Made by a program: the position numbers and the translations under genes
Notes under the pieces: model-generated
The model's database searches: none
The model's input: the letters and a program-made list of their open reading frames with translations, nothing else
What the model was told of the DNA's origin: nothing
From: a virus
IMG/VR virus record: IMGVR_UViG_3300032299_000934
Span: 1-42,709 of that record
Length of the DNA stretch: 42,709 nt
Direction: 5' to 3' (one strand)
Shown: in pieces, positions 1 through 42,709 of the stretch
How the letters are laid out: each line of letters opens with the position of its first letter
Position numbering within the stretch: the stretch's first letter is position 1

Positions 1-95
1 GGGTCGAGGCCCTGCACTGGCTCATCGTCCGCCCTCGGATAGTCCCTGATCAGGCTGGTTTGGGTGTCGAATAGGACGAGGTTGCGCATGATCAT
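1..95 (-). CDS. Small tail-region protein, N-terminal part (cut by window start)
   Basis: The ATG at 95 overlaps the TGA of the preceding gene (92..622) in an ATGA junction; a second in-frame ATG is at 89. Thirty-one residues are visible, starting MIMRNLVLFDTQTS and ending in an acidic stretch followed by VQGLDP, before the sequence runs out with two bases of the next codon. Short proteins of this look occur among tail accessory genes of T7-like cyanophages, from memory and not checked. Its likely C-terminal part is the fragment at 42605..42709, if the molecule is circular or the window is a permuted contig. Confidence 0.6.
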   Translation of the reverse strand, partial: MIMRNLVLFDTQTSLIRDYPRADDEPVQGLD

Positions 96-622
96 GCCCT
101 CCGCACGAACAGACTGACCTTCAAGCCGGCACCGGCCACCGTGCTACCGATCTGGTCGATGTCGATGCTGATCTCGGCGTCATCCGCCAAGGAGCTGTCG
201 GTGATCGTTGCGGCGCTCGCTGCGGTGGTGCTGCTGAACTCGGTGGCGTCGATGCTGAGTTTCGTGCCCAGCACGCTGCTGCCTGCCTCGTTCACGTCCA
301 CGATCAGCGTCGAACCTGTCGGCGCTGTGTTGACGGCAGCACGCACCGCCAGCAGGGTGGCGGCAAACGGCATCCTGAATCTCACCAGGTTGGTGCCGGT
401 GGTGAGCGCGGTGGTCTCGTCGCCAACAGGAATCACGATTACATCGGAATCGCGCTGGTGGGCGTGATCCTCCCTGGCGTAGTCCGTGCTGCTGCCGATG
501 GCTGCAGTGGCCGCCAGCGGCTGTGGAGCGGCATCGGCGGGGGCGGGGGCGGGGATCGAGGGCGTGGCACCACCCCCGGCTTCGTCGAGCGTTCCCGTGA
601 AGGGGTTGAACTTGTACCCCAT
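92..622 (-). CDS. Tail accessory protein with phage 'YKFNPFTG' N-terminus
   Basis: The 176-residue protein opens MGYKFNPFTGTLD, an N-terminal signature shared by many structural proteins near the tail-fibre genes of cyanobacterial phages. An Ala/Pro-rich linker follows (about residues 20-45), then a region that looks like a beta-sandwich (about 60-176). No catalytic motif is visible. It lies 3 bp downstream of the 626..820 gene and shares an ATGA junction with the next partial gene, so it is translationally coupled in the distal part of the leftward virion operon. A role in the distal tail or adhesin is inferred from position and composition only. Confidence 0.7.
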   Translation of the reverse strand: MGYKFNPFTGTLDEAGGGATPSIPAPAPADAAPQPLAATAAIGSSTDYAREDHAHQRDSDVIVIPVGDETTALTTGTNLVRFRMPFAATLLAVRAAVNTAPTGSTLIVDVNEAGSSVLGTKLSIDATEFSSTTAASAATITDSSLADDAEISIDIDQIGSTVAGAGLKVSLFVRRA

Positions 623-625
623 GAC

Positions 626-820
626 TCAGCTCTTGGTTACGGTCAGGAGGTTGCCGCTACCGTCGTAGGTCAGCGTCAGCGTCGCCACTGTGGTGCCACC
701 AGAGCCGCCAGCCTTGTAGACCACACCGGCCAAGTTGCCAGCTGAGTAGCTCAGGCTGATGTAGTCGTGCTCAGGCACTGCCAAGCCCCTGAGGGCAAGG
801 CCAAATGGTTCAGTTGCCAT
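626..820 (-). CDS. Small tail-region protein (64 aa)
   Basis: This 64-residue protein contains the pattern LAGVVYKAGG followed by a beta-rich repeat-like stretch ending LLTVTKS. Small proteins with this 'VVYK.GG..GTTVATLTLTYDG' look sit among tail genes of many T7-like phages; the function is unknown. The ATG at 820 is preceded by a 26-bp leader and then by a perfect copy of the CTGCA-N4-TGCAG dyad (847-860), so this gene may begin a separately transcribed or translated unit at the end of the virion operon. No membrane segment or catalytic motif is visible. Confidence 0.65.
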   Translation of the reverse strand: MATEPFGLALRGLAVPEHDYISLSYSAGNLAGVVYKAGGSGGTTVATLTLTYDGSGNLLTVTKS

Positions 821-846
821 GAGCGAGCCGCAGTACTACAGCCATT

Positions 847-860
847 CTGCAATGGTGCAG
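847..860 (-). promoter_or_regulatory. Dyad A copy upstream of the 64-aa tail gene
   Basis: On the minus strand this reads TCTGCA-CCAT-TGCAG, a perfect match to the recurring dyad, in a 41-bp gap between two tail genes. The start codon of the downstream gene is 26 bp further on. Candidate phage promoter or RNA hairpin. Confidence 0.55.
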
Positions 861-861
861 A

Positions 862-1239
862 TCATGCCGCCAGCCAAGGCAGCGGCCTGGCTGTTGTTGC
901 GGGGCTCCGCATTGCGTGCAGAGCACTAGCTTGCTGCGCCTTCAGCTGCGCGACGGTTGGCTCGGAGCTGTCGTCGTCAGACAGCGCGCCAGCTCGGGCG
1001 TCGATGGCCGCCTCAAGCCACTCGATCACCTTCGTCTCGGACAAGGTGTCAAACGGCACGAACGCTGACTGCTCGGCGGGCGCCAGCGGCACGTCGCCAT
1101 AGAAGCTGATCGTGCCATGGCCGTCTGTTGCGTGCAGCCGCCAGTGGACCTTGTGGACCACATCGGTGAGCGCCCCGATCGCGGGCGCCACGTCCAACTG
1201 CTCCACCTCCCAGGTGTAGTTGATCACGGGGTCAGGCAT
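862..1239 (-). CDS. Conserved phage tail-region protein (125 aa)
   Basis: The protein starts with an INYTWEVEQLDVAP block, then DVVHKVHWRLHATDGHG and a FVPFDTLSETKVIEWLEAAI block. I recognise this conserved pattern from small proteins next to tail-fibre genes of cyanophages and other podoviruses. No enzymatic motif is seen. The C-terminal 25 residues are Ala/Pro-rich and poorly ordered. It begins 3 bp after the 288-aa fibre-like gene, in the same operon. Function unknown; a virion or tail-assembly role is inferred from position. Confidence 0.7.
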   Translation of the reverse strand: MPDPVINYTWEVEQLDVAPAIGALTDVVHKVHWRLHATDGHGTISFYGDVPLAPAEQSAFVPFDTLSETKVIEWLEAAIDARAGALSDDDSSEPTVAQLKAQQASALHAMRSPATTARPLPWLAA

Positions 1240-1242
1240 GGC

Positions 1243-2109
1243 TCAAACTCCAATGAGGCCGTGGGATGAGAGGTCTTTGATCAGCGCCGCCACCCGCTCA
1301 GCGAGCTGCGGCAGCGTCACAGTCGCCGGGTCGAACGCAGTGCGTGTCGCAGCGCCACTCGGCTGCTGCCACCCGGTCTTGCGTGCGCCCACTACGGTGT
1401 TGGCGCCCACCATCAGCGTGTCGCTGGCGCCGGTGAGTTGGATGTTGCCGGTGACCGACAGCCGCTCAGTGCCGGTCGTGTTGCCGATCAGCACCTTCCC
1501 GGCCGATGTGATCCGCATCGCTAGCACCGCAAAGTCGGTGCCAGGGTTCGGTGTGAATACCCCGGGCGGAGTCACCGTGAAGTCCAGCATCGCCGGCATC
1601 TGGTTCAGGCCGGGCGTTCCATCCACGACCCCGCGAATGACGGCGCCCACTACGAACTTCTGGCCGTCAGCGCCTTGGAAGCTGATTGAGCCCAGTCGGT
1701 CCTGGTTCTGCACCAGGGTTCGAGAGCCAGATGCTGCGCCACGGGTCTTGCACAGCGCTAAGCCTGGTTGCGCAGTCGAGTCAACGTGCCGAATCAGGGC
1801 CATTGATGACCCGCCGAACTCGCCCCCGGCCCCTTCGATTTGCAGTTTTGGCGACGCGACGCCGCTGACGTCGGCAGAGGGCAGTCCTTCGCCGATGTAG
1901 AGCGCGGCGAGCTCCGTCTGCCCCAGCAGGGAGACCCATTCGTAGGCACTCTTGCCTGGTGGCACTGCAGAGGCGTAGAGCCTGCCGTTACTGCCGAGCA
2001 CGACAGCGCCCGGCACTGCAGTGGCGTCGTAGGGCACTGGCACTGGCGTCACGGCCAGCTTCTGCGTGCGCAGCAAGCTGCCAGATCCTGTCCTGAGGTT
2101 GTCCATCAT
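1243..2109 (-). CDS. Tail fibre-like protein
   Basis: The 288-residue protein has an N-terminal region (1-60) with VVLGSNGRLYAS, a central beta-rich region, and around residues 195-215 a MRITSAGKVLIGNTTG motif. That motif is typical of trimeric phage fibre shafts ('RI.s.GkvgIG'). The C-terminus contains LPQLAERVAALIKDL, a likely short coiled coil for trimerisation. The ATG at 2109 overlaps the stop of the upstream gene. It is probably a secondary fibre or adhesin attached to the main fibre; receptor unknown. Confidence 0.7.
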   Translation of the reverse strand: MMDNLRTGSGSLLRTQKLAVTPVPVPYDATAVPGAVVLGSNGRLYASAVPPGKSAYEWVSLLGQTELAALYIGEGLPSADVSGVASPKLQIEGAGGEFGGSSMALIRHVDSTAQPGLALCKTRGAASGSRTLVQNQDRLGSISFQGADGQKFVVGAVIRGVVDGTPGLNQMPAMLDFTVTPPGVFTPNPGTDFAVLAMRITSAGKVLIGNTTGTERLSVTGNIQLTGASDTLMVGANTVVGARKTGWQQPSGAATRTAFDPATVTLPQLAERVAALIKDLSSHGLIGV

Positions 2110-2606
2110 GCTTCCGTGTCAGGGGCGTGGTTGAGCGCTTCCAGTTCCACCGCGGTGCCGATCACCGTGATGGCATCAGCGGCCTCAGCCCGAACCTGCA
2201 GCCGTCCACCGGGCCCCGTATTGCTGAGGTTGGTCTTAAGCAGCCGCAGCCCTTGGATAGACACGAAGATCGACTCCTTGGCTGGCACCGCGATCTGCGG
2301 TGACACCGCGACAGCTTGACCGCCGCTGCCCTCCAGCAGCATCTGCAACTCCACCCACCGCCGAGTTGCGCTGTGGTTGATTGCCTGCAGTGGCGCCTCA
2401 ATGAACACCTCGCCTGCGCGGAGCTCCCGGCCGGCATCGGCGGGGTCAAGCACCCCCCCGTCGTCACCTGAGGCGGGGATGGTGAAGTCCGGCGCCTCGA
2501 CAATCGTTGTCCACGTTGTCGGCACGAAACCGTTGTTGGTAGTCGATGGGACGTAGAGCAGCAGCGGCTTGCCGCTCGATGGCTGGTCGGTCTTGATGCG
2601 GGGCAT
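2106..2606 (-). CDS. Tail-region structural protein (166 aa)
   Basis: This 166-residue protein has an N-terminal segment with repeated aromatic/Thr residues (NNGFVPTTWTTIVEAPDF) and a central beta-rich domain with RRWVELQMLL and VPAKESIFVSIQGLRLLK. Its features and position, directly between the main tail fibre and a fibre-like protein, match uncharacterised structural proteins of cyanopodoviruses. It begins 2 bp after the fibre stop codon and overlaps the next gene by 4 bp. No catalytic residues are recognisable. Function inferred as tail or fibre assembly only. Confidence 0.65.
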   Translation of the reverse strand: MPRIKTDQPSSGKPLLLYVPSTTNNGFVPTTWTTIVEAPDFTIPASGDDGGVLDPADAGRELRAGEVFIEAPLQAINHSATRRWVELQMLLEGSGGQAVAVSPQIAVPAKESIFVSIQGLRLLKTNLSNTGPGGRLQVRAEAADAITVIGTAVELEALNHAPDTEA

Positions 2607-2608
2607 GG

Positions 2609-4642
2609 TCAGTAGCTCCTTGAGATAACGGCGCGGGTGACCCGGCCGCGGATTGCTGAGTCGAACGGTGGGCCGCCCAGCTGCCCGCTGCGGGCGTCAA
2701 TCACCAGGCCGCCGACGAACACCGCATTGCCGGCGTCGTCCTGACCCGAGAACCGCACCCGACCGCCATTGCGCTGCACGATGCTGCGCTGGATGCGCCG
2801 TGCGTCACGGGCCGGCGGCACCCGGTAGAACTCGATGCCCGCCATCGGCGCGGTCCACTGGTGGTTGATGGCAGTGATCAGACTGCGCAGCTTCCGGCGC
2901 ACCGGTTCGACAGGCGTTGGCGGTGGGCCAGCCCCTACCTCGTGCCAGTAGTTGTCGAGCGTTGCCCGCAGCCGGCTGACCAACGCATTGAGGAAGGTGA
3001 CCGAGCCAGCGCTCAGTTGGCCTCCGGCAATCAGTTGGGACGTAATCCGATTCCATGCAGCCTTGAACGCAGTGTGGTAGGTGAAGTCGTAGACGCATAC
3101 CCCGTCAAAGCCAAACATGCCCTCGGCAAAGTGAAGCATGGGCCGCTCGTACCCAGTTGATAGCGCAGAACTGACGGCATCAAGGAATAGGCCAGAGTCT
3201 TTGCGTGTCAGCGCTTCGTATCCCGCCGGCCAGCTGCCCGCCCCGTGGTTGGCCACCAAGAACTGCCAAGCATCGTTCACAAGTGCGCTCTTGGCGCCAG
3301 CGATGATTGCCGCCACGCCGTTCTGACTGCTGACCAAAGAAGGCGTTACCTTGAGCGGCGCTATCCGCTGCGTGGAGCCTTCACTCCAGAAGCTGTAGTC
3401 GCCAAACTGTGAGCTGGAGCCACTGACTACCATTTGCCCGCCATCTAGGCACATGAAATGGCGGTGTTGGCCGACGCCAATCGCGTTGACCGGGTTGACA
3501 AAGCCGCGATTCCGGGCGACATAGCCCAAGCCATTGGGGCAACTCGGCGTAAAGCCCCACGTCATAATGTTGGGATAGACGCTGTAGGGCGACAGCACCG
3601 AAGCATCGGCAAGCACGCACCCGCCGCCCTTGGGATAGTTCGGGTTGCCCGCTGCTGCATCTACCGGTAGTGGCGTGGGGATCTGCGCGTCAGCGCTGCT
3701 CACCACGCAGTTCTGCCCGTAAGGCACTCCGCCAGGGAGGATTGTCGCCCCTGGTCGGAAGGTCATCGCAAAGCCCTTCGTCGGGGTGTTGAAGTCATCA
3801 ACGCGCCACCCTGCAAACTTGAGATTGACCAAGTGAGAGCCATTGCCGCAGCGGAACACATTGCGGACTTCATTCCCCGATGTTGGCTGAATAATGGTGC
3901 GCCGCTGGAAGTTGGCGCCCAAAATGGTGGTGTTATCTGGGACGTCCAGTTCGCCGCCTGTGCTTAGCCCATCGAGCAGAACAACGGTCCACGGTTGCGG
4001 AAGCTGGAAGGCATTGATTTGGTCAAGCGCGTGCTCGATGTTTTGGAACGCATTGTGTGGATTGCGGCCATCACGCTGGTTGCTGCCATCGTTGCGCACA
4101 TAAAACACTTTGGGCCGCTGATCGCTAGGCGAGGCTGCGACTGTGATGTTGGCGGTGCCATCAAACGGCACCCCATTGATGTTGCGTGGCGTGGTGAGTC
4201 GCGCTGCGCGGTTGGCGCTGCCGGCGTTCTGCGCGAAGCCTGCATTGCTGGCGTAATCCGCAGCGACTGCCGCTTCTGACAGCGCAGCAAAGCGGCTGCG
4301 GTCGATCAACTCTTGCAGCAGGTAAAGCGCCTGCTGGTCCGCCAGGTTGTGATCAGATGCTTGCAGTGTCGAGCCATCGACCCACTGCACCAGCTGATTG
4401 TTTTGCGGCGTCTGCCGCAGGATGGTCAACTCGGCGCCCGAAGCGGGTGCTGTCGTCAGCTGGATGCGAGTGCCGTTGATCCAGGTGTAGTCGGCCGGCT
4501 CCAGCAGCTCAGTTGTCAGCGAGTCATCGAAGTAGTCCCAGCCAAAGCCAACCCTGATGTGGGCTCGGCTAAGGTAGGGGAACGGCACATTAAACCCTCT
4601 GGTGCTCCCGTCGCCGGGGTAGGAGACGTAGGACTGGGGCAC
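2609..4642 (-). CDS. Tail fibre protein, T7 gp17-type N-terminus
   Basis: A 677-residue adhesin. Residues 1-140 form the T7 tail-fibre N-terminal domain that anchors the fibre to the tail (SYVSYPGDGSTRGFNVPFPY..., ILRQTPQ, QASDHNLADQQALYLLQEL). Residues about 180-300 look like a right-handed beta-helix start (FYVRNDGSNQRDGRNP, NAFQNIEHALDQI), as in pectate-lyase-fold fibres. The C-terminal 70 residues form a separate beta-rich module. The start is a GTG at 4642 without a Shine-Dalgarno, 5 bp after a dyad A copy. A strong GGAGAGAGG plus ATG lies 25 bp upstream in another frame. The tip region should determine host range. Confidence 0.9.
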   Translation of the reverse strand: MPQSYVSYPGDGSTRGFNVPFPYLSRAHIRVGFGWDYFDDSLTTELLEPADYTWINGTRIQLTTAPASGAELTILRQTPQNNQLVQWVDGSTLQASDHNLADQQALYLLQELIDRSRFAALSEAAVAADYASNAGFAQNAGSANRAARLTTPRNINGVPFDGTANITVAASPSDQRPKVFYVRNDGSNQRDGRNPHNAFQNIEHALDQINAFQLPQPWTVVLLDGLSTGGELDVPDNTTILGANFQRRTIIQPTSGNEVRNVFRCGNGSHLVNLKFAGWRVDDFNTPTKGFAMTFRPGATILPGGVPYGQNCVVSSADAQIPTPLPVDAAAGNPNYPKGGGCVLADASVLSPYSVYPNIMTWGFTPSCPNGLGYVARNRGFVNPVNAIGVGQHRHFMCLDGGQMVVSGSSSQFGDYSFWSEGSTQRIAPLKVTPSLVSSQNGVAAIIAGAKSALVNDAWQFLVANHGAGSWPAGYEALTRKDSGLFLDAVSSALSTGYERPMLHFAEGMFGFDGVCVYDFTYHTAFKAAWNRITSQLIAGGQLSAGSVTFLNALVSRLRATLDNYWHEVGAGPPPTPVEPVRRKLRSLITAINHQWTAPMAGIEFYRVPPARDARRIQRSIVQRNGGRVRFSGQDDAGNAVFVGGLVIDARSGQLGGPPFDSAIRGRVTRAVISRSY

Positions 4643-4647
4643 TTGCT

Positions 4648-4661
4648 CTGCACCGCTGCAG
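4648..4661 (-). promoter_or_regulatory. Dyad A copy upstream of the tail fibre
   Basis: The minus strand reads TCTGCA-GCGG-TGCAG in the 48-bp gap before the fibre gene, exactly 5 bp before the GTG start. Perfect match to the dyad. Thirteen bases of this site recur upstream of the MarR-like gene (33135-33148). Confidence 0.55.
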
Positions 4662-4690
4662 ATCCATTGTGCCTCTCTCCAGCGCCAGCG

Positions 4691-7600
4691 CTACCTCAGG
4701 GCGGGCTGGCCCAGGGCCTCCATCAGATCCTGCAGCCGGTTGGTCTGCTGGGTGAACTGCTGCTCGGCGATGGCGGTGCGCTTCTGGCGCCAGTCCTGGG
4801 CGGCTGGGGTGCCGGATGCGTTGAGCTGATCGAGCGTGAGCAGGGAGTAGTGGTCGTAGATGCCCTGGATCATCCGCGATGCGGCCTGCTGCCGGCGCTG
4901 CGATGGCGGCATGTCGCGCACCTCCAGATCGGAAGTGGTGCCGGGCTGGTCCTGCATCCGCTGGTACACCGGATCGTTGAACAGGCTGGTGAAGGCCTCC
5001 ACGATCGTCTTGCCCTTGGCGTGCTTGCTCAGGAACGGCCCCAGGTCGATCGTGGCTGAGTCGCCCGCCTTGGTGACCACCACACCAGAGCCGGCGAACT
5101 GGTTGCGGAGGTCGATCGGGATCTCCTTCTTAAAGCTGAAGGTGACGTTGACCTTCCGGCCAGCCAGCTCTGCGCGGGCCTCCAGGGGGATGCTGCCCTT
5201 CACGGTGCCGAAGGCGTCGTTGTACTCCTTCTGCAGCTCTGCAGACATCGCCACGCCCTCCAGCCGGCGGGTGAGCAGCGGCAGCGGCAGCCGGAGCTGG
5301 CCCTGCGCATCGAGCTCGGCATAGACCCGCTGGTTGGCGCGGGGCCACATGCGGGGGTGGAAGCGGCTCTTGAGTGCTTCCTTCCAGTCGGCGCCGAACT
5401 CGAGCTGGATCGGCTGGCCCAGGAAGTCCTGCTCCTTGCGTGGTGCGCCGCCGGGGATGCCCAGCAGGGGGATGGTGCCGTAGGCCAGGCCGCGCAGGCC
5501 GCGTTCGGTCTTGGTCTGCCAGTCCTCCTCGCCCAGCCCGTAGCGCTCCTCGCCCAGCGGGTCGCGGTCCTGGTAGAGGTCAGCGCCACCGAAGCCGGTC
5601 ACGCGCTGCGCGTCGCGCATGACGCCGCTGAGCGGCAGCTGGCCCTGGCCCAGCCAGCCCACCAGTCGCGGCATTTCGTTCTCGGGGTCGAGCAGTGCGT
5701 CGATCAGCTGCTGCATCTGGCCGAAGCCGGTCTGGCGGATCAGCTGGCTGGTGAGCACCTGGGCGATCCCCCAGAAGGCGTTGTATTGGTCGAAGTTGGA
5801 GTAGTTGCCGCTGACGAAGGTTTCCTTGATGTCCTTCCACAGGAACAGCGTGTTGAGAATCGGCAGGCCGCCCAGGTAGGGGATGCCGGCGATGCTGTTG
5901 GGCTTGCGGCCCTCCAGCAGGAAGGCGCGGCGTGCCTCGGGCGGCAGCGGGCCGTTGCCCTCGATCAGCCCGGCCATGTCCAGCCCAGCGAACAGGCCCA
6001 GCAGCCCGCCCGTGGTGACCCAGCCGGCCTGCACCTTGGCGATCTGCTCCTGGGTGGGGTTCTTGCCGAAGATCACCTCGACCGTCTCGGCCAGCGGGCC
6101 GAAGGTGAGGCGGGTGTCGAACAGGAACTGGTTGAACGGCGCCCGCCAGTAGGGCACCAGCGAGTCAATGGCCCAGTGCTTGCGGGCGGTCATCACCGCC
6201 TCGTCGATGGCGGCAGGCAGCCCACCCTCGGGGGCGCTCTGCATCCGGTTGCGCAGGCTGTAGTCCATGGCGCCCTGGGCCTCGGGCGTGTCGAGCGTGG
6301 GGTAGCCGTAGGTGTTGCGAGCGCGATCGGCCGTGATGATCAAGCGGATCTCGTCGTCGCTGATGTCGCTGCCCTTGAGCTTGTGCTGCCGGCGGAAGGC
6401 CAGCACGTTCTCCTCGGTGGGCGCCAGCTGGTAGAAGGCGTTGTCCAGCTGCTTCTCCACCCACTCCTCGCGGCTGCGCTGGTCGAGCAGGCCCAGCTGC
6501 GCACCGTCGCGGCGTGCCTTGATCTCCAGATCGTTCTTGAGCTTGAACAGGAAGGCGTCGTAGCCGAGCACGCTGTCGGTGGCGCTCATCGCCCGCAGCG
6601 CCGGGGTGAGCACCTCATGCCGGCCGGTCCAGTGGAAGGCGAGCATCCGCGTGCCGGCCTGGATCTTGTGGACCGTGCGGGCCCAGTTCTCCGGCCGCAG
6701 CGGGCCGCCGGGCAAAAACGGCTCATCCAACAGGCCCTTCACCTGGGCGAGCAGCTGATCGTTGCCGCTGGCCCGGGGCCCGTAGGTGTCGAGGTTGCCA
6801 CCGAACGGTGCATCGCCACGGAAGAAGGAATCAGCCGCCAGCTCGCGCCAGGCACGCCGCACCCCGTCGTGGGAGTATTTGGCGCTCTCCCACGCCACCC
6901 GCAGCCCCTCGCCAAACGCTTCGCGGCTGAACTTCGTGCCGTTGGGGGTGAGGTTGCCGATGTTCTCGAACGCCTGGTGGGCAAACCCGTGGGTGTTGGC
7001 CAGCCAGGTGCCGAGCATGTTGGCCCGCACCTGGCTGCCGAAGTTGGTCAGCTGGGCGTCCTTCACCAGCGCATTGCCAAAGCGCATGTGGGTGTTGGCC
7101 CAGCCCTTGCCCAGGGTGACGTTGGGGTCGATCGAGTCGAGCATCGCCGCGATCCGCAGCTGCTTGATTGCCTCGGCGTCGCCGTTGTCGATCGCCTGGA
7201 TCACCTTGGCGAAGTGCTCATCCGGCTTCACGTCTGCGGCCTTGGCGCCCAGCGTCTGCGCTGCCTCGGCCATGTCGGGCATGAACATCTCCGGCCGGTC
7301 AAAGTCGGTCTGCAGCGACCGCAGGGCCTGGCCGGTGTTGCGCTTGGCAGTCGCCACGCTCCGCTCGGCAATCAGCGCTGTCTTGTAGGAGCCCCAGCCC
7401 CGCCGCTTGAGGCCATCAGGCACCTTGGTGCTGGTGCTGACCATGAACTGGTAAATCTGGTCCAACGTCTCCAGATAGCCCTCTTTGGCCATGTCGGAGA
7501 CGAACCGCAGGCGGGTCATCTTCTCGGCCAGGTTCATAAACCCTGCGGTGTTGTTGGCCAGGGCGGCGGCGATGGCGTCTGCGTCGATGTACTCCTTGTA

Positions 7601-8071
7601 GGCATTGGCCACGGTTTCCAGTAGCCGGTCGCGGCCCCACACCTCCGTCACCAGGCGGAAGTCCTCGGGCGCCATCTGCTTCCAGGTGCCGACCAGCGCC
7701 TCGGTGAGCCGCAGCCAGTCCTCGGCATCGCTGATGTTGGCGTTGTCAATCAGCATCCGGTAGTTGACGAACCGGCCTTTGCTGCCGACCGGCTTGGAGC
7801 GGTTGCCGACACCTCGCTCGATCATCTGATCAAGCTCTTTCGACTCCAGCCGGTTGGCGAAATCGCTGTAGGCCCGGTCGATGTCGGCATCCGTAAGCGA
7901 ACGGACCGAGCCGTCCTGCATCTTGAACACCCACTGCTTTTTCACCTCGGTGCGCAGGAAGGCCTCGCCTGCCTTGCGTGCGGCCTCGGATGTGGAGAGC
8001 TCCTGCCGCAGGCGGTCGTTGTCCTCCTGCAGCTTCTTGTACGCGTCGTCGTAGCTGTTGCAGTTGGTCAT
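4691..8071 (-). CDS. Internal virion protein, T7 gp16-position (1126 aa)
   Basis: This large protein lies immediately before the tail fibre, where T7 carries gp16, the ejected core protein that spans the cell envelope. The N-terminus (1-60) is a charged coiled coil. The rest is mostly helical with several hydrophobic Gly/Leu-rich stretches (for example around 690-715, GLLGLFAGLDMAGLI) that could insert in membranes. I see no transglycosylase motif here; in this phage that activity is in the 954-aa protein. It shares an ATGA junction with the upstream 1382-aa gene. A dyad A copy lies inside the coding region at 5231-5244. Role by position: ejection machinery. Confidence 0.8.
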   Translation of the reverse strand: MTNCNSYDDAYKKLQEDNDRLRQELSTSEAARKAGEAFLRTEVKKQWVFKMQDGSVRSLTDADIDRAYSDFANRLESKELDQMIERGVGNRSKPVGSKGRFVNYRMLIDNANISDAEDWLRLTEALVGTWKQMAPEDFRLVTEVWGRDRLLETVANAYKEYIDADAIAAALANNTAGFMNLAEKMTRLRFVSDMAKEGYLETLDQIYQFMVSTSTKVPDGLKRRGWGSYKTALIAERSVATAKRNTGQALRSLQTDFDRPEMFMPDMAEAAQTLGAKAADVKPDEHFAKVIQAIDNGDAEAIKQLRIAAMLDSIDPNVTLGKGWANTHMRFGNALVKDAQLTNFGSQVRANMLGTWLANTHGFAHQAFENIGNLTPNGTKFSREAFGEGLRVAWESAKYSHDGVRRAWRELAADSFFRGDAPFGGNLDTYGPRASGNDQLLAQVKGLLDEPFLPGGPLRPENWARTVHKIQAGTRMLAFHWTGRHEVLTPALRAMSATDSVLGYDAFLFKLKNDLEIKARRDGAQLGLLDQRSREEWVEKQLDNAFYQLAPTEENVLAFRRQHKLKGSDISDDEIRLIITADRARNTYGYPTLDTPEAQGAMDYSLRNRMQSAPEGGLPAAIDEAVMTARKHWAIDSLVPYWRAPFNQFLFDTRLTFGPLAETVEVIFGKNPTQEQIAKVQAGWVTTGGLLGLFAGLDMAGLIEGNGPLPPEARRAFLLEGRKPNSIAGIPYLGGLPILNTLFLWKDIKETFVSGNYSNFDQYNAFWGIAQVLTSQLIRQTGFGQMQQLIDALLDPENEMPRLVGWLGQGQLPLSGVMRDAQRVTGFGGADLYQDRDPLGEERYGLGEEDWQTKTERGLRGLAYGTIPLLGIPGGAPRKEQDFLGQPIQLEFGADWKEALKSRFHPRMWPRANQRVYAELDAQGQLRLPLPLLTRRLEGVAMSAELQKEYNDAFGTVKGSIPLEARAELAGRKVNVTFSFKKEIPIDLRNQFAGSGVVVTKAGDSATIDLGPFLSKHAKGKTIVEAFTSLFNDPVYQRMQDQPGTTSDLEVRDMPPSQRRQQAASRMIQGIYDHYSLLTLDQLNASGTPAAQDWRQKRTAIAEQQFTQQTNRLQDLMEALGQPALR
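5231..5244 (-). promoter_or_regulatory. Dyad A copy inside the gp16-position gene
   Basis: The minus strand reads TCTGCA-GAGC-TGCAG. It is in frame with coding sequence (Met-Ser-Ala-Glu-Leu-Gln), so it may be fortuitous. If functional, it would be an internal promoter about 0.6 kb before the fibre gene. Confidence 0.25.
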
Positions 8072-11000
8072 AGCGAGCAGCCCTCGTCTTGCATTTTGCG
8101 GCGCAGTTCAGCCATCCGCTGTTCGTTGGCTTGGATCTGTTGGCGGGTGGCCTGGTCGGCTGTCTTGGTGCGGGGCTCGCCCATCATCGGGTCCACTTTC
8201 TCGATGGCCAGCTTTTCGGCCGGATCCCAGTAGATGCGGACTTGGTGCAGCCGCTTGCCCTTGCCGGCGAGGTTGCCGCCCTGATGGGTGTAGCCGCCGT
8301 AGCCTTGCTTCTCCAGAGCCTCCTGCATCCCGAAGAACTCCTCCTGTACTTGATGGGCGGGCATGTCGAACTCGCGTGACCAGGCCCGCATTTCATCCAT
8401 GGCCTGGGCCAGCGTGGGCAGCGCCTCGAACTGCTCAATGGCCTCGTCAAACAGCTCCCGGCCGCGAGTGGAGAGGCTGGGGCGCAGGCGCTTCACGTCG
8501 GCCTTGGTGAGCGGCTTGTCCAGGTCGTAGAGCTTGACCGGGGACAGCTCGGTGATCCGGTAGACCACGCCGCCGGTCTTTGCCCCGCCAGCGTTCTTCT
8601 TGCGATACCCGGCAGCGGTCTTGATGTCGTCGGTGACATAGAAGCCGTAGCCGTAGATGTTCATGCCATCGCCTCCGAACTCTCCACCGCGCTCCAGCTC
8701 GAACTCGCTGGCGGCGCCATGGAAGAACTCGCCTTTGCCCCTGGTGTCCAGCTCGATCGGCGGCCCATCCGCCAGCTGCAGCGGCTCGGGGCGCACCGGG
8801 GCGGGGGCCAGCGCCGGATCCTCCAACTGATCCAGCTGATCCAGCCCCTCCCGCATCCGCTGCAGTCCTTCGCCCGCCCTCCGGTACAGCCGCGCATCCG
8901 ACTGCGCGAGATCCCTGGACTGCTGCTCGAACATGTCCGCGATGGATGGCCCGGTGTCGCGGGGCATCACCTCAGTGGGCATCACCGGCTCGGGGTCATA
9001 CCCATCCGTCATCCCCAGCGCCTTCTTCTCCTCGAAGGTCTTGAGCTCGTAGCCCATCGCGTCCTTGGCGCCCTCCTCGGCGATGGCCCGCATCTGCGCA
9101 TCGCGCTCGGCGAACTCAGCCGTCAGCCGGATCTCATCCGCCACGGCCTGCGCAGCGGGGGTGCCGGGCTCCACCTGGCCGCCGCGGGTCTCCAGGTCGG
9201 CCCTGGCCAGATCAGGGGTGAGCGCCGGACCATCGGGCAGCTCGGGGATCGGTGTCTCGGGTGGCCGCACCTCGGCTTCATCCACAGCGCGGCGGATCAC
9301 CTCGATCTGCGCAGCCTGGCGCTGCTCGGGGGTGAGCTCCACCACCTGGGGGGCAGCCTCTGCAGCCTCTGCAGCAGCGGCAGCCGGGCGTGCGGTGGGC
9401 AGGCCCTGCTCGTCCATGGCGCTCCGCACCGCTTCCGCCACCTGCCCGCGGATCCGGTCGGCGATCACCCCGGGCTTGGCACCCTCGGCGATCTGGCGGG
9501 CACCGTCGTTGAGCAGCTCGCCGACTGGGCCCGGGGCGTACTTGAGCTGATCGAACATGCCCAGCACCTGGCCGGCATCGGCAGCGATGGCGCGGCTGTT
9601 CTCCACGTTGATGACGTTGCCGCCCTGCTCTAGGCGGCCGGCGCCACGGGCGGCGGTGCCAAACACCCGCTTTTCCTTCAGCAGGTCGCCGCGGATGGCG
9701 GTCACCAGATCGGCCTTCTGCCCCATCAGGGACATGGCCTCGGTGTTGCCGAACAGATCCACCTGGCTGCCCTCGACCACCGGGGCGTTGCGGACCTGCT
9801 GGACGATCTCGCTGAACTTGGCATCGCTCATGTCCTTGCCAGAGGACAGCGCCTTGTAGGCCCTCTGCATCTGCGTCTCGTCCAGCCCGCTGCCGCCCAG
9901 CGCCGCGGCCTTGCCAACCGACAGCCGGCCATCGACGGCAGCTTGGAAGATGTTGTCTGGCAGCTGAGACAACGCCAGTCCACGGGCAGCGTGCCCATCG
10001 GTCATCGGCGCACCCATCCGCTGCAGCTGCTCGGGGCTGGTGATGCCGGTGTCGCGCATGAACTTGGCGGCATCGAACACCGTGCCGCGTCCCTCCTTGA
10101 TGTTCGCCAGCGCCCCCAACGCCCGGGCCTCCTCAGCGGTGGCGGCCGGCAGCTCGCGGGTGGGCAGTGTGGGAATCCCGAGCTGATTGGCTCGCGCCAG
10201 CCGGTTGTGGCCGTTCACCACATAGGCGGTGTTGTTGGCCGGGTCGGTCCACACATCTAGCGTTCCCTCGGCAACCGTGTCCCAACGATCCACCCCGTCC
10301 AGGCTGTTGCCGCGCTGCTCGCCGGCCTCGTTGACGCCTTGCTTGTACTGGAAGCGCAGCGGGTCGGCTTGGATCTCGCCCGTGGGGCGGAAGGACTGCT
10401 GCCAGTCACGAACCAGCAGGGCCTGGCCGGACTGCTCCCGGTACTTGGCGAGGCCCTCGATGATGTCGGCCTTGGTGAACTCCTCGAACTCGCGGCCGGT
10501 GATGTCGCCGATCAGCTGGGCCAGGGCCGGGTTGTTCTCCGGTGCGGCGACGCCCCGCAGCGTCTCCAGCGGCATCGCCTCCAGCGTCTGCTCGTAGGGC
10601 AGCGGCTGGCCATCGCCGCCGATCCGCTCAGCCACGCTCTCGGCCGGTGCCATCACCCGGCCCTGCTCCAGCTCGGGCCGCACCGGCATGGCCTCCCTGG
10701 CGGCGAGCAGCTCGTCAATGCGCGGCACCACCGGGCCGGGCTGGGCCAGCAGCGCCTGCAGGTCGGTGTCGTCCAGGTCCCGGACGAGGTTGAACACCAC
10801 ATCCGCCTCGGGAAGCTCGGGGTCGTAGATCAGCTCGAACGGGTCGATCTCGACGCCCTCCACCTCCAGCTCGCCGCCAACAGCAGGCGCCGCGGCCGGT
10901 TCGGCGTCGGTCTTGGGTGCCGGGTCGGGCGAGTCGTTCCATGGGTCGCCAAGGCCTGCGGCCGGGGCCGGAGGGGCCTCGCCGGCTGGGCGGTCGCGGA

Positions 11001-12216
11001 CTGGGCCAGCCCACTCATCCATGGCCGTGCTGGCCGGGGGCTTGGCCGGCGCCGCCTGCTGGCCGCCCCGCAAGCTGCCGAACACCGTCTGCGGCTGGTC
11101 GGTTTCGCCGATGTCCTCGAAGAACTGGTTGATTCGCGCCTGCTGGCCGGTCGGGTCGGGCTCAGTCGGCTTGAAGGCCGTCGCACCCGTGGCCGGATCG
11201 GTCTGGGTGACACCGGCCTGCTGCAGCTGCGTGCGGGCATCCGTGACCTGCGAAACCGTGCGGCGATCCCTCAGCCAGCGACGGGTGTTCCTGAAGCCCC
11301 CGACTGCTTCGCCCACGCCACCCAGCGCCAGGCCGGGGATGGCATTGGGGATCAGCGACTTCACCGCCGAGTCGATCCAGTCGTCCTCGCCGACATTCAC
11401 CGACAGGGGCAGCGGCCGGCCAACGGCCTCGCCCAGGTTGGCCAGGTTGCCGCCACGGTTGTCATCGAAGAAGGTGCTCAGCACCTCACCAGCCGCAAGC
11501 CGCAAGCCGCCGGTCACCGCGGCGCCAGCGGCGCCAACACCGATGGCGGGGATGGCCTTGGCCGCCACGGCGGTGCCGACGATGCCAGCGCCAGTACCGC
11601 GGGCGACCGCATCCAGGCCCCGCTCAAACTGGTTCTGCTGGCCCGGGGGCGTGGCGCCCAGCACCCTGTAGCCGGCATCGCTGACCCGCTCAACCAAGCT
11701 GTTGGCCCTGCTGTTCTCCGGGTTGGCCGGGCGCCCGCGCACCTTCTGGGTGAGCGCGATGCCGAGCTTGGCCGCGTTTTCTTGCGCCCCCACTGTGAGG
11801 CCGGCGATCGCGTTTCGGCCGGTCTGGCTCTGCCCCGCCAGCATGAGCAACGGGCTCAACCCGGCGCCGGGGATAGCGAGTATGCCCCGGCTGGCATTCC
11901 GTAGCGCCGAAACAACCGGGCCGCCAGGACCCTGTTGCGGCCGCCTGTTGGTGTCCTGCACCTGGCGGCCCATGTAGCGCAGCTCGTTGCCGATCACCCC
12001 CAGCGGATCGCTGAAGATCGAGCGGTTGAGCTTGCCGCTGCCCTTGAGCTTCCCGAAGGACTTGGGCGACTGCCACCGCCAATCTGGCCCAGCCCACACC
12101 ACCTGCCGGCCGCCCAGGATGGACTTGGCGCCGATCGGGCGGTTCTCGTCGGTGTACTTGGTCTGGGGCTGGTCGCGGACGACAGGCTGCGCGGGGCCGG
12201 TGAGTTTCAGTGGCAT
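8068..12216 (-). CDS. Large internal virion/polyvalent protein with ParB-like and ADP-ribosyltransferase-like domains
   Basis: A 1382-residue protein at the core-protein position. Residues about 95-330 contain Gly/Ala-rich hydrophobic stretches that could cross membranes. About residues 590-760 look like a ParB/Srx-type domain (VVNGHNRLARANQLGIP, then an Ala/Glu helix and DAAKFMRDTG). Residues about 1155-1355 resemble an ADP-ribosyltransferase fold: FFHGAASEFE, GYGFYVTDDIKTAAGY and RLHQVRIYWDP. Long acidic Pro/Ala linkers separate the domains. This matches the 'polyvalent protein' architecture known for phages that inject effector domains with DNA. The start has a good GGAGATAGCCC ribosome site. 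The domain calls are by eye and need profile searches. Confidence 0.75.
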   Translation of the reverse strand: MPLKLTGPAQPVVRDQPQTKYTDENRPIGAKSILGGRQVVWAGPDWRWQSPKSFGKLKGSGKLNRSIFSDPLGVIGNELRYMGRQVQDTNRRPQQGPGGPVVSALRNASRGILAIPGAGLSPLLMLAGQSQTGRNAIAGLTVGAQENAAKLGIALTQKVRGRPANPENSRANSLVERVSDAGYRVLGATPPGQQNQFERGLDAVARGTGAGIVGTAVAAKAIPAIGVGAAGAAVTGGLRLAAGEVLSTFFDDNRGGNLANLGEAVGRPLPLSVNVGEDDWIDSAVKSLIPNAIPGLALGGVGEAVGGFRNTRRWLRDRRTVSQVTDARTQLQQAGVTQTDPATGATAFKPTEPDPTGQQARINQFFEDIGETDQPQTVFGSLRGGQQAAPAKPPASTAMDEWAGPVRDRPAGEAPPAPAAGLGDPWNDSPDPAPKTDAEPAAAPAVGGELEVEGVEIDPFELIYDPELPEADVVFNLVRDLDDTDLQALLAQPGPVVPRIDELLAAREAMPVRPELEQGRVMAPAESVAERIGGDGQPLPYEQTLEAMPLETLRGVAAPENNPALAQLIGDITGREFEEFTKADIIEGLAKYREQSGQALLVRDWQQSFRPTGEIQADPLRFQYKQGVNEAGEQRGNSLDGVDRWDTVAEGTLDVWTDPANNTAYVVNGHNRLARANQLGIPTLPTRELPAATAEEARALGALANIKEGRGTVFDAAKFMRDTGITSPEQLQRMGAPMTDGHAARGLALSQLPDNIFQAAVDGRLSVGKAAALGGSGLDETQMQRAYKALSSGKDMSDAKFSEIVQQVRNAPVVEGSQVDLFGNTEAMSLMGQKADLVTAIRGDLLKEKRVFGTAARGAGRLEQGGNVINVENSRAIAADAGQVLGMFDQLKYAPGPVGELLNDGARQIAEGAKPGVIADRIRGQVAEAVRSAMDEQGLPTARPAAAAAEAAEAAPQVVELTPEQRQAAQIEVIRRAVDEAEVRPPETPIPELPDGPALTPDLARADLETRGGQVEPGTPAAQAVADEIRLTAEFAERDAQMRAIAEEGAKDAMGYELKTFEEKKALGMTDGYDPEPVMPTEVMPRDTGPSIADMFEQQSRDLAQSDARLYRRAGEGLQRMREGLDQLDQLEDPALAPAPVRPEPLQLADGPPIELDTRGKGEFFHGAASEFELERGGEFGGDGMNIYGYGFYVTDDIKTAAGYRKKNAGGAKTGGVVYRITELSPVKLYDLDKPLTKADVKRLRPSLSTRGRELFDEAIEQFEALPTLAQAMDEMRAWSREFDMPAHQVQEEFFGMQEALEKQGYGGYTHQGGNLAGKGKRLHQVRIYWDPAEKLAIEKVDPMMGEPRTKTADQATRQQIQANEQRMAELRRKMQDEGCSL

Positions 12217-12248
12217 GGGCTATCTCCTGGCGAGTTGGGTCGGCGTTG

Positions 12249-15113
12249 TCATCTGCCCATCTCCTCCCGCAGCACCCGGTCGTAGTAGGCCTTGAGCTGA
12301 GCGAAGCTCTTGCCACCCTGCCCGTAGTAGCTGGTGCCGGTTTTCGCGGCCGGGAAGCTGGCCCATTCGGGCGCAAGGCGGTCGGCCACCTGCAACGTGA
12401 AGCCGCCGGGCAAGCGCGGGTCCACTCCGCGAAGCCGCACCAGCTCCAGCGCGGCCTTGTCCTGCCGGGCCGGGGTCATCGCCCCACCCCCAACGCGGTC
12501 CCAGGTGGTTGACAGGAACTGGTAGGCGCCGGCCGCATCGGACGACAGGCCGTTGCTGCTGTTGATGCGCCTGGGGTGGCGGCTGAGGTCGCTGAACTTT
12601 GCGCCAGTGAACATGGTCCGGTAGCCGTCAGGCCCCGCCGTGCCCTCGGCCCATCGGATGGTGCGCAGCAGCGCACGCTGTTGAGGGCTCAAGCCAGGCG
12701 CTGCGGTGTAGACGCCGCCGCTGCTGATGCCCCCACTCCTCATCGCCACCTGCCCACCGCCGCCGACACCCACCGCCGACCGCAGCCGGGGCTGGGACTG
12801 TGATGCAACAGCCGGCCGGGTGCCCATCACCATGTCGAGCATCCAGCCAGCCGCCCGCGCTACCGGGCTGTCCTGTGGCGATCTGGCAGCGGTCTGCGTG
12901 GGCTGCGCTGCGCTGCGGGTGGCCTGCGCCCGCCGGCCGTCGCGCTGCAGCCGGTCGCGTTCTTCTGGTGTCACTCGGATGCCCCCGGGGTAGTAGTCGA
13001 TGTGCTTGTTCAGCAGGGCGCCTGGGGTGGTGCCGGCGTCCTTGGCGAACCGCTGCAGCGCTGCGCTGGGTTTGCCGCCCTCGTAGAGGATCCGGTTGCC
13101 TTCCGTCACCACGGACTGCTGATCCAGCACCGGCTCGGATCGCCAGCTGCGCACCCGGCTCTGCCGGTCGGGGATGTTGTCCAGCTGGCCGCTGGGGTAC
13201 ACCGGCTTGGTGGCGGGCCTGGTGCCAGGTGGCGGGCCCTGCTGCTGGGCGCTGCTCCCTGCTGCTGCTCCCTGCTGCTGCGGCTGGCTGCCGGCAGCAC
13301 CCGGCTGGCCATCGACCCCGGGGAACAGGTACTTGCGAGCGGCCTGGTCGCTGCGCCCGTATTCATCAACTGCCTGGGTGGCCACGGAAGCCGTCTCCGC
13401 TGCCGTGAGCGGTGCTCCCTTCTTGCCCTCGGCCTCCGAGATCCGGTTGCGGACGTGCGCCTGATAGGCCGAATACTGCCGCTGCGCCGACTGCGCGGCG
13501 TTGGCATCGCCCAGGCCAGCCATCACCTGCTCGATGTTGCCGCCGCGCAGCGCTGCTTCGGTGACCGTGCGGGGGTAGTTGGCGAGCAGGTTGGCCTTGA
13601 TCTTGCGGTCGATCACCCCATTGGCTTCGCGGCTGGTGGGCGATGCCTCGCGCTCGTTGTTGCGGCGGCTGATCGCGGCGAACTGCTGCCGCAGCGCAGG
13701 CTTCTGATCCTCCGGGGCCCCGGCCAGGGCCGCCTCGAACTCGCTGACGGCCTCGCTGGCGTTCCACTGGGTCCCCACCCGGCCGTCCATGTCCTGCAAC
13801 AGGGCCGCCACCCCATCGGCGCTGCGGCCCAGGGCCGTCACCTTGTCGATGGTGGTGCTGACGCTCTGCTCGGCCTCCAGCTTCTGGCTCAGCGGCAGAG
13901 CCTTGAAGCGTGGGTCATCCCGCAGCTCCTCGATCGCCTGCAACCGGGTCGCGCCATCAGGCATCCCATAGGTCTTGTTGATCAGCTCGTCCTGGTACGC
14001 CTGGCCCAGCGATTCCTGCTCGCGCTGCTGCCGCTTGTAGAACACCTCCCCGTATTTGATCTCGGCATCGAGCGCTTCGGCCGTCATGTAGAATATGGCG
14101 TTCGGCCGCTGCCCGAACTTGTCCGGCGGACCGACGCTGATCTGCCGCAGCAGGTCCCGCAGCTCCGTGTTCCCGGCTGACTCGGCCAGCGCCAGTGCAC
14201 CCTCGATCGCCTTCACCTTCATCGGGATCACCTCGCCAGCGATCCCCAGCTCGTCCGCGAACCCATCGAGCGTCAGCGTCCATGCGGCAACGACGGCGGT
14301 GCGGAATCGGTTGCCCTGCTTGGGGGTGATGCGCTCGCCGTTGATCTCGATGCCATCCCGCAGCGCGGTCCCGTAGATGCCCAGCAGCTGCGCCTGGGCT
14401 GTGCGCCACACCGAGTCCTTGAGATAGTCCTGGCGGTCTTTCCACTGCAGCTCCGTGATCTTGTCGCTGGCCTGGTTCAGCTGCGGCAGGAACTTCTGCG
14501 CGAACCCCGGGGAGCTCTCATCCAGCTGGTACTTCTGCACCAGGCCCTGGGTCACCTCGGCCTTGAGCTGCCCCAGCTTCGGGTCGCCGGGATTGAGTAG
14601 GTAGGCCCCTTCCATGCTCCGGTAGGCCGTGAGCATCGCGCCCGGGGCTTCGGCCGCGGCCAGCTCGGTCAACGCCCGCTGTCGCCCTGCTGCGCGGAAC
14701 GGGTTGACCTGATCCATCATCAGGCCCGCGATCGGGTCCTGCACCGACAGCTTGCGGTTCTCGGCCGCGTACTCGGCTCCGGACTGGGCCGTCTGCCCAT
14801 CGAGCAGCGCCTTGGCCCGCATCGCCTCGTTGATGCCCTGCTGCACCTCGTTCTTGGCGTAGAGCGCCAGCCCGGTGCCCACCAGCTGCGTCAGCTGCTG
14901 GTTGAACGGCGCCAGCGCTGCAGCAGTGCGGGCGAAGTTGTTGGCGCCGCCGATGCTGCCGCCGCTGCCTTGCTGGATCACATTGATCTGCGCCACCCGC
15001 GGGATCTCCAGCGGCCCAGCCGGTGCTGCCACCTGCCGCTGCGCAGGCTGGATGAAGGTGCTCAGCGGCTGCGCCTCGGGGCGGATCTGGTTCAGCGGAA
15101 GGTCCCTGCTCAT
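12249..15113 (-). CDS. Internal virion protein with C-terminal GH104-like transglycosylase
   Basis: A 954-residue protein in the T7 gp15 position. The N-terminal 700 residues are helical and Gln/Ala-rich. The C-terminal about 150 residues closely resemble phage lambda endolysin R (soluble lytic transglycosylase family). They have LLRTIRWAEGTAG with the likely catalytic Glu near 821, YRTMFTGAKFSDLSRHPR, SSDAAGAYQFLSTTWD and a RQDKAALELVRLRG helix. It probably cuts peptidoglycan locally during DNA ejection. In T7 the analogous activity is at the N-terminus of gp16, so the domain has a different host protein and end here. ATGA overlap with the upstream gene. Confidence 0.85.
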   Translation of the reverse strand: MSRDLPLNQIRPEAQPLSTFIQPAQRQVAAPAGPLEIPRVAQINVIQQGSGGSIGGANNFARTAAALAPFNQQLTQLVGTGLALYAKNEVQQGINEAMRAKALLDGQTAQSGAEYAAENRKLSVQDPIAGLMMDQVNPFRAAGRQRALTELAAAEAPGAMLTAYRSMEGAYLLNPGDPKLGQLKAEVTQGLVQKYQLDESSPGFAQKFLPQLNQASDKITELQWKDRQDYLKDSVWRTAQAQLLGIYGTALRDGIEINGERITPKQGNRFRTAVVAAWTLTLDGFADELGIAGEVIPMKVKAIEGALALAESAGNTELRDLLRQISVGPPDKFGQRPNAIFYMTAEALDAEIKYGEVFYKRQQREQESLGQAYQDELINKTYGMPDGATRLQAIEELRDDPRFKALPLSQKLEAEQSVSTTIDKVTALGRSADGVAALLQDMDGRVGTQWNASEAVSEFEAALAGAPEDQKPALRQQFAAISRRNNEREASPTSREANGVIDRKIKANLLANYPRTVTEAALRGGNIEQVMAGLGDANAAQSAQRQYSAYQAHVRNRISEAEGKKGAPLTAAETASVATQAVDEYGRSDQAARKYLFPGVDGQPGAAGSQPQQQGAAAGSSAQQQGPPPGTRPATKPVYPSGQLDNIPDRQSRVRSWRSEPVLDQQSVVTEGNRILYEGGKPSAALQRFAKDAGTTPGALLNKHIDYYPGGIRVTPEERDRLQRDGRRAQATRSAAQPTQTAARSPQDSPVARAAGWMLDMVMGTRPAVASQSQPRLRSAVGVGGGGQVAMRSGGISSGGVYTAAPGLSPQQRALLRTIRWAEGTAGPDGYRTMFTGAKFSDLSRHPRRINSSNGLSSDAAGAYQFLSTTWDRVGGGAMTPARQDKAALELVRLRGVDPRLPGGFTLQVADRLAPEWASFPAAKTGTSYYGQGGKSFAQLKAYYDRVLREEMGR

Positions 15114-15928
15114 GCGCCGGCTGCAATGTTGGAGAGGGTGGAGTAGGCGCTGAGGCCGGTGCTCACGCCACCCATCAGGCCGGTCAGCCCGCCCAGCACG
15201 CCAGGGCCGCTACTCGGCCGCGCACCGGTGAGCGTCGGCGCAGGTGGGGCCAGCAGCGTCGGCAGCGGCTGGAAGGGCCGCATCGGCTCCAGATACGGCT
15301 GCTGCTCGTAGAACTGCTGGCTGTTGTACCGGCTCAGGAACTGCGTCACCTGCGCGGTCTGCGCCCGCGTGTACTGCCTGCTGCGCAGCCCCTCGTTGAT
15401 CTGCTGGATCGTGGCGTAGTCGCCCTGCTGGCGGGCGTAGTCGTTGATCAGCCGGTCGATGCTGCCGCCTTCCTGCCCACTGGCCGCCACCGATGCCCGC
15501 GCCTTGAGCGCTGCCACCTGGTACTGCTGGTAGGCCACGGCATCAGCCATTGAGGCCTCGGCGAACTGCTGGCTCAGCGCCTGCGACTGCAGGGCAAAGT
15601 CAGCGCCGGCCGCGGCCCGCGTCTGCCCCACCACTTCGGCCTGAGCGATCGCCTTGCTCAGCTCAAAGTTGCGCAGGCTGTTCACATAGGCCCGCTGCTG
15701 GTTGTAGGCCAGCGTCGATTGCCAGTATTGGTACTGCTGGTTTGCGTCGGTGTAGCGCTTGGTGAACGCCGCCTGCCACTGGGCGAACTGCTGATTGGCG
15801 CCCTGCAGCGCTCGCTGGTTGAGATAGTCCTGCTCGGCGGCGGCCTGCTCCTGCGAAGCGCCAACGATCCCCAGGCCTGCGTTCAGGCCACCCATCGCCA
15901 GGGATAGACCCATCAGGGGCGCGACCAT
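15110..15928 (-). CDS. Internal virion protein B, T7 gp14-like
   Basis: A 272-residue protein with a hydrophobic N-terminus (VAPLMGLSLAMGGLNAGLGIVGA) and then a long Gln/Ala/Tyr-rich helical region. A Pro-rich segment follows, and the protein ends in a Gly-rich hydrophobic segment. That composition, size and position (after the gp13-like gene, before the large core proteins) fit T7 gp14, which is ejected into the outer membrane. The ATG at 15928 shares one base with the upstream stop (TGATG), which suggests coupled translation. Confidence 0.75.
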   Translation of the reverse strand: MVAPLMGLSLAMGGLNAGLGIVGASQEQAAAEQDYLNQRALQGANQQFAQWQAAFTKRYTDANQQYQYWQSTLAYNQQRAYVNSLRNFELSKAIAQAEVVGQTRAAAGADFALQSQALSQQFAEASMADAVAYQQYQVAALKARASVAASGQEGGSIDRLINDYARQQGDYATIQQINEGLRSRQYTRAQTAQVTQFLSRYNSQQFYEQQPYLEPMRPFQPLPTLLAPPAPTLTGARPSSGPGVLGGLTGLMGGVSTGLSAYSTLSNIAAGA

Positions 15929-16377
15929 CACGCCCTCCTCTCGAAGTAGGCGAACAGCTGCCCGCAGGGCCCGTGCGGCGCAGGCCTGTCGATCTCAAAC
16001 CCCAGCGACCGCAGCCACCGCAGGGTGATCACATTGCTGGCCAGGGCCAGGTTCCACAGCGGGCCGGCGCCATCGGCGATCAGCTCATCCGTCCAGAGCT
16101 TTGCACCCCTGGAGAACTGCCGGCGATGGGACGGTGTGGCCAGCAGGCCATCGGTGGCCAGCAGCCAAATCCTCCCCCTTGGCGCAATGCCACACAGGCC
16201 CACTGGCTCTCCGCTGTCGCCCTCTATGCAACGGCAATCAGGGCTGTTCTGCCAGCTGGTCATCACAGCTTCCGCCGGTTGCATCCCATTACTGCAGAAC
16301 ACCTCGAAGGCATCCTGCTTGCGCAGGTGGCGGGCGATGTGCAGCACCCGCTCTCTTGTCGGCGACGCCCAGTTCAT
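15928..16377 (-). CDS. T7 gp13-like protein with acetyltransferase-like features
   Basis: A 149-residue protein located between tail tube B and the gp14-like gene, the T7 gp13 position. Its sequence is typical of this family (DUF2833 as I recall it). It has RKQDAFEVFCSNGMQPAEAV, PVGLCGIAPRGRIWLLATDG, WTDELIADGAGPLWNLALAS, then a C-terminal LRWLRSLGFEID and GPCGQLFAYF. The last part resembles the end of a GNAT fold. Whether it acetylates anything is unknown; in T7 gp13 is a minor morphogenesis protein. The start overlaps the previous stop in an ATGA junction. Confidence 0.75.
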   Translation of the reverse strand: MNWASPTRERVLHIARHLRKQDAFEVFCSNGMQPAEAVMTSWQNSPDCRCIEGDSGEPVGLCGIAPRGRIWLLATDGLLATPSHRRQFSRGAKLWTDELIADGAGPLWNLALASNVITLRWLRSLGFEIDRPAPHGPCGQLFAYFERRA

Positions 16378-18866
16378 CGCATTGCCCTCGCCTTGGTGTG
16401 AACCATCCCCACCCATTCGCAGCTGGCGAAGCGGCACGGGCGGGCGGTGCTGTTGCGCAGCTCGACCACGCACTTCTCGCCGTTTGACTGGATCGGCACC
16501 GTGAACACCCCCTCCTGCAGCGAGTCGGCGTAGGGGCCCTCCTCCTCGATGCCGACCAGCGAATTGCGGACCGCCAGGGCGCTGTGGGTGAAGGTGTAGA
16601 CAGCCGGCTCGCGGCGTTCGGCCAGCACCCAGGCCTCGAAGAACTCGCTGCCGTGGTAGCGGATCTTGGCGTGGCGCACTTGCAGCCGCTCGACATTGCC
16701 CGGCACCCGGCCGCCGCCGGCATCCCGGTAGAGCCGGAAGCGGGTGAAGCGGTACAGGAACTCGTAGGCAGCTCCGAACCACACCTCCTTGTTGCGCCAG
16801 TCACCCCTGGCCGTGATGCGTCGGCCGCTCAGCGTCTCGCCAAGCAGGACGCCGCCGGTCTGGCCAGGCGCATAGCCAGACCAGGCCTGCGTCAGGGACT
16901 CTGCCCTGTAAGGCAGGACCCATGTGGTCGTCTTGGCATCGGCGTCGTATTCGCCGTTGCTCACCCTGATGGGGCCAGGGGTCGCAGCTGTCGTGCTGAC
17001 CATGCGGTCGAGGAGCATCGGCGAGCGGCCGTTGACTTCTGTGGCGCTGTCCCGTGCCGACAGCTTCTCCAGCCACACCTCACCATCGGGGTACTCGATC
17101 ACCACATACAGCGTCTCCTGCACGCACACGATCTGCAGGATTCGCTGCGCACTGGAGAACCGCCAATAGCTCCAGCTGCTTTGCTCGCGCTGCATCCCTT
17201 CGCCCACGTTGCGAGAGAAATACTTGAACACATAAATGTGATTGCGGAAGCCGGGCTTCTCGGAGATTGTGAACCACGAATAGCCCGTGTCGTTTGCCGC
17301 CAGCCGCAGCACTTCGTTAGGAACATAGCTGCTTACATAGCTGGTCAGATCGGCAGCATCAGCCACCAAAGCCGTTCCAGCACCACGGATGCTGAACTCG
17401 CGGAACTGCGACCACTCGCCGTTTGCCTGGCAGAACACAATCGCGCCAGCAACCGGGATCGGCCTCACGTCTGGGTCGATCTCGTACTGCGTGAGCACCG
17501 TGATCTGCGCCGTCGATGGCGTCAGCGCCGCTGCTGATGCGTTAAACCGAAACTGGATCTGATCGGCAAAGATGATCAGCTCGTCTTGATACGGGATCGC
17601 ATGGCGGAGCAGCGCCACGCGGGGGTTAGTGGCCGTGATGTCGATGGGGTCGGTGTCCAGAACTGCTGTCGCAGTCTCTGGGAAGAACTCAAAGAAATCC
17701 CGCGATCGGCTGAGCGCAATGTTCTCGTCCGCCAGAAAACCCAGGCGGTTCTTGAACACGAACACATCCTGAATCGGGTGGCCGATGAAGCCTGGGTCAG
17801 GTGCCGAGTCCAGATTGCCTGCTGTGCGCTGGCCCCAGGACGGGATCTCTGCTTCTTGCGTGACCGTGCCATCGGCCGGGCCAAACCAGAAGGTCCCGTT
17901 GGGCCTCCGCACCAGCACATGGGGCATGGTGCTGGGGTCGATCTGGTACGGCACCCCCGGCGCAACGGTTTCTTCCCACTGCCCCTCGCCAAACGCACTG
18001 CTGCGAGGCGCAAAGGCAACGTGGTAGCCATCGAACTTGTTGCTCGGATCGCCGACCACCTCCACCTGGTAGCCCCTGGGGGCGATGGTGGGCAGGTCGG
18101 TGAAGGCCTGCACCGTGTTGGTGATCGCAGTGATGTCGCTGTTGGAGCGGGCGTCCGTCGCCTCGATCGTGATGGGCCTGTTGCTGCGGATCCACAGCAC
18201 CGATCCCCGCCGACTGATCTCCACGCCGCTGACAGCCAGCAGTCCCTGCCGCAGGTTGGCGGCGATGTCGGCGGCCGAGATCCGGTTTTCAGCCACGTCG
18301 CCGTTGCCGTCAACCACCACCGCCTGCACGGCGGTCTGCACGCTGACCAGCGTGCCGTTCAGGTTGACCTCGTAGGTCTGCCCGTAATTCGCTGCTTTGA
18401 CCCACACCAGGCACTCATGGGGAAAGGGCCGCGGCGTGGCCGGCGCCAGGGCAGCCGTCATCGCCGGCACGACCTTTGTGTTGCTAATGAAGGTGAAGTC
18501 TGCAATCGTCGCGGCCCGCAGGTCTGTGCGAGCGTTGGCGCCAGACGCCAGGTAGCCATAGCCGTTCGGCGCCACCACGGTGCGCTCGGCGCCCGTGAGC
18601 TGCTCAAACACCTGCACCCTTGTCCGGCTGATGACGACCATGTATTGCTCCACCTGGTCGCGCTGGATGTGATGCAGCATCACGTTGCCCAGCGAGTTGT
18701 CGCTGATCTTGGCCAGGGCCTGGCTGCCCTCACGCTTCCGCAGCCCCTCGCTGATTGAGCTCACCCCATTGATCTGCTCATCGGCCTGGGTGGGCTGGCG
18801 CTGAGCATCCGGCTGCTGGCTGACACCCTGGATCAGGTTTGGGATCAGGTAGCTGATCAGGCTCAC
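16374..18866 (-). CDS. Tail tubular protein B, T7 gp12-like
   Basis: An 830-residue nozzle protein. The N-terminus (SLISYLIPNLIQGVSQQPDAQR...) is the hallmark of T7 gp12-type tail tubular protein B, followed by QINGVSSISEGLRKREGS. Around residues 360-480 is the conserved block FVFKNRLGFLADENIALSRS and DQIQFRFNAS. The protein is full length (T7 gp12 is 794 aa). It overlaps tail tube A by 4 bp upstream and the gp13-like gene downstream. Confidence 0.93.
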   Translation of the reverse strand: MSLISYLIPNLIQGVSQQPDAQRQPTQADEQINGVSSISEGLRKREGSQALAKISDNSLGNVMLHHIQRDQVEQYMVVISRTRVQVFEQLTGAERTVVAPNGYGYLASGANARTDLRAATIADFTFISNTKVVPAMTAALAPATPRPFPHECLVWVKAANYGQTYEVNLNGTLVSVQTAVQAVVVDGNGDVAENRISAADIAANLRQGLLAVSGVEISRRGSVLWIRSNRPITIEATDARSNSDITAITNTVQAFTDLPTIAPRGYQVEVVGDPSNKFDGYHVAFAPRSSAFGEGQWEETVAPGVPYQIDPSTMPHVLVRRPNGTFWFGPADGTVTQEAEIPSWGQRTAGNLDSAPDPGFIGHPIQDVFVFKNRLGFLADENIALSRSRDFFEFFPETATAVLDTDPIDITATNPRVALLRHAIPYQDELIIFADQIQFRFNASAAALTPSTAQITVLTQYEIDPDVRPIPVAGAIVFCQANGEWSQFREFSIRGAGTALVADAADLTSYVSSYVPNEVLRLAANDTGYSWFTISEKPGFRNHIYVFKYFSRNVGEGMQREQSSWSYWRFSSAQRILQIVCVQETLYVVIEYPDGEVWLEKLSARDSATEVNGRSPMLLDRMVSTTAATPGPIRVSNGEYDADAKTTTWVLPYRAESLTQAWSGYAPGQTGGVLLGETLSGRRITARGDWRNKEVWFGAAYEFLYRFTRFRLYRDAGGGRVPGNVERLQVRHAKIRYHGSEFFEAWVLAERREPAVYTFTHSALAVRNSLVGIEEEGPYADSLQEGVFTVPIQSNGEKCVVELRNSTARPCRFASCEWVGMVHTKARAMR

Positions 18867-19504
18867 AGGAACACACCCCCCATGGCCCGATCGGTCAGAC
18901 CCTCGGCGGGCTGGAAGGTGGGGAACCGCTTGCGGCCGGTGATCATGTTCGGCGCCTCCTGGGTGTTCTCCACCCGCATAAGCTCGATCAGCGCCTGCTG
19001 CTCATCCGCCAGGGTGTACTGCACCCCGCTCACATCGCCGATGGTGCGGGCGCTGAACACCCTGGCAGCGCGGATAAGCGACCAGCGGTTGTAAGCCTCG
19101 GGGCACTCGTCCCAGGGCAGCAGCCACACCACATCCGCCTTGAGCTGGGCGACCGGGATCTGGTAGCTGCGGCTCTCCTTGTCGTAGACCCGCTGGCCGC
19201 GCAACTGGTAGCGGTGCTGGAACTCGTAGGGGTCCGGCTGCCAGCTGATCACATTGGCGGGCAGCACCATCTCCCCGCCGCTACTGCGGGTGAAGGGGTA
19301 CTCGCGCTCGCTGTTCCAGCTCCAGCCGCGGGTCTGCCCCTCCTTGTGCATCTCCAGGATGGTGGCCTCTGCGGTGCGGGCCTCCAGCACCTGCTGGTTC
19401 TCGAGCGTGGACACCGGCTGCTCGCCGATGTTCATCAGCACGATGTTCACCGCCTCCAGCAGGGTGGTGCGGCCTGGCGTTGCCCGTTGGTTCGTCAGGC
19501 CCAT
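18863..19504 (-). CDS. Tail tubular protein A, T7 gp11-like
   Basis: The protein carries the gatekeeper signature TLLEAVNIVLMNIGEQPVST, as in T7 gp11, then TRGWSWNSEREYPFTR and a C-terminal FPTFQPAEG block. It forms the ring below the portal. I chose the ATG at 19504 because 14 residues then precede the conserved helix, as in T7; ATG 19519 is possible. A dyad A variant lies 5 bp before this start. It follows the capsid gene across a strong terminator. Confidence 0.88.
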   Translation of the reverse strand: MGLTNQRATPGRTTLLEAVNIVLMNIGEQPVSTLENQQVLEARTAEATILEMHKEGQTRGWSWNSEREYPFTRSSGGEMVLPANVISWQPDPYEFQHRYQLRGQRVYDKESRSYQIPVAQLKADVVWLLPWDECPEAYNRWSLIRAARVFSARTIGDVSGVQYTLADEQQALIELMRVENTQEAPNMITGRKRFPTFQPAEGLTDRAMGGVFL

Positions 19505-19509
19505 CACTG

Positions 19510-19523
19510 CTGCGACCATGCAG
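19510..19523 (-). promoter_or_regulatory. Dyad A variant upstream of tail tube A
   Basis: The minus strand reads TCTGCA-TGGT-CGCAG, one mismatch to the dyad, exactly 5 bp before ATG 19504. The same mismatch (CGCAG) is in the copy at 20701-20714. It lies just after the capsid terminator, so it may restart expression. Confidence 0.45.
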
Positions 19524-19544
19524 ACCAATGTTATCGGCAAGCAC

Positions 19545-19572
19545 AAAAAAGCCCCACCCCGAAGGGCAGGGC
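19545..19572 (-). terminator. Intrinsic terminator after the capsid gene
   Basis: On the minus strand a 9-bp stem (GCCCTGCCC pairing with GGGTGGGGC, two G-U pairs) is closed by a TTCG tetraloop and followed by six T. It begins 20 bp after the capsid stop. T7 has its main terminator at the same place, after gene 10. It is the only stem with a T run that I found in the window. Confidence 0.85.
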
Positions 19573-19591
19573 CCGCTCTCCCCTGTCAAGA

Positions 19592-20626
19592 CTAGGGGAC
19601 TTCGATCACGGCGGCACACTCGGCGCGGAGAATCCCCATGCCGATAGCCATGCGTGCCACGAACAGCTGCGACTGGTAGACCACGTTGTAGTCACCGCCG
19701 GGGGCGGTCATCTGCAGCTGCGGGCGGCGCAGGGTGAGCACACCGATCGCATCACGGTGGAAGATCAGAGCCCGGCACTTGGTCAGGTTCTGCTGGTAGG
19801 CCGCGTTGCGATCGAAGGACGTGTTGGTGTAGGCCGCCTGGGTGACGTGGTTGCTCCACATGATCGGGAGCCCCTTCACCCGGCCGATGGTGCCGCCGCC
19901 ATAGGTGCCATTGGCCGACCCTTGGTTGAAGTCGGCATTGATCACCTTGCTGCCCTCGTTGAGGAAGTCGTACTCGTCGGGGGGCACGACAACCACCAGG
20001 TCATCCGTGGGGACATCCTTCCGCTGCATGGCGACCTTAATGTCACCGATGACGGAAGCGAGCTCGTCACCCTTGGCCTGCTTGCTGGCGGTGGCGTAGC
20101 CAGCGCTGAGCGTCCGTGCCGTGCCGGTGCGCCCGCTGTTGCTGGACTTGCTGAGCGGCTCGGTGGAGCGCTTGGCGGCGGCATAGAGCACCCGCGCAAT
20201 GCGGGCATCTTTTTCGCGTGCCAAGGCCTCGCCCAGCTGGTGCATCATGTCCTGCCGATACTGAACGTCCTCCATGAGGTCATCCAGGTCGTACACGTTG
20301 TCGGGCGCCACCAGCAGACCATCAAGATTGATGATCTCCTCGTTGTGATCCGAAGGTGCGTTGCTGGGGTTGGGGTTGTTGGCGTCCGTGGGGACGTTGG
20401 TGATCGGCGTGCCAGGGGTGTGATACCCAGCGATGCGCCGGCCAGTCACCTTGAACCGAGCACTTTGACCGCCCCGGATGGAGCGCTCTTTGACTCGGCC
20501 GGTGAACACGGTCTTGCGGTCGAAGGCGGTCAACACCTCCGACATGCCCAGTTTCAGGAACAGGGCGTAGTTGTCTGCGGCGTTGCCCTTAACTTGGCCA
20601 AGCCGCGAAAGGCTGATAGCGGTCAC
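19592..20626 (-). CDS. Major capsid protein, T7 gp10-like
   Basis: A 344-residue protein with the HK97-fold T7-type pattern: DNYALFLKLGMSEVLTAFDRKT near the N-terminus, GRRIAGYHTPGTPI, the HNEEIINLDGLLVAPDNVYDLDD segment, and a C-terminal RRPQLQMTAPGGDYNVVYQS block. The length matches T7 gp10A (345 aa). The start is a GTG at 20626 without a clear Shine-Dalgarno, which is odd for the most abundant virion protein. The 107-bp gap to the scaffold gene carries a dyad A variant, leaving a leader of about 75 bp. Confidence 0.95.
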   Translation of the reverse strand: MTAISLSRLGQVKGNAADNYALFLKLGMSEVLTAFDRKTVFTGRVKERSIRGGQSARFKVTGRRIAGYHTPGTPITNVPTDANNPNPSNAPSDHNEEIINLDGLLVAPDNVYDLDDLMEDVQYRQDMMHQLGEALAREKDARIARVLYAAAKRSTEPLSKSSNSGRTGTARTLSAGYATASKQAKGDELASVIGDIKVAMQRKDVPTDDLVVVVPPDEYDFLNEGSKVINADFNQGSANGTYGGGTIGRVKGLPIMWSNHVTQAAYTNTSFDRNAAYQQNLTKCRALIFHRDAIGVLTLRRPQLQMTAPGGDYNVVYQSQLFVARMAIGMGILRAECAAVIEVP

Positions 20627-20679
20627 TGCAATGTGTGCGGTGAGCCTCTGCTATCTCGACGGATTCGCGGTCAGGGTGT

Positions 20680-20691
20680 CGGCCTAGGCCG
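20680..20691. repeat. 12-bp perfect palindrome before the capsid gene
   Basis: CGGCCTAGGCCG, between the capsid start and the dyad A variant. It would fall in the leader of a transcript starting near 20701 and could form a small hairpin or bind a dimer. Confidence 0.35.
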
Positions 20692-20700
20692 GCCTGTGCT

Positions 20701-20714
20701 CTGCGTGAGTGCAG
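20701..20714 (-). promoter_or_regulatory. Dyad A variant upstream of the capsid gene
   Basis: The minus strand reads TCTGCA-CTCA-CGCAG (one mismatch), preceded by ACG as in the copy before the small terminase. It leaves a leader of about 75 bp to the capsid GTG, reminiscent of the T7 gene 10 promoter-leader arrangement. Confidence 0.5.
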
Positions 20715-20733
20715 ACGTACTCATGCACACCTT

Positions 20734-21696
20734 CTACACGAAGATCGGAGAGCGTGCAAACTTGGCGTCGATGTAGCGGCGGTACTTCTCGTCCACCAGG
20801 TAGCGCTGCTTGCCGCCTTTGGTGAGCACCTGCTTGGCCTCCATCGCCTCCTCCTCCGTCTCGAACACATCCAGGGCAGGGTTGGCGGTGCCGCCGCTGG
20901 CCATCACCAGGGCCGGCTCCTTGTCGGCTGTGGCGACCTTGCCCTGCAACCAGCGCACAGCAGCGCGGGCCGCAGCCGGGTTGCCGGTGTTGACGGCCTC
21001 GTTGTAGTCGGCCAGCTCGGCCTTGCTCAGGTTGGCCAGGGCCCACTGGCTGATCTCGGCGAACTTGGCATCGCCGCCCACCTCAGCACGGATCGCCGCG
21101 GCGTCCTCATCGGTCAAGCCAGCGGTGGCGGGCTGGGCCTCGGCCGGGCGATAGGCCGACTCGTAGCGCTCGATCAGCGCCTCGGGCAGGCCCAGGGCCC
21201 CGGCCAGCTTCTGCCGCATTTCGCTGGTGTCCTCGCCCCGCTGCACAGCGGCATCCCACTGCGCCAGGTCGATCCCCTCCTGCTCGGCAGCGGCCACCAC
21301 GGTCTCGCCGTAGCCGGCCACGGCCTCCTCGCGGGTGAGCGTCTTGACCTCGGCGGGCTCAGACTCAGCTTCCTTGACGGTTGAATCAGCCCGCTGCCCC
21401 AGCTTCTTCTGGAGCTCCAGGTAGGCCTTCTCCAGATCCTCGGCGGACTTGAACTTCCCGGCCAGGGGCCGCTGCTCGCCCTGCTCCTGCTCAGCCTCCA
21501 CCTCGTCGCCCTGCACCTCCAGGGTGGCGAAGTCAGGCGCTGCAACCGCTGGCGCCGGGGGTTCCAGCGTGCCGGCGGCAAGGGCCCGGTCCTCCTCGGC
21601 GATCTCCTGCAGGAAACCAGCCAGGGCGTCCTTGTCGTAGCCAGGGCCGGCCAGGGCCAGCTGGTCGGGGGTGGGCTGGATTGGGGTGGCGGTCAT
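20734..21696 (-). CDS. Capsid scaffold (assembly) protein, T7 gp9-like
   Basis: A 320-residue, very acidic protein directly between portal and capsid. It has a disordered acidic N-terminal half, a KSAEDLEKAYLELQKKLGQR helix (the conserved scaffold block), Ala/Glu-rich middle helices and a basic C-terminal tail (GGKQRYLVDEKYRRYIDAKFARS) that should contact the capsid protein. The size fits T7 gp9 (307 aa). ATGA overlap with the portal stop. Confidence 0.88.
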   Translation of the reverse strand: MTATPIQPTPDQLALAGPGYDKDALAGFLQEIAEEDRALAAGTLEPPAPAVAAPDFATLEVQGDEVEAEQEQGEQRPLAGKFKSAEDLEKAYLELQKKLGQRADSTVKEAESEPAEVKTLTREEAVAGYGETVVAAAEQEGIDLAQWDAAVQRGEDTSEMRQKLAGALGLPEALIERYESAYRPAEAQPATAGLTDEDAAAIRAEVGGDAKFAEISQWALANLSKAELADYNEAVNTGNPAAARAAVRWLQGKVATADKEPALVMASGGTANPALDVFETEEEAMEAKQVLTKGGKQRYLVDEKYRRYIDAKFARSPIFV

Positions 21697-23330
21697 TGGG
21701 CGGGTTCTTCAGTGGGTTGTTGCATGTCCTGAACGGTGGCCGCGGCGGTGGCCAGCTTCTGCGGATCCGCCGCCGGCGACTGCAGCAGGGCCTGCTGCTG
21801 GGCCGCCTGCTGGGCCGCGGCCTGCACCTTTTCGATCTGCTGCTGGGTCTTGATCAGGCCCACCGTGTCGATGCCCATCGCTGCCGCCAGCCGGCTGATC
21901 AGCTCAGTGGGCATCAGGTATTGCAGCGTGCCCTCGGGGGTGATCGTCTGTTGCAGGATCTGCATGAAGCGGGCGTGGCGCTCCAGGTCGTTGCCCCGGC
22001 CCACTGCCGCCAGGCCCACGCTCACCACCGGCTTGATCGAGTCATCCGGCAGCGGCGGCAGGCCGCCGGCCTTGGTGAGCAGGTGCAGCTTGCGGCTGAT
22101 GTAGGGGTACTGGAACTCGGTCGTGAGGATCGAGTAGACGCTGCCCAGACTGTTCTCGATCTGCTGGGCCTGCAGCCGCACCTCCTCGGCGGTGGTGCGC
22201 TCGCTGTCGCGCACATCGGTGAGCATGAAGGCGGTCGCCAGCCGGGCCTGCACCCGCTGCAGCCGCTGCTCGGCCACGGCCAGGTCGCTGCCCTTGCCCA
22301 CCTGCACGGCGGTGATGTCCTCCGGGTTGCCGGTGAGGCAGGCGCCGTTGGCCGCCTCGTTGAACTGCTTGGCGGTGACGGCAGCGCCGGGCTTGGCTAG
22401 GAACTTCACCATGGCTGACACCAGCGCTCCCTCGGTCAGGGCCCGGGTGAGGGCGTTCGCGGTCTGCAGGTCCGCCATGCACGCGGCCTCGACATAGCCG
22501 GGGCTGTAGTCCTCGGCGTCGATGCGGAACATGCGCAGCGGGATCCACGGCGCCACGTCGCGGTCTGCCCTGCCATCGCTGCCCTCGATGCGGCGCCCCT
22601 TCAGCTCCTGATACCAGCGGCACTTGTCCGTCTCCCAGCGGATGTGGGTGTAGACCCTGACCATTCGCTCGTCGGGCTGCTCCTCCCGCCCGCCGCCGGG
22701 GAGGTCCTCGTAGGCGGCATCCATCGGCTCGGCCTTGTCGAGGATCTCGCGGGCCGCCTCGGGCAGCTCATCCGCCGGGATCCGCTCGCAGGCGATTGCT
22801 TCGAGCGGCTTACCCATCGGGTCGCGCCGCAGGACATAGCGATAGAGGTTGAACACCTTGCACCCTTCCTCGGGCACATAAGCCATGCAGTTGCCGGCCA
22901 CGATCAGGTGCAGCAGGGCCTCGTGCAGCGCGGTGCGGTCGTTGCTGGTCTCGATGCTGCGCAGCACCGCCCGTTCCATCAGGCCCAGGGTCTTGTCGAT
23001 CTGGGTCTTGAGCTCAGCGATTTGCTCGGGGCCCATCCCCATTGCTGCGGCTTCCGCCTGCTGGCGGGCAAACTCCATGTCGTCGTGGACGAACCGGAAG
23101 AAGCTCTCGGTGGGCGGCAGCAGGGCCAGCAGCAGCCGGCTGGCGATGTTGTGGACACCCCGCTGGCCGATGCCATCCCACGGGTGCTGGATCTCCTCCA
23201 TCGACTGCGGCTGGGGCTCGCCATCAGATGGCAGCAGCCAGGGCAGCGTCAGCGCTCCAGCCTTCCGCCCACGGTCGATCCAGTGGTTCCTGGCGGGCTC
23301 GAGCTTTTTGTAGCGGGCTTCTGCTGTCAT
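21693..23330 (-). CDS. Portal (head-tail connector) protein, T7 gp8-like
   Basis: A 545-residue portal subunit. The N-terminus (ARYKKLEPARNHWIDRGRKAGALTLPWLLP) and the segment IQHPWDGIGQRGVHNIASRLLLALLPPTESFFR match T7-type connectors; T7 gp8 is 536 aa. The central MRTEEVR-like block (RTTAEEVRLQAQQIENSLGSVYS) and the Gln-rich C-terminus are also typical. It overlaps the gp7.3-like gene upstream and the scaffold downstream by 4 bp each. Confidence 0.95.
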   Translation of the reverse strand: MTAEARYKKLEPARNHWIDRGRKAGALTLPWLLPSDGEPQPQSMEEIQHPWDGIGQRGVHNIASRLLLALLPPTESFFRFVHDDMEFARQQAEAAAMGMGPEQIAELKTQIDKTLGLMERAVLRSIETSNDRTALHEALLHLIVAGNCMAYVPEEGCKVFNLYRYVLRRDPMGKPLEAIACERIPADELPEAAREILDKAEPMDAAYEDLPGGGREEQPDERMVRVYTHIRWETDKCRWYQELKGRRIEGSDGRADRDVAPWIPLRMFRIDAEDYSPGYVEAACMADLQTANALTRALTEGALVSAMVKFLAKPGAAVTAKQFNEAANGACLTGNPEDITAVQVGKGSDLAVAEQRLQRVQARLATAFMLTDVRDSERTTAEEVRLQAQQIENSLGSVYSILTTEFQYPYISRKLHLLTKAGGLPPLPDDSIKPVVSVGLAAVGRGNDLERHARFMQILQQTITPEGTLQYLMPTELISRLAAAMGIDTVGLIKTQQQIEKVQAAAQQAAQQQALLQSPAADPQKLATAAATVQDMQQPTEEPAQ

Positions 23331-23713
23331 GCGCCGATGTTCAGGCCTGCGCCTGCGCGGCTCTGGCCATTGATGGTGAGGCTGGCGCGGCGGGGCGCGG
23401 GTGCCGTTGGCGCCGCTGCCGTGGTCAGCGCTGCACCGCTGTTGGCTTGCTGGCTCACATCGGTCATGTAGGTCTGGCTGGCAGCAGCTGCGTTGGCCTG
23501 CTGCTGTTCGGTGATGCGCTGCGCCTCAGCGGCTGCAGCAGCAGCGGCCTCGGCTGCGGCGTCGATCTGCGCCTGGAGCTGCGCCTGGAAGTCCTGCTGC
23601 TGGGCCCTCATGTCCTGCTTGACCTCCTTCAGCTCAGCCTTCTGCTGCTTCATTTCCTTCCGGGTCGGCCCTTGCTGCACGACCGTGGGAGGCTGTGGGG
23701 ATCCCATGCACAT
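23327..23713 (-). CDS. T7 gp7.3-like virion protein, second copy
   Basis: A 128-residue protein starting MCMGSPQ and ending with a basic/Gly patch plus AGLNIGA. The middle is a Lys/Gln/Ala-rich coiled coil. The C-terminal pattern 'SL.I....GLNI' resembles the end of T7 gp7.3, a small virion protein encoded just before the portal and needed for adsorption. I chose ATG 23713 by analogy with its paralogue upstream, which has the same MCMGS start. The stop overlaps the portal start by 4 bp. Confidence 0.65.
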   Translation of the reverse strand: MCMGSPQPPTVVQQGPTRKEMKQQKAELKEVKQDMRAQQQDFQAQLQAQIDAAAEAAAAAAAEAQRITEQQQANAAAASQTYMTDVSQQANSGAALTTAAAPTAPAPRRASLTINGQSRAGAGLNIGA

Positions 23714-23715
23714 GA

Positions 23716-24117
23716 TCAATAGCCTCCGATGTTGAGGCCCGCTGACGCCGACGATCGGGGGCGGGGTTTGCGGTCGATGCGCAGGCTGCGCTTGCCCTCT
23801 GCGGGGTCCATGCCCTGGCGGCTGTCGCCAATCACGGGCGCCTTGGCAGTGGGCTCGGGTGGGGGTGTGCCGATCAATGCGGCCATGCGCTGCGCATCTG
23901 CAGCAGTCGCGTTGGCGGCTGCCTCCTGCGCGGCGAGCAGTTGGGCCTGCGCCGCTTGCTGGCTGGCCAGGGCCTGGTTGAGGGCGTCCTGCGCCATCAG
24001 CGTCTTGCCTTGCATCTTCGATTGCATCAGGCCGATCTGCCGATCAGCCATGCGGTCAAAGCGCTCGTAGTCGGGCACGGTGATCGTGGCCCGCGGCGGC
24101 GATGAACCCATGCACAT
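23716..24117 (-). CDS. T7 gp7.3-like virion protein, first copy
   Basis: A 133-residue protein starting MCMGSS and ending with KRSLRIDRKPRPR and SAGLNIGGY. Both ends resemble those of the next gene, while the middle (Gln/Ala-rich helix) has diverged. This suggests a tandem duplication of a gp7.3-like gene. The ATG overlaps the stop of the 58-aa gene (TGATG). Probably a minor virion component at the head-tail region; this rests on the T7 gp7.3-like tail motif and position. Confidence 0.62.
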   Translation of the reverse strand: MCMGSSPPRATITVPDYERFDRMADRQIGLMQSKMQGKTLMAQDALNQALASQQAAQAQLLAAQEAAANATAADAQRMAALIGTPPPEPTAKAPVIGDSRQGMDPAEGKRSLRIDRKPRPRSSASAGLNIGGY

Positions 24118-24293
24118 CAACCCAGGCCCCCTTGCTGTTCGGCGTGCCAGCGCTTGATGCAGTCCACGACTGACTGCTCGCCGATCCAGTGGTCGATTTC
24201 CCGATGGCTCATTGAGCGATCAGGCTTTCGGCCAAAGGTGTCGTCCAGCCTGGCAATCAGTTCGTCGGAGACGAGTGGAAACACTGCATCCAT
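24117..24293 (-). CDS. Small protein (58 aa) between exonuclease and gp7.3-like genes
   Basis: The 58-residue reading frame starts MDAVFPLVSDELIARLDD and contains an HREIDHWIGE helix; it ends GGLG. It has the compact helical look of small proteins found before structural genes in cyanophages, but I do not recognise a family. It is coupled to the next gene by a TGATG overlap. Its ATG lies inside a perfect dyad A copy (24284-24297). No Shine-Dalgarno is seen. Confidence 0.55.
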   Translation of the reverse strand: MDAVFPLVSDELIARLDDTFGRKPDRSMSHREIDHWIGEQSVVDCIKRWHAEQQGGLG

Positions 24294-24297
24294 GCAG
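24284..24297 (-). promoter_or_regulatory. Dyad A copy at the start of the virion block
   Basis: The minus strand reads TCTGCA-TGGA-TGCAG, preceded by ATG. It is a perfect copy and is the reverse complement of the 14-bp site at 29041-29054. It marks the switch from DNA-metabolism genes to virion genes. Confidence 0.55.
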
Positions 24298-24303
24298 ACA
24301 TCG

Positions 24304-25044
24304 CTACGTTACCGGCGGCTCCCACAAGCGGACAGTGTGGGTGTCGAGGTCGTATTCGCCTGGCCTGAGGATGCGAGCGCAACGGGCCTGGGTGATGGCG
24401 TAGCGCTGATCGAGACCCTTCTTGCCAAAGGCGGCAACGACAGCGGCCCACATCTCCCGTTCAGTCATGCAGCCGGCCAGCGCCTTCTCAGCGGTGACAG
24501 GCCCAAAACCAGGGCAGCCGGGGTAGTTGTCGCTGGTGTCACCCACCAAGGCCTGGCTGTAGAAGGCCAGGTTCGCGTCGTATTCGGACACCTCGATGAC
24601 CTGCCCGTTTCGCAAGTGGTAGCCGGGGAGGGTGAGCATGTCCTTGTCCACCGAAGCGATGACATCGCCCTGCTCGTAAAGGATGCCGAGCACGTCGTCG
24701 CCCTCCACGTCGGGCAGCTCAACCACCTGCCAGCCGCGGGATGGCGCGGCCTGGGCCACCCACTCCTTGAGCTGCCGGTAGCCAGCGGGCTTGCGGTACT
24801 TCTTGCGGTTGGCCTTGTACTTGGGCCAGACGCCATAGCGGAACGAGACGCCAGCAGAGAACACCAGCACCGGCTGGAGGCCTTGGAGGTTGTCGAGGAT
24901 CTCGGCGATGGAGTCCTGGAACAGGGCCTGGGCATCACCATGACGGCAGACGTAGCTCCAGTCGTCCGGGGCCCACTCGGTTTCAAACTCGCACGCTGCA
25001 GCGGCGCGGAACAGGTAGACCTCGGTGTCGATTAGGGCTTTCAC
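24304..25044 (-). CDS. 5'-3' exonuclease, T7 gp6-like (FEN family)
   Basis: A 246-residue nuclease with the acidic residues of the FEN/5'-exonuclease family: Asp6 in ALIDTEVYLF, the LPDVEGDDVLGILYEQ block (about 110-125), SVDKDML (about 130) and VGDTSDNYPGCPGFGPVTAEKAL (about 168-190), the helix-hairpin part that holds DNA. T7 gp6 degrades host DNA and removes RNA primers. Its presence without a phage DNA polymerase is notable. It overlaps the 76-aa gene by 4 bp. Confidence 0.9.
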   Translation of the reverse strand: MKALIDTEVYLFRAAAACEFETEWAPDDWSYVCRHGDAQALFQDSIAEILDNLQGLQPVLVFSAGVSFRYGVWPKYKANRKKYRKPAGYRQLKEWVAQAAPSRGWQVVELPDVEGDDVLGILYEQGDVIASVDKDMLTLPGYHLRNGQVIEVSEYDANLAFYSQALVGDTSDNYPGCPGFGPVTAEKALAGCMTEREMWAAVVAAFGKKGLDQRYAITQARCARILRPGEYDLDTHTVRLWEPPVT

Positions 25045-25271
25045 TCCACCACCTCCGCATCACAACCTGGCCAGCGGTTTTGGCAGTAGAGGATCGCCTT
25101 GCCCCTGCTGGGGGCTGGCAGTGTGATGGTCATCTGAGGCTTGCTTGGGATCTTCACGCGCAGCCGGTACAGCCTGGCCGACTCCTTGGGCTTGGGGCGG
25201 CTAATGCCTGGGCCGATGTTCGGCTCCGGGCCCTCAAATGCGTAGCGCTTTGGTTCGCTCCAGCCCATCAT
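25041..25271 (-). CDS. Unknown small protein (76 aa)
   Basis: The protein starts MMGWSEPKRYAFEG, has a Pro-rich start and a basic middle (KPKESARLYRLRVKIPSK), and ends RWPGCDAEVVE. I do not recognise it; the ending resembles small conserved proteins of cyanophage replication regions. The start overlaps the 55-aa gene stop and its own stop overlaps the exonuclease start, so it belongs to the same coupled string. Confidence 0.6.
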   Translation of the reverse strand: MMGWSEPKRYAFEGPEPNIGPGISRPKPKESARLYRLRVKIPSKPQMTITLPAPSRGKAILYCQNRWPGCDAEVVE

Positions 25272-25435
25272 TCGTGCTCCAGCGCCTGCACATAGCCGTC
25301 CCACCACCGTTCGCTCCACCGTTCGCTGTAGCCCTCCTTCTGCTGCGCGAGTCGCAGCCTCTGCAGTGCGTCTGCTTTCAATCGAACGACAGCTGATCGT
25401 TCGAGGTCGAGCCGGTCGTCTTGGTTGGTGGGCAT
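25268..25435 (-). CDS. Unknown small basic protein (55 aa)
   Basis: The 55-residue frame starts MPTNQDDRLDLERS and continues with a long amphipathic helix ending WWDGYVQALEHE. It overlaps the previous gene by 58 bp in another frame and the next by 4 bp. No Shine-Dalgarno is evident. It looks like a ribbon- or helix-type small DNA-binding protein in composition, but no family is recognised. Confidence 0.5.
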   Translation of the reverse strand: MPTNQDDRLDLERSAVVRLKADALQRLRLAQQKEGYSERWSERWWDGYVQALEHE

Positions 25436-25605
25436 GGCTGGATGTTGCGGGGGTCGTGGATGTTGATGGTCTGTTGATTGCTGCCGCGCACCAGCAGGAC
25501 CATGCAGCTGCGGGTGCGGGTGGTGACCACCTGGCCGCTGCGCCATCCGCCCTGGTAGCGAACGCGCACCGGCTGGTCGATCTCGTAGTGAGTGATCCAG
25601 GTCAA
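25378..25605 (-). CDS. Unknown small beta-rich protein (75 aa)
   Basis: The start is likely a TTG at 25605 that overlaps the TGA of the upstream gene. The N-terminal 55 residues (TWITHYEIDQPVRVRYQGG, RSCMVLLVRGSNQQTINIHD) look like a small SH3-like barrel; the C-terminal 20 residues are polar and overlap the next gene. No ATG is available in frame. I infer a real gene because the frame fills the gap between coupled neighbours and has a folded-protein look. Confidence 0.5.
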   Translation of the reverse strand: MTWITHYEIDQPVRVRYQGGWRSGQVVTTRTRSCMVLLVRGSNQQTINIHDPRNIQPCPPTKTTGSTSNDQLSFD

Positions 25606-25820
25606 AACCAATCCCTCCTGCCCGCGCCCTGGGCGTAGGCATCGAGATCGCGGTGGGTCTTGTCGAAGAACTGCGGGTGCTCGGTGATGAACCCAGGCGT
25701 GGGCAGCACCGGCTCGCCCTTCTTGCTGGTGCGGTTGAACTGGTCGATCGACCAGAAGCCCTGCAGTAGACCCTTTTCGAGGATCCCCTGCAGTGCGGCG
25801 CCGCTGATCAGGGGCTGCAT
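25602..25820 (-). CDS. Unknown small protein (72 aa)
   Basis: The ATG at 25820 has a perfect AGGAGG with correct spacing inside the end of the upstream gene, so the start is well supported. The protein begins [17 protein letters not shown] and contains FWSIDQFNRTSKKGEP and TPGFITEHPQFFDKTHR. Similar short proteins are common in cyanobacterial phages and plasmids as far as I recall, with no known function. It overlaps the upstream gene by 13 bp and the next by 4 bp. Confidence 0.65.
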   Translation of the reverse strand: MQPLISGAALQGILEKGLLQGFWSIDQFNRTSKKGEPVLPTPGFITEHPQFFDKTHRDLDAYAQGAGRRDWF

Positions 25821-26326
25821 GTCGCCTCCTCCTTGACCCGCTCCAGATAGGCCCGCCACTGCTCGTCGGTGAGGCCCTGGGCCTCGTCGGCAGGCGGCAG
25901 CGCCGGCCGCTGGCTGCCCTGCACCAGTGCATAGGCCTGGGCATTGGCCGGGTCGGGCGCGGCATGGATGGAGACGGGCACCTCGGGCAGCAGCGCCATC
26001 TGGGCCGGCTTGAACTGCACGAACTTGGGCAGGCCCTCCTTCGGGCCCCAGCTGCGATTCGCCAGTCCGCCCTCGGTCCGGTAGAGCGGTGCCATCAGCT
26101 CAGCCCAAACCGGGAAGCGGTGGAAGGCCTGGGGATCGGTGGATTGAATCCACTTCTCGGCGGCCCACATCAGCTGCGGGTCGTTCACCTCGGGGAACTC
26201 AGCGGTGAAGCTGTGGAGCTTGAGCCGGCAGACATGGGGGCTCCACCGATCGGCCTCCTTGAGCCGCAGATGGCCGGCCACCATTTCGGCAACCGCCAGG
26301 AAGGTCTCGGGGGTCAGGCCGGCCAT
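25808..26326 (-). CDS. Unknown protein in replication region (172 aa)
   Basis: The protein starts [20 protein letters not shown] and carries [28 protein letters not shown] and [25 protein letters not shown]. The C-terminal third is Pro/Ala-rich with a final [16 protein letters not shown] helix. The helical N-terminal domain plus flexible tail would suit a replisome-loading or adaptor protein, but this is a guess from layout. GGAGGAG precedes the ATG. It overlaps the zinc-ribbon gene by 13 bp. Confidence 0.65.
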
Positions 26327-26883
26327 GGCTCCTCCAGCGCGGCGAGCATGGCGGGGTCCTTGGGCATGGGCCGGCGGCTGATCTGCGACAACCCGAGCGG
26401 CTTGTGGGCGCCCAGGTAGTCCTCCTTGAGAGCCATCCAGCCGTTCTCCACCCCAGCGGTGCAGAGCTCCAGCTGGCGGGCTGGCGGGAGCGCACCCACC
26501 CGGCTCGCGCTGGACAGCCAGGCGGCCTCGGTCCAGGTGGCCCGGCTGCCGTGCTTGCTGCGGCGGCTTTCGCGCCACCACTGCAGCAGCAGGGGGGCGG
26601 CGTCGGCGGTGATGCTGAAGCCATCGGGCACCTCCTCCGGCATGAACCGAGCAGCGCGGGCGGCCTTGGCTGGCGCCTTGGCGGGTTGCTGGGGCTCCGG
26701 CACCACCCGCAGGGCAGGCGCATCGAGGTAGCCCTTGGCGCCTGGGTTGTTAACGCACACCCGCTCCATGGTTGGGAAGCGGTGGGCGCATTTCATGCAC
26801 CGCCGGTAACGCAGGTCGCCGTCCTCGCGGGGCCTGGTCTCCAACACGCGGGTCACGTCGTGGTCGCAGTTGGGGCACCTCAT
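26314..26883 (-). CDS. NrdR-like zinc-ribbon protein
   Basis: A 189-residue protein. Residues 1-43 are a zinc ribbon of the NrdR type: [10 protein letters not shown], then [20 protein letters not shown] and an ERV. The four Cys are at 3, 6, 29 and 32. In NrdR an ATP-cone follows; here it is replaced by a Pro/Ala linker (50-75) and a helical domain (about 85-189) with [18 protein letters not shown] and [20 protein letters not shown]. It could bind DNA as a regulator or as a replication factor. No ribonucleotide reductase gene is in the window. TGATG overlap with the upstream gene. Confidence 0.7.
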
Positions 26884-27065
26884 CGAGTCACCTCCTGCGG
26901 GGCCCATTCGCCGCACCAATCCACATGATCCGTGCTTGGCCATTTCGCCTCGCCCCTCAGGCCAGGGATCGGGGCCGGAGCGTGGCGATGGCACTCATAG
27001 TTCATGTAATAACGGCAGTTACCGCACCTCTGCTCACTTTGCGGTGGATAGTTGTGGTTGCTCAT
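26880..27065 (-). CDS. Small four-cysteine zinc-binding protein (61 aa)
   Basis: A 61-residue protein with [18 protein letters not shown] and [15 protein letters not shown]. The four Cys (C-x2-C, C, C) plus His suggest one zinc site. This 'C.NCry...C.r.aP..wP.v...dwCGe' pattern occurs in small phage and bacterial proteins of unknown role. It lies between the coiled-coil protein and the NrdR-like protein with overlaps of 4 bp at both ends. Confidence 0.68.
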
Positions 27066-28027
27066 TTGAGTAGCTCCCAGTTGATTCGGACTTGCAGGCC
27101 CGGATGTAGTCGGCCAGTGACTATCGCCTCCGCTACTTGGTGGCGATTCATGCCGCCCATGCTTTTTTCGAGCACTTCAATGGCTCGCCGTGCTTGGGTC
27201 GCAAAGGTCCCAACCTCCACAACGAAAGTGCCGTGCTCCATTTCGGCGGGAGGTTCAGCCTTGGCAGGGACTGCCGCGACCGCTGGCGGTCGACTGGCGG
27301 CGGCCTCCGCTTGAGCCGCCTTGGCTTCAGCGGCGGCGGCCCTGGCCTCGGCTGCTGCGATGGCATCTGCTGCTGCCTGGGCGGCAAGCTCGTCGGCTCG
27401 CTCCTGGGCTTTCCGCTCCAGATCCTGTTGCCGCTCGCGCTCCTCCCTGTCCTGCTGCTCCTTGCGGAGACGCTCAAGCTCGCGCTCCTGCTCCTCTTTC
27501 CGCTCGGCCTGCTGCAGGGCCTGCTGCAAGCCTTGGCGCGAGGTCACCACCGCGGCGGCAACCCTCTCGGCGAACTCCTCCAGTCCGTCCAAGGTGAATT
27601 GGTCGAGAACATCGAGCCTGCCCGCGATCTCCCGCGAGTCCACTCCGAACTGGAGCTCGCCAAGGCGCACGACTGAATCAAGCACCTTCTGATGCGCAGC
27701 GACTCGCTCAGCCTCGCGGCAGGCAATGGCCTCGATCTGCTCCTGGTGGGGCTGGATCAGCTCGTCCACCTGGCCGCTGAGATCCTTGGCCTGCTCGTCC
27801 ACCCGCTTGCCGTAGGCCAGGGCGTAGGCCTTTGCCTCCTTGCGTGCGGACTCGACCCGAGCGCGGAGCTTGCGCAACTGAAAGATGTAGCTCCGGGCGG
27901 CCTTGTCGCCCTCTTTTGTTTCGTACTCAAAGGATGGCACGGCCTCCTTTCTGGCCTGCTCGATGTCATCCAGCAGCACCTGGTACTGCGTGATGACAAT
28001 CGGGTTAGCAACTGCAGTGAGCGTCAT
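27062..28027 (-). CDS. Coiled-coil protein of recombination/replication region (321 aa)
   Basis: Residues 1-130 carry DDIEQARKEAVPSFEYETKEGDKAARSYIFQLRKLRARVE, a pattern seen in phage proteins encoded beside single-strand annealing or replication genes (DUF1351-like by memory). Residues about 150-255 are a long charged coiled coil rich in Glu/Gln/Arg/Ala. A compact C-terminal domain follows ([36 protein letters not shown]). AAGGTGATC precedes the ATG within the end of the resolvase gene (23-bp overlap). It occupies the place where T7-like phages carry primase-helicase, but no nucleotide-binding motif is present. Confidence 0.65.
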   Translation of the reverse strand: MTLTAVANPIVITQYQVLLDDIEQARKEAVPSFEYETKEGDKAARSYIFQLRKLRARVESARKEAKAYALAYGKRVDEQAKDLSGQVDELIQPHQEQIEAIACREAERVAAHQKVLDSVVRLGELQFGVDSREIAGRLDVLDQFTLDGLEEFAERVAAAVVTSRQGLQQALQQAERKEEQERELERLRKEQQDREERERQQDLERKAQERADELAAQAAADAIAAAEARAAAAEAKAAQAEAAASRPPAVAAVPAKAEPPAEMEHGTFVVEVGTFATQARRAIEVLEKSMGGMNRHQVAEAIVTGRLHPGLQVRINWELLK

Positions 28028-28385
28028 CAAAGATCACCTTGAGAAGAATGGATTGTTTTTTCTTGGGAGCCTGCTCCCATTCGGCTTCGAGCCTTTTCAG
28101 AATCGTCACCCGGTCATCGACCCAGAGGATGCCTTTGCCGGCATCCATCACCGCACCGCAGAGGTTGTCCAGATCGCTGGTCCCAGGCCCCCGGAACGTG
28201 AACTGCACAGCGAGCAGCTGACCTTTATCGAGCGGCGGGATTGTCCACCACTCGCCGAGGATTGCTCGGCATTGCGTCATCCAGTCCCGATACTTCTTGC
28301 TGTTGTAAGCATGGCCAGAGAAGCGGGGCCGCTCCTTGGGTTGGAGCGGCAGCGGCAGCTCAAAGTCAGCTGATCGCAGGCTCAT
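28005..28385 (-). CDS. RusA-like Holliday junction resolvase/endonuclease
   Basis: A 126-residue protein with the RusA family pattern: LPLPLQPKERPR at the N-terminus (strand), then FRGPGTSDLDNLCGAVMDA and ILWVDDRVTIL. These carry the conserved Asp residues of the metal site (the D-x-D-N motif near 75-80 and Asp near 95). It lies directly after SSB, where T7 has gp3 endonuclease I. It therefore probably resolves recombination intermediates before packaging. TGATG overlap with SSB. Confidence 0.85.
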   Translation of the reverse strand: MSLRSADFELPLPLQPKERPRFSGHAYNSKKYRDWMTQCRAILGEWWTIPPLDKGQLLAVQFTFRGPGTSDLDNLCGAVMDAGKGILWVDDRVTILKRLEAEWEQAPKKKQSILLKVIFDDAHCSC

Positions 28386-29035
28386 CAGAAGGGGACTTCC
28401 TCCTCGGACAGCATCTGCTGCGCGGCCTGGCGCTGCAGCTGCTGGCTTGGCGTGAGCTGTTCATCGCCACCGCTGAACGCATCGGCGGAGACGTCCACCA
28501 CGTAGCCGTTCTCCACCCCAAACGCATCGCTGGGATCGCGGGCTTCATACGGCACCAGGTCGAGCACCTGGACCGCTTCAAGGCTCAGGCTGATGCCCTT
28601 CTTGCCGAACTTGTCCTCCCAGCCGTAGCAGGAGAACGCCACCTTCACCTTGCTGCCGTTGCCGATCAGGGTGTCGGCCGGCCAGGGGTTCTTGTGGCTG
28701 TCGTAGACGGCCGGGGCCTGCAGCACCTTGCCCTTCTTGGTGGTCTCGTTCTTGCGGAAGCGGAACACCAGCACGCCGGTGTTCCTGCCCTCCTTGTCGG
28801 TTTGCTCCTTGAACGGCCAGGCGTTCTTACTGGGCTTGGCGCCGTCGCCATTGATCCGGGTGAACTCGGCCTCAATGGTTTGCATCAGCCCCAGCACATC
28901 CTTGCTGTTCTGGGGTCCGCCCCACTCGATCGACCACTGCCGAGGCTTGTCCTCCTCGAAGCGGTCCTCCTCAGGCTCAAACACCTTGGCCCAGTAGGCA
29001 TCGCCCACGGGGGTCACGATCAGTTCACGCGCCAT
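28385..29035 (-). CDS. Single-stranded DNA-binding protein, T7 gp2.5-like
   Basis: A 216-residue OB-fold protein with ARELIVTPVGDAYWAKVFEP, WSIEWGGPQNSKDVLGLM, VLVFRFRKNET and IGNGSKVKVAFSCYGWED. It ends in an acidic tail with terminal Phe (SEEEVPF), the partner-binding tail of phage and bacterial SSBs. I chose the ATG at 29035, 5 bp after a dyad A copy, because upstream residues look non-coding. No Shine-Dalgarno is seen. It follows RNA polymerase, as in T7-like cyanophages. Confidence 0.88.
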   Translation of the reverse strand: MARELIVTPVGDAYWAKVFEPEEDRFEEDKPRQWSIEWGGPQNSKDVLGLMQTIEAEFTRINGDGAKPSKNAWPFKEQTDKEGRNTGVLVFRFRKNETTKKGKVLQAPAVYDSHKNPWPADTLIGNGSKVKVAFSCYGWEDKFGKKGISLSLEAVQVLDLVPYEARDPSDAFGVENGYVVDVSADAFSGGDEQLTPSQQLQRQAAQQMLSEEEVPF

Positions 29036-29040
29036 TTGTG

Positions 29041-29054
29041 CTGCATGGATGCAG
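29041..29054 (-). promoter_or_regulatory. Dyad A copy upstream of SSB
   Basis: CTGCAT-GG-ATGCAG is a perfect palindrome with two central bases; the minus strand is preceded by TC. It lies 5 bp before the SSB ATG. The same 14-bp sequence occurs on the other strand at 24284-24297. Confidence 0.6.
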
Positions 29055-29075
29055 AGTTGCTGCAGCAGCATGGCA

Positions 29076-29105
29076 CCTAGGAGGCACCTAGGCAATACCC
29101 CTAGG
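29076..29105. promoter_or_regulatory. CCTAGG cluster with palindrome B between RNAP and SSB
   Basis: CCTAGG occurs three times in 30 bp (29076, 29087, 29100). Positions 29078-29090 match TAGG-N5-CCTA with AGGCA as spacer, the same palindrome as at 33110-33122 and 36930-36953. The RNA polymerase TAG stop is part of the last copy. Confidence 0.5.
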
Positions 29106-31500
29106 AGAACAGATAGGGGTTCCCGCCGATCTCGCCCACCTTCAGCGTCCCCACCATCGGCGGCGCCGGCAGCCTCGCCCCAGCCGTGGCCTGGATTTCG
29201 GCCGTGATCTCAGCCAGCCAGTCCGGCCGGTAGAGCTCCCCGGTGCGCCACAGCAACGTGCTGTGCAGCCACTCGGCATCGCAGGGCGGCACCGCGAAGC
29301 AGTCGTGGTTAGGCAGCACCGTGACCCCTTTGTCTGCACCATCGCAGACCATTGCCCACACCAAGGCAGCGTCAAAGCTGTGGATGAAGTTGGCGGTGAT
29401 CGACCGGCCGGTCTCCACGGCGCTGAGCTTCCCCGGTGGTGGCGCATCGAGCAGGGTCTGCCAGCGGCGGGTGCCATGCAGCAGCGACTTGATGCCGCTG
29501 CTGGCGGTGAGCTCCTTGCCCAGCTGGATGGGCAGCCCCATCGGTGTCGTCCACCGCAGCGGCTGGTTCTTGGCACTGCAGCAGCGCACCACCGCCCGCA
29601 GCCAGGCCTGAAATGCCACTGCGCCAGCCAGCCGGGCGCCAACGGCCAGGCCAAACTTCCGCGCCAGGTAGCGGGCGGGTATCAGCCGCTCGAGCTCCAG
29701 CACCCCCAGCGACACGGTCCCCTCAGCGTCATCCAGCAGGGCCACCAGCTGCTCGGTCACCCCCAGCAGCTTCGCTCCGTAGACCGTGCTCATCACCGGC
29801 ACCTTGGCCATGGCCCGGCTGATGCCGCGCTCCAGCCACCAGCCCGCCAGCCGCTGCTCCTTGGCATCCCCAGCCTCCAGATCAGAGCGCAGCAGCAGCA
29901 TCACCTCCTGGGCCAGCTCGGTGTAGAGGTCGTGGCGGGTCGTGCCGACCAGGTTGCAGGCCCGGGCCAGGCCTCGATCCCGCAGCAGGGCGCCGATGAT
30001 CCCAGGGCCTGAGCTGGTCTGATCCAACCGCACCGGCTGATGGATGGACTGGTTGGGGTCCTCGATCCACCGCTGCAGCGCCCGGCAACATGCCAGGAAC
30101 TGCCACGGCTCCTTGGCATCACGCCACAGATGCACCCGCTCCAGGGGTTCCTCGGCCGCAGCCAACATGCGCTCCATCTGATCCCTGCCGAACTGCAGCC
30201 GGTCGGCCCAGCTGCCCTTGATCCCCCAGTGGATCGCCGCTGCCTTGAGGATCCAGTCGGCGGCCCGGTCATCGCACGGCTTGGCGTTGGCGATCAGCAC
30301 CTGAGCCTTTTCGTGGTCGGGGCCCTGGTGGGTGGTGAGCCGGTTCGCTGTGTAGACCCGGCCGCGGATGTCCATGCACCAGCTGAACCAGAGCGGCTCG
30401 CCGGCCAGCTGCTCGGCCTGGCGGATGGATCCCTCGATGCGGCTGCGGGCTTCCCGGCCCTCGATCCGGTCGCGGTGGAACGCCTGCTCCTGCTGATGCC
30501 AGCGGGCCATGGCCTCCTTGCCCACCAGCTCAACCGGCTTGGGCGGGGCCTCGGCCGGATCGCGCAGCAGCGGGAACAGGCCGCGCAGGTTCGCATCCCA
30601 GGCGATCCGCTGGTTCCCCACCATCCACGGATCCAGCATCAGCCCCTGGTCCTGGAGGGTGTTCACCACCTTCAGCGCCGGCTGCAGGGCCTGGGTGGTG
30701 AGGTAGTCGATCGGATGCCCCTTGCGGCTGCGCACCAGCAGCTCGGTGTTGCTCAGGTGCCCGCCGCCCGTCATCCCCTCCCACGGCCTGGGCGGGGTGA
30801 GCATGGGCAGCTTGCGAGCCTTGGCGGGTGTCGGCGGGTGGGCGGCGATGATCTCGGCCACCACGGGCGCCGGCTCAAGTTGCAGGCCGCGGCGCCCTGG
30901 CTTGGTCGTCGTTCGCAGTAGCTCGGTTTCGGTGGTGATGATCTCCAGCAGGAAGGCACCCACCTGGAAGCGATCGGCGGCACACCAGGGCTCCAGCTGG
31001 ATGCGCAGCTGCTCCAGCCGCGCCTTCGATGTCAGCCCCTTGCCGTGGCGGCGCCGGGCGATGCGGAGCAGGTCTTGGCCGCGGTCCTCGATCGGGAGCG
31101 CCCTGATCTCTGCCTCGATCGCTGCGCCGATGGCAGATGCCATGGCCCGGTGGCTGGCGGGCTTGCTGATCCGATCGAGCACCACCCCCAGGGCGACCGC
31201 AGCGATGGAGCGGGGCCCCTTCTCTCCCAGCTGGAACAGCAGCCACATGCCGGCGTGATACGGGCCGGCCACCTCGTCGCGGTTCAGCGCCTTGCCCAGC
31301 TTGTGCTCCAGCGCCAGCGCCACACGCTCGCCGTGGGCGTGGAACAGGGCCCGCCCGTATTCGGTGGCGCTCTCCTTCTCCTGCTGCTTGAGCTTGGCCC
31401 GGGCGATCCGTGAGCGGTTGGCGGCGGCCTCCTGGGCTGCCATTTCCAGATGCAGCTGACGCTCCTCCGAGGGGGTGGACGAATTGCAGGATGCAGACAA
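29101..31500 (-). CDS. DNA-directed RNA polymerase, T7-like single subunit
   Basis: A protein of about 799 residues with the catalytic motifs of the T7 family. Motif A is PVRLDQTSSGPGIIGALLRD (Asp near 490). Motif B is SRAMAKVPVMSTVYGAKLLG (Lys and Tyr-Gly near 560). Motif C is NFIHSFDAALVWAM (Asp near 707). MDIRGRVYTAN is also conserved. T7 RNAP is 883 aa; the N-terminal promoter-binding region is shorter here. The start is uncertain: TTG 31500 or ATG 31443. A TTG start would place dyad A (N3 variant) at codons 2-6. It should transcribe middle and late genes. Confidence 0.93.
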   Translation of the reverse strand: MSASCNSSTPSEERQLHLEMAAQEAAANRSRIARAKLKQQEKESATEYGRALFHAHGERVALALEHKLGKALNRDEVAGPYHAGMWLLFQLGEKGPRSIAAVALGVVLDRISKPASHRAMASAIGAAIEAEIRALPIEDRGQDLLRIARRRHGKGLTSKARLEQLRIQLEPWCAADRFQVGAFLLEIITTETELLRTTTKPGRRGLQLEPAPVVAEIIAAHPPTPAKARKLPMLTPPRPWEGMTGGGHLSNTELLVRSRKGHPIDYLTTQALQPALKVVNTLQDQGLMLDPWMVGNQRIAWDANLRGLFPLLRDPAEAPPKPVELVGKEAMARWHQQEQAFHRDRIEGREARSRIEGSIRQAEQLAGEPLWFSWCMDIRGRVYTANRLTTHQGPDHEKAQVLIANAKPCDDRAADWILKAAAIHWGIKGSWADRLQFGRDQMERMLAAAEEPLERVHLWRDAKEPWQFLACCRALQRWIEDPNQSIHQPVRLDQTSSGPGIIGALLRDRGLARACNLVGTTRHDLYTELAQEVMLLLRSDLEAGDAKEQRLAGWWLERGISRAMAKVPVMSTVYGAKLLGVTEQLVALLDDAEGTVSLGVLELERLIPARYLARKFGLAVGARLAGAVAFQAWLRAVVRCCSAKNQPLRWTTPMGLPIQLGKELTASSGIKSLLHGTRRWQTLLDAPPPGKLSAVETGRSITANFIHSFDAALVWAMVCDGADKGVTVLPNHDCFAVPPCDAEWLHSTLLWRTGELYRPDWLAEITAEIQATAGARLPAPPMVGTLKVGEIGGNPYLFS
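31484..31496 (-). promoter_or_regulatory. Dyad A (3-base spacer) at the RNA polymerase gene start; also a GGATGCA arm-type site
   Basis: The minus strand reads TCTGCA-TCC-TGCAA. It begins right after the TTG at 31500, or 40 bp before ATG 31443. On the plus strand it contains GGATGCA, the 7-mer repeated five times around the attP core. Confidence 0.45.
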
Positions 31501-31579
31501 GGTGCAGCATCTGTAGCGGGATGCACTTATTACACCCCACCCCCGCAGAGTTGATCAGTGGGCGTCTGACCGCAGTTCA

Positions 31580-31659
31580 GGCCGGACATCTGCAGGGATG
31601 CAGAACTGGAAAACGGATTATGAGTCCGCTGCTTTCACCAGATAGCTAGACCCCCGGCC
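31580..31659 (-). other. tRNA-like sequence (CAU anticodon arm) holding the attP core
   Basis: On the minus strand, 80 bases fold partly like a tRNA. They show a 7-bp acceptor-like stem (31653-31659 with 31580-31586, one G-U), a GCT/AGC D-stem, and an anticodon arm with loop CTCATAA. A hairpin CTGCA-TCCC-TGCAG stands in the T-arm position. The T-loop consensus is absent and four extra bases lie before the D-stem, so I do not call a functional tRNA. Bases 31612-31630 match the anticodon arm of tRNA-Met/Ile(CAU), the likely integration core. Confidence 0.6.
31590..31603 (-). promoter_or_regulatory. Dyad A copy in the attP region
   Basis: The minus strand reads TCTGCA-TCCC-TGCAG, a perfect copy. 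It overlaps one GGATGCA arm-type site and lies 90 bp upstream of the RNA polymerase TTG. Confidence 0.5.
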
Positions 31660-31672
31660 AGTTGTGGCAAGG

Positions 31673-31691
31673 CTTCTCGGGAAACGAGAAG
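31673..31691 (-). terminator. Hairpin downstream of integrase
   Basis: CTTCTCG-N5-CGAGAAG forms a perfect 7-bp stem 78 bp after the integrase stop. There is no T run, so it may be a weak terminator, a processing site, or part of attP. Confidence 0.35.
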
Positions 31692-31768
31692 GGTGCGGAG
31701 GATGCAGAAACCTGCACCCAGCCGCACCCAGTTTGCATCCTTCCGTGATCCGGTGGACGCATCCACAG

Positions 31769-32755
31769 TCAGCCCTCAAGCGCTGCCACGCAGGACGCCA
31801 GGGCATCGGTGTGCAGGTGGAGGTAGCGCTGCACGCTCTGGAGGGATGTCCAGCCGCCGAACGCCATCAGCTGGTGCAGCGGGATCCCCTTGGTCGCCAG
31901 CTTGCTTGCGCAGGTGTGGCGGGTGCAGTGGATCGTGAGGGCCGGGTCGGTGATGCCCAATCCCTCCTTGGCGCACTCAAACAACCACTTGAACTGCCGG
32001 TAGCTGTAGGGGTAGACCCGATGGCCCGGCACGGCCGGCAGGTGGGGCAGCAGGGCATCAAGGGCCCGGCGGGTGAGCGGCACGCTGCGGGCGCGGTTGG
32101 CCTTGGTCTCCCAGAAGGTGACGCGGGCCCGATCCACATCCACATCAGCCCCACGCAGCCGCTCGGCTTCGCCCCACCTGCAGCAGGTCTCGAGAAGGAA
32201 CACGAAAAGGTCGGCCGCGGCGGGTTGGCCTGCGGCATGGAACCGATCGCAGAACGCTGCGATCTCAGCATCCGAGAAGATCCGGTCCTTGGTGTTGCGG
32301 TTGGTCAGCTGCCGGGGCAGGGGCGGGATGGCAGCCAGGTGCCCATGCAGCACGGCATCGCTGAACATGGCCCGCAGGCAGGACACCTTGGCGTTGACGG
32401 TGCCGGGGCGGTTGCCGCCGTGTAGCAGCAACTGCCGCCACTCCTCCACGGCCGGGGCGGTGATGCCGCCCAGCTGGGTGAGCGGGCCGAAGTGATCCAC
32501 GGCGGCCTGGCTGTAGATGGCAGCGGTCCGCTCGAAGGCCTTGCCGGCCCAGCGGATGCGCAGGGAGAGGGCCCGGGCGTCGGTGATGGTGATGCCCTGA
32601 GGCTCGCCACTGCTGCGGGCTACCAGCAGTTCCAGCAGCTGGCGCTTGGCCTCGATGGCCTCGGTCTTGGTCTTGCGCTTGGCAGTGCGGCGGGTGCCGT
32701 TAATGCAGACATCGGCAATCCAGCCGTCCGCCGTGCGGCGAACTGATCCGGTCAT
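31769..32755 (-). CDS. int: Tyrosine recombinase (integrase)
   Basis: A 328-residue integrase. The N-terminal strand region (VRRTADGWIADVCINGTRRTAKRKTKTEA) is an arm-binding-type domain. Residues 75-150 form the core-binding domain (SAM-like). The catalytic set is visible: Arg193 in CCRWGEAERL, Lys218, His276 and Arg279 in HCTRHT, Trp302 in GGWTSLQS and the nucleophile Tyr311 in RYLHLHT. It appears intact. Its ATG follows an (ACC)5 leader. It lies just upstream of RNA polymerase, as in integrase-bearing T7-like cyanophages, with the attP candidate between the two. Confidence 0.95.
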   Translation of the reverse strand: MTGSVRRTADGWIADVCINGTRRTAKRKTKTEAIEAKRQLLELLVARSSGEPQGITITDARALSLRIRWAGKAFERTAAIYSQAAVDHFGPLTQLGGITAPAVEEWRQLLLHGGNRPGTVNAKVSCLRAMFSDAVLHGHLAAIPPLPRQLTNRNTKDRIFSDAEIAAFCDRFHAAGQPAAADLFVFLLETCCRWGEAERLRGADVDVDRARVTFWETKANRARSVPLTRRALDALLPHLPAVPGHRVYPYSYRQFKWLFECAKEGLGITDPALTIHCTRHTCASKLATKGIPLHQLMAFGGWTSLQSVQRYLHLHTDALASCVAALEG

Positions 32756-32767
32756 GGTGGTTCTGTT

Positions 32768-32782
32768 GGTGGTGGTGGTGGT
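32768..32782 (-). repeat. (ACC)5 leader before integrase
   Basis: On the minus strand ACACC repeats precede the ATGACC start of integrase by 12 bp. No Shine-Dalgarno is present. It is one of five such (ACC)n leaders in the window. Confidence 0.6.
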
Positions 32783-32786
32783 GTGA

Positions 32787-33104
32787 TCAGATCCGCTGCA
32801 GCTGCTGGAGCAGCAGCCGCCCCTTAGGGCTCAAGCGGACCAGGAAGCGGCGCCCCTCCTCGGGGTCGCGTTCCACGGTGAGCAGCCGATAGCCGCGGTC
32901 GCCGTGGCGGTTGCGATCGCTGAGGGCGGCGACCGATCGGGACACGCTGGAGTTGGTCAGGTTCATGGCCTGCTCCAGGTGCTCGAACGTGGCCGGCTCG
33001 TTCAGGGCAACCTCAAGGAACAGCCGTGCATGGTGCAGCGGAAAACGGGTGGGGTCCTGGGTGGCAAAAGTGCCTAAAGCCAGGGCCAGTGCAGCGAGAT
33101 CCAT
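32787..33104 (-). CDS. MarR-like winged-helix regulator
   Basis: About 105 residues from ATG 33104. FPLHHARLFLEVALNEPATFEHLEQAMNLTNSSVSRSVAALSDR is a winged helix-turn-helix with the recognition helix around NSSVSRSVAAL. The wing follows (YRLLTVERDPEEGRRFLVRLSPKGRLLLQQL). It is one of two such regulators just before integrase, so control of lysogeny genes or of itself is likely. The palindrome TAGGTGACACCTA (33110-33122) sits 5 bp before the ATG, a typical autoregulatory operator position. A GTG at 33119 would place the palindrome inside the gene. Confidence 0.75.
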   Translation of the reverse strand: MDLAALALALGTFATQDPTRFPLHHARLFLEVALNEPATFEHLEQAMNLTNSSVSRSVAALSDRNRHGDRGYRLLTVERDPEEGRRFLVRLSPKGRLLLQQLQRI

Positions 33105-33109
33105 GGTCC

Positions 33110-33122
33110 TAGGTGACACCTA
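33110..33122. promoter_or_regulatory. Palindrome B upstream of the MarR-like gene
   Basis: TAGGTG-A-CACCTA is a perfect 13-bp palindrome with one central base, 5 bp upstream of the ATG. Sites with the same TAGG-N5-CCTA frame lie at 29078-29090 and twice at 36930-36953. Confidence 0.6.
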
Positions 33123-33134
33123 TTCCCTGGAGTT

Positions 33135-33148
33135 TGGCACCGCTGCAG
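33135..33148 (-). promoter_or_regulatory. Degenerate dyad A upstream of the MarR-like gene
   Basis: The minus strand reads TCTGCA-GCGG-TGCCA. Two bases of the dyad differ, but 13 bases are identical to the copy before the tail fibre (4648-4661). Confidence 0.3.
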
Positions 33149-33205
33149 AACAAGTCTCGAACGGCCGCCGTGGCGTTCCAGCCACAGCGACCACTCAAGC
33201 CAGCA

Positions 33206-33226
33206 CCCTGTGACAGGGAGCGTCAC
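33206..33226 (-). terminator. Nested hairpins after the second winged-helix gene
   Basis: CCCTG-TGA-CAGGG and GTGAC-N7-GTCAC overlap, 21 bp after the stop of 33247..33582. They are mutually exclusive stems with no T run; possibly a weak terminator or attenuator. The rest of the 33105-33246 gap holds palindrome B and a degenerate dyad A. Confidence 0.35.
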
Positions 33227-33246
33227 GGTGGCGAGCAGGCGCACCC

Positions 33247-33582
33247 TCATCCTTCAGCTAGTCCAAATGTACTAGCAATAAGTTCCCTGCCGTCTGGGGT
33301 CAGTTCCAGCCGAAACCCGGTCCGGTCCGGGTGTTTCGACCGCTGCACCAGCCCCAGCCTGGACCGGGCCCGCCCCTTCCCGATCCGGCCGCGACCGATC
33401 AGGTGGGCCACGTTCCGGTTAGCGGTTTGGCGCACGACGCCCATCCGCCGGCATAGCTCGGCGCTGCAGTCTACACCTGTTGCGATGTGTAAAAGCGTCT
33501 CAACTGCACTGGCGCTGATGGCCTGGTGGTGGTGTCTGATGCCGCGCAGCATGGCTGCGACGTCTGCAGGGGTGGCGCTCAT
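33247..33582 (-). CDS. Winged-helix DNA-binding protein (MarR-like, 111 aa)
   Basis: It starts MSATPADVAAMLRGIRHHHQ after GGGGGAAG. The helix-turn-helix is around DCSAELCRRMGVVRQTANRNVAHLIGRG, with a wing GLVQRSKHPDRTGFRLELTPDGRELIAS. The fold resembles the 32787..33104 protein but with low identity. It overlaps the membrane protein upstream by 4 bp. Candidate regulator of the lysis-lysogeny choice, inferred from its place in the integrase block. Confidence 0.7.
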   Translation of the reverse strand: MSATPADVAAMLRGIRHHHQAISASAVETLLHIATGVDCSAELCRRMGVVRQTANRNVAHLIGRGRIGKGRARSRLGLVQRSKHPDRTGFRLELTPDGRELIASTFGLAEG

Positions 33583-33725
33583 CGCTTCCCCCTGATCAGC
33601 CCGACCGCACAGAAGCCCAGCAGGGCGAGCCAAGCCAGGGGCAGCACCAGGGGCCAGCCGGCGAGGATGACCGCGAACAGCAGCGGCACGCGCAGCGGCG
33701 TGACGAATCGCAGTAGGCGCCTCAT
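33579..33725 (-). CDS. Small membrane protein (48 aa)
   Basis: It starts MRRLLRFVTPLR, followed by one or two hydrophobic segments (VPLLFAVILAGWPLVLPLAW and LALLGFCAVGLI), and ends RGKR. The basic N-terminus and basic end suit a single- or double-spanning inner-membrane peptide. GGTGGAGG precedes the ATG, and the start overlaps the previous stop (ATGA). Function unknown; phages use such early membrane peptides for exclusion or host takeover. Confidence 0.6.
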   Translation of the reverse strand: MRRLLRFVTPLRVPLLFAVILAGWPLVLPLAWLALLGFCAVGLIRGKR

Positions 33726-33910
33726 CGGATCGCCTCCACCTTGGATAGGGCAGCCTGAGCAGTTTCGAGCTGGTCCTCGGTGTCCGCCCAGCTGGAGTCG
33801 CCAGGCGGCAGACATTGGATTTGAGCGGCCAGCAGTTCGCTGAGCGCTGTGACCCTTGGACGGAGCAGGGCAGCCAGCAAGGCCGCCTCTGTGGTGTTGA
33901 TGGTGTGCAT
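33722..33910 (-). CDS. Unknown small protein (62 aa)
   Basis: It starts MHTINTTEAALLAALLRPRV and is mostly helical, with two heptad-like stretches (ALSELLAAQIQCL and LETAQAALSKVEAIR). It looks like a small coiled-coil protein. The start has no Shine-Dalgarno but a C/A-rich leader without G runs, part of a duplicated intergenic cassette (33911-33980). It overlaps the membrane protein gene by 4 bp. Confidence 0.55.
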   Translation of the reverse strand: MHTINTTEAALLAALLRPRVTALSELLAAQIQCLPPGDSSWADTEDQLETAQAALSKVEAIR

Positions 33911-33980
33911 GGCGCGGGGTGTGGTTGCGGTTGTGTGCTGGTGAACCCAGCAGGGAGGGCCGTAGCCCTCCGGGATGGGA
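33911..33980 (-). promoter_or_regulatory. Duplicated intergenic cassette: hairpin plus C/A-rich leader
   Basis: Minus strand: CCCGGAGGG-stem with a TACG loop (perfect 7-bp GGAGGGC/GCCCTCC at 33954-33971), then CCTGCTG, then CAGCACAC and a C/A-rich run to the ATG. The gap at 35701-35774 has the same order and shared words, so the two are probably copies. Confidence 0.55.
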
Positions 33981-34361
33981 TCAGTAGCCGTCCGCATAGG
34001 GCGGCATGGTGTAGGGGTCCGGCTCCTCCTCGGCCCAGCTCCGGCGCTCCTCTGCGCAGCCGTCGCATAGGTGAGCTTTCAGATCCCCGTGCCACTCGGC
34101 GCCGGCCGGCCACCGGTTGAGCCAGGCGGCCGGGTCCTCCCCGTGGGTGTTGACGCAATCGCAGCAGGGGCGGGGCAGCGGATCGGCTTCGGCCTCGATT
34201 GCATCGCGCAACCGGCTGATGGTGTTGCATCGGCCCATGGGACCCAGGGGTACGCCGTGCTTGTGCCGGTCCTCTGCGACCCCGTTGCCGATGTGGTCGC
34301 CCAGCAGGCTTAGCCAGGCCAGCGCCTCGCGCATGGCCGCGATGGTTTCAGCTTGTGCCAT
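33981..34361 (-). CDS. Unknown Cys-rich protein (126 aa)
   Basis: The N-terminal half is helical (ETIAAMREALAWLSLLGDHIGNGVAEDRHKHG). The C-terminal half has RPCCDCVNTHGEDPAAWLNRW and AHLCDGCAEERRSW, two C-x2-C pairs that could bind zinc. GAGGAGG, within the end of the ArdC gene, is placed for this ATG. No family recognised. It belongs to the early leftward operon. Confidence 0.6.
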   Translation of the reverse strand: MAQAETIAAMREALAWLSLLGDHIGNGVAEDRHKHGVPLGPMGRCNTISRLRDAIEAEADPLPRPCCDCVNTHGEDPAAWLNRWPAGAEWHGDLKAHLCDGCAEERRSWAEEEPDPYTMPPYADGY

Positions 34362-34364
34362 GGT

Positions 34365-35333
34365 TCAGGCCTCCTCGATCGCTTCGGGGGCGATCAGATC
34401 GGCGGCCTTGCGGGCATCGCTGAGCACCTGGAACAGGACCCGGGGCCCGCCGTCCTTGAGCAGCTGGGCCCAGTGCTGGAGATAGGCGGCATGGTTCTCG
34501 AGCTGGCAGCCGATCTGCAGCCGGTAGCAGATCAGCACCGCTGACAGCTCGGCCACCAGTTCCTCACGGGCGTAGGACTCGCTGCCGAACGATCCCCCCA
34601 TGGCCCGGGCAAGCCGGTCCCTATGGCCGGTGCTGTGGCTCTGCTCGTGGGCCCACGTCGCCGCCATTGCCTCCCGGGTGGTGAAGGCCTCGGCGGCCGG
34701 CATGCTGATCTGATCGAGCGTGGGGCTGTAGCAGGCGCGGGCCCCACCCCAGCGGGTCTCTACGGGCCAGGCCTCTAGGACTGCTTCGGCAGCCTCAAGC
34801 CGGGCCGCGGCGGGCTTCGCTTCGCCTTGTCCGATCGCTTCGGCGATCGCTGCAGCCAGGGCGGCAGCGGTCTCCTCGTCGTGCCCCTGGAGGTCGGCCG
34901 CATTGAACACGGCGACTGGCTTAAAGCTCACCCAGGCGGCGACCAGCTGGGAGCCATCCGGCCCGGTGACGGGCTGGCCGTTGGCGTCGGTCTGCTCGCG
35001 CTTGTTCAGCTGAGGCCGCACGATGCGGCAGGCCTTGGACCCTTTGCGGGGCCACCAGCCGCGGGCCTTGGCTTCGGCTGCACCGAGCCACAGGGGCAAG
35101 GTGTGGCCTCGCATCATTGAGCCCAGCTCCAGCAAGATTGGATTTGAGCCGCGGTAACAATGACCGCTTAGGAGGTTGCGGTGCTCGCCCTGGTGGCCGG
35201 CCCACTCGCGGCGCCATGGCGGCAGCTCGGCGGATTCCATCAGGGCCACCAGATCAGCGGTGAGGAGCTCCTCAGAGCTGGGGCCGTCGTACTTGCGGGC
35301 CTTGGGCTTGGTCTTGGTTGCGGTCTTGGTCAT
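34365..35333 (-). CDS. ArdC-like antirestriction protein
   Basis: A 322-residue protein. The N-terminal half (residues about 15-150) fits the ArdC/TraC-type ssDNA-binding domain: LLTADLVALMESAELPPWRREW, NLLSGHCYRGSNPILLELG, WGLGAAEAKARGWW-like and KACRIVRPQ. The C-terminal half carries the zinc metallopeptidase motif ATWAHEQSHSTGHRDRL (about 225-240), with downstream SYAREELVAELSAVL. ArdC proteins protect incoming DNA from restriction. An early-gene position supports a role at entry. The start is coupled by ATGA to the upstream gene; an (ACC)8 repeat precedes it. Confidence 0.88.
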   Translation of the reverse strand: MTKTATKTKPKARKYDGPSSEELLTADLVALMESAELPPWRREWAGHQGEHRNLLSGHCYRGSNPILLELGSMMRGHTLPLWLGAAEAKARGWWPRKGSKACRIVRPQLNKREQTDANGQPVTGPDGSQLVAAWVSFKPVAVFNAADLQGHDEETAAALAAAIAEAIGQGEAKPAAARLEAAEAVLEAWPVETRWGGARACYSPTLDQISMPAAEAFTTREAMAATWAHEQSHSTGHRDRLARAMGGSFGSESYAREELVAELSAVLICYRLQIGCQLENHAAYLQHWAQLLKDGGPRVLFQVLSDARKAADLIAPEAIEEA

Positions 35334-35512
35334 TGGTCGGTGGTGGTGGTGGTGGTGGTGGTGTGGTCGTTGAACAGCGGGCCCAGGGCGCCGCCATCGA
35401 GGGCCAGCCAGCCCTGTTGCGGGCCGGCCAGTTGGAGCGGTTGCGGGCTGTAGTCGCGGGGTTGTGCGCCGGGGACCGCTAGGGCCCCCTGCCGGTATCG
35501 GTGCTGTTTCAT
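35330..35512 (-). CDS. Small protein with poly-threonine tail (60 aa)
   Basis: It starts MKQHRYRQGALAVPGAQPRD, is Gln/Pro/Leu-rich, and ends LFNDH, eight Thr, DQ. The Thr run is encoded by the (ACC)8 repeat that also precedes the ArdC start. Start and stop overlap neighbours (TGATG and ATGA), which argues for real translation. No family recognised. The repeat could vary in length between phages. Confidence 0.5.
   Translation of the reverse strand: MKQHRYRQGALAVPGAQPRDYSPQPLQLAGPQQGWLALDGGALGPLFNDHTTTTTTTTDQ
35339..35362 (-). repeat. (ACC)8 microsatellite
   Basis: Eight perfect triplets, read as ACC on the minus strand, followed by GACCA and the ArdC ATGACC. It encodes a Thr run in the upstream gene. 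The longest of five (ACC)n tracts. Confidence 0.85.
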
Positions 35513-35700
35513 CAGGCCGCGGCGAGCAGTCGGCGCACCGTGGTGCGGCTGCAGCCCAGCCGGTCGGCGATCGCCTGCTGCGTCATCCCGTAGGAACGCC
35601 AACGGCGGGCCCGTTGCTGCCGGCTCTCGGTGGCCCAGAGCAGAACGATCAGGGGCAGCAGAAGCAGGGCGAGCACCAGGGCGGCAAGTGTCGTGGTCAT
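35512..35700 (-). CDS. Membrane-anchored HTH miniprotein (62 aa)
   Basis: Residues 4-22 are a strong transmembrane helix (LAALVLALLLLPLIVLLW). They are followed by a basic patch (RQQRARRWRSYG) and a resolvase/sigma-type helix-turn-helix (MTQQAIADRLGCSRTTVRRLL) to the C-terminus. The layout suggests a single-pass protein with a cytoplasmic DNA-binding tail. It has an (ACC)6 leader and no Shine-Dalgarno, and is coupled to the next gene by TGATG. Regulatory role inferred; no family recognised. Confidence 0.6.
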   Translation of the reverse strand: MTTTLAALVLALLLLPLIVLLWATESRQQRARRWRSYGMTQQAIADRLGCSRTTVRRLLAAA

Positions 35701-35774
35701 CGGTCGGTGGTGGTGGTGGTGGTGTGCTGCTGAGGGCAGCAGGGAGGGAGCACCAGGCCCCCTCCGGGCTGTCG
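35701..35774 (-). promoter_or_regulatory. Duplicated intergenic cassette: hairpin plus (ACC)6 leader
   Basis: Minus strand: CCCGGAGGG-N-CTCCCTCCCTGCTG, then CTGCTG-CCCT-CAGCAG, CAGCACACC and (ACC)n GACCG before ATGACC. It matches the cassette at 33911-33980 in order and wording. The stems are competing (GGAGGG/CCCTCC against CTGCTG/CAGCAG), as in an attenuator. Confidence 0.55.
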
Positions 35775-35912
35775 TCAGTGGTTGGCGTGCTGCCAGTGGT
35801 GCGGCGTTGCTGGCCGGGCCGTCCCGGGCAGCTCTGGCACCGGCGGCATCAGGGCAGCAGCTGCTATCCCCAACACCGCCAGCACCACAACCGCAGCAGT
35901 CGTGCGGGTCAT
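35775..35912 (-). CDS. Small membrane/exported protein (45 aa)
   Basis: It starts MTRTTAAVVVLAVLGIAAAALMPPVPELPG: a short basic N-terminus, one hydrophobic helix of about 18 residues, then a Pro/His-rich tail. It could be a single-pass membrane peptide or a cleaved exported peptide. It overlaps the 79-aa gene by 4 bp (ATGA). Function unknown. Confidence 0.5.
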   Translation of the reverse strand: MTRTTAAVVVLAVLGIAAAALMPPVPELPGTARPATPHHWQHANH

Positions 35913-36148
35913 GCCGCTGTTCCTGCCCAGTCCGCCAGCATCACGCCGCAGGTAGCGGCGCAACAGTGGCTGTGCATGTCGAGCAGCTGCTGCGCCCGGC
36001 ACAAGCGGCCGAGCCAGTGCAGCTCCAGCGCTGACGCTGCCGAGCGGTTGAGCGCACCGGCAGCGGCTGCAGCATCCAGGCAGAACGCCAGCCGCTGCAT
36101 GGTCTCGCCAGCGTCCCAAGCGGGCGCCGGCGCGGTCGTCGTGGTCAT
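35909..36148 (-). CDS. First gene of the leftward early operon (79 aa)
   Basis: From ATG 36148 the protein starts MTTTTAPAPAWDAGETMQRL and is helical with several Cys/His (HSHCCAATCG). An upstream ATG at 36193 would add 15 residues including another Thr run, and would place dyad A at codons 2-7. With ATG 36148 the dyad is 27 bp upstream, like the 26-bp spacing at 847-860, so I prefer 36148. Function unknown. A candidate host promoter lies at 36253-36280. Confidence 0.5.
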   Translation of the reverse strand: MTTTTAPAPAWDAGETMQRLAFCLDAAAAAGALNRSAASALELHWLGRLCRAQQLLDMHSHCCAATCGVMLADWAGTAA

Positions 36149-36175
36149 CGGTTGTCGAGGTTCGGTGGTGGTGGT

Positions 36176-36189
36176 CTGCACTGCTGCAG
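36176..36189 (-). promoter_or_regulatory. Dyad A copy at the start of the early leftward operon
   Basis: The minus strand reads TCTGCA-GCAG-TGCAG, perfect, preceded by ATG. It lies 27 bp upstream of ATG 36148 and next to an (ACC)4 tract (36164-36175). Confidence 0.5.
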
Positions 36190-36252
36190 ACATTCACCAG
36201 TGTGGGCCCTGTGGTGCGTGGTTGTGTCGTTAGCGAGCGGAGGGCGTGCCTA

Positions 36253-36280
36253 CCTGTAACAATTCGTAACAGTCAGTCAA
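36253..36280 (-). promoter_or_regulatory. Candidate host sigma-70-type promoter, leftward
   Basis: Minus strand: TTGACT (36275-36280), 16 bp, TACAGG (36253-36258). The -35 is near consensus; the -10 is moderate. The spacer contains a GTTAC-GAATT-GTTAC repeat that could be a regulator site. It would start the early operon about 100 bp before ATG 36148. Confidence 0.4.
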
Positions 36281-36609
36281 CCTCATGGGCAGGGCAGGGC
36301 AGCGGGCCCGCTCCAGTTGCCCCAGTCGCCCGCTCTCACCCCACCAGCCCAGCGCAGCGGATCACGCATCCGCAGCAGTGGTCCGCCAGCACTGGCCGGG
36401 CAGGCCCCAGGGTGCAGCGCAGCAGCAGCCAGCCCACCAGGGCAGCCCCCAGGCCCCAGCGGCAGCCCCAGGGAGCAGAGCGACCCCCCATAGGGGGGAA
36501 GCGGCTGCGCCTCGCGTGGGGGACACCACCAGATCACGCGACCCCAAAACGGGACCTCAGCGGATGACGCGGGATCTGCAGGGACCAGCCCGGGCGTGTG
36601 GGGTGTGAT

Positions 36610-36623
36610 CTGCAGGAGTGCAG
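36610..36623 (+). promoter_or_regulatory. Dyad A copy oriented rightward
   Basis: The plus strand reads TCTGCA-GGAG-TGCAG, a perfect copy whose leading T is on the plus strand, toward the rightward genes. A half-site (ATCTGCAGGGA) is 40 bp before it. Confidence 0.45.
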
Positions 36624-36864
36624 GGAGGTGCGGCCACCCCACCGGAGGGCGGGCGTGGGTAGCGAGGGAGTTGTGGTCGTGGCAGGGTGGCAGCCCGGCT
36701 GGAGGTGGGGTGGGAGGCGATGTGGTGGGAGTGGTCCCCTGTCCTTCTTTCCCCCCGGTTGTGAATCTGCTTTGGGTCTCCAGTAAGAGATCAGAGTGCG
36801 TTTCGGGTGGACCTGTGGGGGATTGGGCGGCAAACGTGCTAAATACAGACTGCCTTGTTTTTGG

Positions 36865-36881
36865 CAAGGGTGAATCCCTTG
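36865..36881. repeat. Inverted repeat in the AT-rich patch
   Basis: CAAGGG-TGAAT-CCCTTG is a perfect 6-bp inverted repeat, with a second overlapping pairing option to CCTTG at 36853. Operator or hairpin; no gene is associated on its own. Confidence 0.4.
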
Positions 36882-36929
36882 GCACCACTAGGCTGAACAT
36901 TTGTACCACCTGCCCAATTCTCTTTTCCC

Positions 36930-36953
36930 TAGGGACCCCCTAGGCATCACCTA
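36930..36953. promoter_or_regulatory. Two overlapping palindrome B sites before the rightward operon
   Basis: TAGG-GACCC-CCTA and TAGG-CATCA-CCTA share CTA and are 11 bp apart, one helical turn. The second closely matches the MarR-upstream site (CCTAGG-N3-CACCTAT). They lie about 50 bp before ATG 37005. Confidence 0.55.
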
Positions 36954-37004
36954 TCCGGCAGGAGTACGTCATCGCAGCTATTCCATTTCTTCTGCCCGCC
37001 TAAA

Positions 37005-37400
37005 ATGAGACCCAGAGAGGATGGTTCCGAGAACTTCGTCATGCTGTTCACCGACGAGCTGGCTTCCTGTGCCATCGGTGCCATGGCCGACAAGCGCCTG
37101 CTGCCCCGCGACCTGGCTGTCCTGACTGGCCTGATCGCCAACGTCAACTGGCGCAGCGGTCGGGTCAACGTGACCCAGCGGGCCCTGGCCCAGCAGATGA
37201 ACATCCTTGAGTCGAACTGCTGCACCTCCATCAAGCGCCTGCGACAGGAGAAGCTGATCGCTCGCGCTGTGGACAAGACCTCCGGCCACACCTACTTCCT
37301 GATCAACCCCCGACTGGCATCAGTGGGCAGCACGCAACGCCGCGGCCACCTGTTCCAGCAGTTCGATGAGGCCATAGCGATCCCCAAGGAGCCGGAGTAA
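37005..37400 (+). CDS. RepL-like winged-helix protein (131 aa)
   Basis: FVMLFTDELASCAIGAMADKRLLPRDLAVLTGLIANVNWRSG leads into a winged helix (RVNVTQRALAQQMNILESNCCTSIKRLRQEKLIARAV) and a wing ending in GHTYFLINPRLASVG. The 'YFLNP.l..VG' ending is typical of RepL/RepA-type plasmid initiators and related phage regulators. It is the first rightward gene, behind two palindrome B sites, so it may regulate transcription or start replication. The start may be ATG 37005 or ATG 37041. Confidence 0.65.
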   Translation: MRPREDGSENFVMLFTDELASCAIGAMADKRLLPRDLAVLTGLIANVNWRSGRVNVTQRALAQQMNILESNCCTSIKRLRQEKLIARAVDKTSGHTYFLINPRLASVGSTQRRGHLFQQFDEAIAIPKEPE

Positions 37401-37412
37401 CCTGCAGCTGTC

Positions 37413-37426
37413 CTGCACTGGTGCAG
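37413..37426 (+). promoter_or_regulatory. Dyad A copy between the first two rightward genes
   Basis: CTGCA-CTGG-TGCAG, perfect core but without the leading T on either strand, so it is the least typical copy. It ends 2 bp before the GTG at 37429. Confidence 0.4.
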
Positions 37427-37428
37427 CC

Positions 37429-37752
37429 GTGTCCCAGGCCCGCTCGATGAATGTCTGGCTCGACAGCTGCAAGCGCAGGGACCTCAGCCTGTTCTCTGGC
37501 TCGGTGGTGCCGCTGTGGCGCATCTGGCAGCGGATCGTGGACCTGAACATCACCACCCACCTGTCCCCGATCGTTGATCGACTGAACGCCCGCATCACGG
37601 CGTTGAACGCACTGACCAAGGCGGCATTGGCAACACTGCTGCAGAGCACCTGGGGCGAGACCGTTGACCCCGACAGCTTCACCAAGAACCTGCTGGTCGA
37701 GAAAGTGCTGGCCTACGAAGGGATCTGGGTGGAGCTCGGCTACGGCACTTGA
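37429..37752 (+). CDS. Unknown protein upstream of terminase (107 aa)
   Basis: The start is GTG 37429 or ATG 37447 (MNVWLDSCKRRDLSL). The protein is helical with an amphipathic middle (WRIWQRIVDLNITTHLSPIVDRLNARITALNALTKAALATLL) and a C-terminal NLLVEKVLAYEGIWVEL. No family recognised. Base composition and frame use resemble its neighbours. It lies between a winged-helix gene and the large terminase, with a 127-bp gap after it. Confidence 0.55.
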   Translation: MSQARSMNVWLDSCKRRDLSLFSGSVVPLWRIWQRIVDLNITTHLSPIVDRLNARITALNALTKAALATLLQSTWGETVDPDSFTKNLLVEKVLAYEGIWVELGYGT

Positions 37753-37879
37753 GCTACTCTGTGCCTACCAGCGTGGGTGGTTCCCGTTGGACTACCGGCT
37801 TGCTGGCAGCGGTGAACGCCCAAGCCATAGGTCGGTGGTGGTGTGAGGGCCCTTCTGTTTCGGCAGGGGGGCTCTCTGC
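37753..37879. other. Gap before the large terminase
   Basis: It holds an (ACC)3 GACC tract on the minus strand (37834-37842). That tract is followed by an ATG and a 24-codon minus frame (37754-37828), which repeats the leader-plus-ATG arrangement of the early genes but is too short to call. A dyad A half-site (TCTGCA) ends next to the terminase ATG. Confidence 0.35.
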
Positions 37880-39643
37880 ATGAGCGTCTACCCCATCCCC
37901 CCTGAACTGGGCATCGGCCGGTTCGCCTACTTCTTCTGCTACATCCTCCGCGAGCTGGGCCTGGCGGATGAACCCACCAAGCAGCAGCTGCGCATCTGCG
38001 ACTGGGATGAGGTGGGCCCCAACCGCACGGTGACGGTGGGCTTCCGTGGCATCGCCAAATCCACCATCAGCGGTGCCCGGGCATTGCACCGCCTGCGGAT
38101 CGACCCGGAAGGGGAGAAGATCCTGATTCCTGGCGCGACCGAAACGAAGGCTGAGGAGATCACCACCTTCATGGCCCGGTGCATCCGGGAGATTGACCTG
38201 CTGCAGTGCCTCCAGCCCAAGGAGAACCAGCGGCAGTCCGTCCTGGCGTTCGACGTGGGCCCGGCGATCATCGGCGGCGACGGTGCGCCATCGGTGCGGG
38301 CGTGCGGGATCCTCAGCCCCTCGCTGACCGGCAAGCGGGCCACGATGATCATCCCGGACGACATCGAGACCCTCACCAACTCGATCACCCCGCTAAAGCA
38401 GGAGCGGCTGTGGGCGGCCACCACTGAGTTCGAGTCGATCCTGTTGCCGGATGCCGGCCAGCCGCTGCGCCGGCAGATCAGCTTTCGCGGCACGCCGCAC
38501 CTGGAAACCTCCATGTACTGGCGACTGGTGCGCGAGCGCGGGTACAAGATGCGGATGTGGCCGGCCCGCTACCCCAAGCCGGACACCTTCGATGTCTACG
38601 ACGGCTGCCTCGATCCGCTCATGGTGGAGGAGATCGAGGGCAACCCGCAGCTGGTGGGCGGCCCAACCGACCCCGAGCGGTTTGATGACGAGGAGCTGAT
38701 CCAGCGGGAGACCGGCAGCACCAAGGCCAGCTGGCAGCTGCAGTACATGCTCAACTGCCGGCTGAGCACCCTCGACAAGTTCCCCATCCGCCTGGGCGAC
38801 CTGATCGTGATGCCGCTGGATGGCAAGGCGCTGCCGGAGGTGATCAGCTGGGCATCCGGCGCAGAGCAGCGGATCAACGAGCTGCCTTGCGTGGGGCTGG
38901 GGGCTGATCGCTACTACCACCGGCCGATGATGGTGCAGGGCTGGCTGCCCAGGACGGAGAAGTGGCGCAGCGTGCTGGCGATCGACCCCTCTGGCCGCGG
39001 CAGTGACGAGCTGGCCTGGGCGGTGGTGGCCGAGCTCAGCGGCAACCTGTTCGTGCTCGAGAGCGGCGGCACCACCCGGGGGTATGAGGACGATGTGCTG
39101 GAGCTGCTGGCGAACGTGGCCAAGCGCTGGCAGGTCAATGCCGTCATCCCTGAGCCCAACTTCGGCGATGGCATGTTCAGCAAGATCCTGCAGCCGGTGA
39201 TGCAGCGCATCTACCCCTGCTCGATCGAGGAGGCCCCACGGTCAGCTGGGCAGAAGGAGCGGCGGATCATCGACGTGCTCGCCCCCCTGGTGCAGCAGCA
39301 CCGGCTGGTGGTGAACAGCGAGTTGATCCAGAAGGACTGGGAAGGCGCCGAGCGTGACCCGGACAACGGCCACCCTCGCTCGCTCATGTACCAGATGAGC
39401 CGGATCACCACCGACCGGGGCAGCCTGCTGTTCTATGACCGGATCGACGCCCTGGCGATCGCTGCAGCCCACTTCGTGGAGGCCGCGGCCCAGGACCAGC
39501 AGCGGGTGGCCGCACGCCGCCAAAAGGAGCTGGTAGAGGCCTCCCTGGCGGCCTGGTTCGATGAGACCGGCGCCAAGCTCGATGCGCTGGCCCTGGGCAT
39601 CATCCCGAAGGCCAGCGGGGCCGTGGGTGGCGTCAGGCGGTAG
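37880..39643 (+). CDS. Terminase large subunit, T7 gp19-like
   Basis: A 587-residue packaging motor. ATPase: VGFRGIAKSTISGARAL (Walker A near residue 55), MIIPDDIETLTNS (Walker B, about 156) and RGTPHLETSMYW (coupling motif). Nuclease: SVLAIDPSGRGSDELAWAVV (first Asp near 367), PEPNFGDGMFS (about 430) and LLFYDRIDALAIAA (about 515-525). The size equals T7 gp19 (586 aa). It is on the plus strand, opposite to all virion genes. Its stop overlaps the end of the inverted small terminase gene by 11 bp. Confidence 0.95.
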   Translation: MSVYPIPPELGIGRFAYFFCYILRELGLADEPTKQQLRICDWDEVGPNRTVTVGFRGIAKSTISGARALHRLRIDPEGEKILIPGATETKAEEITTFMARCIREIDLLQCLQPKENQRQSVLAFDVGPAIIGGDGAPSVRACGILSPSLTGKRATMIIPDDIETLTNSITPLKQERLWAATTEFESILLPDAGQPLRRQISFRGTPHLETSMYWRLVRERGYKMRMWPARYPKPDTFDVYDGCLDPLMVEEIEGNPQLVGGPTDPERFDDEELIQRETGSTKASWQLQYMLNCRLSTLDKFPIRLGDLIVMPLDGKALPEVISWASGAEQRINELPCVGLGADRYYHRPMMVQGWLPRTEKWRSVLAIDPSGRGSDELAWAVVAELSGNLFVLESGGTTRGYEDDVLELLANVAKRWQVNAVIPEPNFGDGMFSKILQPVMQRIYPCSIEEAPRSAGQKERRIIDVLAPLVQQHRLVVNSELIQKDWEGAERDPDNGHPRSLMYQMSRITTDRGSLLFYDRIDALAIAAAHFVEAAAQDQQRVAARRQKELVEASLAAWFDETGAKLDALALGIIPKASGAVGGVRR

Positions 39644-39905
39644 CCGGCGGCGCCGGGCGGATCGGCACCACCTTGGCCTTCTCCTCCAGCGATCCGAAGG
39701 TGTGGAGCTTGGCCGCCATCCTGGCCATCGCCTCGGTGGCAGTGCCCTCGATCGGTGCGGCGCTGATGTTGTTCTGCTTCATCAGCTGGGCGAACAACCG
39801 CAGGTCGCCATCGCCTGCGTCACCGTTTTCGATCTTCTCGACCAGCTGCTCGACCACGGCCTTGTGCCCGCGGTCGTAGAGCTCTCGCAGGTTGTCGCCG
39901 GCCAT
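39633..39905 (-). CDS. Terminase small subunit (T7 gp18-like), inverted
   Basis: From ATG 39905 (90 residues): MAGDNLRELYDRGHKAVVEQ, then KIENGDAGDGDLRLFAQLMKQ and NNISAAPIEG. The length and the pattern 'helix, E.G......L....lK.n.I' fit small terminase subunits such as T7 gp18 (89 aa), but identity is too low to be certain by eye. It lies next to the large subunit, convergent with it, and is transcribed from a 32-bp divergent gap shared with the endolysin. An alternative start at 39944 would enter the endolysin gene. Confidence 0.65.
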   Translation of the reverse strand: MAGDNLRELYDRGHKAVVEQLVEKIENGDAGDGDLRLFAQLMKQNNISAAPIEGTATEAMARMAAKLHTFGSLEEKAKVVPIRPAPPATA

Positions 39906-39907
39906 GG

Positions 39908-39921
39908 TTGCATGGGTGCAG
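39908..39921 (-). promoter_or_regulatory. Dyad A variant before the small terminase
   Basis: The minus strand reads TCTGCA-CCCA-TGCAA (one mismatch), preceded by ACG as in the copy before the capsid gene, 2 bp before ATG 39905. It fills the gap between two divergent genes. Confidence 0.5.
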
Positions 39922-39937
39922 ACGTCTTGCCTTGATG

Positions 39938-41077
39938 ATGGCACCGAACAGCGTTCGCTTCACCGATGAGCGCTGGCTGGAGTTCTGGGAGCACTACAAG
40001 GGTTTGCCGCATCAGCGTGATGCGGTGATCAAGCTCGGCGAGCACATCCGCCAGGCGGACCGCGGCTTGCTTGTTGAGACTGCTGAGTGGGTCGAGGACT
40101 TCAGGACAGACTGGGGCTGGGCGGCGATCCGCGAGCTGGCCGCCAAGGCCGGCGCCAAGCACCCGGACCTGGTGGCTGCGCAGTGGGCCTTGGAGTCTGG
40201 CTGGGGCGGCGCGATGAGCGGCCGCAACAACCCTTTTGGGCTGAAGGGTGAGGGCACGGTCAGGCGCACCACCGAGGTGGTCAACGGCAAGGAGGTGCCG
40301 ATCGAAGCGGAGTTCAGGGACTTCCCTTCGATCAAGGCTGCTGTCGAGCACCTGGTCAGCCGGTGGTACATGGACTACACGGCTCCGGGTGGCAAGGAGT
40401 ATCGAGGTGTCAACCGCGCTGGTAGCCGCGACGAGGCCGCACGGCTGCTGGTGAAGGAGGGCTACGCCGACGACCCCGCCTACGCCAAGAAGCTGATCAA
40501 GCTGATGGACGACAACGCCCCAGCGCGGCCGGCCGCGGCCGGCGGCCTGGATCCCAGAGGCAGCGAGGAGGCCGGGCTGGTGGGGCCCAAGATGAAGGCG
40601 CCGGTGAAGTCAGGCGACAGCTACCTGCTGGTGAACGACCGCGACCAGGACATGGAGGCCTACGACCACACCGGCAAGCTGCTGTGGAAGATCCCGTGCC
40701 TGGCGCGAGGCCAGGGGCCGACCAACGAGTGGCGGAAGCGCAACACGGACACCCCGCCGGGCCTCTACAAGATCGGCAAGGTCTACGCCGATTACGAGCA
40801 GAACCCCAAGCCGCCGCAGTCGGACACGGCCGAGTCCTACGGGTGGTACTCCTTCGACATGGAGGGCCTGGAAGGGCAGGAGTCCAGCAACGGCCGGAGC
40901 GGCATCATGCTGCACGGCGGCGGGACTGCCTGCGGCTGGCCGGGCGCCTGGGCGCCAAGGCAGGTTCTACATCCCACTTTGGGATGCGTGCGCATCCACA
41001 ACACCGACCTGCGGGACAAGGTGCTGCCCCTGGTCCGCAAGGGGATCGTCTACATCGGGGTGTTTCAGGAGCGCTGA
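39938..41077 (+). CDS. Two-domain endolysin: glucosaminidase-type plus L,D-transpeptidase (YkuD)
   Basis: About 379 residues. Residues 60-180 look like a glucosaminidase-type (GH73/LytD) domain: AAQWALESGWGGAMSGRNNP with Glu86, then FGLKGEG and AEFRDFPSIKAAVEHLVSRW. A linker follows (190-225). Residues 230-379 form a YkuD-type domain: SYLLVNDRDQDMEAYDHTGKLLWKIPC, TPPGLYKIGK, MLHGGG with His326 and HPTLGCVRIHN with the catalytic Cys350. Both active-site sets look complete. The first domain would cut glycan strands. What the second does in lysis is open: cutting or exchanging cross-links. Confidence 0.85.
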   Translation: MAPNSVRFTDERWLEFWEHYKGLPHQRDAVIKLGEHIRQADRGLLVETAEWVEDFRTDWGWAAIRELAAKAGAKHPDLVAAQWALESGWGGAMSGRNNPFGLKGEGTVRRTTEVVNGKEVPIEAEFRDFPSIKAAVEHLVSRWYMDYTAPGGKEYRGVNRAGSRDEAARLLVKEGYADDPAYAKKLIKLMDDNAPARPAAAGGLDPRGSEEAGLVGPKMKAPVKSGDSYLLVNDRDQDMEAYDHTGKLLWKIPCLARGQGPTNEWRKRNTDTPPGLYKIGKVYADYEQNPKPPQSDTAESYGWYSFDMEGLEGQESSNGRSGIMLHGGGTACGWPGAWAPRQVLHPTLGCVRIHNTDLRDKVLPLVRKGIVYIGVFQER

Positions 41078-41359
41078 ATGGCCACCCGGCCCACCCGGCA
41101 GCATGCCGCCCAGCAGGCGGTCCAGCCAGCGGTAAGGCGAGCGGCCGGCCCACACTGCGGCCGGCTCGATGAAAGCCTTGAGAGCGATCAGCTGCAGCGC
41201 AGCCCCCAGCCAGCGGCCCAGCAGGCCGCCCACCACGATGTCTGCAACGATGCGGGTGTCGTCAGTCACGGCTGTTGCTGTCGCCGGTGAATCGGCCGCG
41301 GCTGTCGCGGCGCCTGGGGCGGTTGTGGCGGCCTGCTGGTTCCCGGCGCTGGAGCTCAT
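40967..41359 (-). CDS. Small membrane protein, holin candidate (130 aa)
   Basis: An Ala/Thr-rich N-terminus is followed by TRIVADIVVGGLLGRWLGAALQLIALKAFIEPAAVW, one or two membrane helices, and a Gly/Pro-rich end. It overlaps the previous gene by 98 bp and the end of the endolysin (opposite strand) by 111 bp, so the true C-terminus is uncertain. The hydrophobic core and position next to the endolysin suggest a holin, but there is no family match. Confidence 0.4.
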   Translation of the reverse strand: MSSSAGNQQAATTAPGAATAAADSPATATAVTDDTRIVADIVVGGLLGRWLGAALQLIALKAFIEPAAVWAGRSPYRWLDRLLGGMLPGGPGGHSALLKHPDVDDPLADQGQHLVPQVGVVDAHASQSGM

Positions 41360-41489
41360 ACGGAAACAGCTCGCTGGCCATGTGCAGCAGCAGCTGAATC
41401 AGTGAGTTGCTTTTGAGCTTGCTCATGCCGATCAGCTCGCTGACGACAAACAGCGCAAAGCCAATGAGCGCTTCCTGTTCAGTGGTCAT
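41262..41489 (-). CDS. Small membrane-associated protein, lysis-cassette candidate (75 aa)
   Basis: It starts MTTEQEALIGFALFVVSELIG, with one hydrophobic helix (6-20), then NSLIQLLLHMASELFPYEL and a strongly basic, Arg-rich C-terminus (RRRDSRGR). The ATG overlaps the previous stop in ATGA. This form (one or two membrane segments plus a charged tail) suits a holin or pinholin but is not specific. Confidence 0.55.
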   Translation of the reverse strand: MTTEQEALIGFALFVVSELIGMSKLKSNSLIQLLLHMASELFPYELQRREPAGRHNRPRRRDSRGRFTGDSNSRD

Positions 41490-41686
41490 GGGTCGTGCTC
41501 CAGTTTGCGGATGCGGTCCTCGTGATCACCAAGCATTTGCTGCATGTTCGCCAGGATGGTGGCAATGCGAGCGTCATGGGCGCCCAAGTTTTTGGCGATC
41601 GCCCACAGCCCCTTGACCCCGCTCCAAAGGCCTCCAACGGCCGCCAGTCCGAGCCCGCCAAGGGCTATGGCTGATCCCGGGTCCAC
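41486..41686 (-). CDS. Membrane protein with coiled-coil tail, lysis-cassette candidate (66-83 aa)
   Basis: The core is SAIALGGLGLAAVGGLWSGVKGLW (membrane helix), then ARIATILANMQQMLGDHEDRIRKLE, a short coiled coil. I prefer GTG 41686, which leaves dyad A (41697-41710) 10 bp upstream as at other genes. A TTG at 41737 would add a signal-peptide-like LALLATLQLCSAA stretch that could be real export sequence. Possibly a spanin-like or holin-partner protein. Confidence 0.5.
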   Translation of the reverse strand: MDPGSAIALGGLGLAAVGGLWSGVKGLWAIAKNLGAHDARIATILANMQQMLGDHEDRIRKLEHDP

Positions 41687-41696
41687 TGGCGCTGCG

Positions 41697-41710
41697 CTGC
41701 ATAGCTGCAG
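41697..41710 (-). promoter_or_regulatory. Dyad A copy before the lysis-cassette candidates
   Basis: The minus strand reads TCTGCA-GCTA-TGCAG, perfect, 10 bp before GTG 41686. It would separate the three small membrane genes from the tail gene upstream. Confidence 0.45.
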
Positions 41711-41763
41711 AGTAGCCAAGAGCGCAAGCCCAGACAAAGTCCAGGGGGCCCTGTGTGCCGACG

Positions 41764-41809
41764 CTGCGTCTTTGCGTCAGCGTGGTGGCTGGGGTCCTGA
41801 TGGGCCCCA
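41764..41809 (-). terminator. Two hairpins after the tail adhesin gene
   Basis: GGGG-N-CCCC (ctggggtcctgatggg region) and ACGCTG-N11-CAGCGT lie within 60 bp downstream of the 41820 stop. Neither has a T run. Weak terminator or processing structures. Confidence 0.3.
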
Positions 41810-41819
41810 CAACCACGAC

Positions 41820-42605
41820 TCATGGAATCGCAACAGCGAGAGCGTTCATCAGGGTGGTCACCCTGGCGTCGAGCAGGGCGAGGTTCAGGGATTCACCGAT
41901 GCTGTAGAAGGCGAGGCGGGCGTTGGTGTGCGAGTTGGCAGCACCGCTGAGGTTACGCGCAAACACAAACATCGACTGACTGGTTGGTGCTTGCGAGGCC
42001 ATGGTTGAAGTCCCAAATGTGCCGCCATGTCGAAAAGCGGTAGTGCTCGCAGCACTTCTTGATGCACCAATAAACTCTGCATTTGTTGAGACAAAAGCCT
42101 CAGACGCGCTAGACCTCGACCTAAAGCCACCCTGCGATAAATGGCTTGCGCCTGTTGTGTTTACGCCTTCCCCAAGAAACGCATGAAATACTGCCGGCGA
42201 ATGTGCGGTCGTAACATGCACGACCATGTGATGTGAGTCCTGCGGATCGGCATTGCTGTTTCGATTGCTATTGAGATACTTCGACGATCCATTACCCACC
42301 AGCCCAGTCTTGCGGTTGTAATCCCCCGCCACAAAGTTGAAGTTCGTCGGCGCAGCTCCCACCAGTGGCACCAGGCAGCCGTTCAGCGTGCGGGCACCCG
42401 CAAGGATGCAGGATGCCTTGATGGCGTTCCAGATGCCGTCAGCCTTGCAGCCGACCACGAACGCGTTGATCGCATTACGCACCGCCACCTCAAGAAACTG
42501 CCTATCAGCAGCTTGAACGGCGGTCAGGTAGGCCTCAGCGTCAGCGTCAGAAACCGGCGGCGGAGGAACAGCAAACCGCCGCGAATCAATCCAGATCACT
42601 GCCAT
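41820..42605 (-). CDS. Tail adhesin-like protein
   Basis: A 261-residue protein. After a Pro-rich start it carries GIWNAIKASCILAGARTLNG, PLVGAAPTNFNFVAGDYNRKTGLVGNGSSKYLNSN and a C-terminal NARLAFYSIGESLNLALLDARV. This whole pattern is familiar from secreted-type or tail-associated lectin-like proteins of cyanophages and other tailed phages. It probably binds the cell surface. It starts in a TGATG overlap with the small gene cut by the window end, so it belongs to the distal tail operon. Confidence 0.75.
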   Translation of the reverse strand: MAVIWIDSRRFAVPPPPVSDADAEAYLTAVQAADRQFLEVAVRNAINAFVVGCKADGIWNAIKASCILAGARTLNGCLVPLVGAAPTNFNFVAGDYNRKTGLVGNGSSKYLNSNRNSNADPQDSHHMVVHVTTAHSPAVFHAFLGEGVNTTGASHLSQGGFRSRSSASEAFVSTNAEFIGASRSAASTTAFRHGGTFGTSTMASQAPTSQSMFVFARNLSGAANSHTNARLAFYSIGESLNLALLDARVTTLMNALAVAIP

Positions 42606-42709
42606 CAGCTTGCCCTCTGCCAGACCAGTGATTCCCGTTCAGGCGTCGCGGGGTCATCTGCCAGAAACTGACCATCTTCTCCTCGCGCCTGCACCACCAC
42701 CCACTCGAC
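42605..42709 (-). CDS. Small tail-region protein, C-terminal part (cut by window end)
   Basis: Thirty-four residues from the window edge to the TGA at 42607-42605: VEWVVVQARGEDGQFLADDP, then a short polar end (LVWQRAS). The stop overlaps the adhesin ATG. It reads well as the continuation of the N-terminal fragment at 1..95, which ends VQGLDP plus two bases. The two frames fit only if one more base (or 1+3n) lies between the window ends. Confidence 0.6.
   Translation of the reverse strand, partial: VEWVVVQARGEDGQFLADDPATPERESLVWQRAS

Follow-up and report, generated by a model that had tools for sequence, protein, structure and literature searches.

The window, by which we mean the whole 42,709-nt stretch of DNA analysed here, is a near-whole contig of a T7-like phage of freshwater picocyanobacteria, a distant relative of Synechococcus phage S-SRP02. 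Curated genes cover 89.6% of it. A short dyad, CTGCA-N4-TGCAG, recurs along the window; its sites, together with a hairpin next to one of them, are as follows.

847..860, minus: dyad CTGCACCATTGCAG, downstream of the gene at 862-1239; aligned in relatives G1, G4 and G8
4648..4661, minus: dyad, 5 nt ahead of the GTG of the tail fibre gene (2609-4642)
19510..19523, minus: dyad CTGCATGGTCGCAG, 5 nt ahead of the tail tube A ATG
19549..19574, minus: terminator-like hairpin 3′ of the capsid gene
20701..20714, minus: dyad CTGCACTCACGCAG, ~75 nt ahead of the major capsid gene; perfect in G8
24284..24297, minus: dyad, its last base also opening the inferred start codon of a small gene (24117-24284)
29041..29054, minus: dyad, 5 nt ahead of the ATG of the SSB gene (28385-29035)
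31590..31603, minus: dyad between a tRNA-like attachment block and the RNA polymerase (RNAP) gene
33135..33148, minus: degenerate dyad in the MarR gene leader, beside a decayed ACTCCTAGGAGT-type palindrome
36176..36189, no strand assigned: dyad in an early intergenic region, with T on both sides; aligned in G4, G6, G7 and G8
36610..36623, orientation ambiguous: dyad, early intergenic; kept in G4 and G11, decayed in G6
37413..37426, orientation ambiguous: dyad, 12 bp past the stop of the winged-helix gene 37005-37400 and upstream of terL
39908..39921, minus: dyad CTGCACCCATGCAA, 2 nt ahead of the TerS start and upstream of the divergent endolysin gene
41697..41710, minus: dyad near the right end; kept in G1, G4 and G11

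Ten perfect sites had been listed in a preliminary description of this DNA, with less than one expected by chance; we found all ten at the positions listed, versus 0.41 expected in the window. With up to one mismatch allowed there were 21 matches versus 5.44 expected, a number reached in 0 of 100 shuffles. An unbiased motif search over all pairs of 5-mers with gaps of 1-12, done on the whole window, returned TCTGC-N5-TGCAG as the top motif, with 16 occurrences versus 0.46 expected (the 16 are counted on both strands and correspond to 11 places). Nine of the ten perfect sites have at most one of their 14 bases inside curated genes, while about one in ten would be expected from the coding fraction; the element is not equally dense within genes, and its proposed placement in gaps and at gene starts was borne out.

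Some of the sites proposed earlier had to be reconsidered. The site at 5231 lies wholly within an internal virion protein gene, is not kept in G5 and G8, and was set aside as a coding coincidence. A site with a 3-base spacer at 31484 was dropped; it falls inside the RNAP reading frame and its arms are changed in G1, G3, G5, G7 and G8. The degenerate site at 33135 does lie in the leader of the MarR gene, but in the window it is also inside an overlapping small ORF. The sites at 19510, 20701 and 39908 are true orthologous sites, each one base off.

Alignment to relatives made 12 sites traceable (nine perfect and three one base off) and showed the element to be conserved. At these sites the aligned bases were changed in 15 of 621 cases in the arms (2.4%), 60 of 248 in the N4 loop (24.2%) and 286 of 1824 in the flanks (15.7%); the Fisher test of arms versus loop gave 3e-22, with phylogeny not corrected for. 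At seven sites occurring by chance in coding sequence 60 of 461 arm bases and 18 of 188 loop bases were changed. The arms had no changes at 29041 (0/80 bases), 39908 (0/50) and 4648 (0/40, with 4/16 in the loop), and one at 847 (1/30, with 6/12 in the loop). The 19510 site, located between the terminator-like hairpin and tail tube A, is perfect in G2, G4 and G11; the 37413 site is kept in G4, G6, G11 and G13 and changed in G5, G7 and G8.

Many of the same genes carry the dyad in the S-SRP02 clade and, in altered form, in marine relatives. We observed TGCA-N4-TGCA 14 times in S38C3 (1.4 expected; 9 of the 14 outside annotated genes) and the doubly changed CTAC-N6-GTAG six times in S37C6 (0.34 expected; four of the six outside annotated genes). 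The tally of perfect sites covered 41 records, with eight further contigs, seven of them small, left out. A scan of a genome collection added four MAG contigs, with perfect dyads in L131 and L132 and none in L133 and L134; the SSB dyad of L131 is followed by cacaaATG. We conclude that the dyad is real and ancient.

In the S-SRP02 clade no clear dyad was seen within 12 nt of the SSB gene (9/9 genomes), and the right or left arm decays at TerS and tail tube A, where three of the five arm pairs are left in 9/10 and 6/8 cases, respectively, with place and spacing kept. The decay at TerS and tail tube A bears on the reading of the dyad as an RNA hairpin (5-bp stem, tetraloop) ahead of start codons, used for translation or RNA processing. 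Three contexts in the window do fold, at -4.7, -8.1 and -7.1 kcal/mol (z of -1.0, -1.5 and -2.6), and in S-SRP02 the leader of tail tube A can still fold with the help of flank pairs (-11.5, z -2.5). Yet the dyad hairpin is not formed in the S-SRP02 TerS stretch, arm changes at the three imperfect sites of the window are uncompensated, and compensatory changes were not found, the symmetric arm change of S37C6 being common to its sites rather than site-by-site; symmetric A/T beyond the stem is left unexplained as well. Because the S-SRP02 clade loses pairing but not position or spacing, we regard the hairpin as highly improbable.

To characterize the symmetry we used 62 gene-by-lineage sites. 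Seven of them come from the window only; the others belong to five families (SSB, tail tube A, fibre, TerS and the small gene), each lineage contributing to a family its best match, located -1 to 12 nt from the start and agreeing in 6 or more of the 10 arm bases. The set is without S-SRP02-clade SSB, and the capsid family is represented by the window only, as the relatives' sites fall outside the search range. Its weak or mis-registered members are the sites of S31C1 and G40, TerS of S38 and the fibre of S-SRP02; when the bar was raised to 8 or 9 of 10 arm bases, the symmetry stayed. The A/T fraction peaks at -4 (0.92) and +17 (0.90), i.e. ±10.5 bp from the centre, and the mirror correlation of the flanks is 0.83 versus at most 0.60 in shifted frames. 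For the 43 sites with at least 9/10 arm bases the peaks are 0.88 and 0.95 and the mirror correlation 0.73 (0.57 shifted). The 12 sites of the window alone gave 0.71 (at most 0.65 shifted), with permutation P of 1e-4 for a mirrored pair with at least 10/12 on both sides. Arm tolerance is mirrored too (0.98/0.97, 0.90/0.90, 0.81/0.79, 0.89/0.97 and, for the outer pair, 0.95/0.74); these fractions are inflated by selection on the arms, from which the flank fractions are free.

The dyad is thus a palindrome with half-sites ~10 bp apart, and the mirrored A/T at ±10.5 bp together with similar tolerance in both arms points to the footprint of a homodimer. Bacterial operators of the FNR/CRP and MarR types have 5-bp arms about one turn apart and outer A/T contacts; their arm letters differ from those of the dyad. 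We propose that the operator is a 22-bp imperfect palindrome, W-N2-T-CTGCA-N4-TGCAG-N3-W, and the symmetry suggests a paired regulator protein that would switch the whole virus on or off.

The element also has a direction. The preliminary description stated that an extra leading T almost always lies on the strand of the downstream gene; this is so at all seven sites where the downstream gene is clear (fibre, tail tube A, capsid, small gene 24117-24284, SSB, RNAP and TerS), while three sites are ambiguous. When all 12 sites are read on the minus strand, the extra T is present in 10; it is found on both strands at 36176, on the plus strand only at 36610 and on neither at 37413. At 39908 the element points the same way as TerS (39633-39905, minus) and against terL and endolysin. 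Over the 62 sites, position -1 is T in 44, while its mirror partner is A in 23; the dyad ends in a purine in 60, and the base before it is A in 60. The distance of 5 nt to the start codon, given earlier for fibre, SSB and tail tube A, is right in the window, and at SSB it is also found in G9. At the small gene 24117-24284 the register is the same in 19/19 genomes listed, the inferred start codon (GTG in 18, ATG in G13) beginning at the last base of the dyad. An in-frame ATG is also present within this dyad in the window.

Such features are compatible with a promoter of the phage single-subunit RNAP, with a conserved span of -17 to +5, transcription starting (+1) at the G or A that ends the right arm, and mRNAs leaderless or with leaders of ~1-13 nt; we consider this reading possible, with the odds against it. 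The phage does encode such a polymerase, and a directional repeated motif precedes middle and late genes. In span, direction and gene positions the dyad could match the promoters of T7, Syn5 and LUZ100 polymerases; as far as the available text on LUZ100 goes, its mapped promoters have parallel positions (before RNAP, before SSB and upstream of capsid). At tail tube A the dyad lies within the ~45 nt that separate the terminator-like hairpin from the gene. Apart from simple repeats of CACCA type, no other repeated directional motif ranks as high. A full sigma70-type promoter was found 0 times in the window versus 0.7, 0.9 and 1.3 by chance (three overlapping stretches), a weak negative because so few are expected.

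Still, neither the mirror symmetry of flanks and arms nor the free N4 centre is accounted for by a monomeric polymerase. T7-type promoters are read at the region where the dyad has its free N4, and the promoters of T7, Syn5 and LUZ100, unlike the dyad, are not long palindromes with a free centre. We saw no contiguous asymmetric recognition sequence ending in a start G; only the purine end fits. Among phages that share the same arms, the RNAP residues aligned to T7 746, 748, 756 and 758 are not constant (mean identity 0.39 versus 0.51 for the whole protein), although eight proteins from the window, S-SRP02 and G37 lineages retain R-R-W. Some resemblance of the dyad to the Syn5 promoter letters was given no weight.

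A host sigma70 promoter under each dyad was considered and rejected. TAnnnT was observed 3-13 nt upstream of 30/62 sites (shuffled mean 6.9, maximum 15) and upstream of 1.0% of 13,975 other CTGCA, but it was concentrated at a few gene families: tail tube A (12/13), the small gene (9/9, where it overlaps the end of the exonuclease gene), fibre (6/12) and SSB (3/9), with 0/12 for TerS and 0/7 for the other seven window sites, and no full sigma70 site was present. CATAAT before RNAP was also discarded as a -10 box; it is the anticodon loop of a tRNA-Met half.

This tRNA half belongs to a group of features around the RNAP gene, listed here with a second regulator gene.

29101..31500, minus: single-subunit T7-type RNA polymerase (PHROG 414, 3e-124; T7 RNAP, 2e-42)
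31614..31655, minus: block matching the 5′ half of tRNA-Met(CAT), candidate attP core
31769..32755, minus: tyrosine integrase (PHROG 1, 9.5e-45)
32787..33104, minus: MarR-type winged-helix regulator, candidate binder, directly before the integrase
37005..37400, plus: second winged-helix protein, RepL/MarR-like (below curated cut-offs), alternative binder

The block has 3 differences over 42 bases to an ARAGORN tRNA-Met of Cyanobium genome L135. With an integrase and a tRNA-type attachment block present, the phage is predicted to be temperate, and the dyad between this block and RNAP is in a position that suits a lysogeny switch. The gene order, with MarR directly before integrase and RNAP after, is like that of LUZ100 and P-SSP7.

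Among the three readings offered in the preliminary description, the operator is best supported, the phage-polymerase promoter comes second and the hairpin finds poor support. Judging from sequence comparison, we give a probability of about one half to the dyad being a DNA operator bound by a homodimer, most likely of the phage MarR-type regulator (32787-33104). A candidate cognate MarR-type protein is encoded by the same phage; it matches Pfam MarR_2 at 8e-5 (below the curated cut-off) and PHROG 9665 at 5e-19, and has 42.9% identity over 77 residues to P-SSP7 gp0.7. Its single-sequence fold is poor (mean pLDDT 52). The recognition helix is NS[STA]VSR in 11/11 TGCA-type genomes tested and NASASR in S37C6, G38 and S31C1; it is constant with TGCA arms and altered in two marine lineages with TGTAG arms, which may reflect one or two evolutionary events. 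The concordance in S37C6/G38 and S31C1 comes from few independent events, the S31C1 sites being few and irregular. MarR was not found in some dyad-bearing relatives with partial contigs (e.g. G9, G12, G13 and G35). The T at -1 and the purine last base, directional as a polymerase start would be, speak against a MarR operator, as does the fact that, the dyad aside, no promoter is visible for late genes. The lack of a clear SSB dyad in the S-SRP02 clade and the arm decay there at TerS and tail tube A also count against it.

If the dyad is such an operator, each subunit of the dimer would read one arm in the major groove and also touch an A/T-preferring minor groove one turn off centre. With about a dozen copies where transcription units start (RNAP, SSB, the gene before the portal block, capsid, tail tube A, fibre, TerS and others), one regulator could hold the whole genome; we infer repression rather than activation. 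At the RNAP site, bound MarR would keep the marR-int message, or in a prophage a message driven from the host tRNA, from extending into RNAP; at the remaining sites it would block transcription at or close to where it begins.

The dimer may be another one, either the winged-helix protein 37005-37400 or a host regulator, which we consider quite unlikely. The gene of this protein precedes the 37413 dyad in the window and was found in 20 records, in both clades, G36/G37 and S38C3. Its predicted recognition helix, though, differs greatly among phages with the same dyad, it was not detected in S37C6 or S31C1, and its leader holds ACTCCTAGGAGT-type palindromes in S-SRP02 and relatives. Two other candidates were rejected: a 62-aa HTH protein (35512-35700), present in only six window-clade genomes including the window, and KilA-N, found in S-SRP02 only among the genomes compared.

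According to the available text, the homologous P-SSP7 pMarR is dimeric, binds downstream of a transcription start and touches host RNAP alpha (PMC9692554), while the LUZ100 authors propose that MarR represses the RNAP promoter, giving polymerase silencing as a hypothesis and reporting no stable lysogens in the part available (PMC10134795). That published model has its sites around the promoter of RNAP, whereas in the window some dozen copies are spread over many transcription units. In this the dyad is like the stoperators of cluster A mycobacteriophages, a short repressor site repeated genome-wide and stopping transcription at many places (PMC9283540, available text); both come in many copies, largely in one direction. 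Stoperators, however, are asymmetric and bound by a monomer, while the dyad is palindromic. Eight other MarR-bearing T7-like phages (P-SSP7, LUZ100, S-CBP2, HTVC019P, CRP-125, S-TIP28, HTVC119P and HTVC109P) had no intergenic array of such palindromes, a point against the MarR operator; the only one scoring as high, GGCC-N5-GGCC in CRP-125 (9 versus 0.2), has 7/9 copies in two collagen-like genes, and all eight copies of TAGC-N4-GCTA in HTVC109P are within annotated genes.

The two main readings could be combined, though we think it unlikely: the dyad would be both a phage-RNAP transcription start, with +1 at the last purine and near-leaderless late mRNAs, and an operator of a MarR dimer. If so, the 22 bp at each of a dozen genes would be contested by repressor and polymerase, forming a genome-wide lysis/lysogeny switch. 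How temperate T7-like phages silence a fast, self-amplifying polymerase becomes a testable question with one palindrome before many units, a candidate MarR and a tRNA-Met block next to RNAP; the relative S-SRP02 has been isolated, and its host strain is named. In the S-SRP02 paper the main text makes no mention of promoters, palindromes, motifs or inverted repeats, and a literature search by title and abstract opening found no published description of the element, so the dyad is a defined candidate regulatory site for a phage group with no promoters found described.

A second palindrome, ACTCCTAGGAGT, located beside the MarR gene, the winged-helix gene and SSB, could be the true operator of MarR. 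LUZ100 has a palindrome upstream of marR, TGTGGA-N3-TCCACA, which runs over the end of its annotated host promoter P3. At the MarR leader a dyad-like sequence lies beside the second palindrome in the window clade, the S-SRP02 clade, G36/G37 and S38C3, and in S38C3 three TGCA-N4-TGCA are situated around the MarR promoter region.

The genes of the window, a virus record of 42,709 bases, lie in a T7-like order: the minus strand carries RNA polymerase (RNAP), SSB, RusA, exonuclease, portal, scaffold, capsid, tail tubes, internal proteins and fibre, the plus strand terL and endolysin; a tyrosine integrase and a MarR-type gene (32787-33104) are also encoded. The nearest named phage found was Synechococcus phage S-SRP02 (RNAP identity 46.5%). 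No DNA polymerase family was matched among the 30 window proteins scanned against families; the gene at 24304-25044 matches 'DNA polymerase I' of S-SRP02, but its family match is to exonuclease only (PHROG 107).

All ten perfect copies of the dyad CTGCA-N4-TGCAG claimed in the preliminary description are present, against 0.41 expected from 5-mer counts, and nine of the ten lie outside genes, though the curated gene set covers 89.6% of the window. Copies with one mismatch number 21 (5.44 expected; at least 21 in none of 100 shuffles). In an unbiased motif search of the window (5-mer pairs, gaps 1-12) the dyad ranks first, above CACCA-type simple repeats. The copy at 5231 is coding and is not conserved in the related records G5 and G8.

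The dyad is kept in related phages as well, with perfect copies in 34 of 41 related records, many of them fragments (10/11, 13/15 and 11/15 by set); the reversed pattern, used as a control, occurs once each in G017 and G018, two records with no true site, and nowhere in the remaining ones. Twelve conserved sites (847, 4648, 19510, 20701, 24284, 29041, 31590, 36176, 36610, 37413, 39908 and 41697) are each alignable in two to eight of the relatives G1-G8, 36610 and 37413 being the least well kept. Base differences amount to 15/621 in the arms, 60/248 in N4 and 286/1824 in the flanks, whereas at seven coding-chance sites the arms changed more than the centre (60/461 versus 18/188). This opposite behaviour indicates, on the evidence of the alignments, that the arm letters are under selection and the centre letters are not.

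Several dyads stand very close to genes. The features involved are:

39633-39905, antisense, between terL and endolysin: terminase small subunit TerS (PF11123)
19574-19549, just upstream of tail tube A: terminator-like hairpin

In the window and S-SRP02 clades the dyad lies -1 to 12 nt 5' of the start codon of tail tube A, fibre, TerS and the small gene after exonuclease. It is equally close to the SSB start in the window clade, and in the relatives G9, G35 and S38C3; no clear dyad stands as near to SSB in the S-SRP02 clade. The inferred start codon of the small gene opens at the dyad's last base in 19 of the 19 genomes listed (GTG in 18, ATG in G13), and the window's own dyad also contains an in-frame ATG. 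At TerS the dyad follows the orientation of this gene, antisense to its neighbours; the S-SRP02 homologue is likewise opposite to terL.

We rejected the reading of the dyad as an RNA hairpin, since arm pairing decays in the S-SRP02 clade while position and spacing hold: only 3/5 arm pairs remain at TerS, where 9/10 genomes have CTCCA-N4-TGTAA, and at tail tube A, where 6/8 have CAACA-N4-TGCAG. Mismatches in the window's three imperfect dyads (19510, 20701, 39908) are uncompensated. Folding energies of three window hairpins range from -4.7 to -8.1 kcal/mol, and one of the three clearly outdoes its shuffles. In S-SRP02 the leader of tail tube A also folds well, with flanks contributing (-11.5, z -2.5), and in the TerS leader the dyad hairpin does not form.

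The element is symmetric beyond its arms. Over 62 gene-by-lineage sites the A/T fraction is highest at positions -4 (0.92) and +17 (0.90), each exactly 10.5 bp from the centre, against 0.24-0.42 at the four adjacent positions, and the flank mirror correlation is 0.83 (shifted frames at most 0.60). A stricter set (43 sites with at least 9/10 arm bases) gives 0.73 versus 0.57 shifted, with peaks of 0.88 and 0.95; for the window's 12 sites alone the correlation is 0.71 (0.65 or less in shifted frames), and an equally strong mirrored A/T pair arises in 1e-4 of permutations. The +17 signal at TerS is partly the T of its start codon; +17 is A at window sites distant from start codons (20701, 36176, 36610, 37413, 41697), 847 excepted. 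Arm tolerance is also mirrored, except at the outermost pair (0.95 versus 0.74, with G or A on the right). Mirrored flanks and arms are the pattern that a homodimer would leave.

The likelier reading, to which we give roughly an even chance, is that the phage MarR dimer uses the dyad as its operator at many transcription units. That it is the promoter of the phage's own polymerase is less likely, as mirrored symmetry has no obvious explanation with a polymerase that is a monomer; this alternative keeps some weight because mapped phage promoters of LUZ100 precede RNAP, SSB and capsid, as the dyads do, and no other candidate promoter for this polymerase was found. RNAP residues aligned to T7 746, 748, 756 and 758, contact residues in T7 RNAP, vary among same-arm phages and do so more than the whole protein (mean identity 0.39 versus 0.51), though eight aligned proteins, from the window, S-SRP02 and G37 lineages, all keep R-R-W. 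The boldest reading, to which we give a low chance, would make the dyad a combined promoter-operator.

In S38C3 (RNAP 37% identical) the top palindrome is TGCA-N4-TGCA (14 versus 1.4 expected; 9/14 outside annotated genes). In S37C6, a marine relative, it is TCTAC-N6-GTAGA (4 versus 0.03), which keeps the dyad frame with the central base changed in both arms; CTAC-N6-GTAG occurs six times (0.34 expected), four outside annotated genes. No palindrome stands out in the marine relative S31C1, where both the fibre leader and the tail tube A leader have TGTAG at their end, 3 nt 5' of ATG. In the recognition helix of MarR, 11/11 of the TGCA-type genomes tested have NS[STA]VSR, and S37C6, S31C1 and the related record G38 have NASASR; the recognition helix of the second winged-helix protein (37005-37400) is variable.

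Counting against a MarR operator, no dyad-like intergenic array was found in eight other MarR-bearing T7-like phages. The only palindrome scoring as high, GGCC-N5-GGCC of CRP-125, has 7/9 copies in collagen-like genes, and all eight copies of TAGC-N4-GCTA in HTVC109P are within annotated genes. A second palindrome, ACTCCTAGGAGT, might be MarR's real site. In relatives it lies beside the MarR gene, SSB and the winged-helix gene (10056-10081 and 13597-13608 in the record L005), and it is degenerate in the window at about 29076-29105.

A MarR bound at the dyad could activate as well as repress, since pMarR of P-SSP7, a homologue of the window protein, is reported to be an activator that contacts host RNAP alpha and binds downstream of a start site (PMC9692554). 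The LUZ100 authors propose repression by MarR at the RNAP promoter (PMC10134795). Upstream of marR in LUZ100 (L124), a palindrome TGTGGA-N3-TCCACA at about 2271-2285 overlaps the end of P3, an annotated host promoter. Regulator sites repeated across a phage genome are a known kind, mycobacteriophage stoperators being an example (PMC9283540); literature searches of open-licence papers listed none on such a palindromic array in a T7-like cyanophage.

The dyad at 31590 adjoins a further feature:

31614-31655, between integrase and RNAP: 5' half of host tRNA-Met(CAT), candidate attP core

This near-invariant block, just upstream of the dyad, was considered as a promoter and rejected: over 42 bases it differs at three from a tRNA-Met called by ARAGORN in a Cyanobium genome, and its pattern (at most 3 mismatches) was matched in 6 of 42 Cyanobium genomes. 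It is likely the attachment core. Integration there would place host tRNA transcription ahead of the RNAP gene, with the dyad alone between them. An accaccacca-type tract lies immediately 5' of the integrase start at many loci in the window and S-SRP02 clades.

Follow-up and report, generated by a model that had tools for sequence, protein, structure and literature searches.

The window, as we call the whole stretch of DNA analysed here (IMG/VR record IMGVR_UViG_3300032299_000934, 42,709 nt), is the 42.7 kb sequence of a T7-like virus with an integrase, whose hosts we infer to be cyanobacteria. On the minus strand it carries a single-subunit RNA polymerase (RNAP), a gp2.5-type SSB, a RusA-type resolvase and a 5'-3' exonuclease in T7-like order (Table 1), and the PHROG and Pfam matches bear out this order, which the initial annotation had read from the sequence. 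Packaging and virion genes of T7 type include a T7 terminase RNase H (PF22530, E 4.6e-34) and a T7 tail fibre (PF03906, E 1.9e-27); a head-tail adaptor (phrog_449, E 2.9e-138) is also present, and further ORFs match the PF25675 nozzle (E 1.5e-219) and a Gp10A-like family (E 2.9e-28). With its single-subunit phage RNAP and T7-type virion and packaging genes, the window has the frame of the Autographiviridae. An end repeat was sought in the window and none was found; IMG/VR records without end repeats are frequently fragments.

Between RusA and the exonuclease lie a coiled-coil protein, a CxxC protein, an NrdR-type Zn-ribbon protein, a 172-aa protein and short genes, in agreement with the zinc-finger and coiled-coil genes first described for this interval. 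Two starts probably need small corrections, to the ATG at 29035 for the SSB and to 26883 for the Zn-ribbon protein.

Table 1. Features of the replication block and associated genes in the window, with family matches or occurrence among loci of relatives.
Feature	Position	Strand	Match or occurrence
5'-3' exonuclease (Pol I N-terminal-domain type), block end	24304-25044	minus	phrog_107 E 2.4e-54; PF02739 E 1.4e-12
Small conserved protein before exonuclease, start codon uncertain	25041-25319	minus	tblastn matches in many cassette loci
About 72-aa protein, cassette gene 3, start codon inferred	25602-25820	minus	82/84 cassette loci
172-aa protein, cassette gene 2, candidate helicase recruiter/loader	25808-26326	minus	84/84 cassette loci
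189-aa protein, cassette gene 1, candidate primosome/initiator protein	26314-26883	minus	PF22811 E 3.4e-10
61-aa CxxC protein, accessory	26880-27065	minus	45/84 cassette loci
321-aa coiled-coil protein, accessory	27062-28027	minus	phrog_1376 E 5.9e-18; 8/84 cassette loci
RusA-type Holliday junction resolvase	28005-28385	minus	phrog_140 E 1.3e-14; PF05866 E 2.2e-7
gp2.5-type SSB with bacterial-SSB-type C-terminal tip	28385-29035	minus	phrog_112 E 8.2e-20
Single-subunit T7-type RNA polymerase	29101-31500	minus	phrog_414 E 3.1e-124; PF00940 E 3.4e-46
Tyrosine integrase	31769-32755	minus	PF00589 E 6.1e-20
131-aa winged-helix protein, candidate origin-binding initiator (or plain regulator)	37005-37400	plus	PF05732 RepL E 4.7e-4

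Polymerase and primase-helicase in the window and its relatives

Family-A DNA polymerase (PF00476) and DnaB-type helicase (PF03796) each gave 0 matches in the window, which of the T7-type replisome has the gp2.5-type SSB and neither a recognisable polymerase A nor gp4. The ten block proteins, including those of 25041-28027, matched no polymerase, primase or helicase family profile, and when 36 ORFs of the window were scanned against Pfam, no polymerase or helicase was among the best 25 of 47 families. Scanning the window for Walker A motifs in six frames (open frames of at least 60 aa) gave five matches, located in one tail-fibre-type gene, one 1126-aa tail-region gene and three short frames, and none in the cassette proteins described below. 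The 321-aa coiled coil has a weak AAA_23 match (E 0.034).

Among 37 records, the window counted in, PF00476 matched none and PF03796 two, only the uncultured phages MedDCM-OCT-S31-C1 and S37-C6. Neither family matched in the complete relatives, namely the L005 record (44,687 bp, identical 127-bp ends, syntenic with the window), the isolate S-SRP02 (42,143 bp, circular) and MedDCM-OCT-S38-C3. As a positive control, a PF00476-type polymerase was found in 10 of 12 longer records with a distant gp4; in the near gp4 clade it was found in 0 of 16 records, of which 15 are fragments under 19 kb and one is 42.7 kb long. The absence of a detectable polymerase and gp4 is thus a property of the lineage, common to its complete relatives, and does not stem from missing window ends. 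On family searches, Walker A scan and relatives alike, the original reading of a block without DNA polymerase, primase or helicase holds; since no such enzyme of the phage's own is detectable, host enzymes most likely replicate its DNA, which supports the recruitment of host replication proposed at the outset.

The records of S-SRP02 and S37-C6 label orthologues of the window exonuclease "DNA polymerase I". The S-SRP02 paper also gives the exonuclease this name and, in the accessible portion of its text, has "DNA polymerase" among its tree genes and 0 occurrences of "helicase" and "primase" (PMC8790148).

A three-gene cassette at the gp4 site

S-SRP02 (MW822601; PMC8790148) belongs to the same lineage as the window (RNAP 46.5% identical) and shares its order RNAP-SSB-RusA-Zn ribbon-172-72-exonuclease, its integrase, a winged helix before TerL and the lack of polymerase and helicase families; it differs in having a clamp-like gene. 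MedDCM-OCT-S38-C3 (AP013548, Stopalavirus) likewise has cassette and winged helix and neither polymerase nor gp4, although its RNAP is just 36% identical. The sister clade, represented by S31-C1 and S37-C6 (Nohivirus, Oinezvirus), has the same block, a small Zn-ribbon gene after RusA and no DNA polymerase A, but carries a T7 gp4 primase-helicase (Toprim + DnaB_C) exactly at the window's cassette position, with neither the cassette nor a winged helix of the window's family. Judged by gene order, a three-gene cassette in the window's clade occupies the gp4 site of the sister clade.

We compared 84 cassette loci with 83 gp4 loci (18 near, 65 distant; many short). The 172-aa gene is found in 84/84 of the former and 0/83 of the latter, the about 72-aa gene in 82/84 and 0/83, and the pair of 172-aa and 189-aa genes in all 84 and in 0/83; tblastn with two gp4 queries found gp4 in 0/84 cassette loci. 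The cassette loci with the 172-aa gene extend to RNAP identities of about 36%, and the exonuclease gene was found in 72 of the 84. Of the 14 nearest relatives by RNAP alone (10 loci and the top 4 records), 11 have the cassette without gp4, three gp4 without the cassette, none both and none neither. In an RNAP tree of 55 rows the gp4 clade is supported at 100/100 and the cassette clade forms a single group with moderate support (86/66); the number of evolutionary events behind the associations is therefore small. The 172-aa and 189-aa proteins accordingly keep their place among the host recruiters first suggested, while the 321-aa protein, present in 8/84 loci, does not; the about 72-aa protein, the winged-helix gene and the host-type SSB tail had been overlooked.

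The 189-aa protein combines an NrdR-type Zn ribbon (residues 1-43) with a conserved three-helix C-terminal domain (about 95-147); its profile matches NrdR chain 7p37 (E 4.5e-9), and it superposes on NrdR 9fxk with Z 6.6 and rmsd 1.6 over 43 residues. The NrdR repressor consists of a Zn ribbon and an ATP-cone. As no ATP-cone family is among the Pfam matches of the 189-aa protein up to E 1, its identification as an NrdR repressor was rejected, the Zn ribbon (PF22811) notwithstanding. Its C-terminal domain weakly resembles the C-terminal part of phrog_678, "replication initiation O-like" (12/58 members, best E 0.0016); the domain profile's scores against the C-termini of lambda O and DnaT were reached by 192/200 and 127/200 shuffled profiles, respectively, and PF17948, which tests for the lambda O/DnaT C-terminal domain, matched 0/37 records.

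The AlphaFold2 model of the 172-aa protein is helical (pLDDT 85). Its profile scored within the null against the G39P family (33/200 shuffled profiles reach the score), G39P is absent among the matches listed (8 Pfam families) for 57 members, and a PDB fold search with the model gave nothing significant; in BFVD a "G39P, N-terminal" protein matched weakly (E 2.4, rmsd 2.8 over 74 columns, rank 11/45). Of three relatives of the about 72-aa protein compared with PHROG, two had no family and the third E 0.17; the best family matches of the 25041-25319 protein have E 0.03 or weaker. The 172-aa and 189-aa proteins are candidates for loader and initiator.

The winged-helix gene accompanies the cassette in 24/25 cassette records against 0/8 gp4 records. 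Its product reaches 20.1 bits against PF05732 RepL, just under the cut-off of 20.3, and matches MarR_2 about as well (E 6.3e-4) and DnaD_N at E 1.3e-3; the best PDB match is a MarR protein (E 6.1e-4), and the protein may be a plain regulator. In 5/37 phage records, the window not being among them, a sliding-clamp-like protein was found, which would be in keeping with a host polymerase that works with a clamp; that of S-SRP02 matches phrog_947 plus a RusA-labelled family.

A host-type tip on the phage SSB

The window SSB ends in SEEEVPF (encoded at 28388-28408), an acidic C-terminal tip ending in PF as in bacterial SSBs; the PF00436 SSB domain is not among its Pfam matches up to E 1, and the protein is of gp2.5 type. 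Scored as [DE]x0-1[IVLM]PF, the tip occurs in 69/77 cassette loci, 1/16 near gp4 loci and 0/6 distant gp4 loci, the last a small control, with an SSB match in 6/65 loci. The 77 cassette-locus SSBs have 45 distinct last-8 tails, and their entropy is 0.25-1.95 bits over the last five positions and 2.65-3.62 over the preceding 25. The gp4 carrier P-SSP7 has an SSB ending in PVPDDDF. Relatives occur in two Cyanobium MAG genomes, whose main SSBs end in GGGEPSDEEVPF and GGGEPSEEEVPF, and the host Cyanobium tip SEEEVPF is identical to that of the window. The shared host-type tip suggests that the phage DNA is copied with host machinery.

A probable host replisome in place of the T7 replisome

At the sequence level, no polymerase A was found in the group, the SSB has a tail of bacterial type, and cassette and winged-helix gene occur together. 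On this basis we consider it likely that the S-SRP02-type cyanophage lineage keeps the T7 frame and uses the host replisome in place of the T7 replisome. The phage origin would be marked by the winged-helix protein, the Zn-ribbon protein or both, and host DnaB helicase would be brought there by the 189-aa and 172-aa proteins; host DnaG would prime, with RNAP transcripts as a possible further primer source, and the copying would fall to host DNA polymerase III or perhaps to host Pol I. The phage SSB tip, as a copy of the host tip, would dock host replication proteins, the exonuclease would take off primers and RusA would resolve junctions. The Bacillus phage SPP1 (genes 38, 39) offers a possible working likeness, with no sequence homology found, and differs in having its own G40P gene, which we take to encode a helicase. 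In SPP1, as outlined in the accessible text of PMC9860041, the phage origin receives a DnaB-type helicase and host Pol III through the action of an initiator and a loader.

More tentatively, and with slightly less than even confidence, we propose that the replisome was exchanged in two steps, polymerase being lost first and gp4 then swapped for an initiator/helicase-recruiting cassette and a winged-helix origin protein, together with mimicry of the host SSB tip. The gp4-keeping sister clade would be the surviving intermediate after polymerase loss, and the host-tipped gp2.5 SSB would make phage DNA a site where the replication proteins of the host assemble.

It is unlikely that host Pol I rather than Pol III is recruited, with transcripts as primers and strand displacement assisted by phage exonuclease and SSB without helicase recruitment. 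The phage does retain an RNAP of its own and a 5'-3' exonuclease of Pol I type, and for MPP-C Cai et al. name Pol I recruitment as one hypothesis among three in the accessible text (PMC9860041), but this scheme leaves no role for a cassette at the gp4 site that is never beside gp4, or for the clamp-like gene of some members. We give slightly less credence to the cassette as a regulatory or counter-defence island that filled the site after gp4 loss, no phage loader being needed and replication starting plasmid-like from the winged-helix protein alone or being driven by transcription. The negative loader homology tests, the NrdR-type Zn ribbons of transcription repressors and the small Zn-ribbon genes that precede gp4 too in S31-C1 and S37-C6 are consistent with it; however, the 172-aa gene persists in 84/84 loci, down to about 36% RNAP identity, and the about 72-aa gene in 82/84, which is not the pattern of an accessory island. 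Very improbable is an extremely diverged or new type of polymerase, primase or helicase in at least one of the unknown proteins: primases can contain Zn ribbons, and beyond the Zn ribbon the cassette proteins match no known fold (the 189-aa C-terminal domain being barely covered), but they are about 72 to 189 aa long without Walker A, and the 172-aa protein is predicted to be small and helical. That the window is a fragment or satellite with replication genes supplied from elsewhere, as its undetected end repeat might indicate in a type of record often fragmentary, is largely refuted by its head, tail and packaging genes and by complete relatives sharing the gap; one of these is an isolate whose burst size on its host is estimated at 50 in the accessible text of PMC8790148.

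T7 replication is the textbook case of a phage bringing its own minimal replisome. Preferring the host replisome for the S-SRP02-type lineage, we find the "distinct replication strategy" first claimed for the window fair for the loss of gp4; a literature search on gp4 loss, the cassette and the SSB tip found no earlier description. For polymerase loss alone the claim comes late: the MPP-C cyanopodoviruses (Cai et al. 2022) are already published as T7-like cyanophages with no identifiable DNA polymerase gene and, as far as the accessible text goes, with DNA primase/helicase as a core gene, so that they share the polymerase absence with the window but keep the primase/helicase that it lacks (PMC9860041). 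For MPP-C, Cai et al. in the same portion of text raise the question of which host polymerase copies phages of this kind. A marker-gene error is corrected, the S-SRP02 gene called DNA polymerase being an exonuclease, and cyanopodovirus surveys that count DNA polymerase genes would overlook this freshwater and marine lineage. The exchanged SSB tip would be a simple molecular hook. The series of relatives with polymerase and gp4, with gp4 only and with neither would show how a replisome can be taken apart with the frame of transcription and virion genes left in place, and it names proteins that may take over replisome roles.

The replication block and the phages that share it

One virus record of 42,709 bases makes up the whole window; its virion and packaging genes are T7-like, and it also encodes an integrase. 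On the minus strand, the gene order is integrase, RNA polymerase, gp2.5-type SSB, RusA, a coiled-coil protein, a CxxC protein, the 189-aa Zn-ribbon protein and the 172-aa protein, followed by a gene of ~72 aa, small genes, and then the 5'-3' exonuclease. The initial annotation described this block as lacking polymerase, primase and helicase, and the observation is right: family searches of the ten block proteins gave no match to any of these families, DNA polymerase A (PF00476) and the DnaB_C helicase (PF03796) had no match in the window record (both were matched in control genomes), and a Walker A scan of the window gave no candidate helicase gene. Nor do bases missing at the window ends hold the answer, since complete relatives are also without both families. 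A core replication role for the 321-aa coiled-coil protein is rejected, its gene being found in 8 of 84 related loci.

An RNA polymerase search of viral contigs gave ten loci; among named phages, the matches were Synechococcus phage S-SRP02 (46.5% identity; laboratory host Synechococcus sp. SR-C1) and the Mediterranean fosmid phages S38-C3, S37-C6 and S31-C1 (36-37%), with the remaining 36 of the best 40 of 2519 records at 27.3% or below. DNA polymerase A is absent from all 37 records behind the RNA polymerase and later loci (window included, selected mostly by length), while DnaB_C occurs in two of them, S37-C6 and S31-C1, which have a gp4-type (primase-helicase) gene, composed of Toprim and DnaB_C, between a small Zn-ribbon gene and the exonuclease. 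When gp4 was used to search viral contigs (best 80 loci of 482 relatives), 16 of the 80 were near gp4 loci, with 65-85% identity; the group's RNA polymerase is present in 12 of these 16, or in 14/18 with S31-C1 and S37-C6 added. Polymerase was found in none of the 16 near-gp4 records (15 fragments of <19 kb and one of 42.7 kb) and in 10 of the 12 longer records with a distant gp4 (31-34%). On these sequences, the simplest placing of the polymerase loss would be in the common ancestor of the gp4 and cassette clades or earlier, and the sister clade that bears gp4 would represent an intermediate state, with the polymerase gone but gp4 kept.

In the available part of their text, Zhang et al. (2022; PMC8790148) label the exonuclease of S-SRP02 "DNA polymerase I", include DNA polymerase among the tree genes, and make no mention of helicase or primase; the DNA_pol_A domain has no match anywhere in the S-SRP02 record. 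The three fosmid phages are assigned to group G9 by their records, and the accessible text of Mizuno et al. (2013; PMC3861242) says of G9 only that no host was assignable, with helicase and primase absent from that text. In the portions available, the phrase "lacking a DNA polymerase" occurs once each in PMC11092137 and PMC10575957, and PMC11288001 has nothing on loss of polymerase or gp4. No title or abstract among the matches listed, which mostly did not cover subscription papers and preprints, describes, for this lineage, a loss of gp4, such a cassette or such an SSB tip. One further member of the phage group is L097 (RFPL01000019.1, 42.5 kb), a contig that had been assigned to a Sphingomonadaceae MAG, and the "Sphingomonadaceae" labels among the best matches of S-SRP02 therefore look mis-binned.

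Several features lie outside the block or in relatives. The (ACC)4-8 tracts, ~5 to 20 bases upstream of the start codons of the integrase, the ArdC-like gene and two small genes (early), number four in the window, and 100 base shuffles averaged 0.01; there are five in the relative L006, three in L007, two in S-SRP02 and one in S38-C3 (no evident start after it), and they are possibly a leader or translation element. The ArdC-like protein is also present in several relatives. Between integrase and RNA polymerase, a tRNA-like arm was seen by eye, and ARAGORN found no whole tRNA there.

Features of the window and of S-SRP02 (locus L011), with coordinates
Feature	Position	Strand	Remarks
Three-gene cassette	~25602-26883	minus	189-aa, 172-aa and ~72-aa proteins
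tRNA-like arm	~31560-31640		CAU anticodon; possible attachment site
(ACC)4-8 tracts	32768-32782, 35339-35362, 35706-35723, 36164-36175	minus	
ArdC-like antirestriction protein	34365-35333		zincin domain; PF18818 E 1.1e-36, PF08401 E 8.8e-16
Winged-helix protein, 131 aa	37005-37400	plus	precedes large terminase gene
Likely lysis protein	39908-41077	plus	glucosaminidase E 2.3e-20, L,D-transpeptidase YkuD E 2.2e-7 (matches from a scanned ORF set, member unnamed; this gene most likely by sequence)
Sliding-clamp-like partial protein	L011:10903-11607		also in records G008, G013, G020, G027
S-SRP02 "DNA polymerase I" gene	L011:22389-23129 (MW822601)		exonuclease orthologue, 68% identical to that of the window

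A three-gene cassette in place of gp4

Of the 14 closest relatives by RNA polymerase alone, the cassette without gp4 is found in 11 and gp4 without the cassette in three. The 84 cassette loci contain no gp4, the 172-aa gene in every case and the 72-aa gene in 82, the sequence ending nearby in the other two (L088 and L089), while none of the gp4 loci (18 near, 65 distant, many of them short) has the 172-aa or the 72-aa gene; these totals exclude nine duplicate views and are not counts of independent events (one clade each). Most loci were found via one or other gene, so that the information lies solely in the partner's absence. The genes of the Zn-ribbon and 172-aa proteins adjoin, being no more than 60 bases apart in 76/84 loci (maximum gap 662). 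In a 55-row tree of RNA polymerases, there is a single gp4 clade (100/100), a single cassette clade (86/66) and a single outgroup, and with one cassette clade, the exchange of gp4 and cassette need have occurred once only.

In the 189-aa protein, the Zn ribbon is of the NrdR type (PF22811, E 3.4e-10; NrdR chain 7p37, E 4.5e-9), and its model matches 9fxk with Z 6.6 and an rmsd of 1.6 over 43 residues in a fold search that spans residues 1-47 and barely covers the three-helix C-terminal domain. The family phrog_678, "replication initiation O-like", is matched by 12 of 58 members of the 189-aa protein's own set (best E 0.0016); in three of the ten members shown singly, the match is of the C-terminal domain to the profile's C-terminal part, and one of those ten also matches phrog_6451 (E 0.27), a primosomal family including the DnaT C-terminal part. 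This O-like hint is weak, because direct profile comparisons with the C-termini of lambda O and DnaT were negative, and neither identity is supported for the domain. Lambda O itself matches phrog_678 by its N-terminal part only. A Bordetella phage match (E 0.6) pointed to an unrelated family, and the presence of phrog_678 in 121/292 genomes of the phylum of a Cyanobium MAG (G035), mostly by the N-terminal half of the profile, was not used.

The 172-aa protein is predicted to be helical (pLDDT 85, the C-terminal part less certain), and its model has no significant fold match in the PDB. Its BFVD neighbours "G39P, N-terminal" and "replisome organizer" are weak (E 2.4, 3.2 and 3.9), and its profile showed no homology to eight G39P-family proteins; its identification as a proven G39P homologue is unsupported, the likeness to G39P in helix order being an impression from the model. 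The comparison with lambda P gave nothing, phrog_678 is missing among the families listed for 57 members of the alignment, and a match to SPP1 gene 38 (P 0.0079, one of nine comparisons, over 29 columns) was not used. A clamp-binding motif, QLALLP, read by eye, is not claimed: its Q and P are invariant in A3 and the other positions variable. An initiator-then-loader gene order is found in SPP1, phiV10 and pAEv1818, phages that make use of DnaB-type helicases. From position, exclusion and conservation, we infer that the cassette proteins are candidates for initiator and loader.

The best families of the 131-aa winged-helix protein, RepL, MarR and DnaD-N, are each below cut-off. Its profile (12 members) is matched in 24/25 cassette records, 0/4 gp4-clade records and 0/4 distant gp4 records, and, being built from cassette-clade members, could miss a more divergent equivalent among gp4-clade phages; in S37-C6, a different 141-aa protein precedes the terminase gene. 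A protein like part of a sliding clamp (phrog_947) occurs in 5/37 phage records, S-SRP02 among them and the window not; that of S-SRP02 also matches a RusA-labelled family.

The C-terminal tip of the phage SSB

A T7-type SSB has an acidic C-terminal tail by which it serves the replisome of the phage itself, and the tip of bacterial SSB is the docking point of replication and repair proteins. In the cassette clade, the SSB ends in the bacterial-like [D/E] x0-1 [I/V/L/M] P F in 69 of the 77 loci that have an SSB match, and in PF in 72 (an SSB match is missing in 7/84); the other eight tails comprise EEAPF (three), EEIPY, EEVPW, EELPS and EEVPFS (one each) and a single dissimilar tail. The near gp4 clade has the bacterial-type tip in 1/16 and PF in 5/16 (SSB match missing in 2/18), the distant gp4 set has it in 0/6, a small control as 59/65 loci gave no SSB match, and PVPDDDF is the SSB end of Prochlorococcus phage P-SSP7, whose record includes a gp4. 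Across 59 different tails of 30 residues, the entropies of the last five positions are 1.02, 1.23, 1.95, 0.25 and 0.58 bits, and the preceding 25 range from 2.65 to 3.62 bits; the tip is thus conserved while the linker drifts.

The main SSBs of two Cyanobium MAG genomes, which have relatives in their bins, have the tails GGGEPSDEEVPF and GGGEPSEEEVPF, and a second SSB from these genomes ends GDDDIPF (four loci read; L252, with no readable SSB frame, left out). The SSB tail of L007 and L008, close relatives of the window, is FGLGGDPSEEEVPF, and the SSB tip of the window is SEEEVPF. Two SSB alleles (~43% versus 95% identical to window 28385-29035) occur among the window and the loci L001, L002, L004 and L005. 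The RNA polymerases of these phages share 83-98% identity, which suggests that recombination has exchanged the SSB gene; the PF tip is kept on both alleles. The MPP-C cyanopodoviruses were sought as an independent test of SSB tails, and no recognisable MPP-C record was among the best 60 of 2851 rows. Of all the features, the tip points most directly to a phage SSB that would serve host proteins.

A proposed route to the host replisome

According to the available text of Cai et al. (2022; PMC9860041), 18 MPP-C cyanopodoviruses were isolated in which a DNA polymerase gene was not identifiable and primase/helicase is kept; for their replication, the authors suggest Pol I or Pol III of the host, or else a polymerase not yet known. 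For the phages described here, the main rival explanation is that host Pol I is recruited, without a helicase.

In the mechanism that we propose, recruitment would instead proceed through host DnaB. The phage origin would be marked by the winged-helix protein, the Zn-ribbon protein or both, and DnaB would be brought to it by the 172-aa protein together with the 189-aa and 72-aa proteins. Host DnaG and Pol III would join after DnaB, with the SSB tip collecting host factors; priming by the phage RNA polymerase may also occur, and the final steps would fall to the phage exonuclease and RusA.

Follow-up and report, generated by a model that had tools for sequence, protein, structure and literature searches.

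The closest described systems are the T7-like cyanophages P-SSP7 and S-TIP37, which integrate experimentally at tRNA-Leu, with both int and attP being required in S-TIP37, in a laboratory study that observed integration without stable lysogens (PMC8776855). The attP of 11 of 13 integrase-bearing T7-like cyanophages, in four groups, matches the first half of tRNA-Leu as a perfect 39-bp identity (PMC8776855). A different strategy, tRNA-dependent lysogeny, is known from Fionnbharth and other mycobacteriophages, which integrate into a tRNA gene and supply a replacement tRNA from the phage (PMC10865867). According to Zhao and Williams (2002), as cited in PMC6563490, integration into the 5′ part of tRNA genes is less frequent than integration into the 3′ part.

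The DNA considered here (the window) is the whole 42,709-nucleotide stretch of IMG/VR record IMGVR_UViG_3300032299_000934, a freshwater T7-like (Autographiviridae) cyanophage in which Pfam and PHROG matches identify a T7-type RNA polymerase, a tyrosine integrase, a MarR-type regulator, an ArdC-like anti-restriction protein and a T7-type terminase. Its closest isolate by integrase is the freshwater Synechococcus phage S-SRP02 (64%). The order MarR-int-attP-RNAP is that of P-SSP7 (NC_006882 map), and the window shares with P-SSP7 and S-TIP37 both an RNA polymerase gene downstream of int and attP and a putative attP, directly downstream of int, that consists of the first half of a host tRNA, identity ending at the anticodon loop. 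Their half is a perfect match to tRNA-Leu, whereas that of the window belongs to tRNA-Ile(CAU), carries a compensated D-stem pair and is accompanied by another arm heptamer (Table 1). Elsewhere in the window, a small open frame just upstream of the MarR gene (33120-33250, minus strand) is conserved in most relatives, and an endolysin-like protein (39908-41077, plus strand) fuses a glucosaminidase domain to a YkuD L,D-transpeptidase domain.

We propose, at a probability of about 0.93, that 31489-31764 is an attP, at which the tyrosine integrase would bind arm sites on both sides of the core and exchange strands, probably within the anticodon loop, with the host tRNA-Ile(CAU) gene. The phage 5′ half, lying on the integrase side, would be joined to the host 3′ half in attR to give an intact copy of this essential tRNA, and at attL the host would retain its promoter and 5′ half, directed towards the phage RNA polymerase gene. 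The window's own phage presumably uses this site. An earlier note on this DNA had called the region a candidate attP with a link to a CAU tRNA and arm-type sites, beside an intact integrase; relatives, host tRNA genes and the prophage junctions of relatives support the call, and the integrase frame is indeed intact.

Table 1. Features of the int-attP-RNAP region of the window and tRNA types found in related viral contigs
Feature	Positions	Strand	Remarks
T7-type RNA polymerase gene	29101..31500	-	PF00940 E 3e-46; phrog_414 E 3e-124; P′ side of attP
Distal P′ arm sites: +82 (TGCG), +104 (GGATGCA 31519-31525), +123, GGATGCA 31489-31495	31489..31547	-	Pattern matches; relatives share the offsets +82, +104 and +123
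Proximal P′ arm dyad (TGCATCCCTGCA)	31591..31602	-	TGCA at +27 and +35 from anticodon stem; constant spacing in all three types (Ile, Leu, Tyr)
5′ half of host tRNA-Ile(CAU), nt 1-42 (nt 1 = 31655); putative attP core and tRNA-restoring extension, integrase side	31614..31655	-	40/42 identity to G008 tRNA
Anticodon loop CTCATAA (anticodon 31620-31622), inferred crossover region	31618..31624	-	Where phage-host identity ends in relatives
P arm: GGRTGCR-type sites in inverted array, among them GGATGCA 31700-31706 and 31734-31740	31688..31740		From sequence; lineage-specific repeated heptamers in relatives
GGATGCGTCCACC motif at integrase end of attP	31752..31764	-	Widely conserved in relatives
Tyrosine integrase, 328 aa	31769..32755	-	Intact ORF; Phage_integrase E 6e-20; Pfam/PHROG matches
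MarR-family regulator	32787..33119	-	phrog_9665 E 5e-19; upstream of int
Type (a), 5′ half of tRNA-Ile(CAU)			Window, L004-L010, L037, L039, L040, L060
Type (b), 5′ half of tRNA-Leu(UAA)			L013, L015, L016, L019, L021, L022, L029, L061, L062, P-SSP7
Type (c), 3′ half of tRNA-Tyr then intact tRNA-Thr, copy of host tandem tRNA-Tyr/tRNA-Thr			L017, L025, L026, L028
Type (d), complete tRNA-Ile(CAU) plus degenerate core elsewhere			L012

The half-tRNA was compared with the 43 distinct tRNA predictions from the complete Cyanobiaceae genome G008, whose third CAU tRNA (GGGGGTCTAGCAATCTGGTGAATGCAGCGGACTCATAATCC...) it matches throughout nt 1-42. The match to the anticodon arm described in the earlier note (31612-31630, minus strand) is therefore real but was understated, since identity spans 31614-31655; the outcome that the note had named as refuting, a core shared by no host tRNA beyond the anticodon arm, is contradicted by a host gene sharing the entire 5′ half. 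The other two CAU tRNAs of G008 we take to be the initiator and elongator Met types, which by elimination makes the third a tRNA-Ile(CAU), of the kind found in Cyanobium-type picocyanobacteria; of the two targets first suggested, tRNA-Met and tRNA-Ile, only the latter stands. Both mismatches to the host fall at positions 12 and 23, which form one D-stem pair, A-U in the host and U-A in the phage, and this compensation suggests selection on the restored tRNA. When phage nt 1-38 were joined in silico to host nt 39-73, as in a chimeric attR, ARAGORN recognized a complete CAU tRNA, and it found none in the phage sequence alone, in the attL chimera or, as a complete gene, anywhere in the window.

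Mean pairwise identity in the segment that ends at the anticodon loop is 0.94 among CAU-type phages and 0.90 among Leu-type phages; the two 110-bp flanks reach 0.61 each in the former, and the flanks reach 0.53 and 0.49 in the latter. In relatives, the identity between phage and host breaks off at the loop or directly behind it (L009 ACCG, P-SSP7 AACTAA, L017 TCACC), and because it stops there in L009 and P-SSP7, crossover can be placed by inference in or beside the anticodon loop. A promoter and terminator scan found neither a sigma-70-type promoter ahead of the half-tRNA nor a terminator in the region, so that the restored tRNA would have to rely for its expression on a promoter that is weak or acts by read-through; P-SSP7 has, by reading, a TATAAT-like box ahead of its half-tRNA.

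Among 400 genomes of the family Cyanobiaceae, 71 match the tRNA search pattern, and almost every one of them has this 5′ half, varying between C and T at nt 6 and between A and G at nt 31, with A12-U23; these host versions have the acceptor GGGGGTC or GGGGGCC and small anticodon-stem differences. The pair U12-A23 occurs in three of the family genomes (G020, G093, G121), but with a different acceptor and anticodon stem, and the window's exact combination is present among the family genomes in a phage contig only. The exact phage half was absent from sequenced hosts, a scan of 84,980 species returning only this one phage contig again, L040, inside a Cyanobium MAG. U12-A23 is common to eleven phage contigs, the window included, which represent at least two integrase lineages (that of the window and that of L037, whose integrase is nearest S-SRP02), and the half-tRNA of L060 has A12-U23. 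Since other viral contigs (L200, L206, L213) have tRNA-Ile genes that are complete and share both the acceptor and U12-A23 with it, the phage half may derive from such a viral gene or from an unsequenced host.

The catalytic residues of the integrase, R193, K218, H276, R279, W302 and Y311, the R-K-H-R-(H/W)-Y set, are invariant in comparison with 17 relatives. The N-terminus is predicted by AlphaFold2 to adopt a beta-beta-beta-alpha arrangement (strands 2-8, 11-18 and 21-27, helix 30-47; pLDDT of the block about 81-89), and these three strands and helix constitute a predicted arm-binding domain. Fold matches in the PDB include Tn1549 Int and lambda Int, with TM-scores that are low because confidence in the model is moderate (mean pLDDT 75). 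Given the type of N-domain predicted and these two matches, binding of the integrase to the arm sites is likely. The window thus resembles the heterobivalent lambda-type systems in having a predicted arm-binding N-domain, a catalytic tyrosine domain and a core with phased arm sites, but differs from them in that the arm heptamers are lineage-specific and no IHF or Xis site was identified.

GGATGCA occurs at 31489, 31519, 31596 and 31700 on the plus strand and at 31734 on the minus strand, all five copies lying where the earlier note had placed them, and the claim that they are far above chance is borne out for the cluster, as none of 200 dinucleotide shuffles of the attP region reached five copies of any 7-mer. 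In the window as a whole, four distinct 7-mers attain a density of five copies within 260 bp; apart from GGATGCA these are GGCAGCA, CTGCTGC and CCAGCAG, which are built from CAG/GCA-type triplets and lie in gene-dense stretches. Over the whole window the count of GGATGCA is ordinary (14 copies versus 10.8 expected), so that only the cluster stands out; a genome-wide promoter element was rejected on this count, and the suggestion that the integrase or a partner might act on promoters through the heptamer finds no support, the word being at chance frequency outside attP. With the initial G of the anticodon stem as origin, recurrent TGCA sites lie on the P′ side at +27, +35, +82, +104 and +123 across Ile, Leu and Tyr types, all five being present in no single phage. 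Together with looser variants, GGATGCA forms an array phased to the core, which is kept in relatives whose integrases are only 54-65% identical, and lineages have their own repeated words: GGATGCA in the window, GGGCAGA (seven copies) in L060, CTGCAGA (four copies) in L017 and L025, and CTAGCG (four copies) in P-SSP7. In several other relatives no single 7-mer exceeded the shuffles.

Integrase relatives are encoded by 28 viral contigs, and the types in Table 1 combine those having a recognisable attP with contigs from other searches; as relatives share ancestry, contig counts do not represent independent events. In types (a) to (c) the tRNA part invariably lies on the side of the integrase, with AGCGGA-(C/T)T(C/T)A(T/A/C)A(A/G)-TC or a close variant of it as core; no core was found in the stretch inspected of L002, L023, L024, L030 and L031. 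The four type (c) phages, which are free phages, carry an intact tRNA-Thr(GGT) and the 3′ half of tRNA-Tyr after int, and because they copy the host tandem, their integration would restore both tRNA genes. One integrase family thus uses both polarities, with 5′ halves of tRNA-Ile and tRNA-Leu and the 3′ half of tRNA-Tyr, a difference from the 5′-part elements of Zhao and Williams (2002), as cited in PMC6563490, with which the window shares a 5′ half supplied by the mobile element.

Other arrangements were seen around the same tRNA. In L012 a complete tRNA-Ile(CAU) (6234-6306) matching that of host genome G093 lies between int and a degenerate core, which resembles tRNA-dependent lysogeny; the window is like that system in that loss of a tRNA would be made good from the phage genome, but would restore it by junction, without a complete tRNA. 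A second group of phages (L179, L180, L181, L184, L188, L190, L192, L193, L195-L197, L204, L235), with integrases about 26-39% identical, shares the tRNA-Ile(CAU) 5′ half downstream of int; the word repeated behind it is a different one, mostly AAGATTG. In a third group (L210, L214, L216, L223, L230, L240, L246, L249, L251), a complete tRNA-Ile(CAU) comes immediately after MarR and int, and the int frame either abuts the tRNA or runs slightly into it.

Integrated relatives can be recognized from their junctions. G401 (C1:1-41324; the contig of L018, L280 and L281) is 41,324 bp long; RNAP occupies 261-2651, and int is close to the opposite end. On the left, a partial tRNA-Thr and the 3′ half of tRNA-Tyr as far as AGCGGATTTACAGTC precede the phage P′ arm, and at the right end, beside int, the same repeat continues into a complete tRNA-Tyr, the only complete copy, and host upstream sequence. 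As read from the sequence, G401 is an integrated prophage at tRNA-Tyr with both attL and attR readable. A host contig of G007 holds an attR in which tRNA-Tyr and tRNA-Thr are bordered by aroQ-like host sequence on one side and by int on the other, and a 1.3-kb match to the same locus of G008 ends with tRNA-Thr. For the CAU type, one of 60 host tRNA-Ile neighbourhoods examined contains an integrase remnant: in G344 (C97; L118) an intact tRNA-Ile(CAU) is preceded, at a distance of about 0.11 kb, by a degraded integrase closest to that of L060 (70%). This would fit an old attR of a CAU-type phage, but is suggestive only, because the 5′ half of that tRNA is the local host version. Contig-end matches in G281, G275, G269 and others were rejected as occupied attB sites, all being intact host tRNA genes. 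Among the genomes searched (one per species, with virus records that may be fragments) there was neither an integrated copy of the window's phage nor an intact tRNA-Ile(CAU) lysogen.

Could the half-tRNA belong to something other than an attachment site? The earlier note had read the region as a degenerate cloverleaf, an 80-base tRNA-like fold in which the dyad takes the place of the T-arm. The Rfam tRNA model does score 25.3 bits over 31593-31655, but that is below the gathering score of 29 and comes mainly from the true 5′ half, and ARAGORN is negative. The 7-bp acceptor-like outer stem (GGCCGGG/TCCGGCC) exists in the window and otherwise in its closest relatives only; no such pairing is found in L009, L040 or L060, and L037 has only an unrelated one. 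The fold was rejected on these grounds: a genuine 5′ half is followed by non-tRNA attP sequence, the supposed T-arm is the phased P′ arm site, and the folding appears incidental, so that a functional tRNA-like RNA is highly improbable. We give equally little credence to a decayed phage-borne tRNA gene that lost its 3′ half and has no role in integration. Many viral contigs do carry complete tRNA-Ile(CAU) genes of the window's type, but decay would have had to stop at the same point, the anticodon arm, in both Ile and Leu types, always between int and RNAP, while the kept half stayed conserved far above its flanks, and the junctions of integrated relatives fall at exactly this place of tRNA-Tyr.

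A more serious question is whether the GGATGCA/TGCANCC repeats function as operators, those of the neighbouring MarR-type regulator or of the RNAP promoter for instance, instead of as integrase arm sites. They lie just upstream of the RNA polymerase gene, whose 5′ end overlaps the last arm site, and the array is partly palindromic; moreover, regulator and integrase diverge together, and sequence comparison therefore cannot separate the two as binder. Nevertheless, in each of the three tRNA types the sites keep a constant spacing from the recombination core, which they flank on both sides, an arm-binding domain is predicted for the integrase, and P-SSP7 has its own repeat, CTAGCG, with four of its six copies in 20 kb inside attP. 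We consider operators unlikely. A TGCA upstream of MarR was rejected as an operator, as by reading it falls in the conserved small open frame. Integration at tRNA-Ile(CAU) through attP remains the preferred reading, and it is carried by features demonstrated at the level of sequence, namely the half-tRNA match, the compensated pair, the in-silico cloverleaf, the phased arm sites and the tRNA-Tyr junctions of relatives.

Relative to the P-SSP7/S-TIP37 layout, the novel elements are tRNA-Ile as target, the compensation in the D-stem, the variant with tRNA-Tyr and tRNA-Thr, and prophages evidenced by sequence; among the papers covered by our literature search there was no published tRNA-Ile attP in cyanophages. 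The laboratory study of those phages found integration and no stable lysogens (PMC8776855), whereas relatives of the window show prophage junctions (G401 and G007, and a possible fossil in G344). If the half-tRNA is kept for tRNA function, as the 12-23 pair and the sharp conservation boundary suggest, then survival of the integrated host matters. We tentatively suggest, as a possibility that we hold at somewhat less than even odds, that the half-tRNA is under selection for tRNA function, that T7-like cyanophages of freshwater picocyanobacteria are truly temperate, that this integrase family re-targets tRNAs of either polarity, and that in Ile and Leu types the phage RNA polymerase is placed behind a host tRNA promoter. 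Re-targeting would then work by keeping whichever tRNA half, or tandem, is on the integrase's own side, and integration of the Ile and Leu types would put the RNA polymerase gene under the reach of the host tRNA promoter. These observations add the essential tRNA-Ile(CAU) as a new putative attB and bear on whether T7-like cyanophages are ever truly temperate, a matter that the side rule, the readable prophage junctions and the compensated pair make directly testable in Cyanobium-type hosts.
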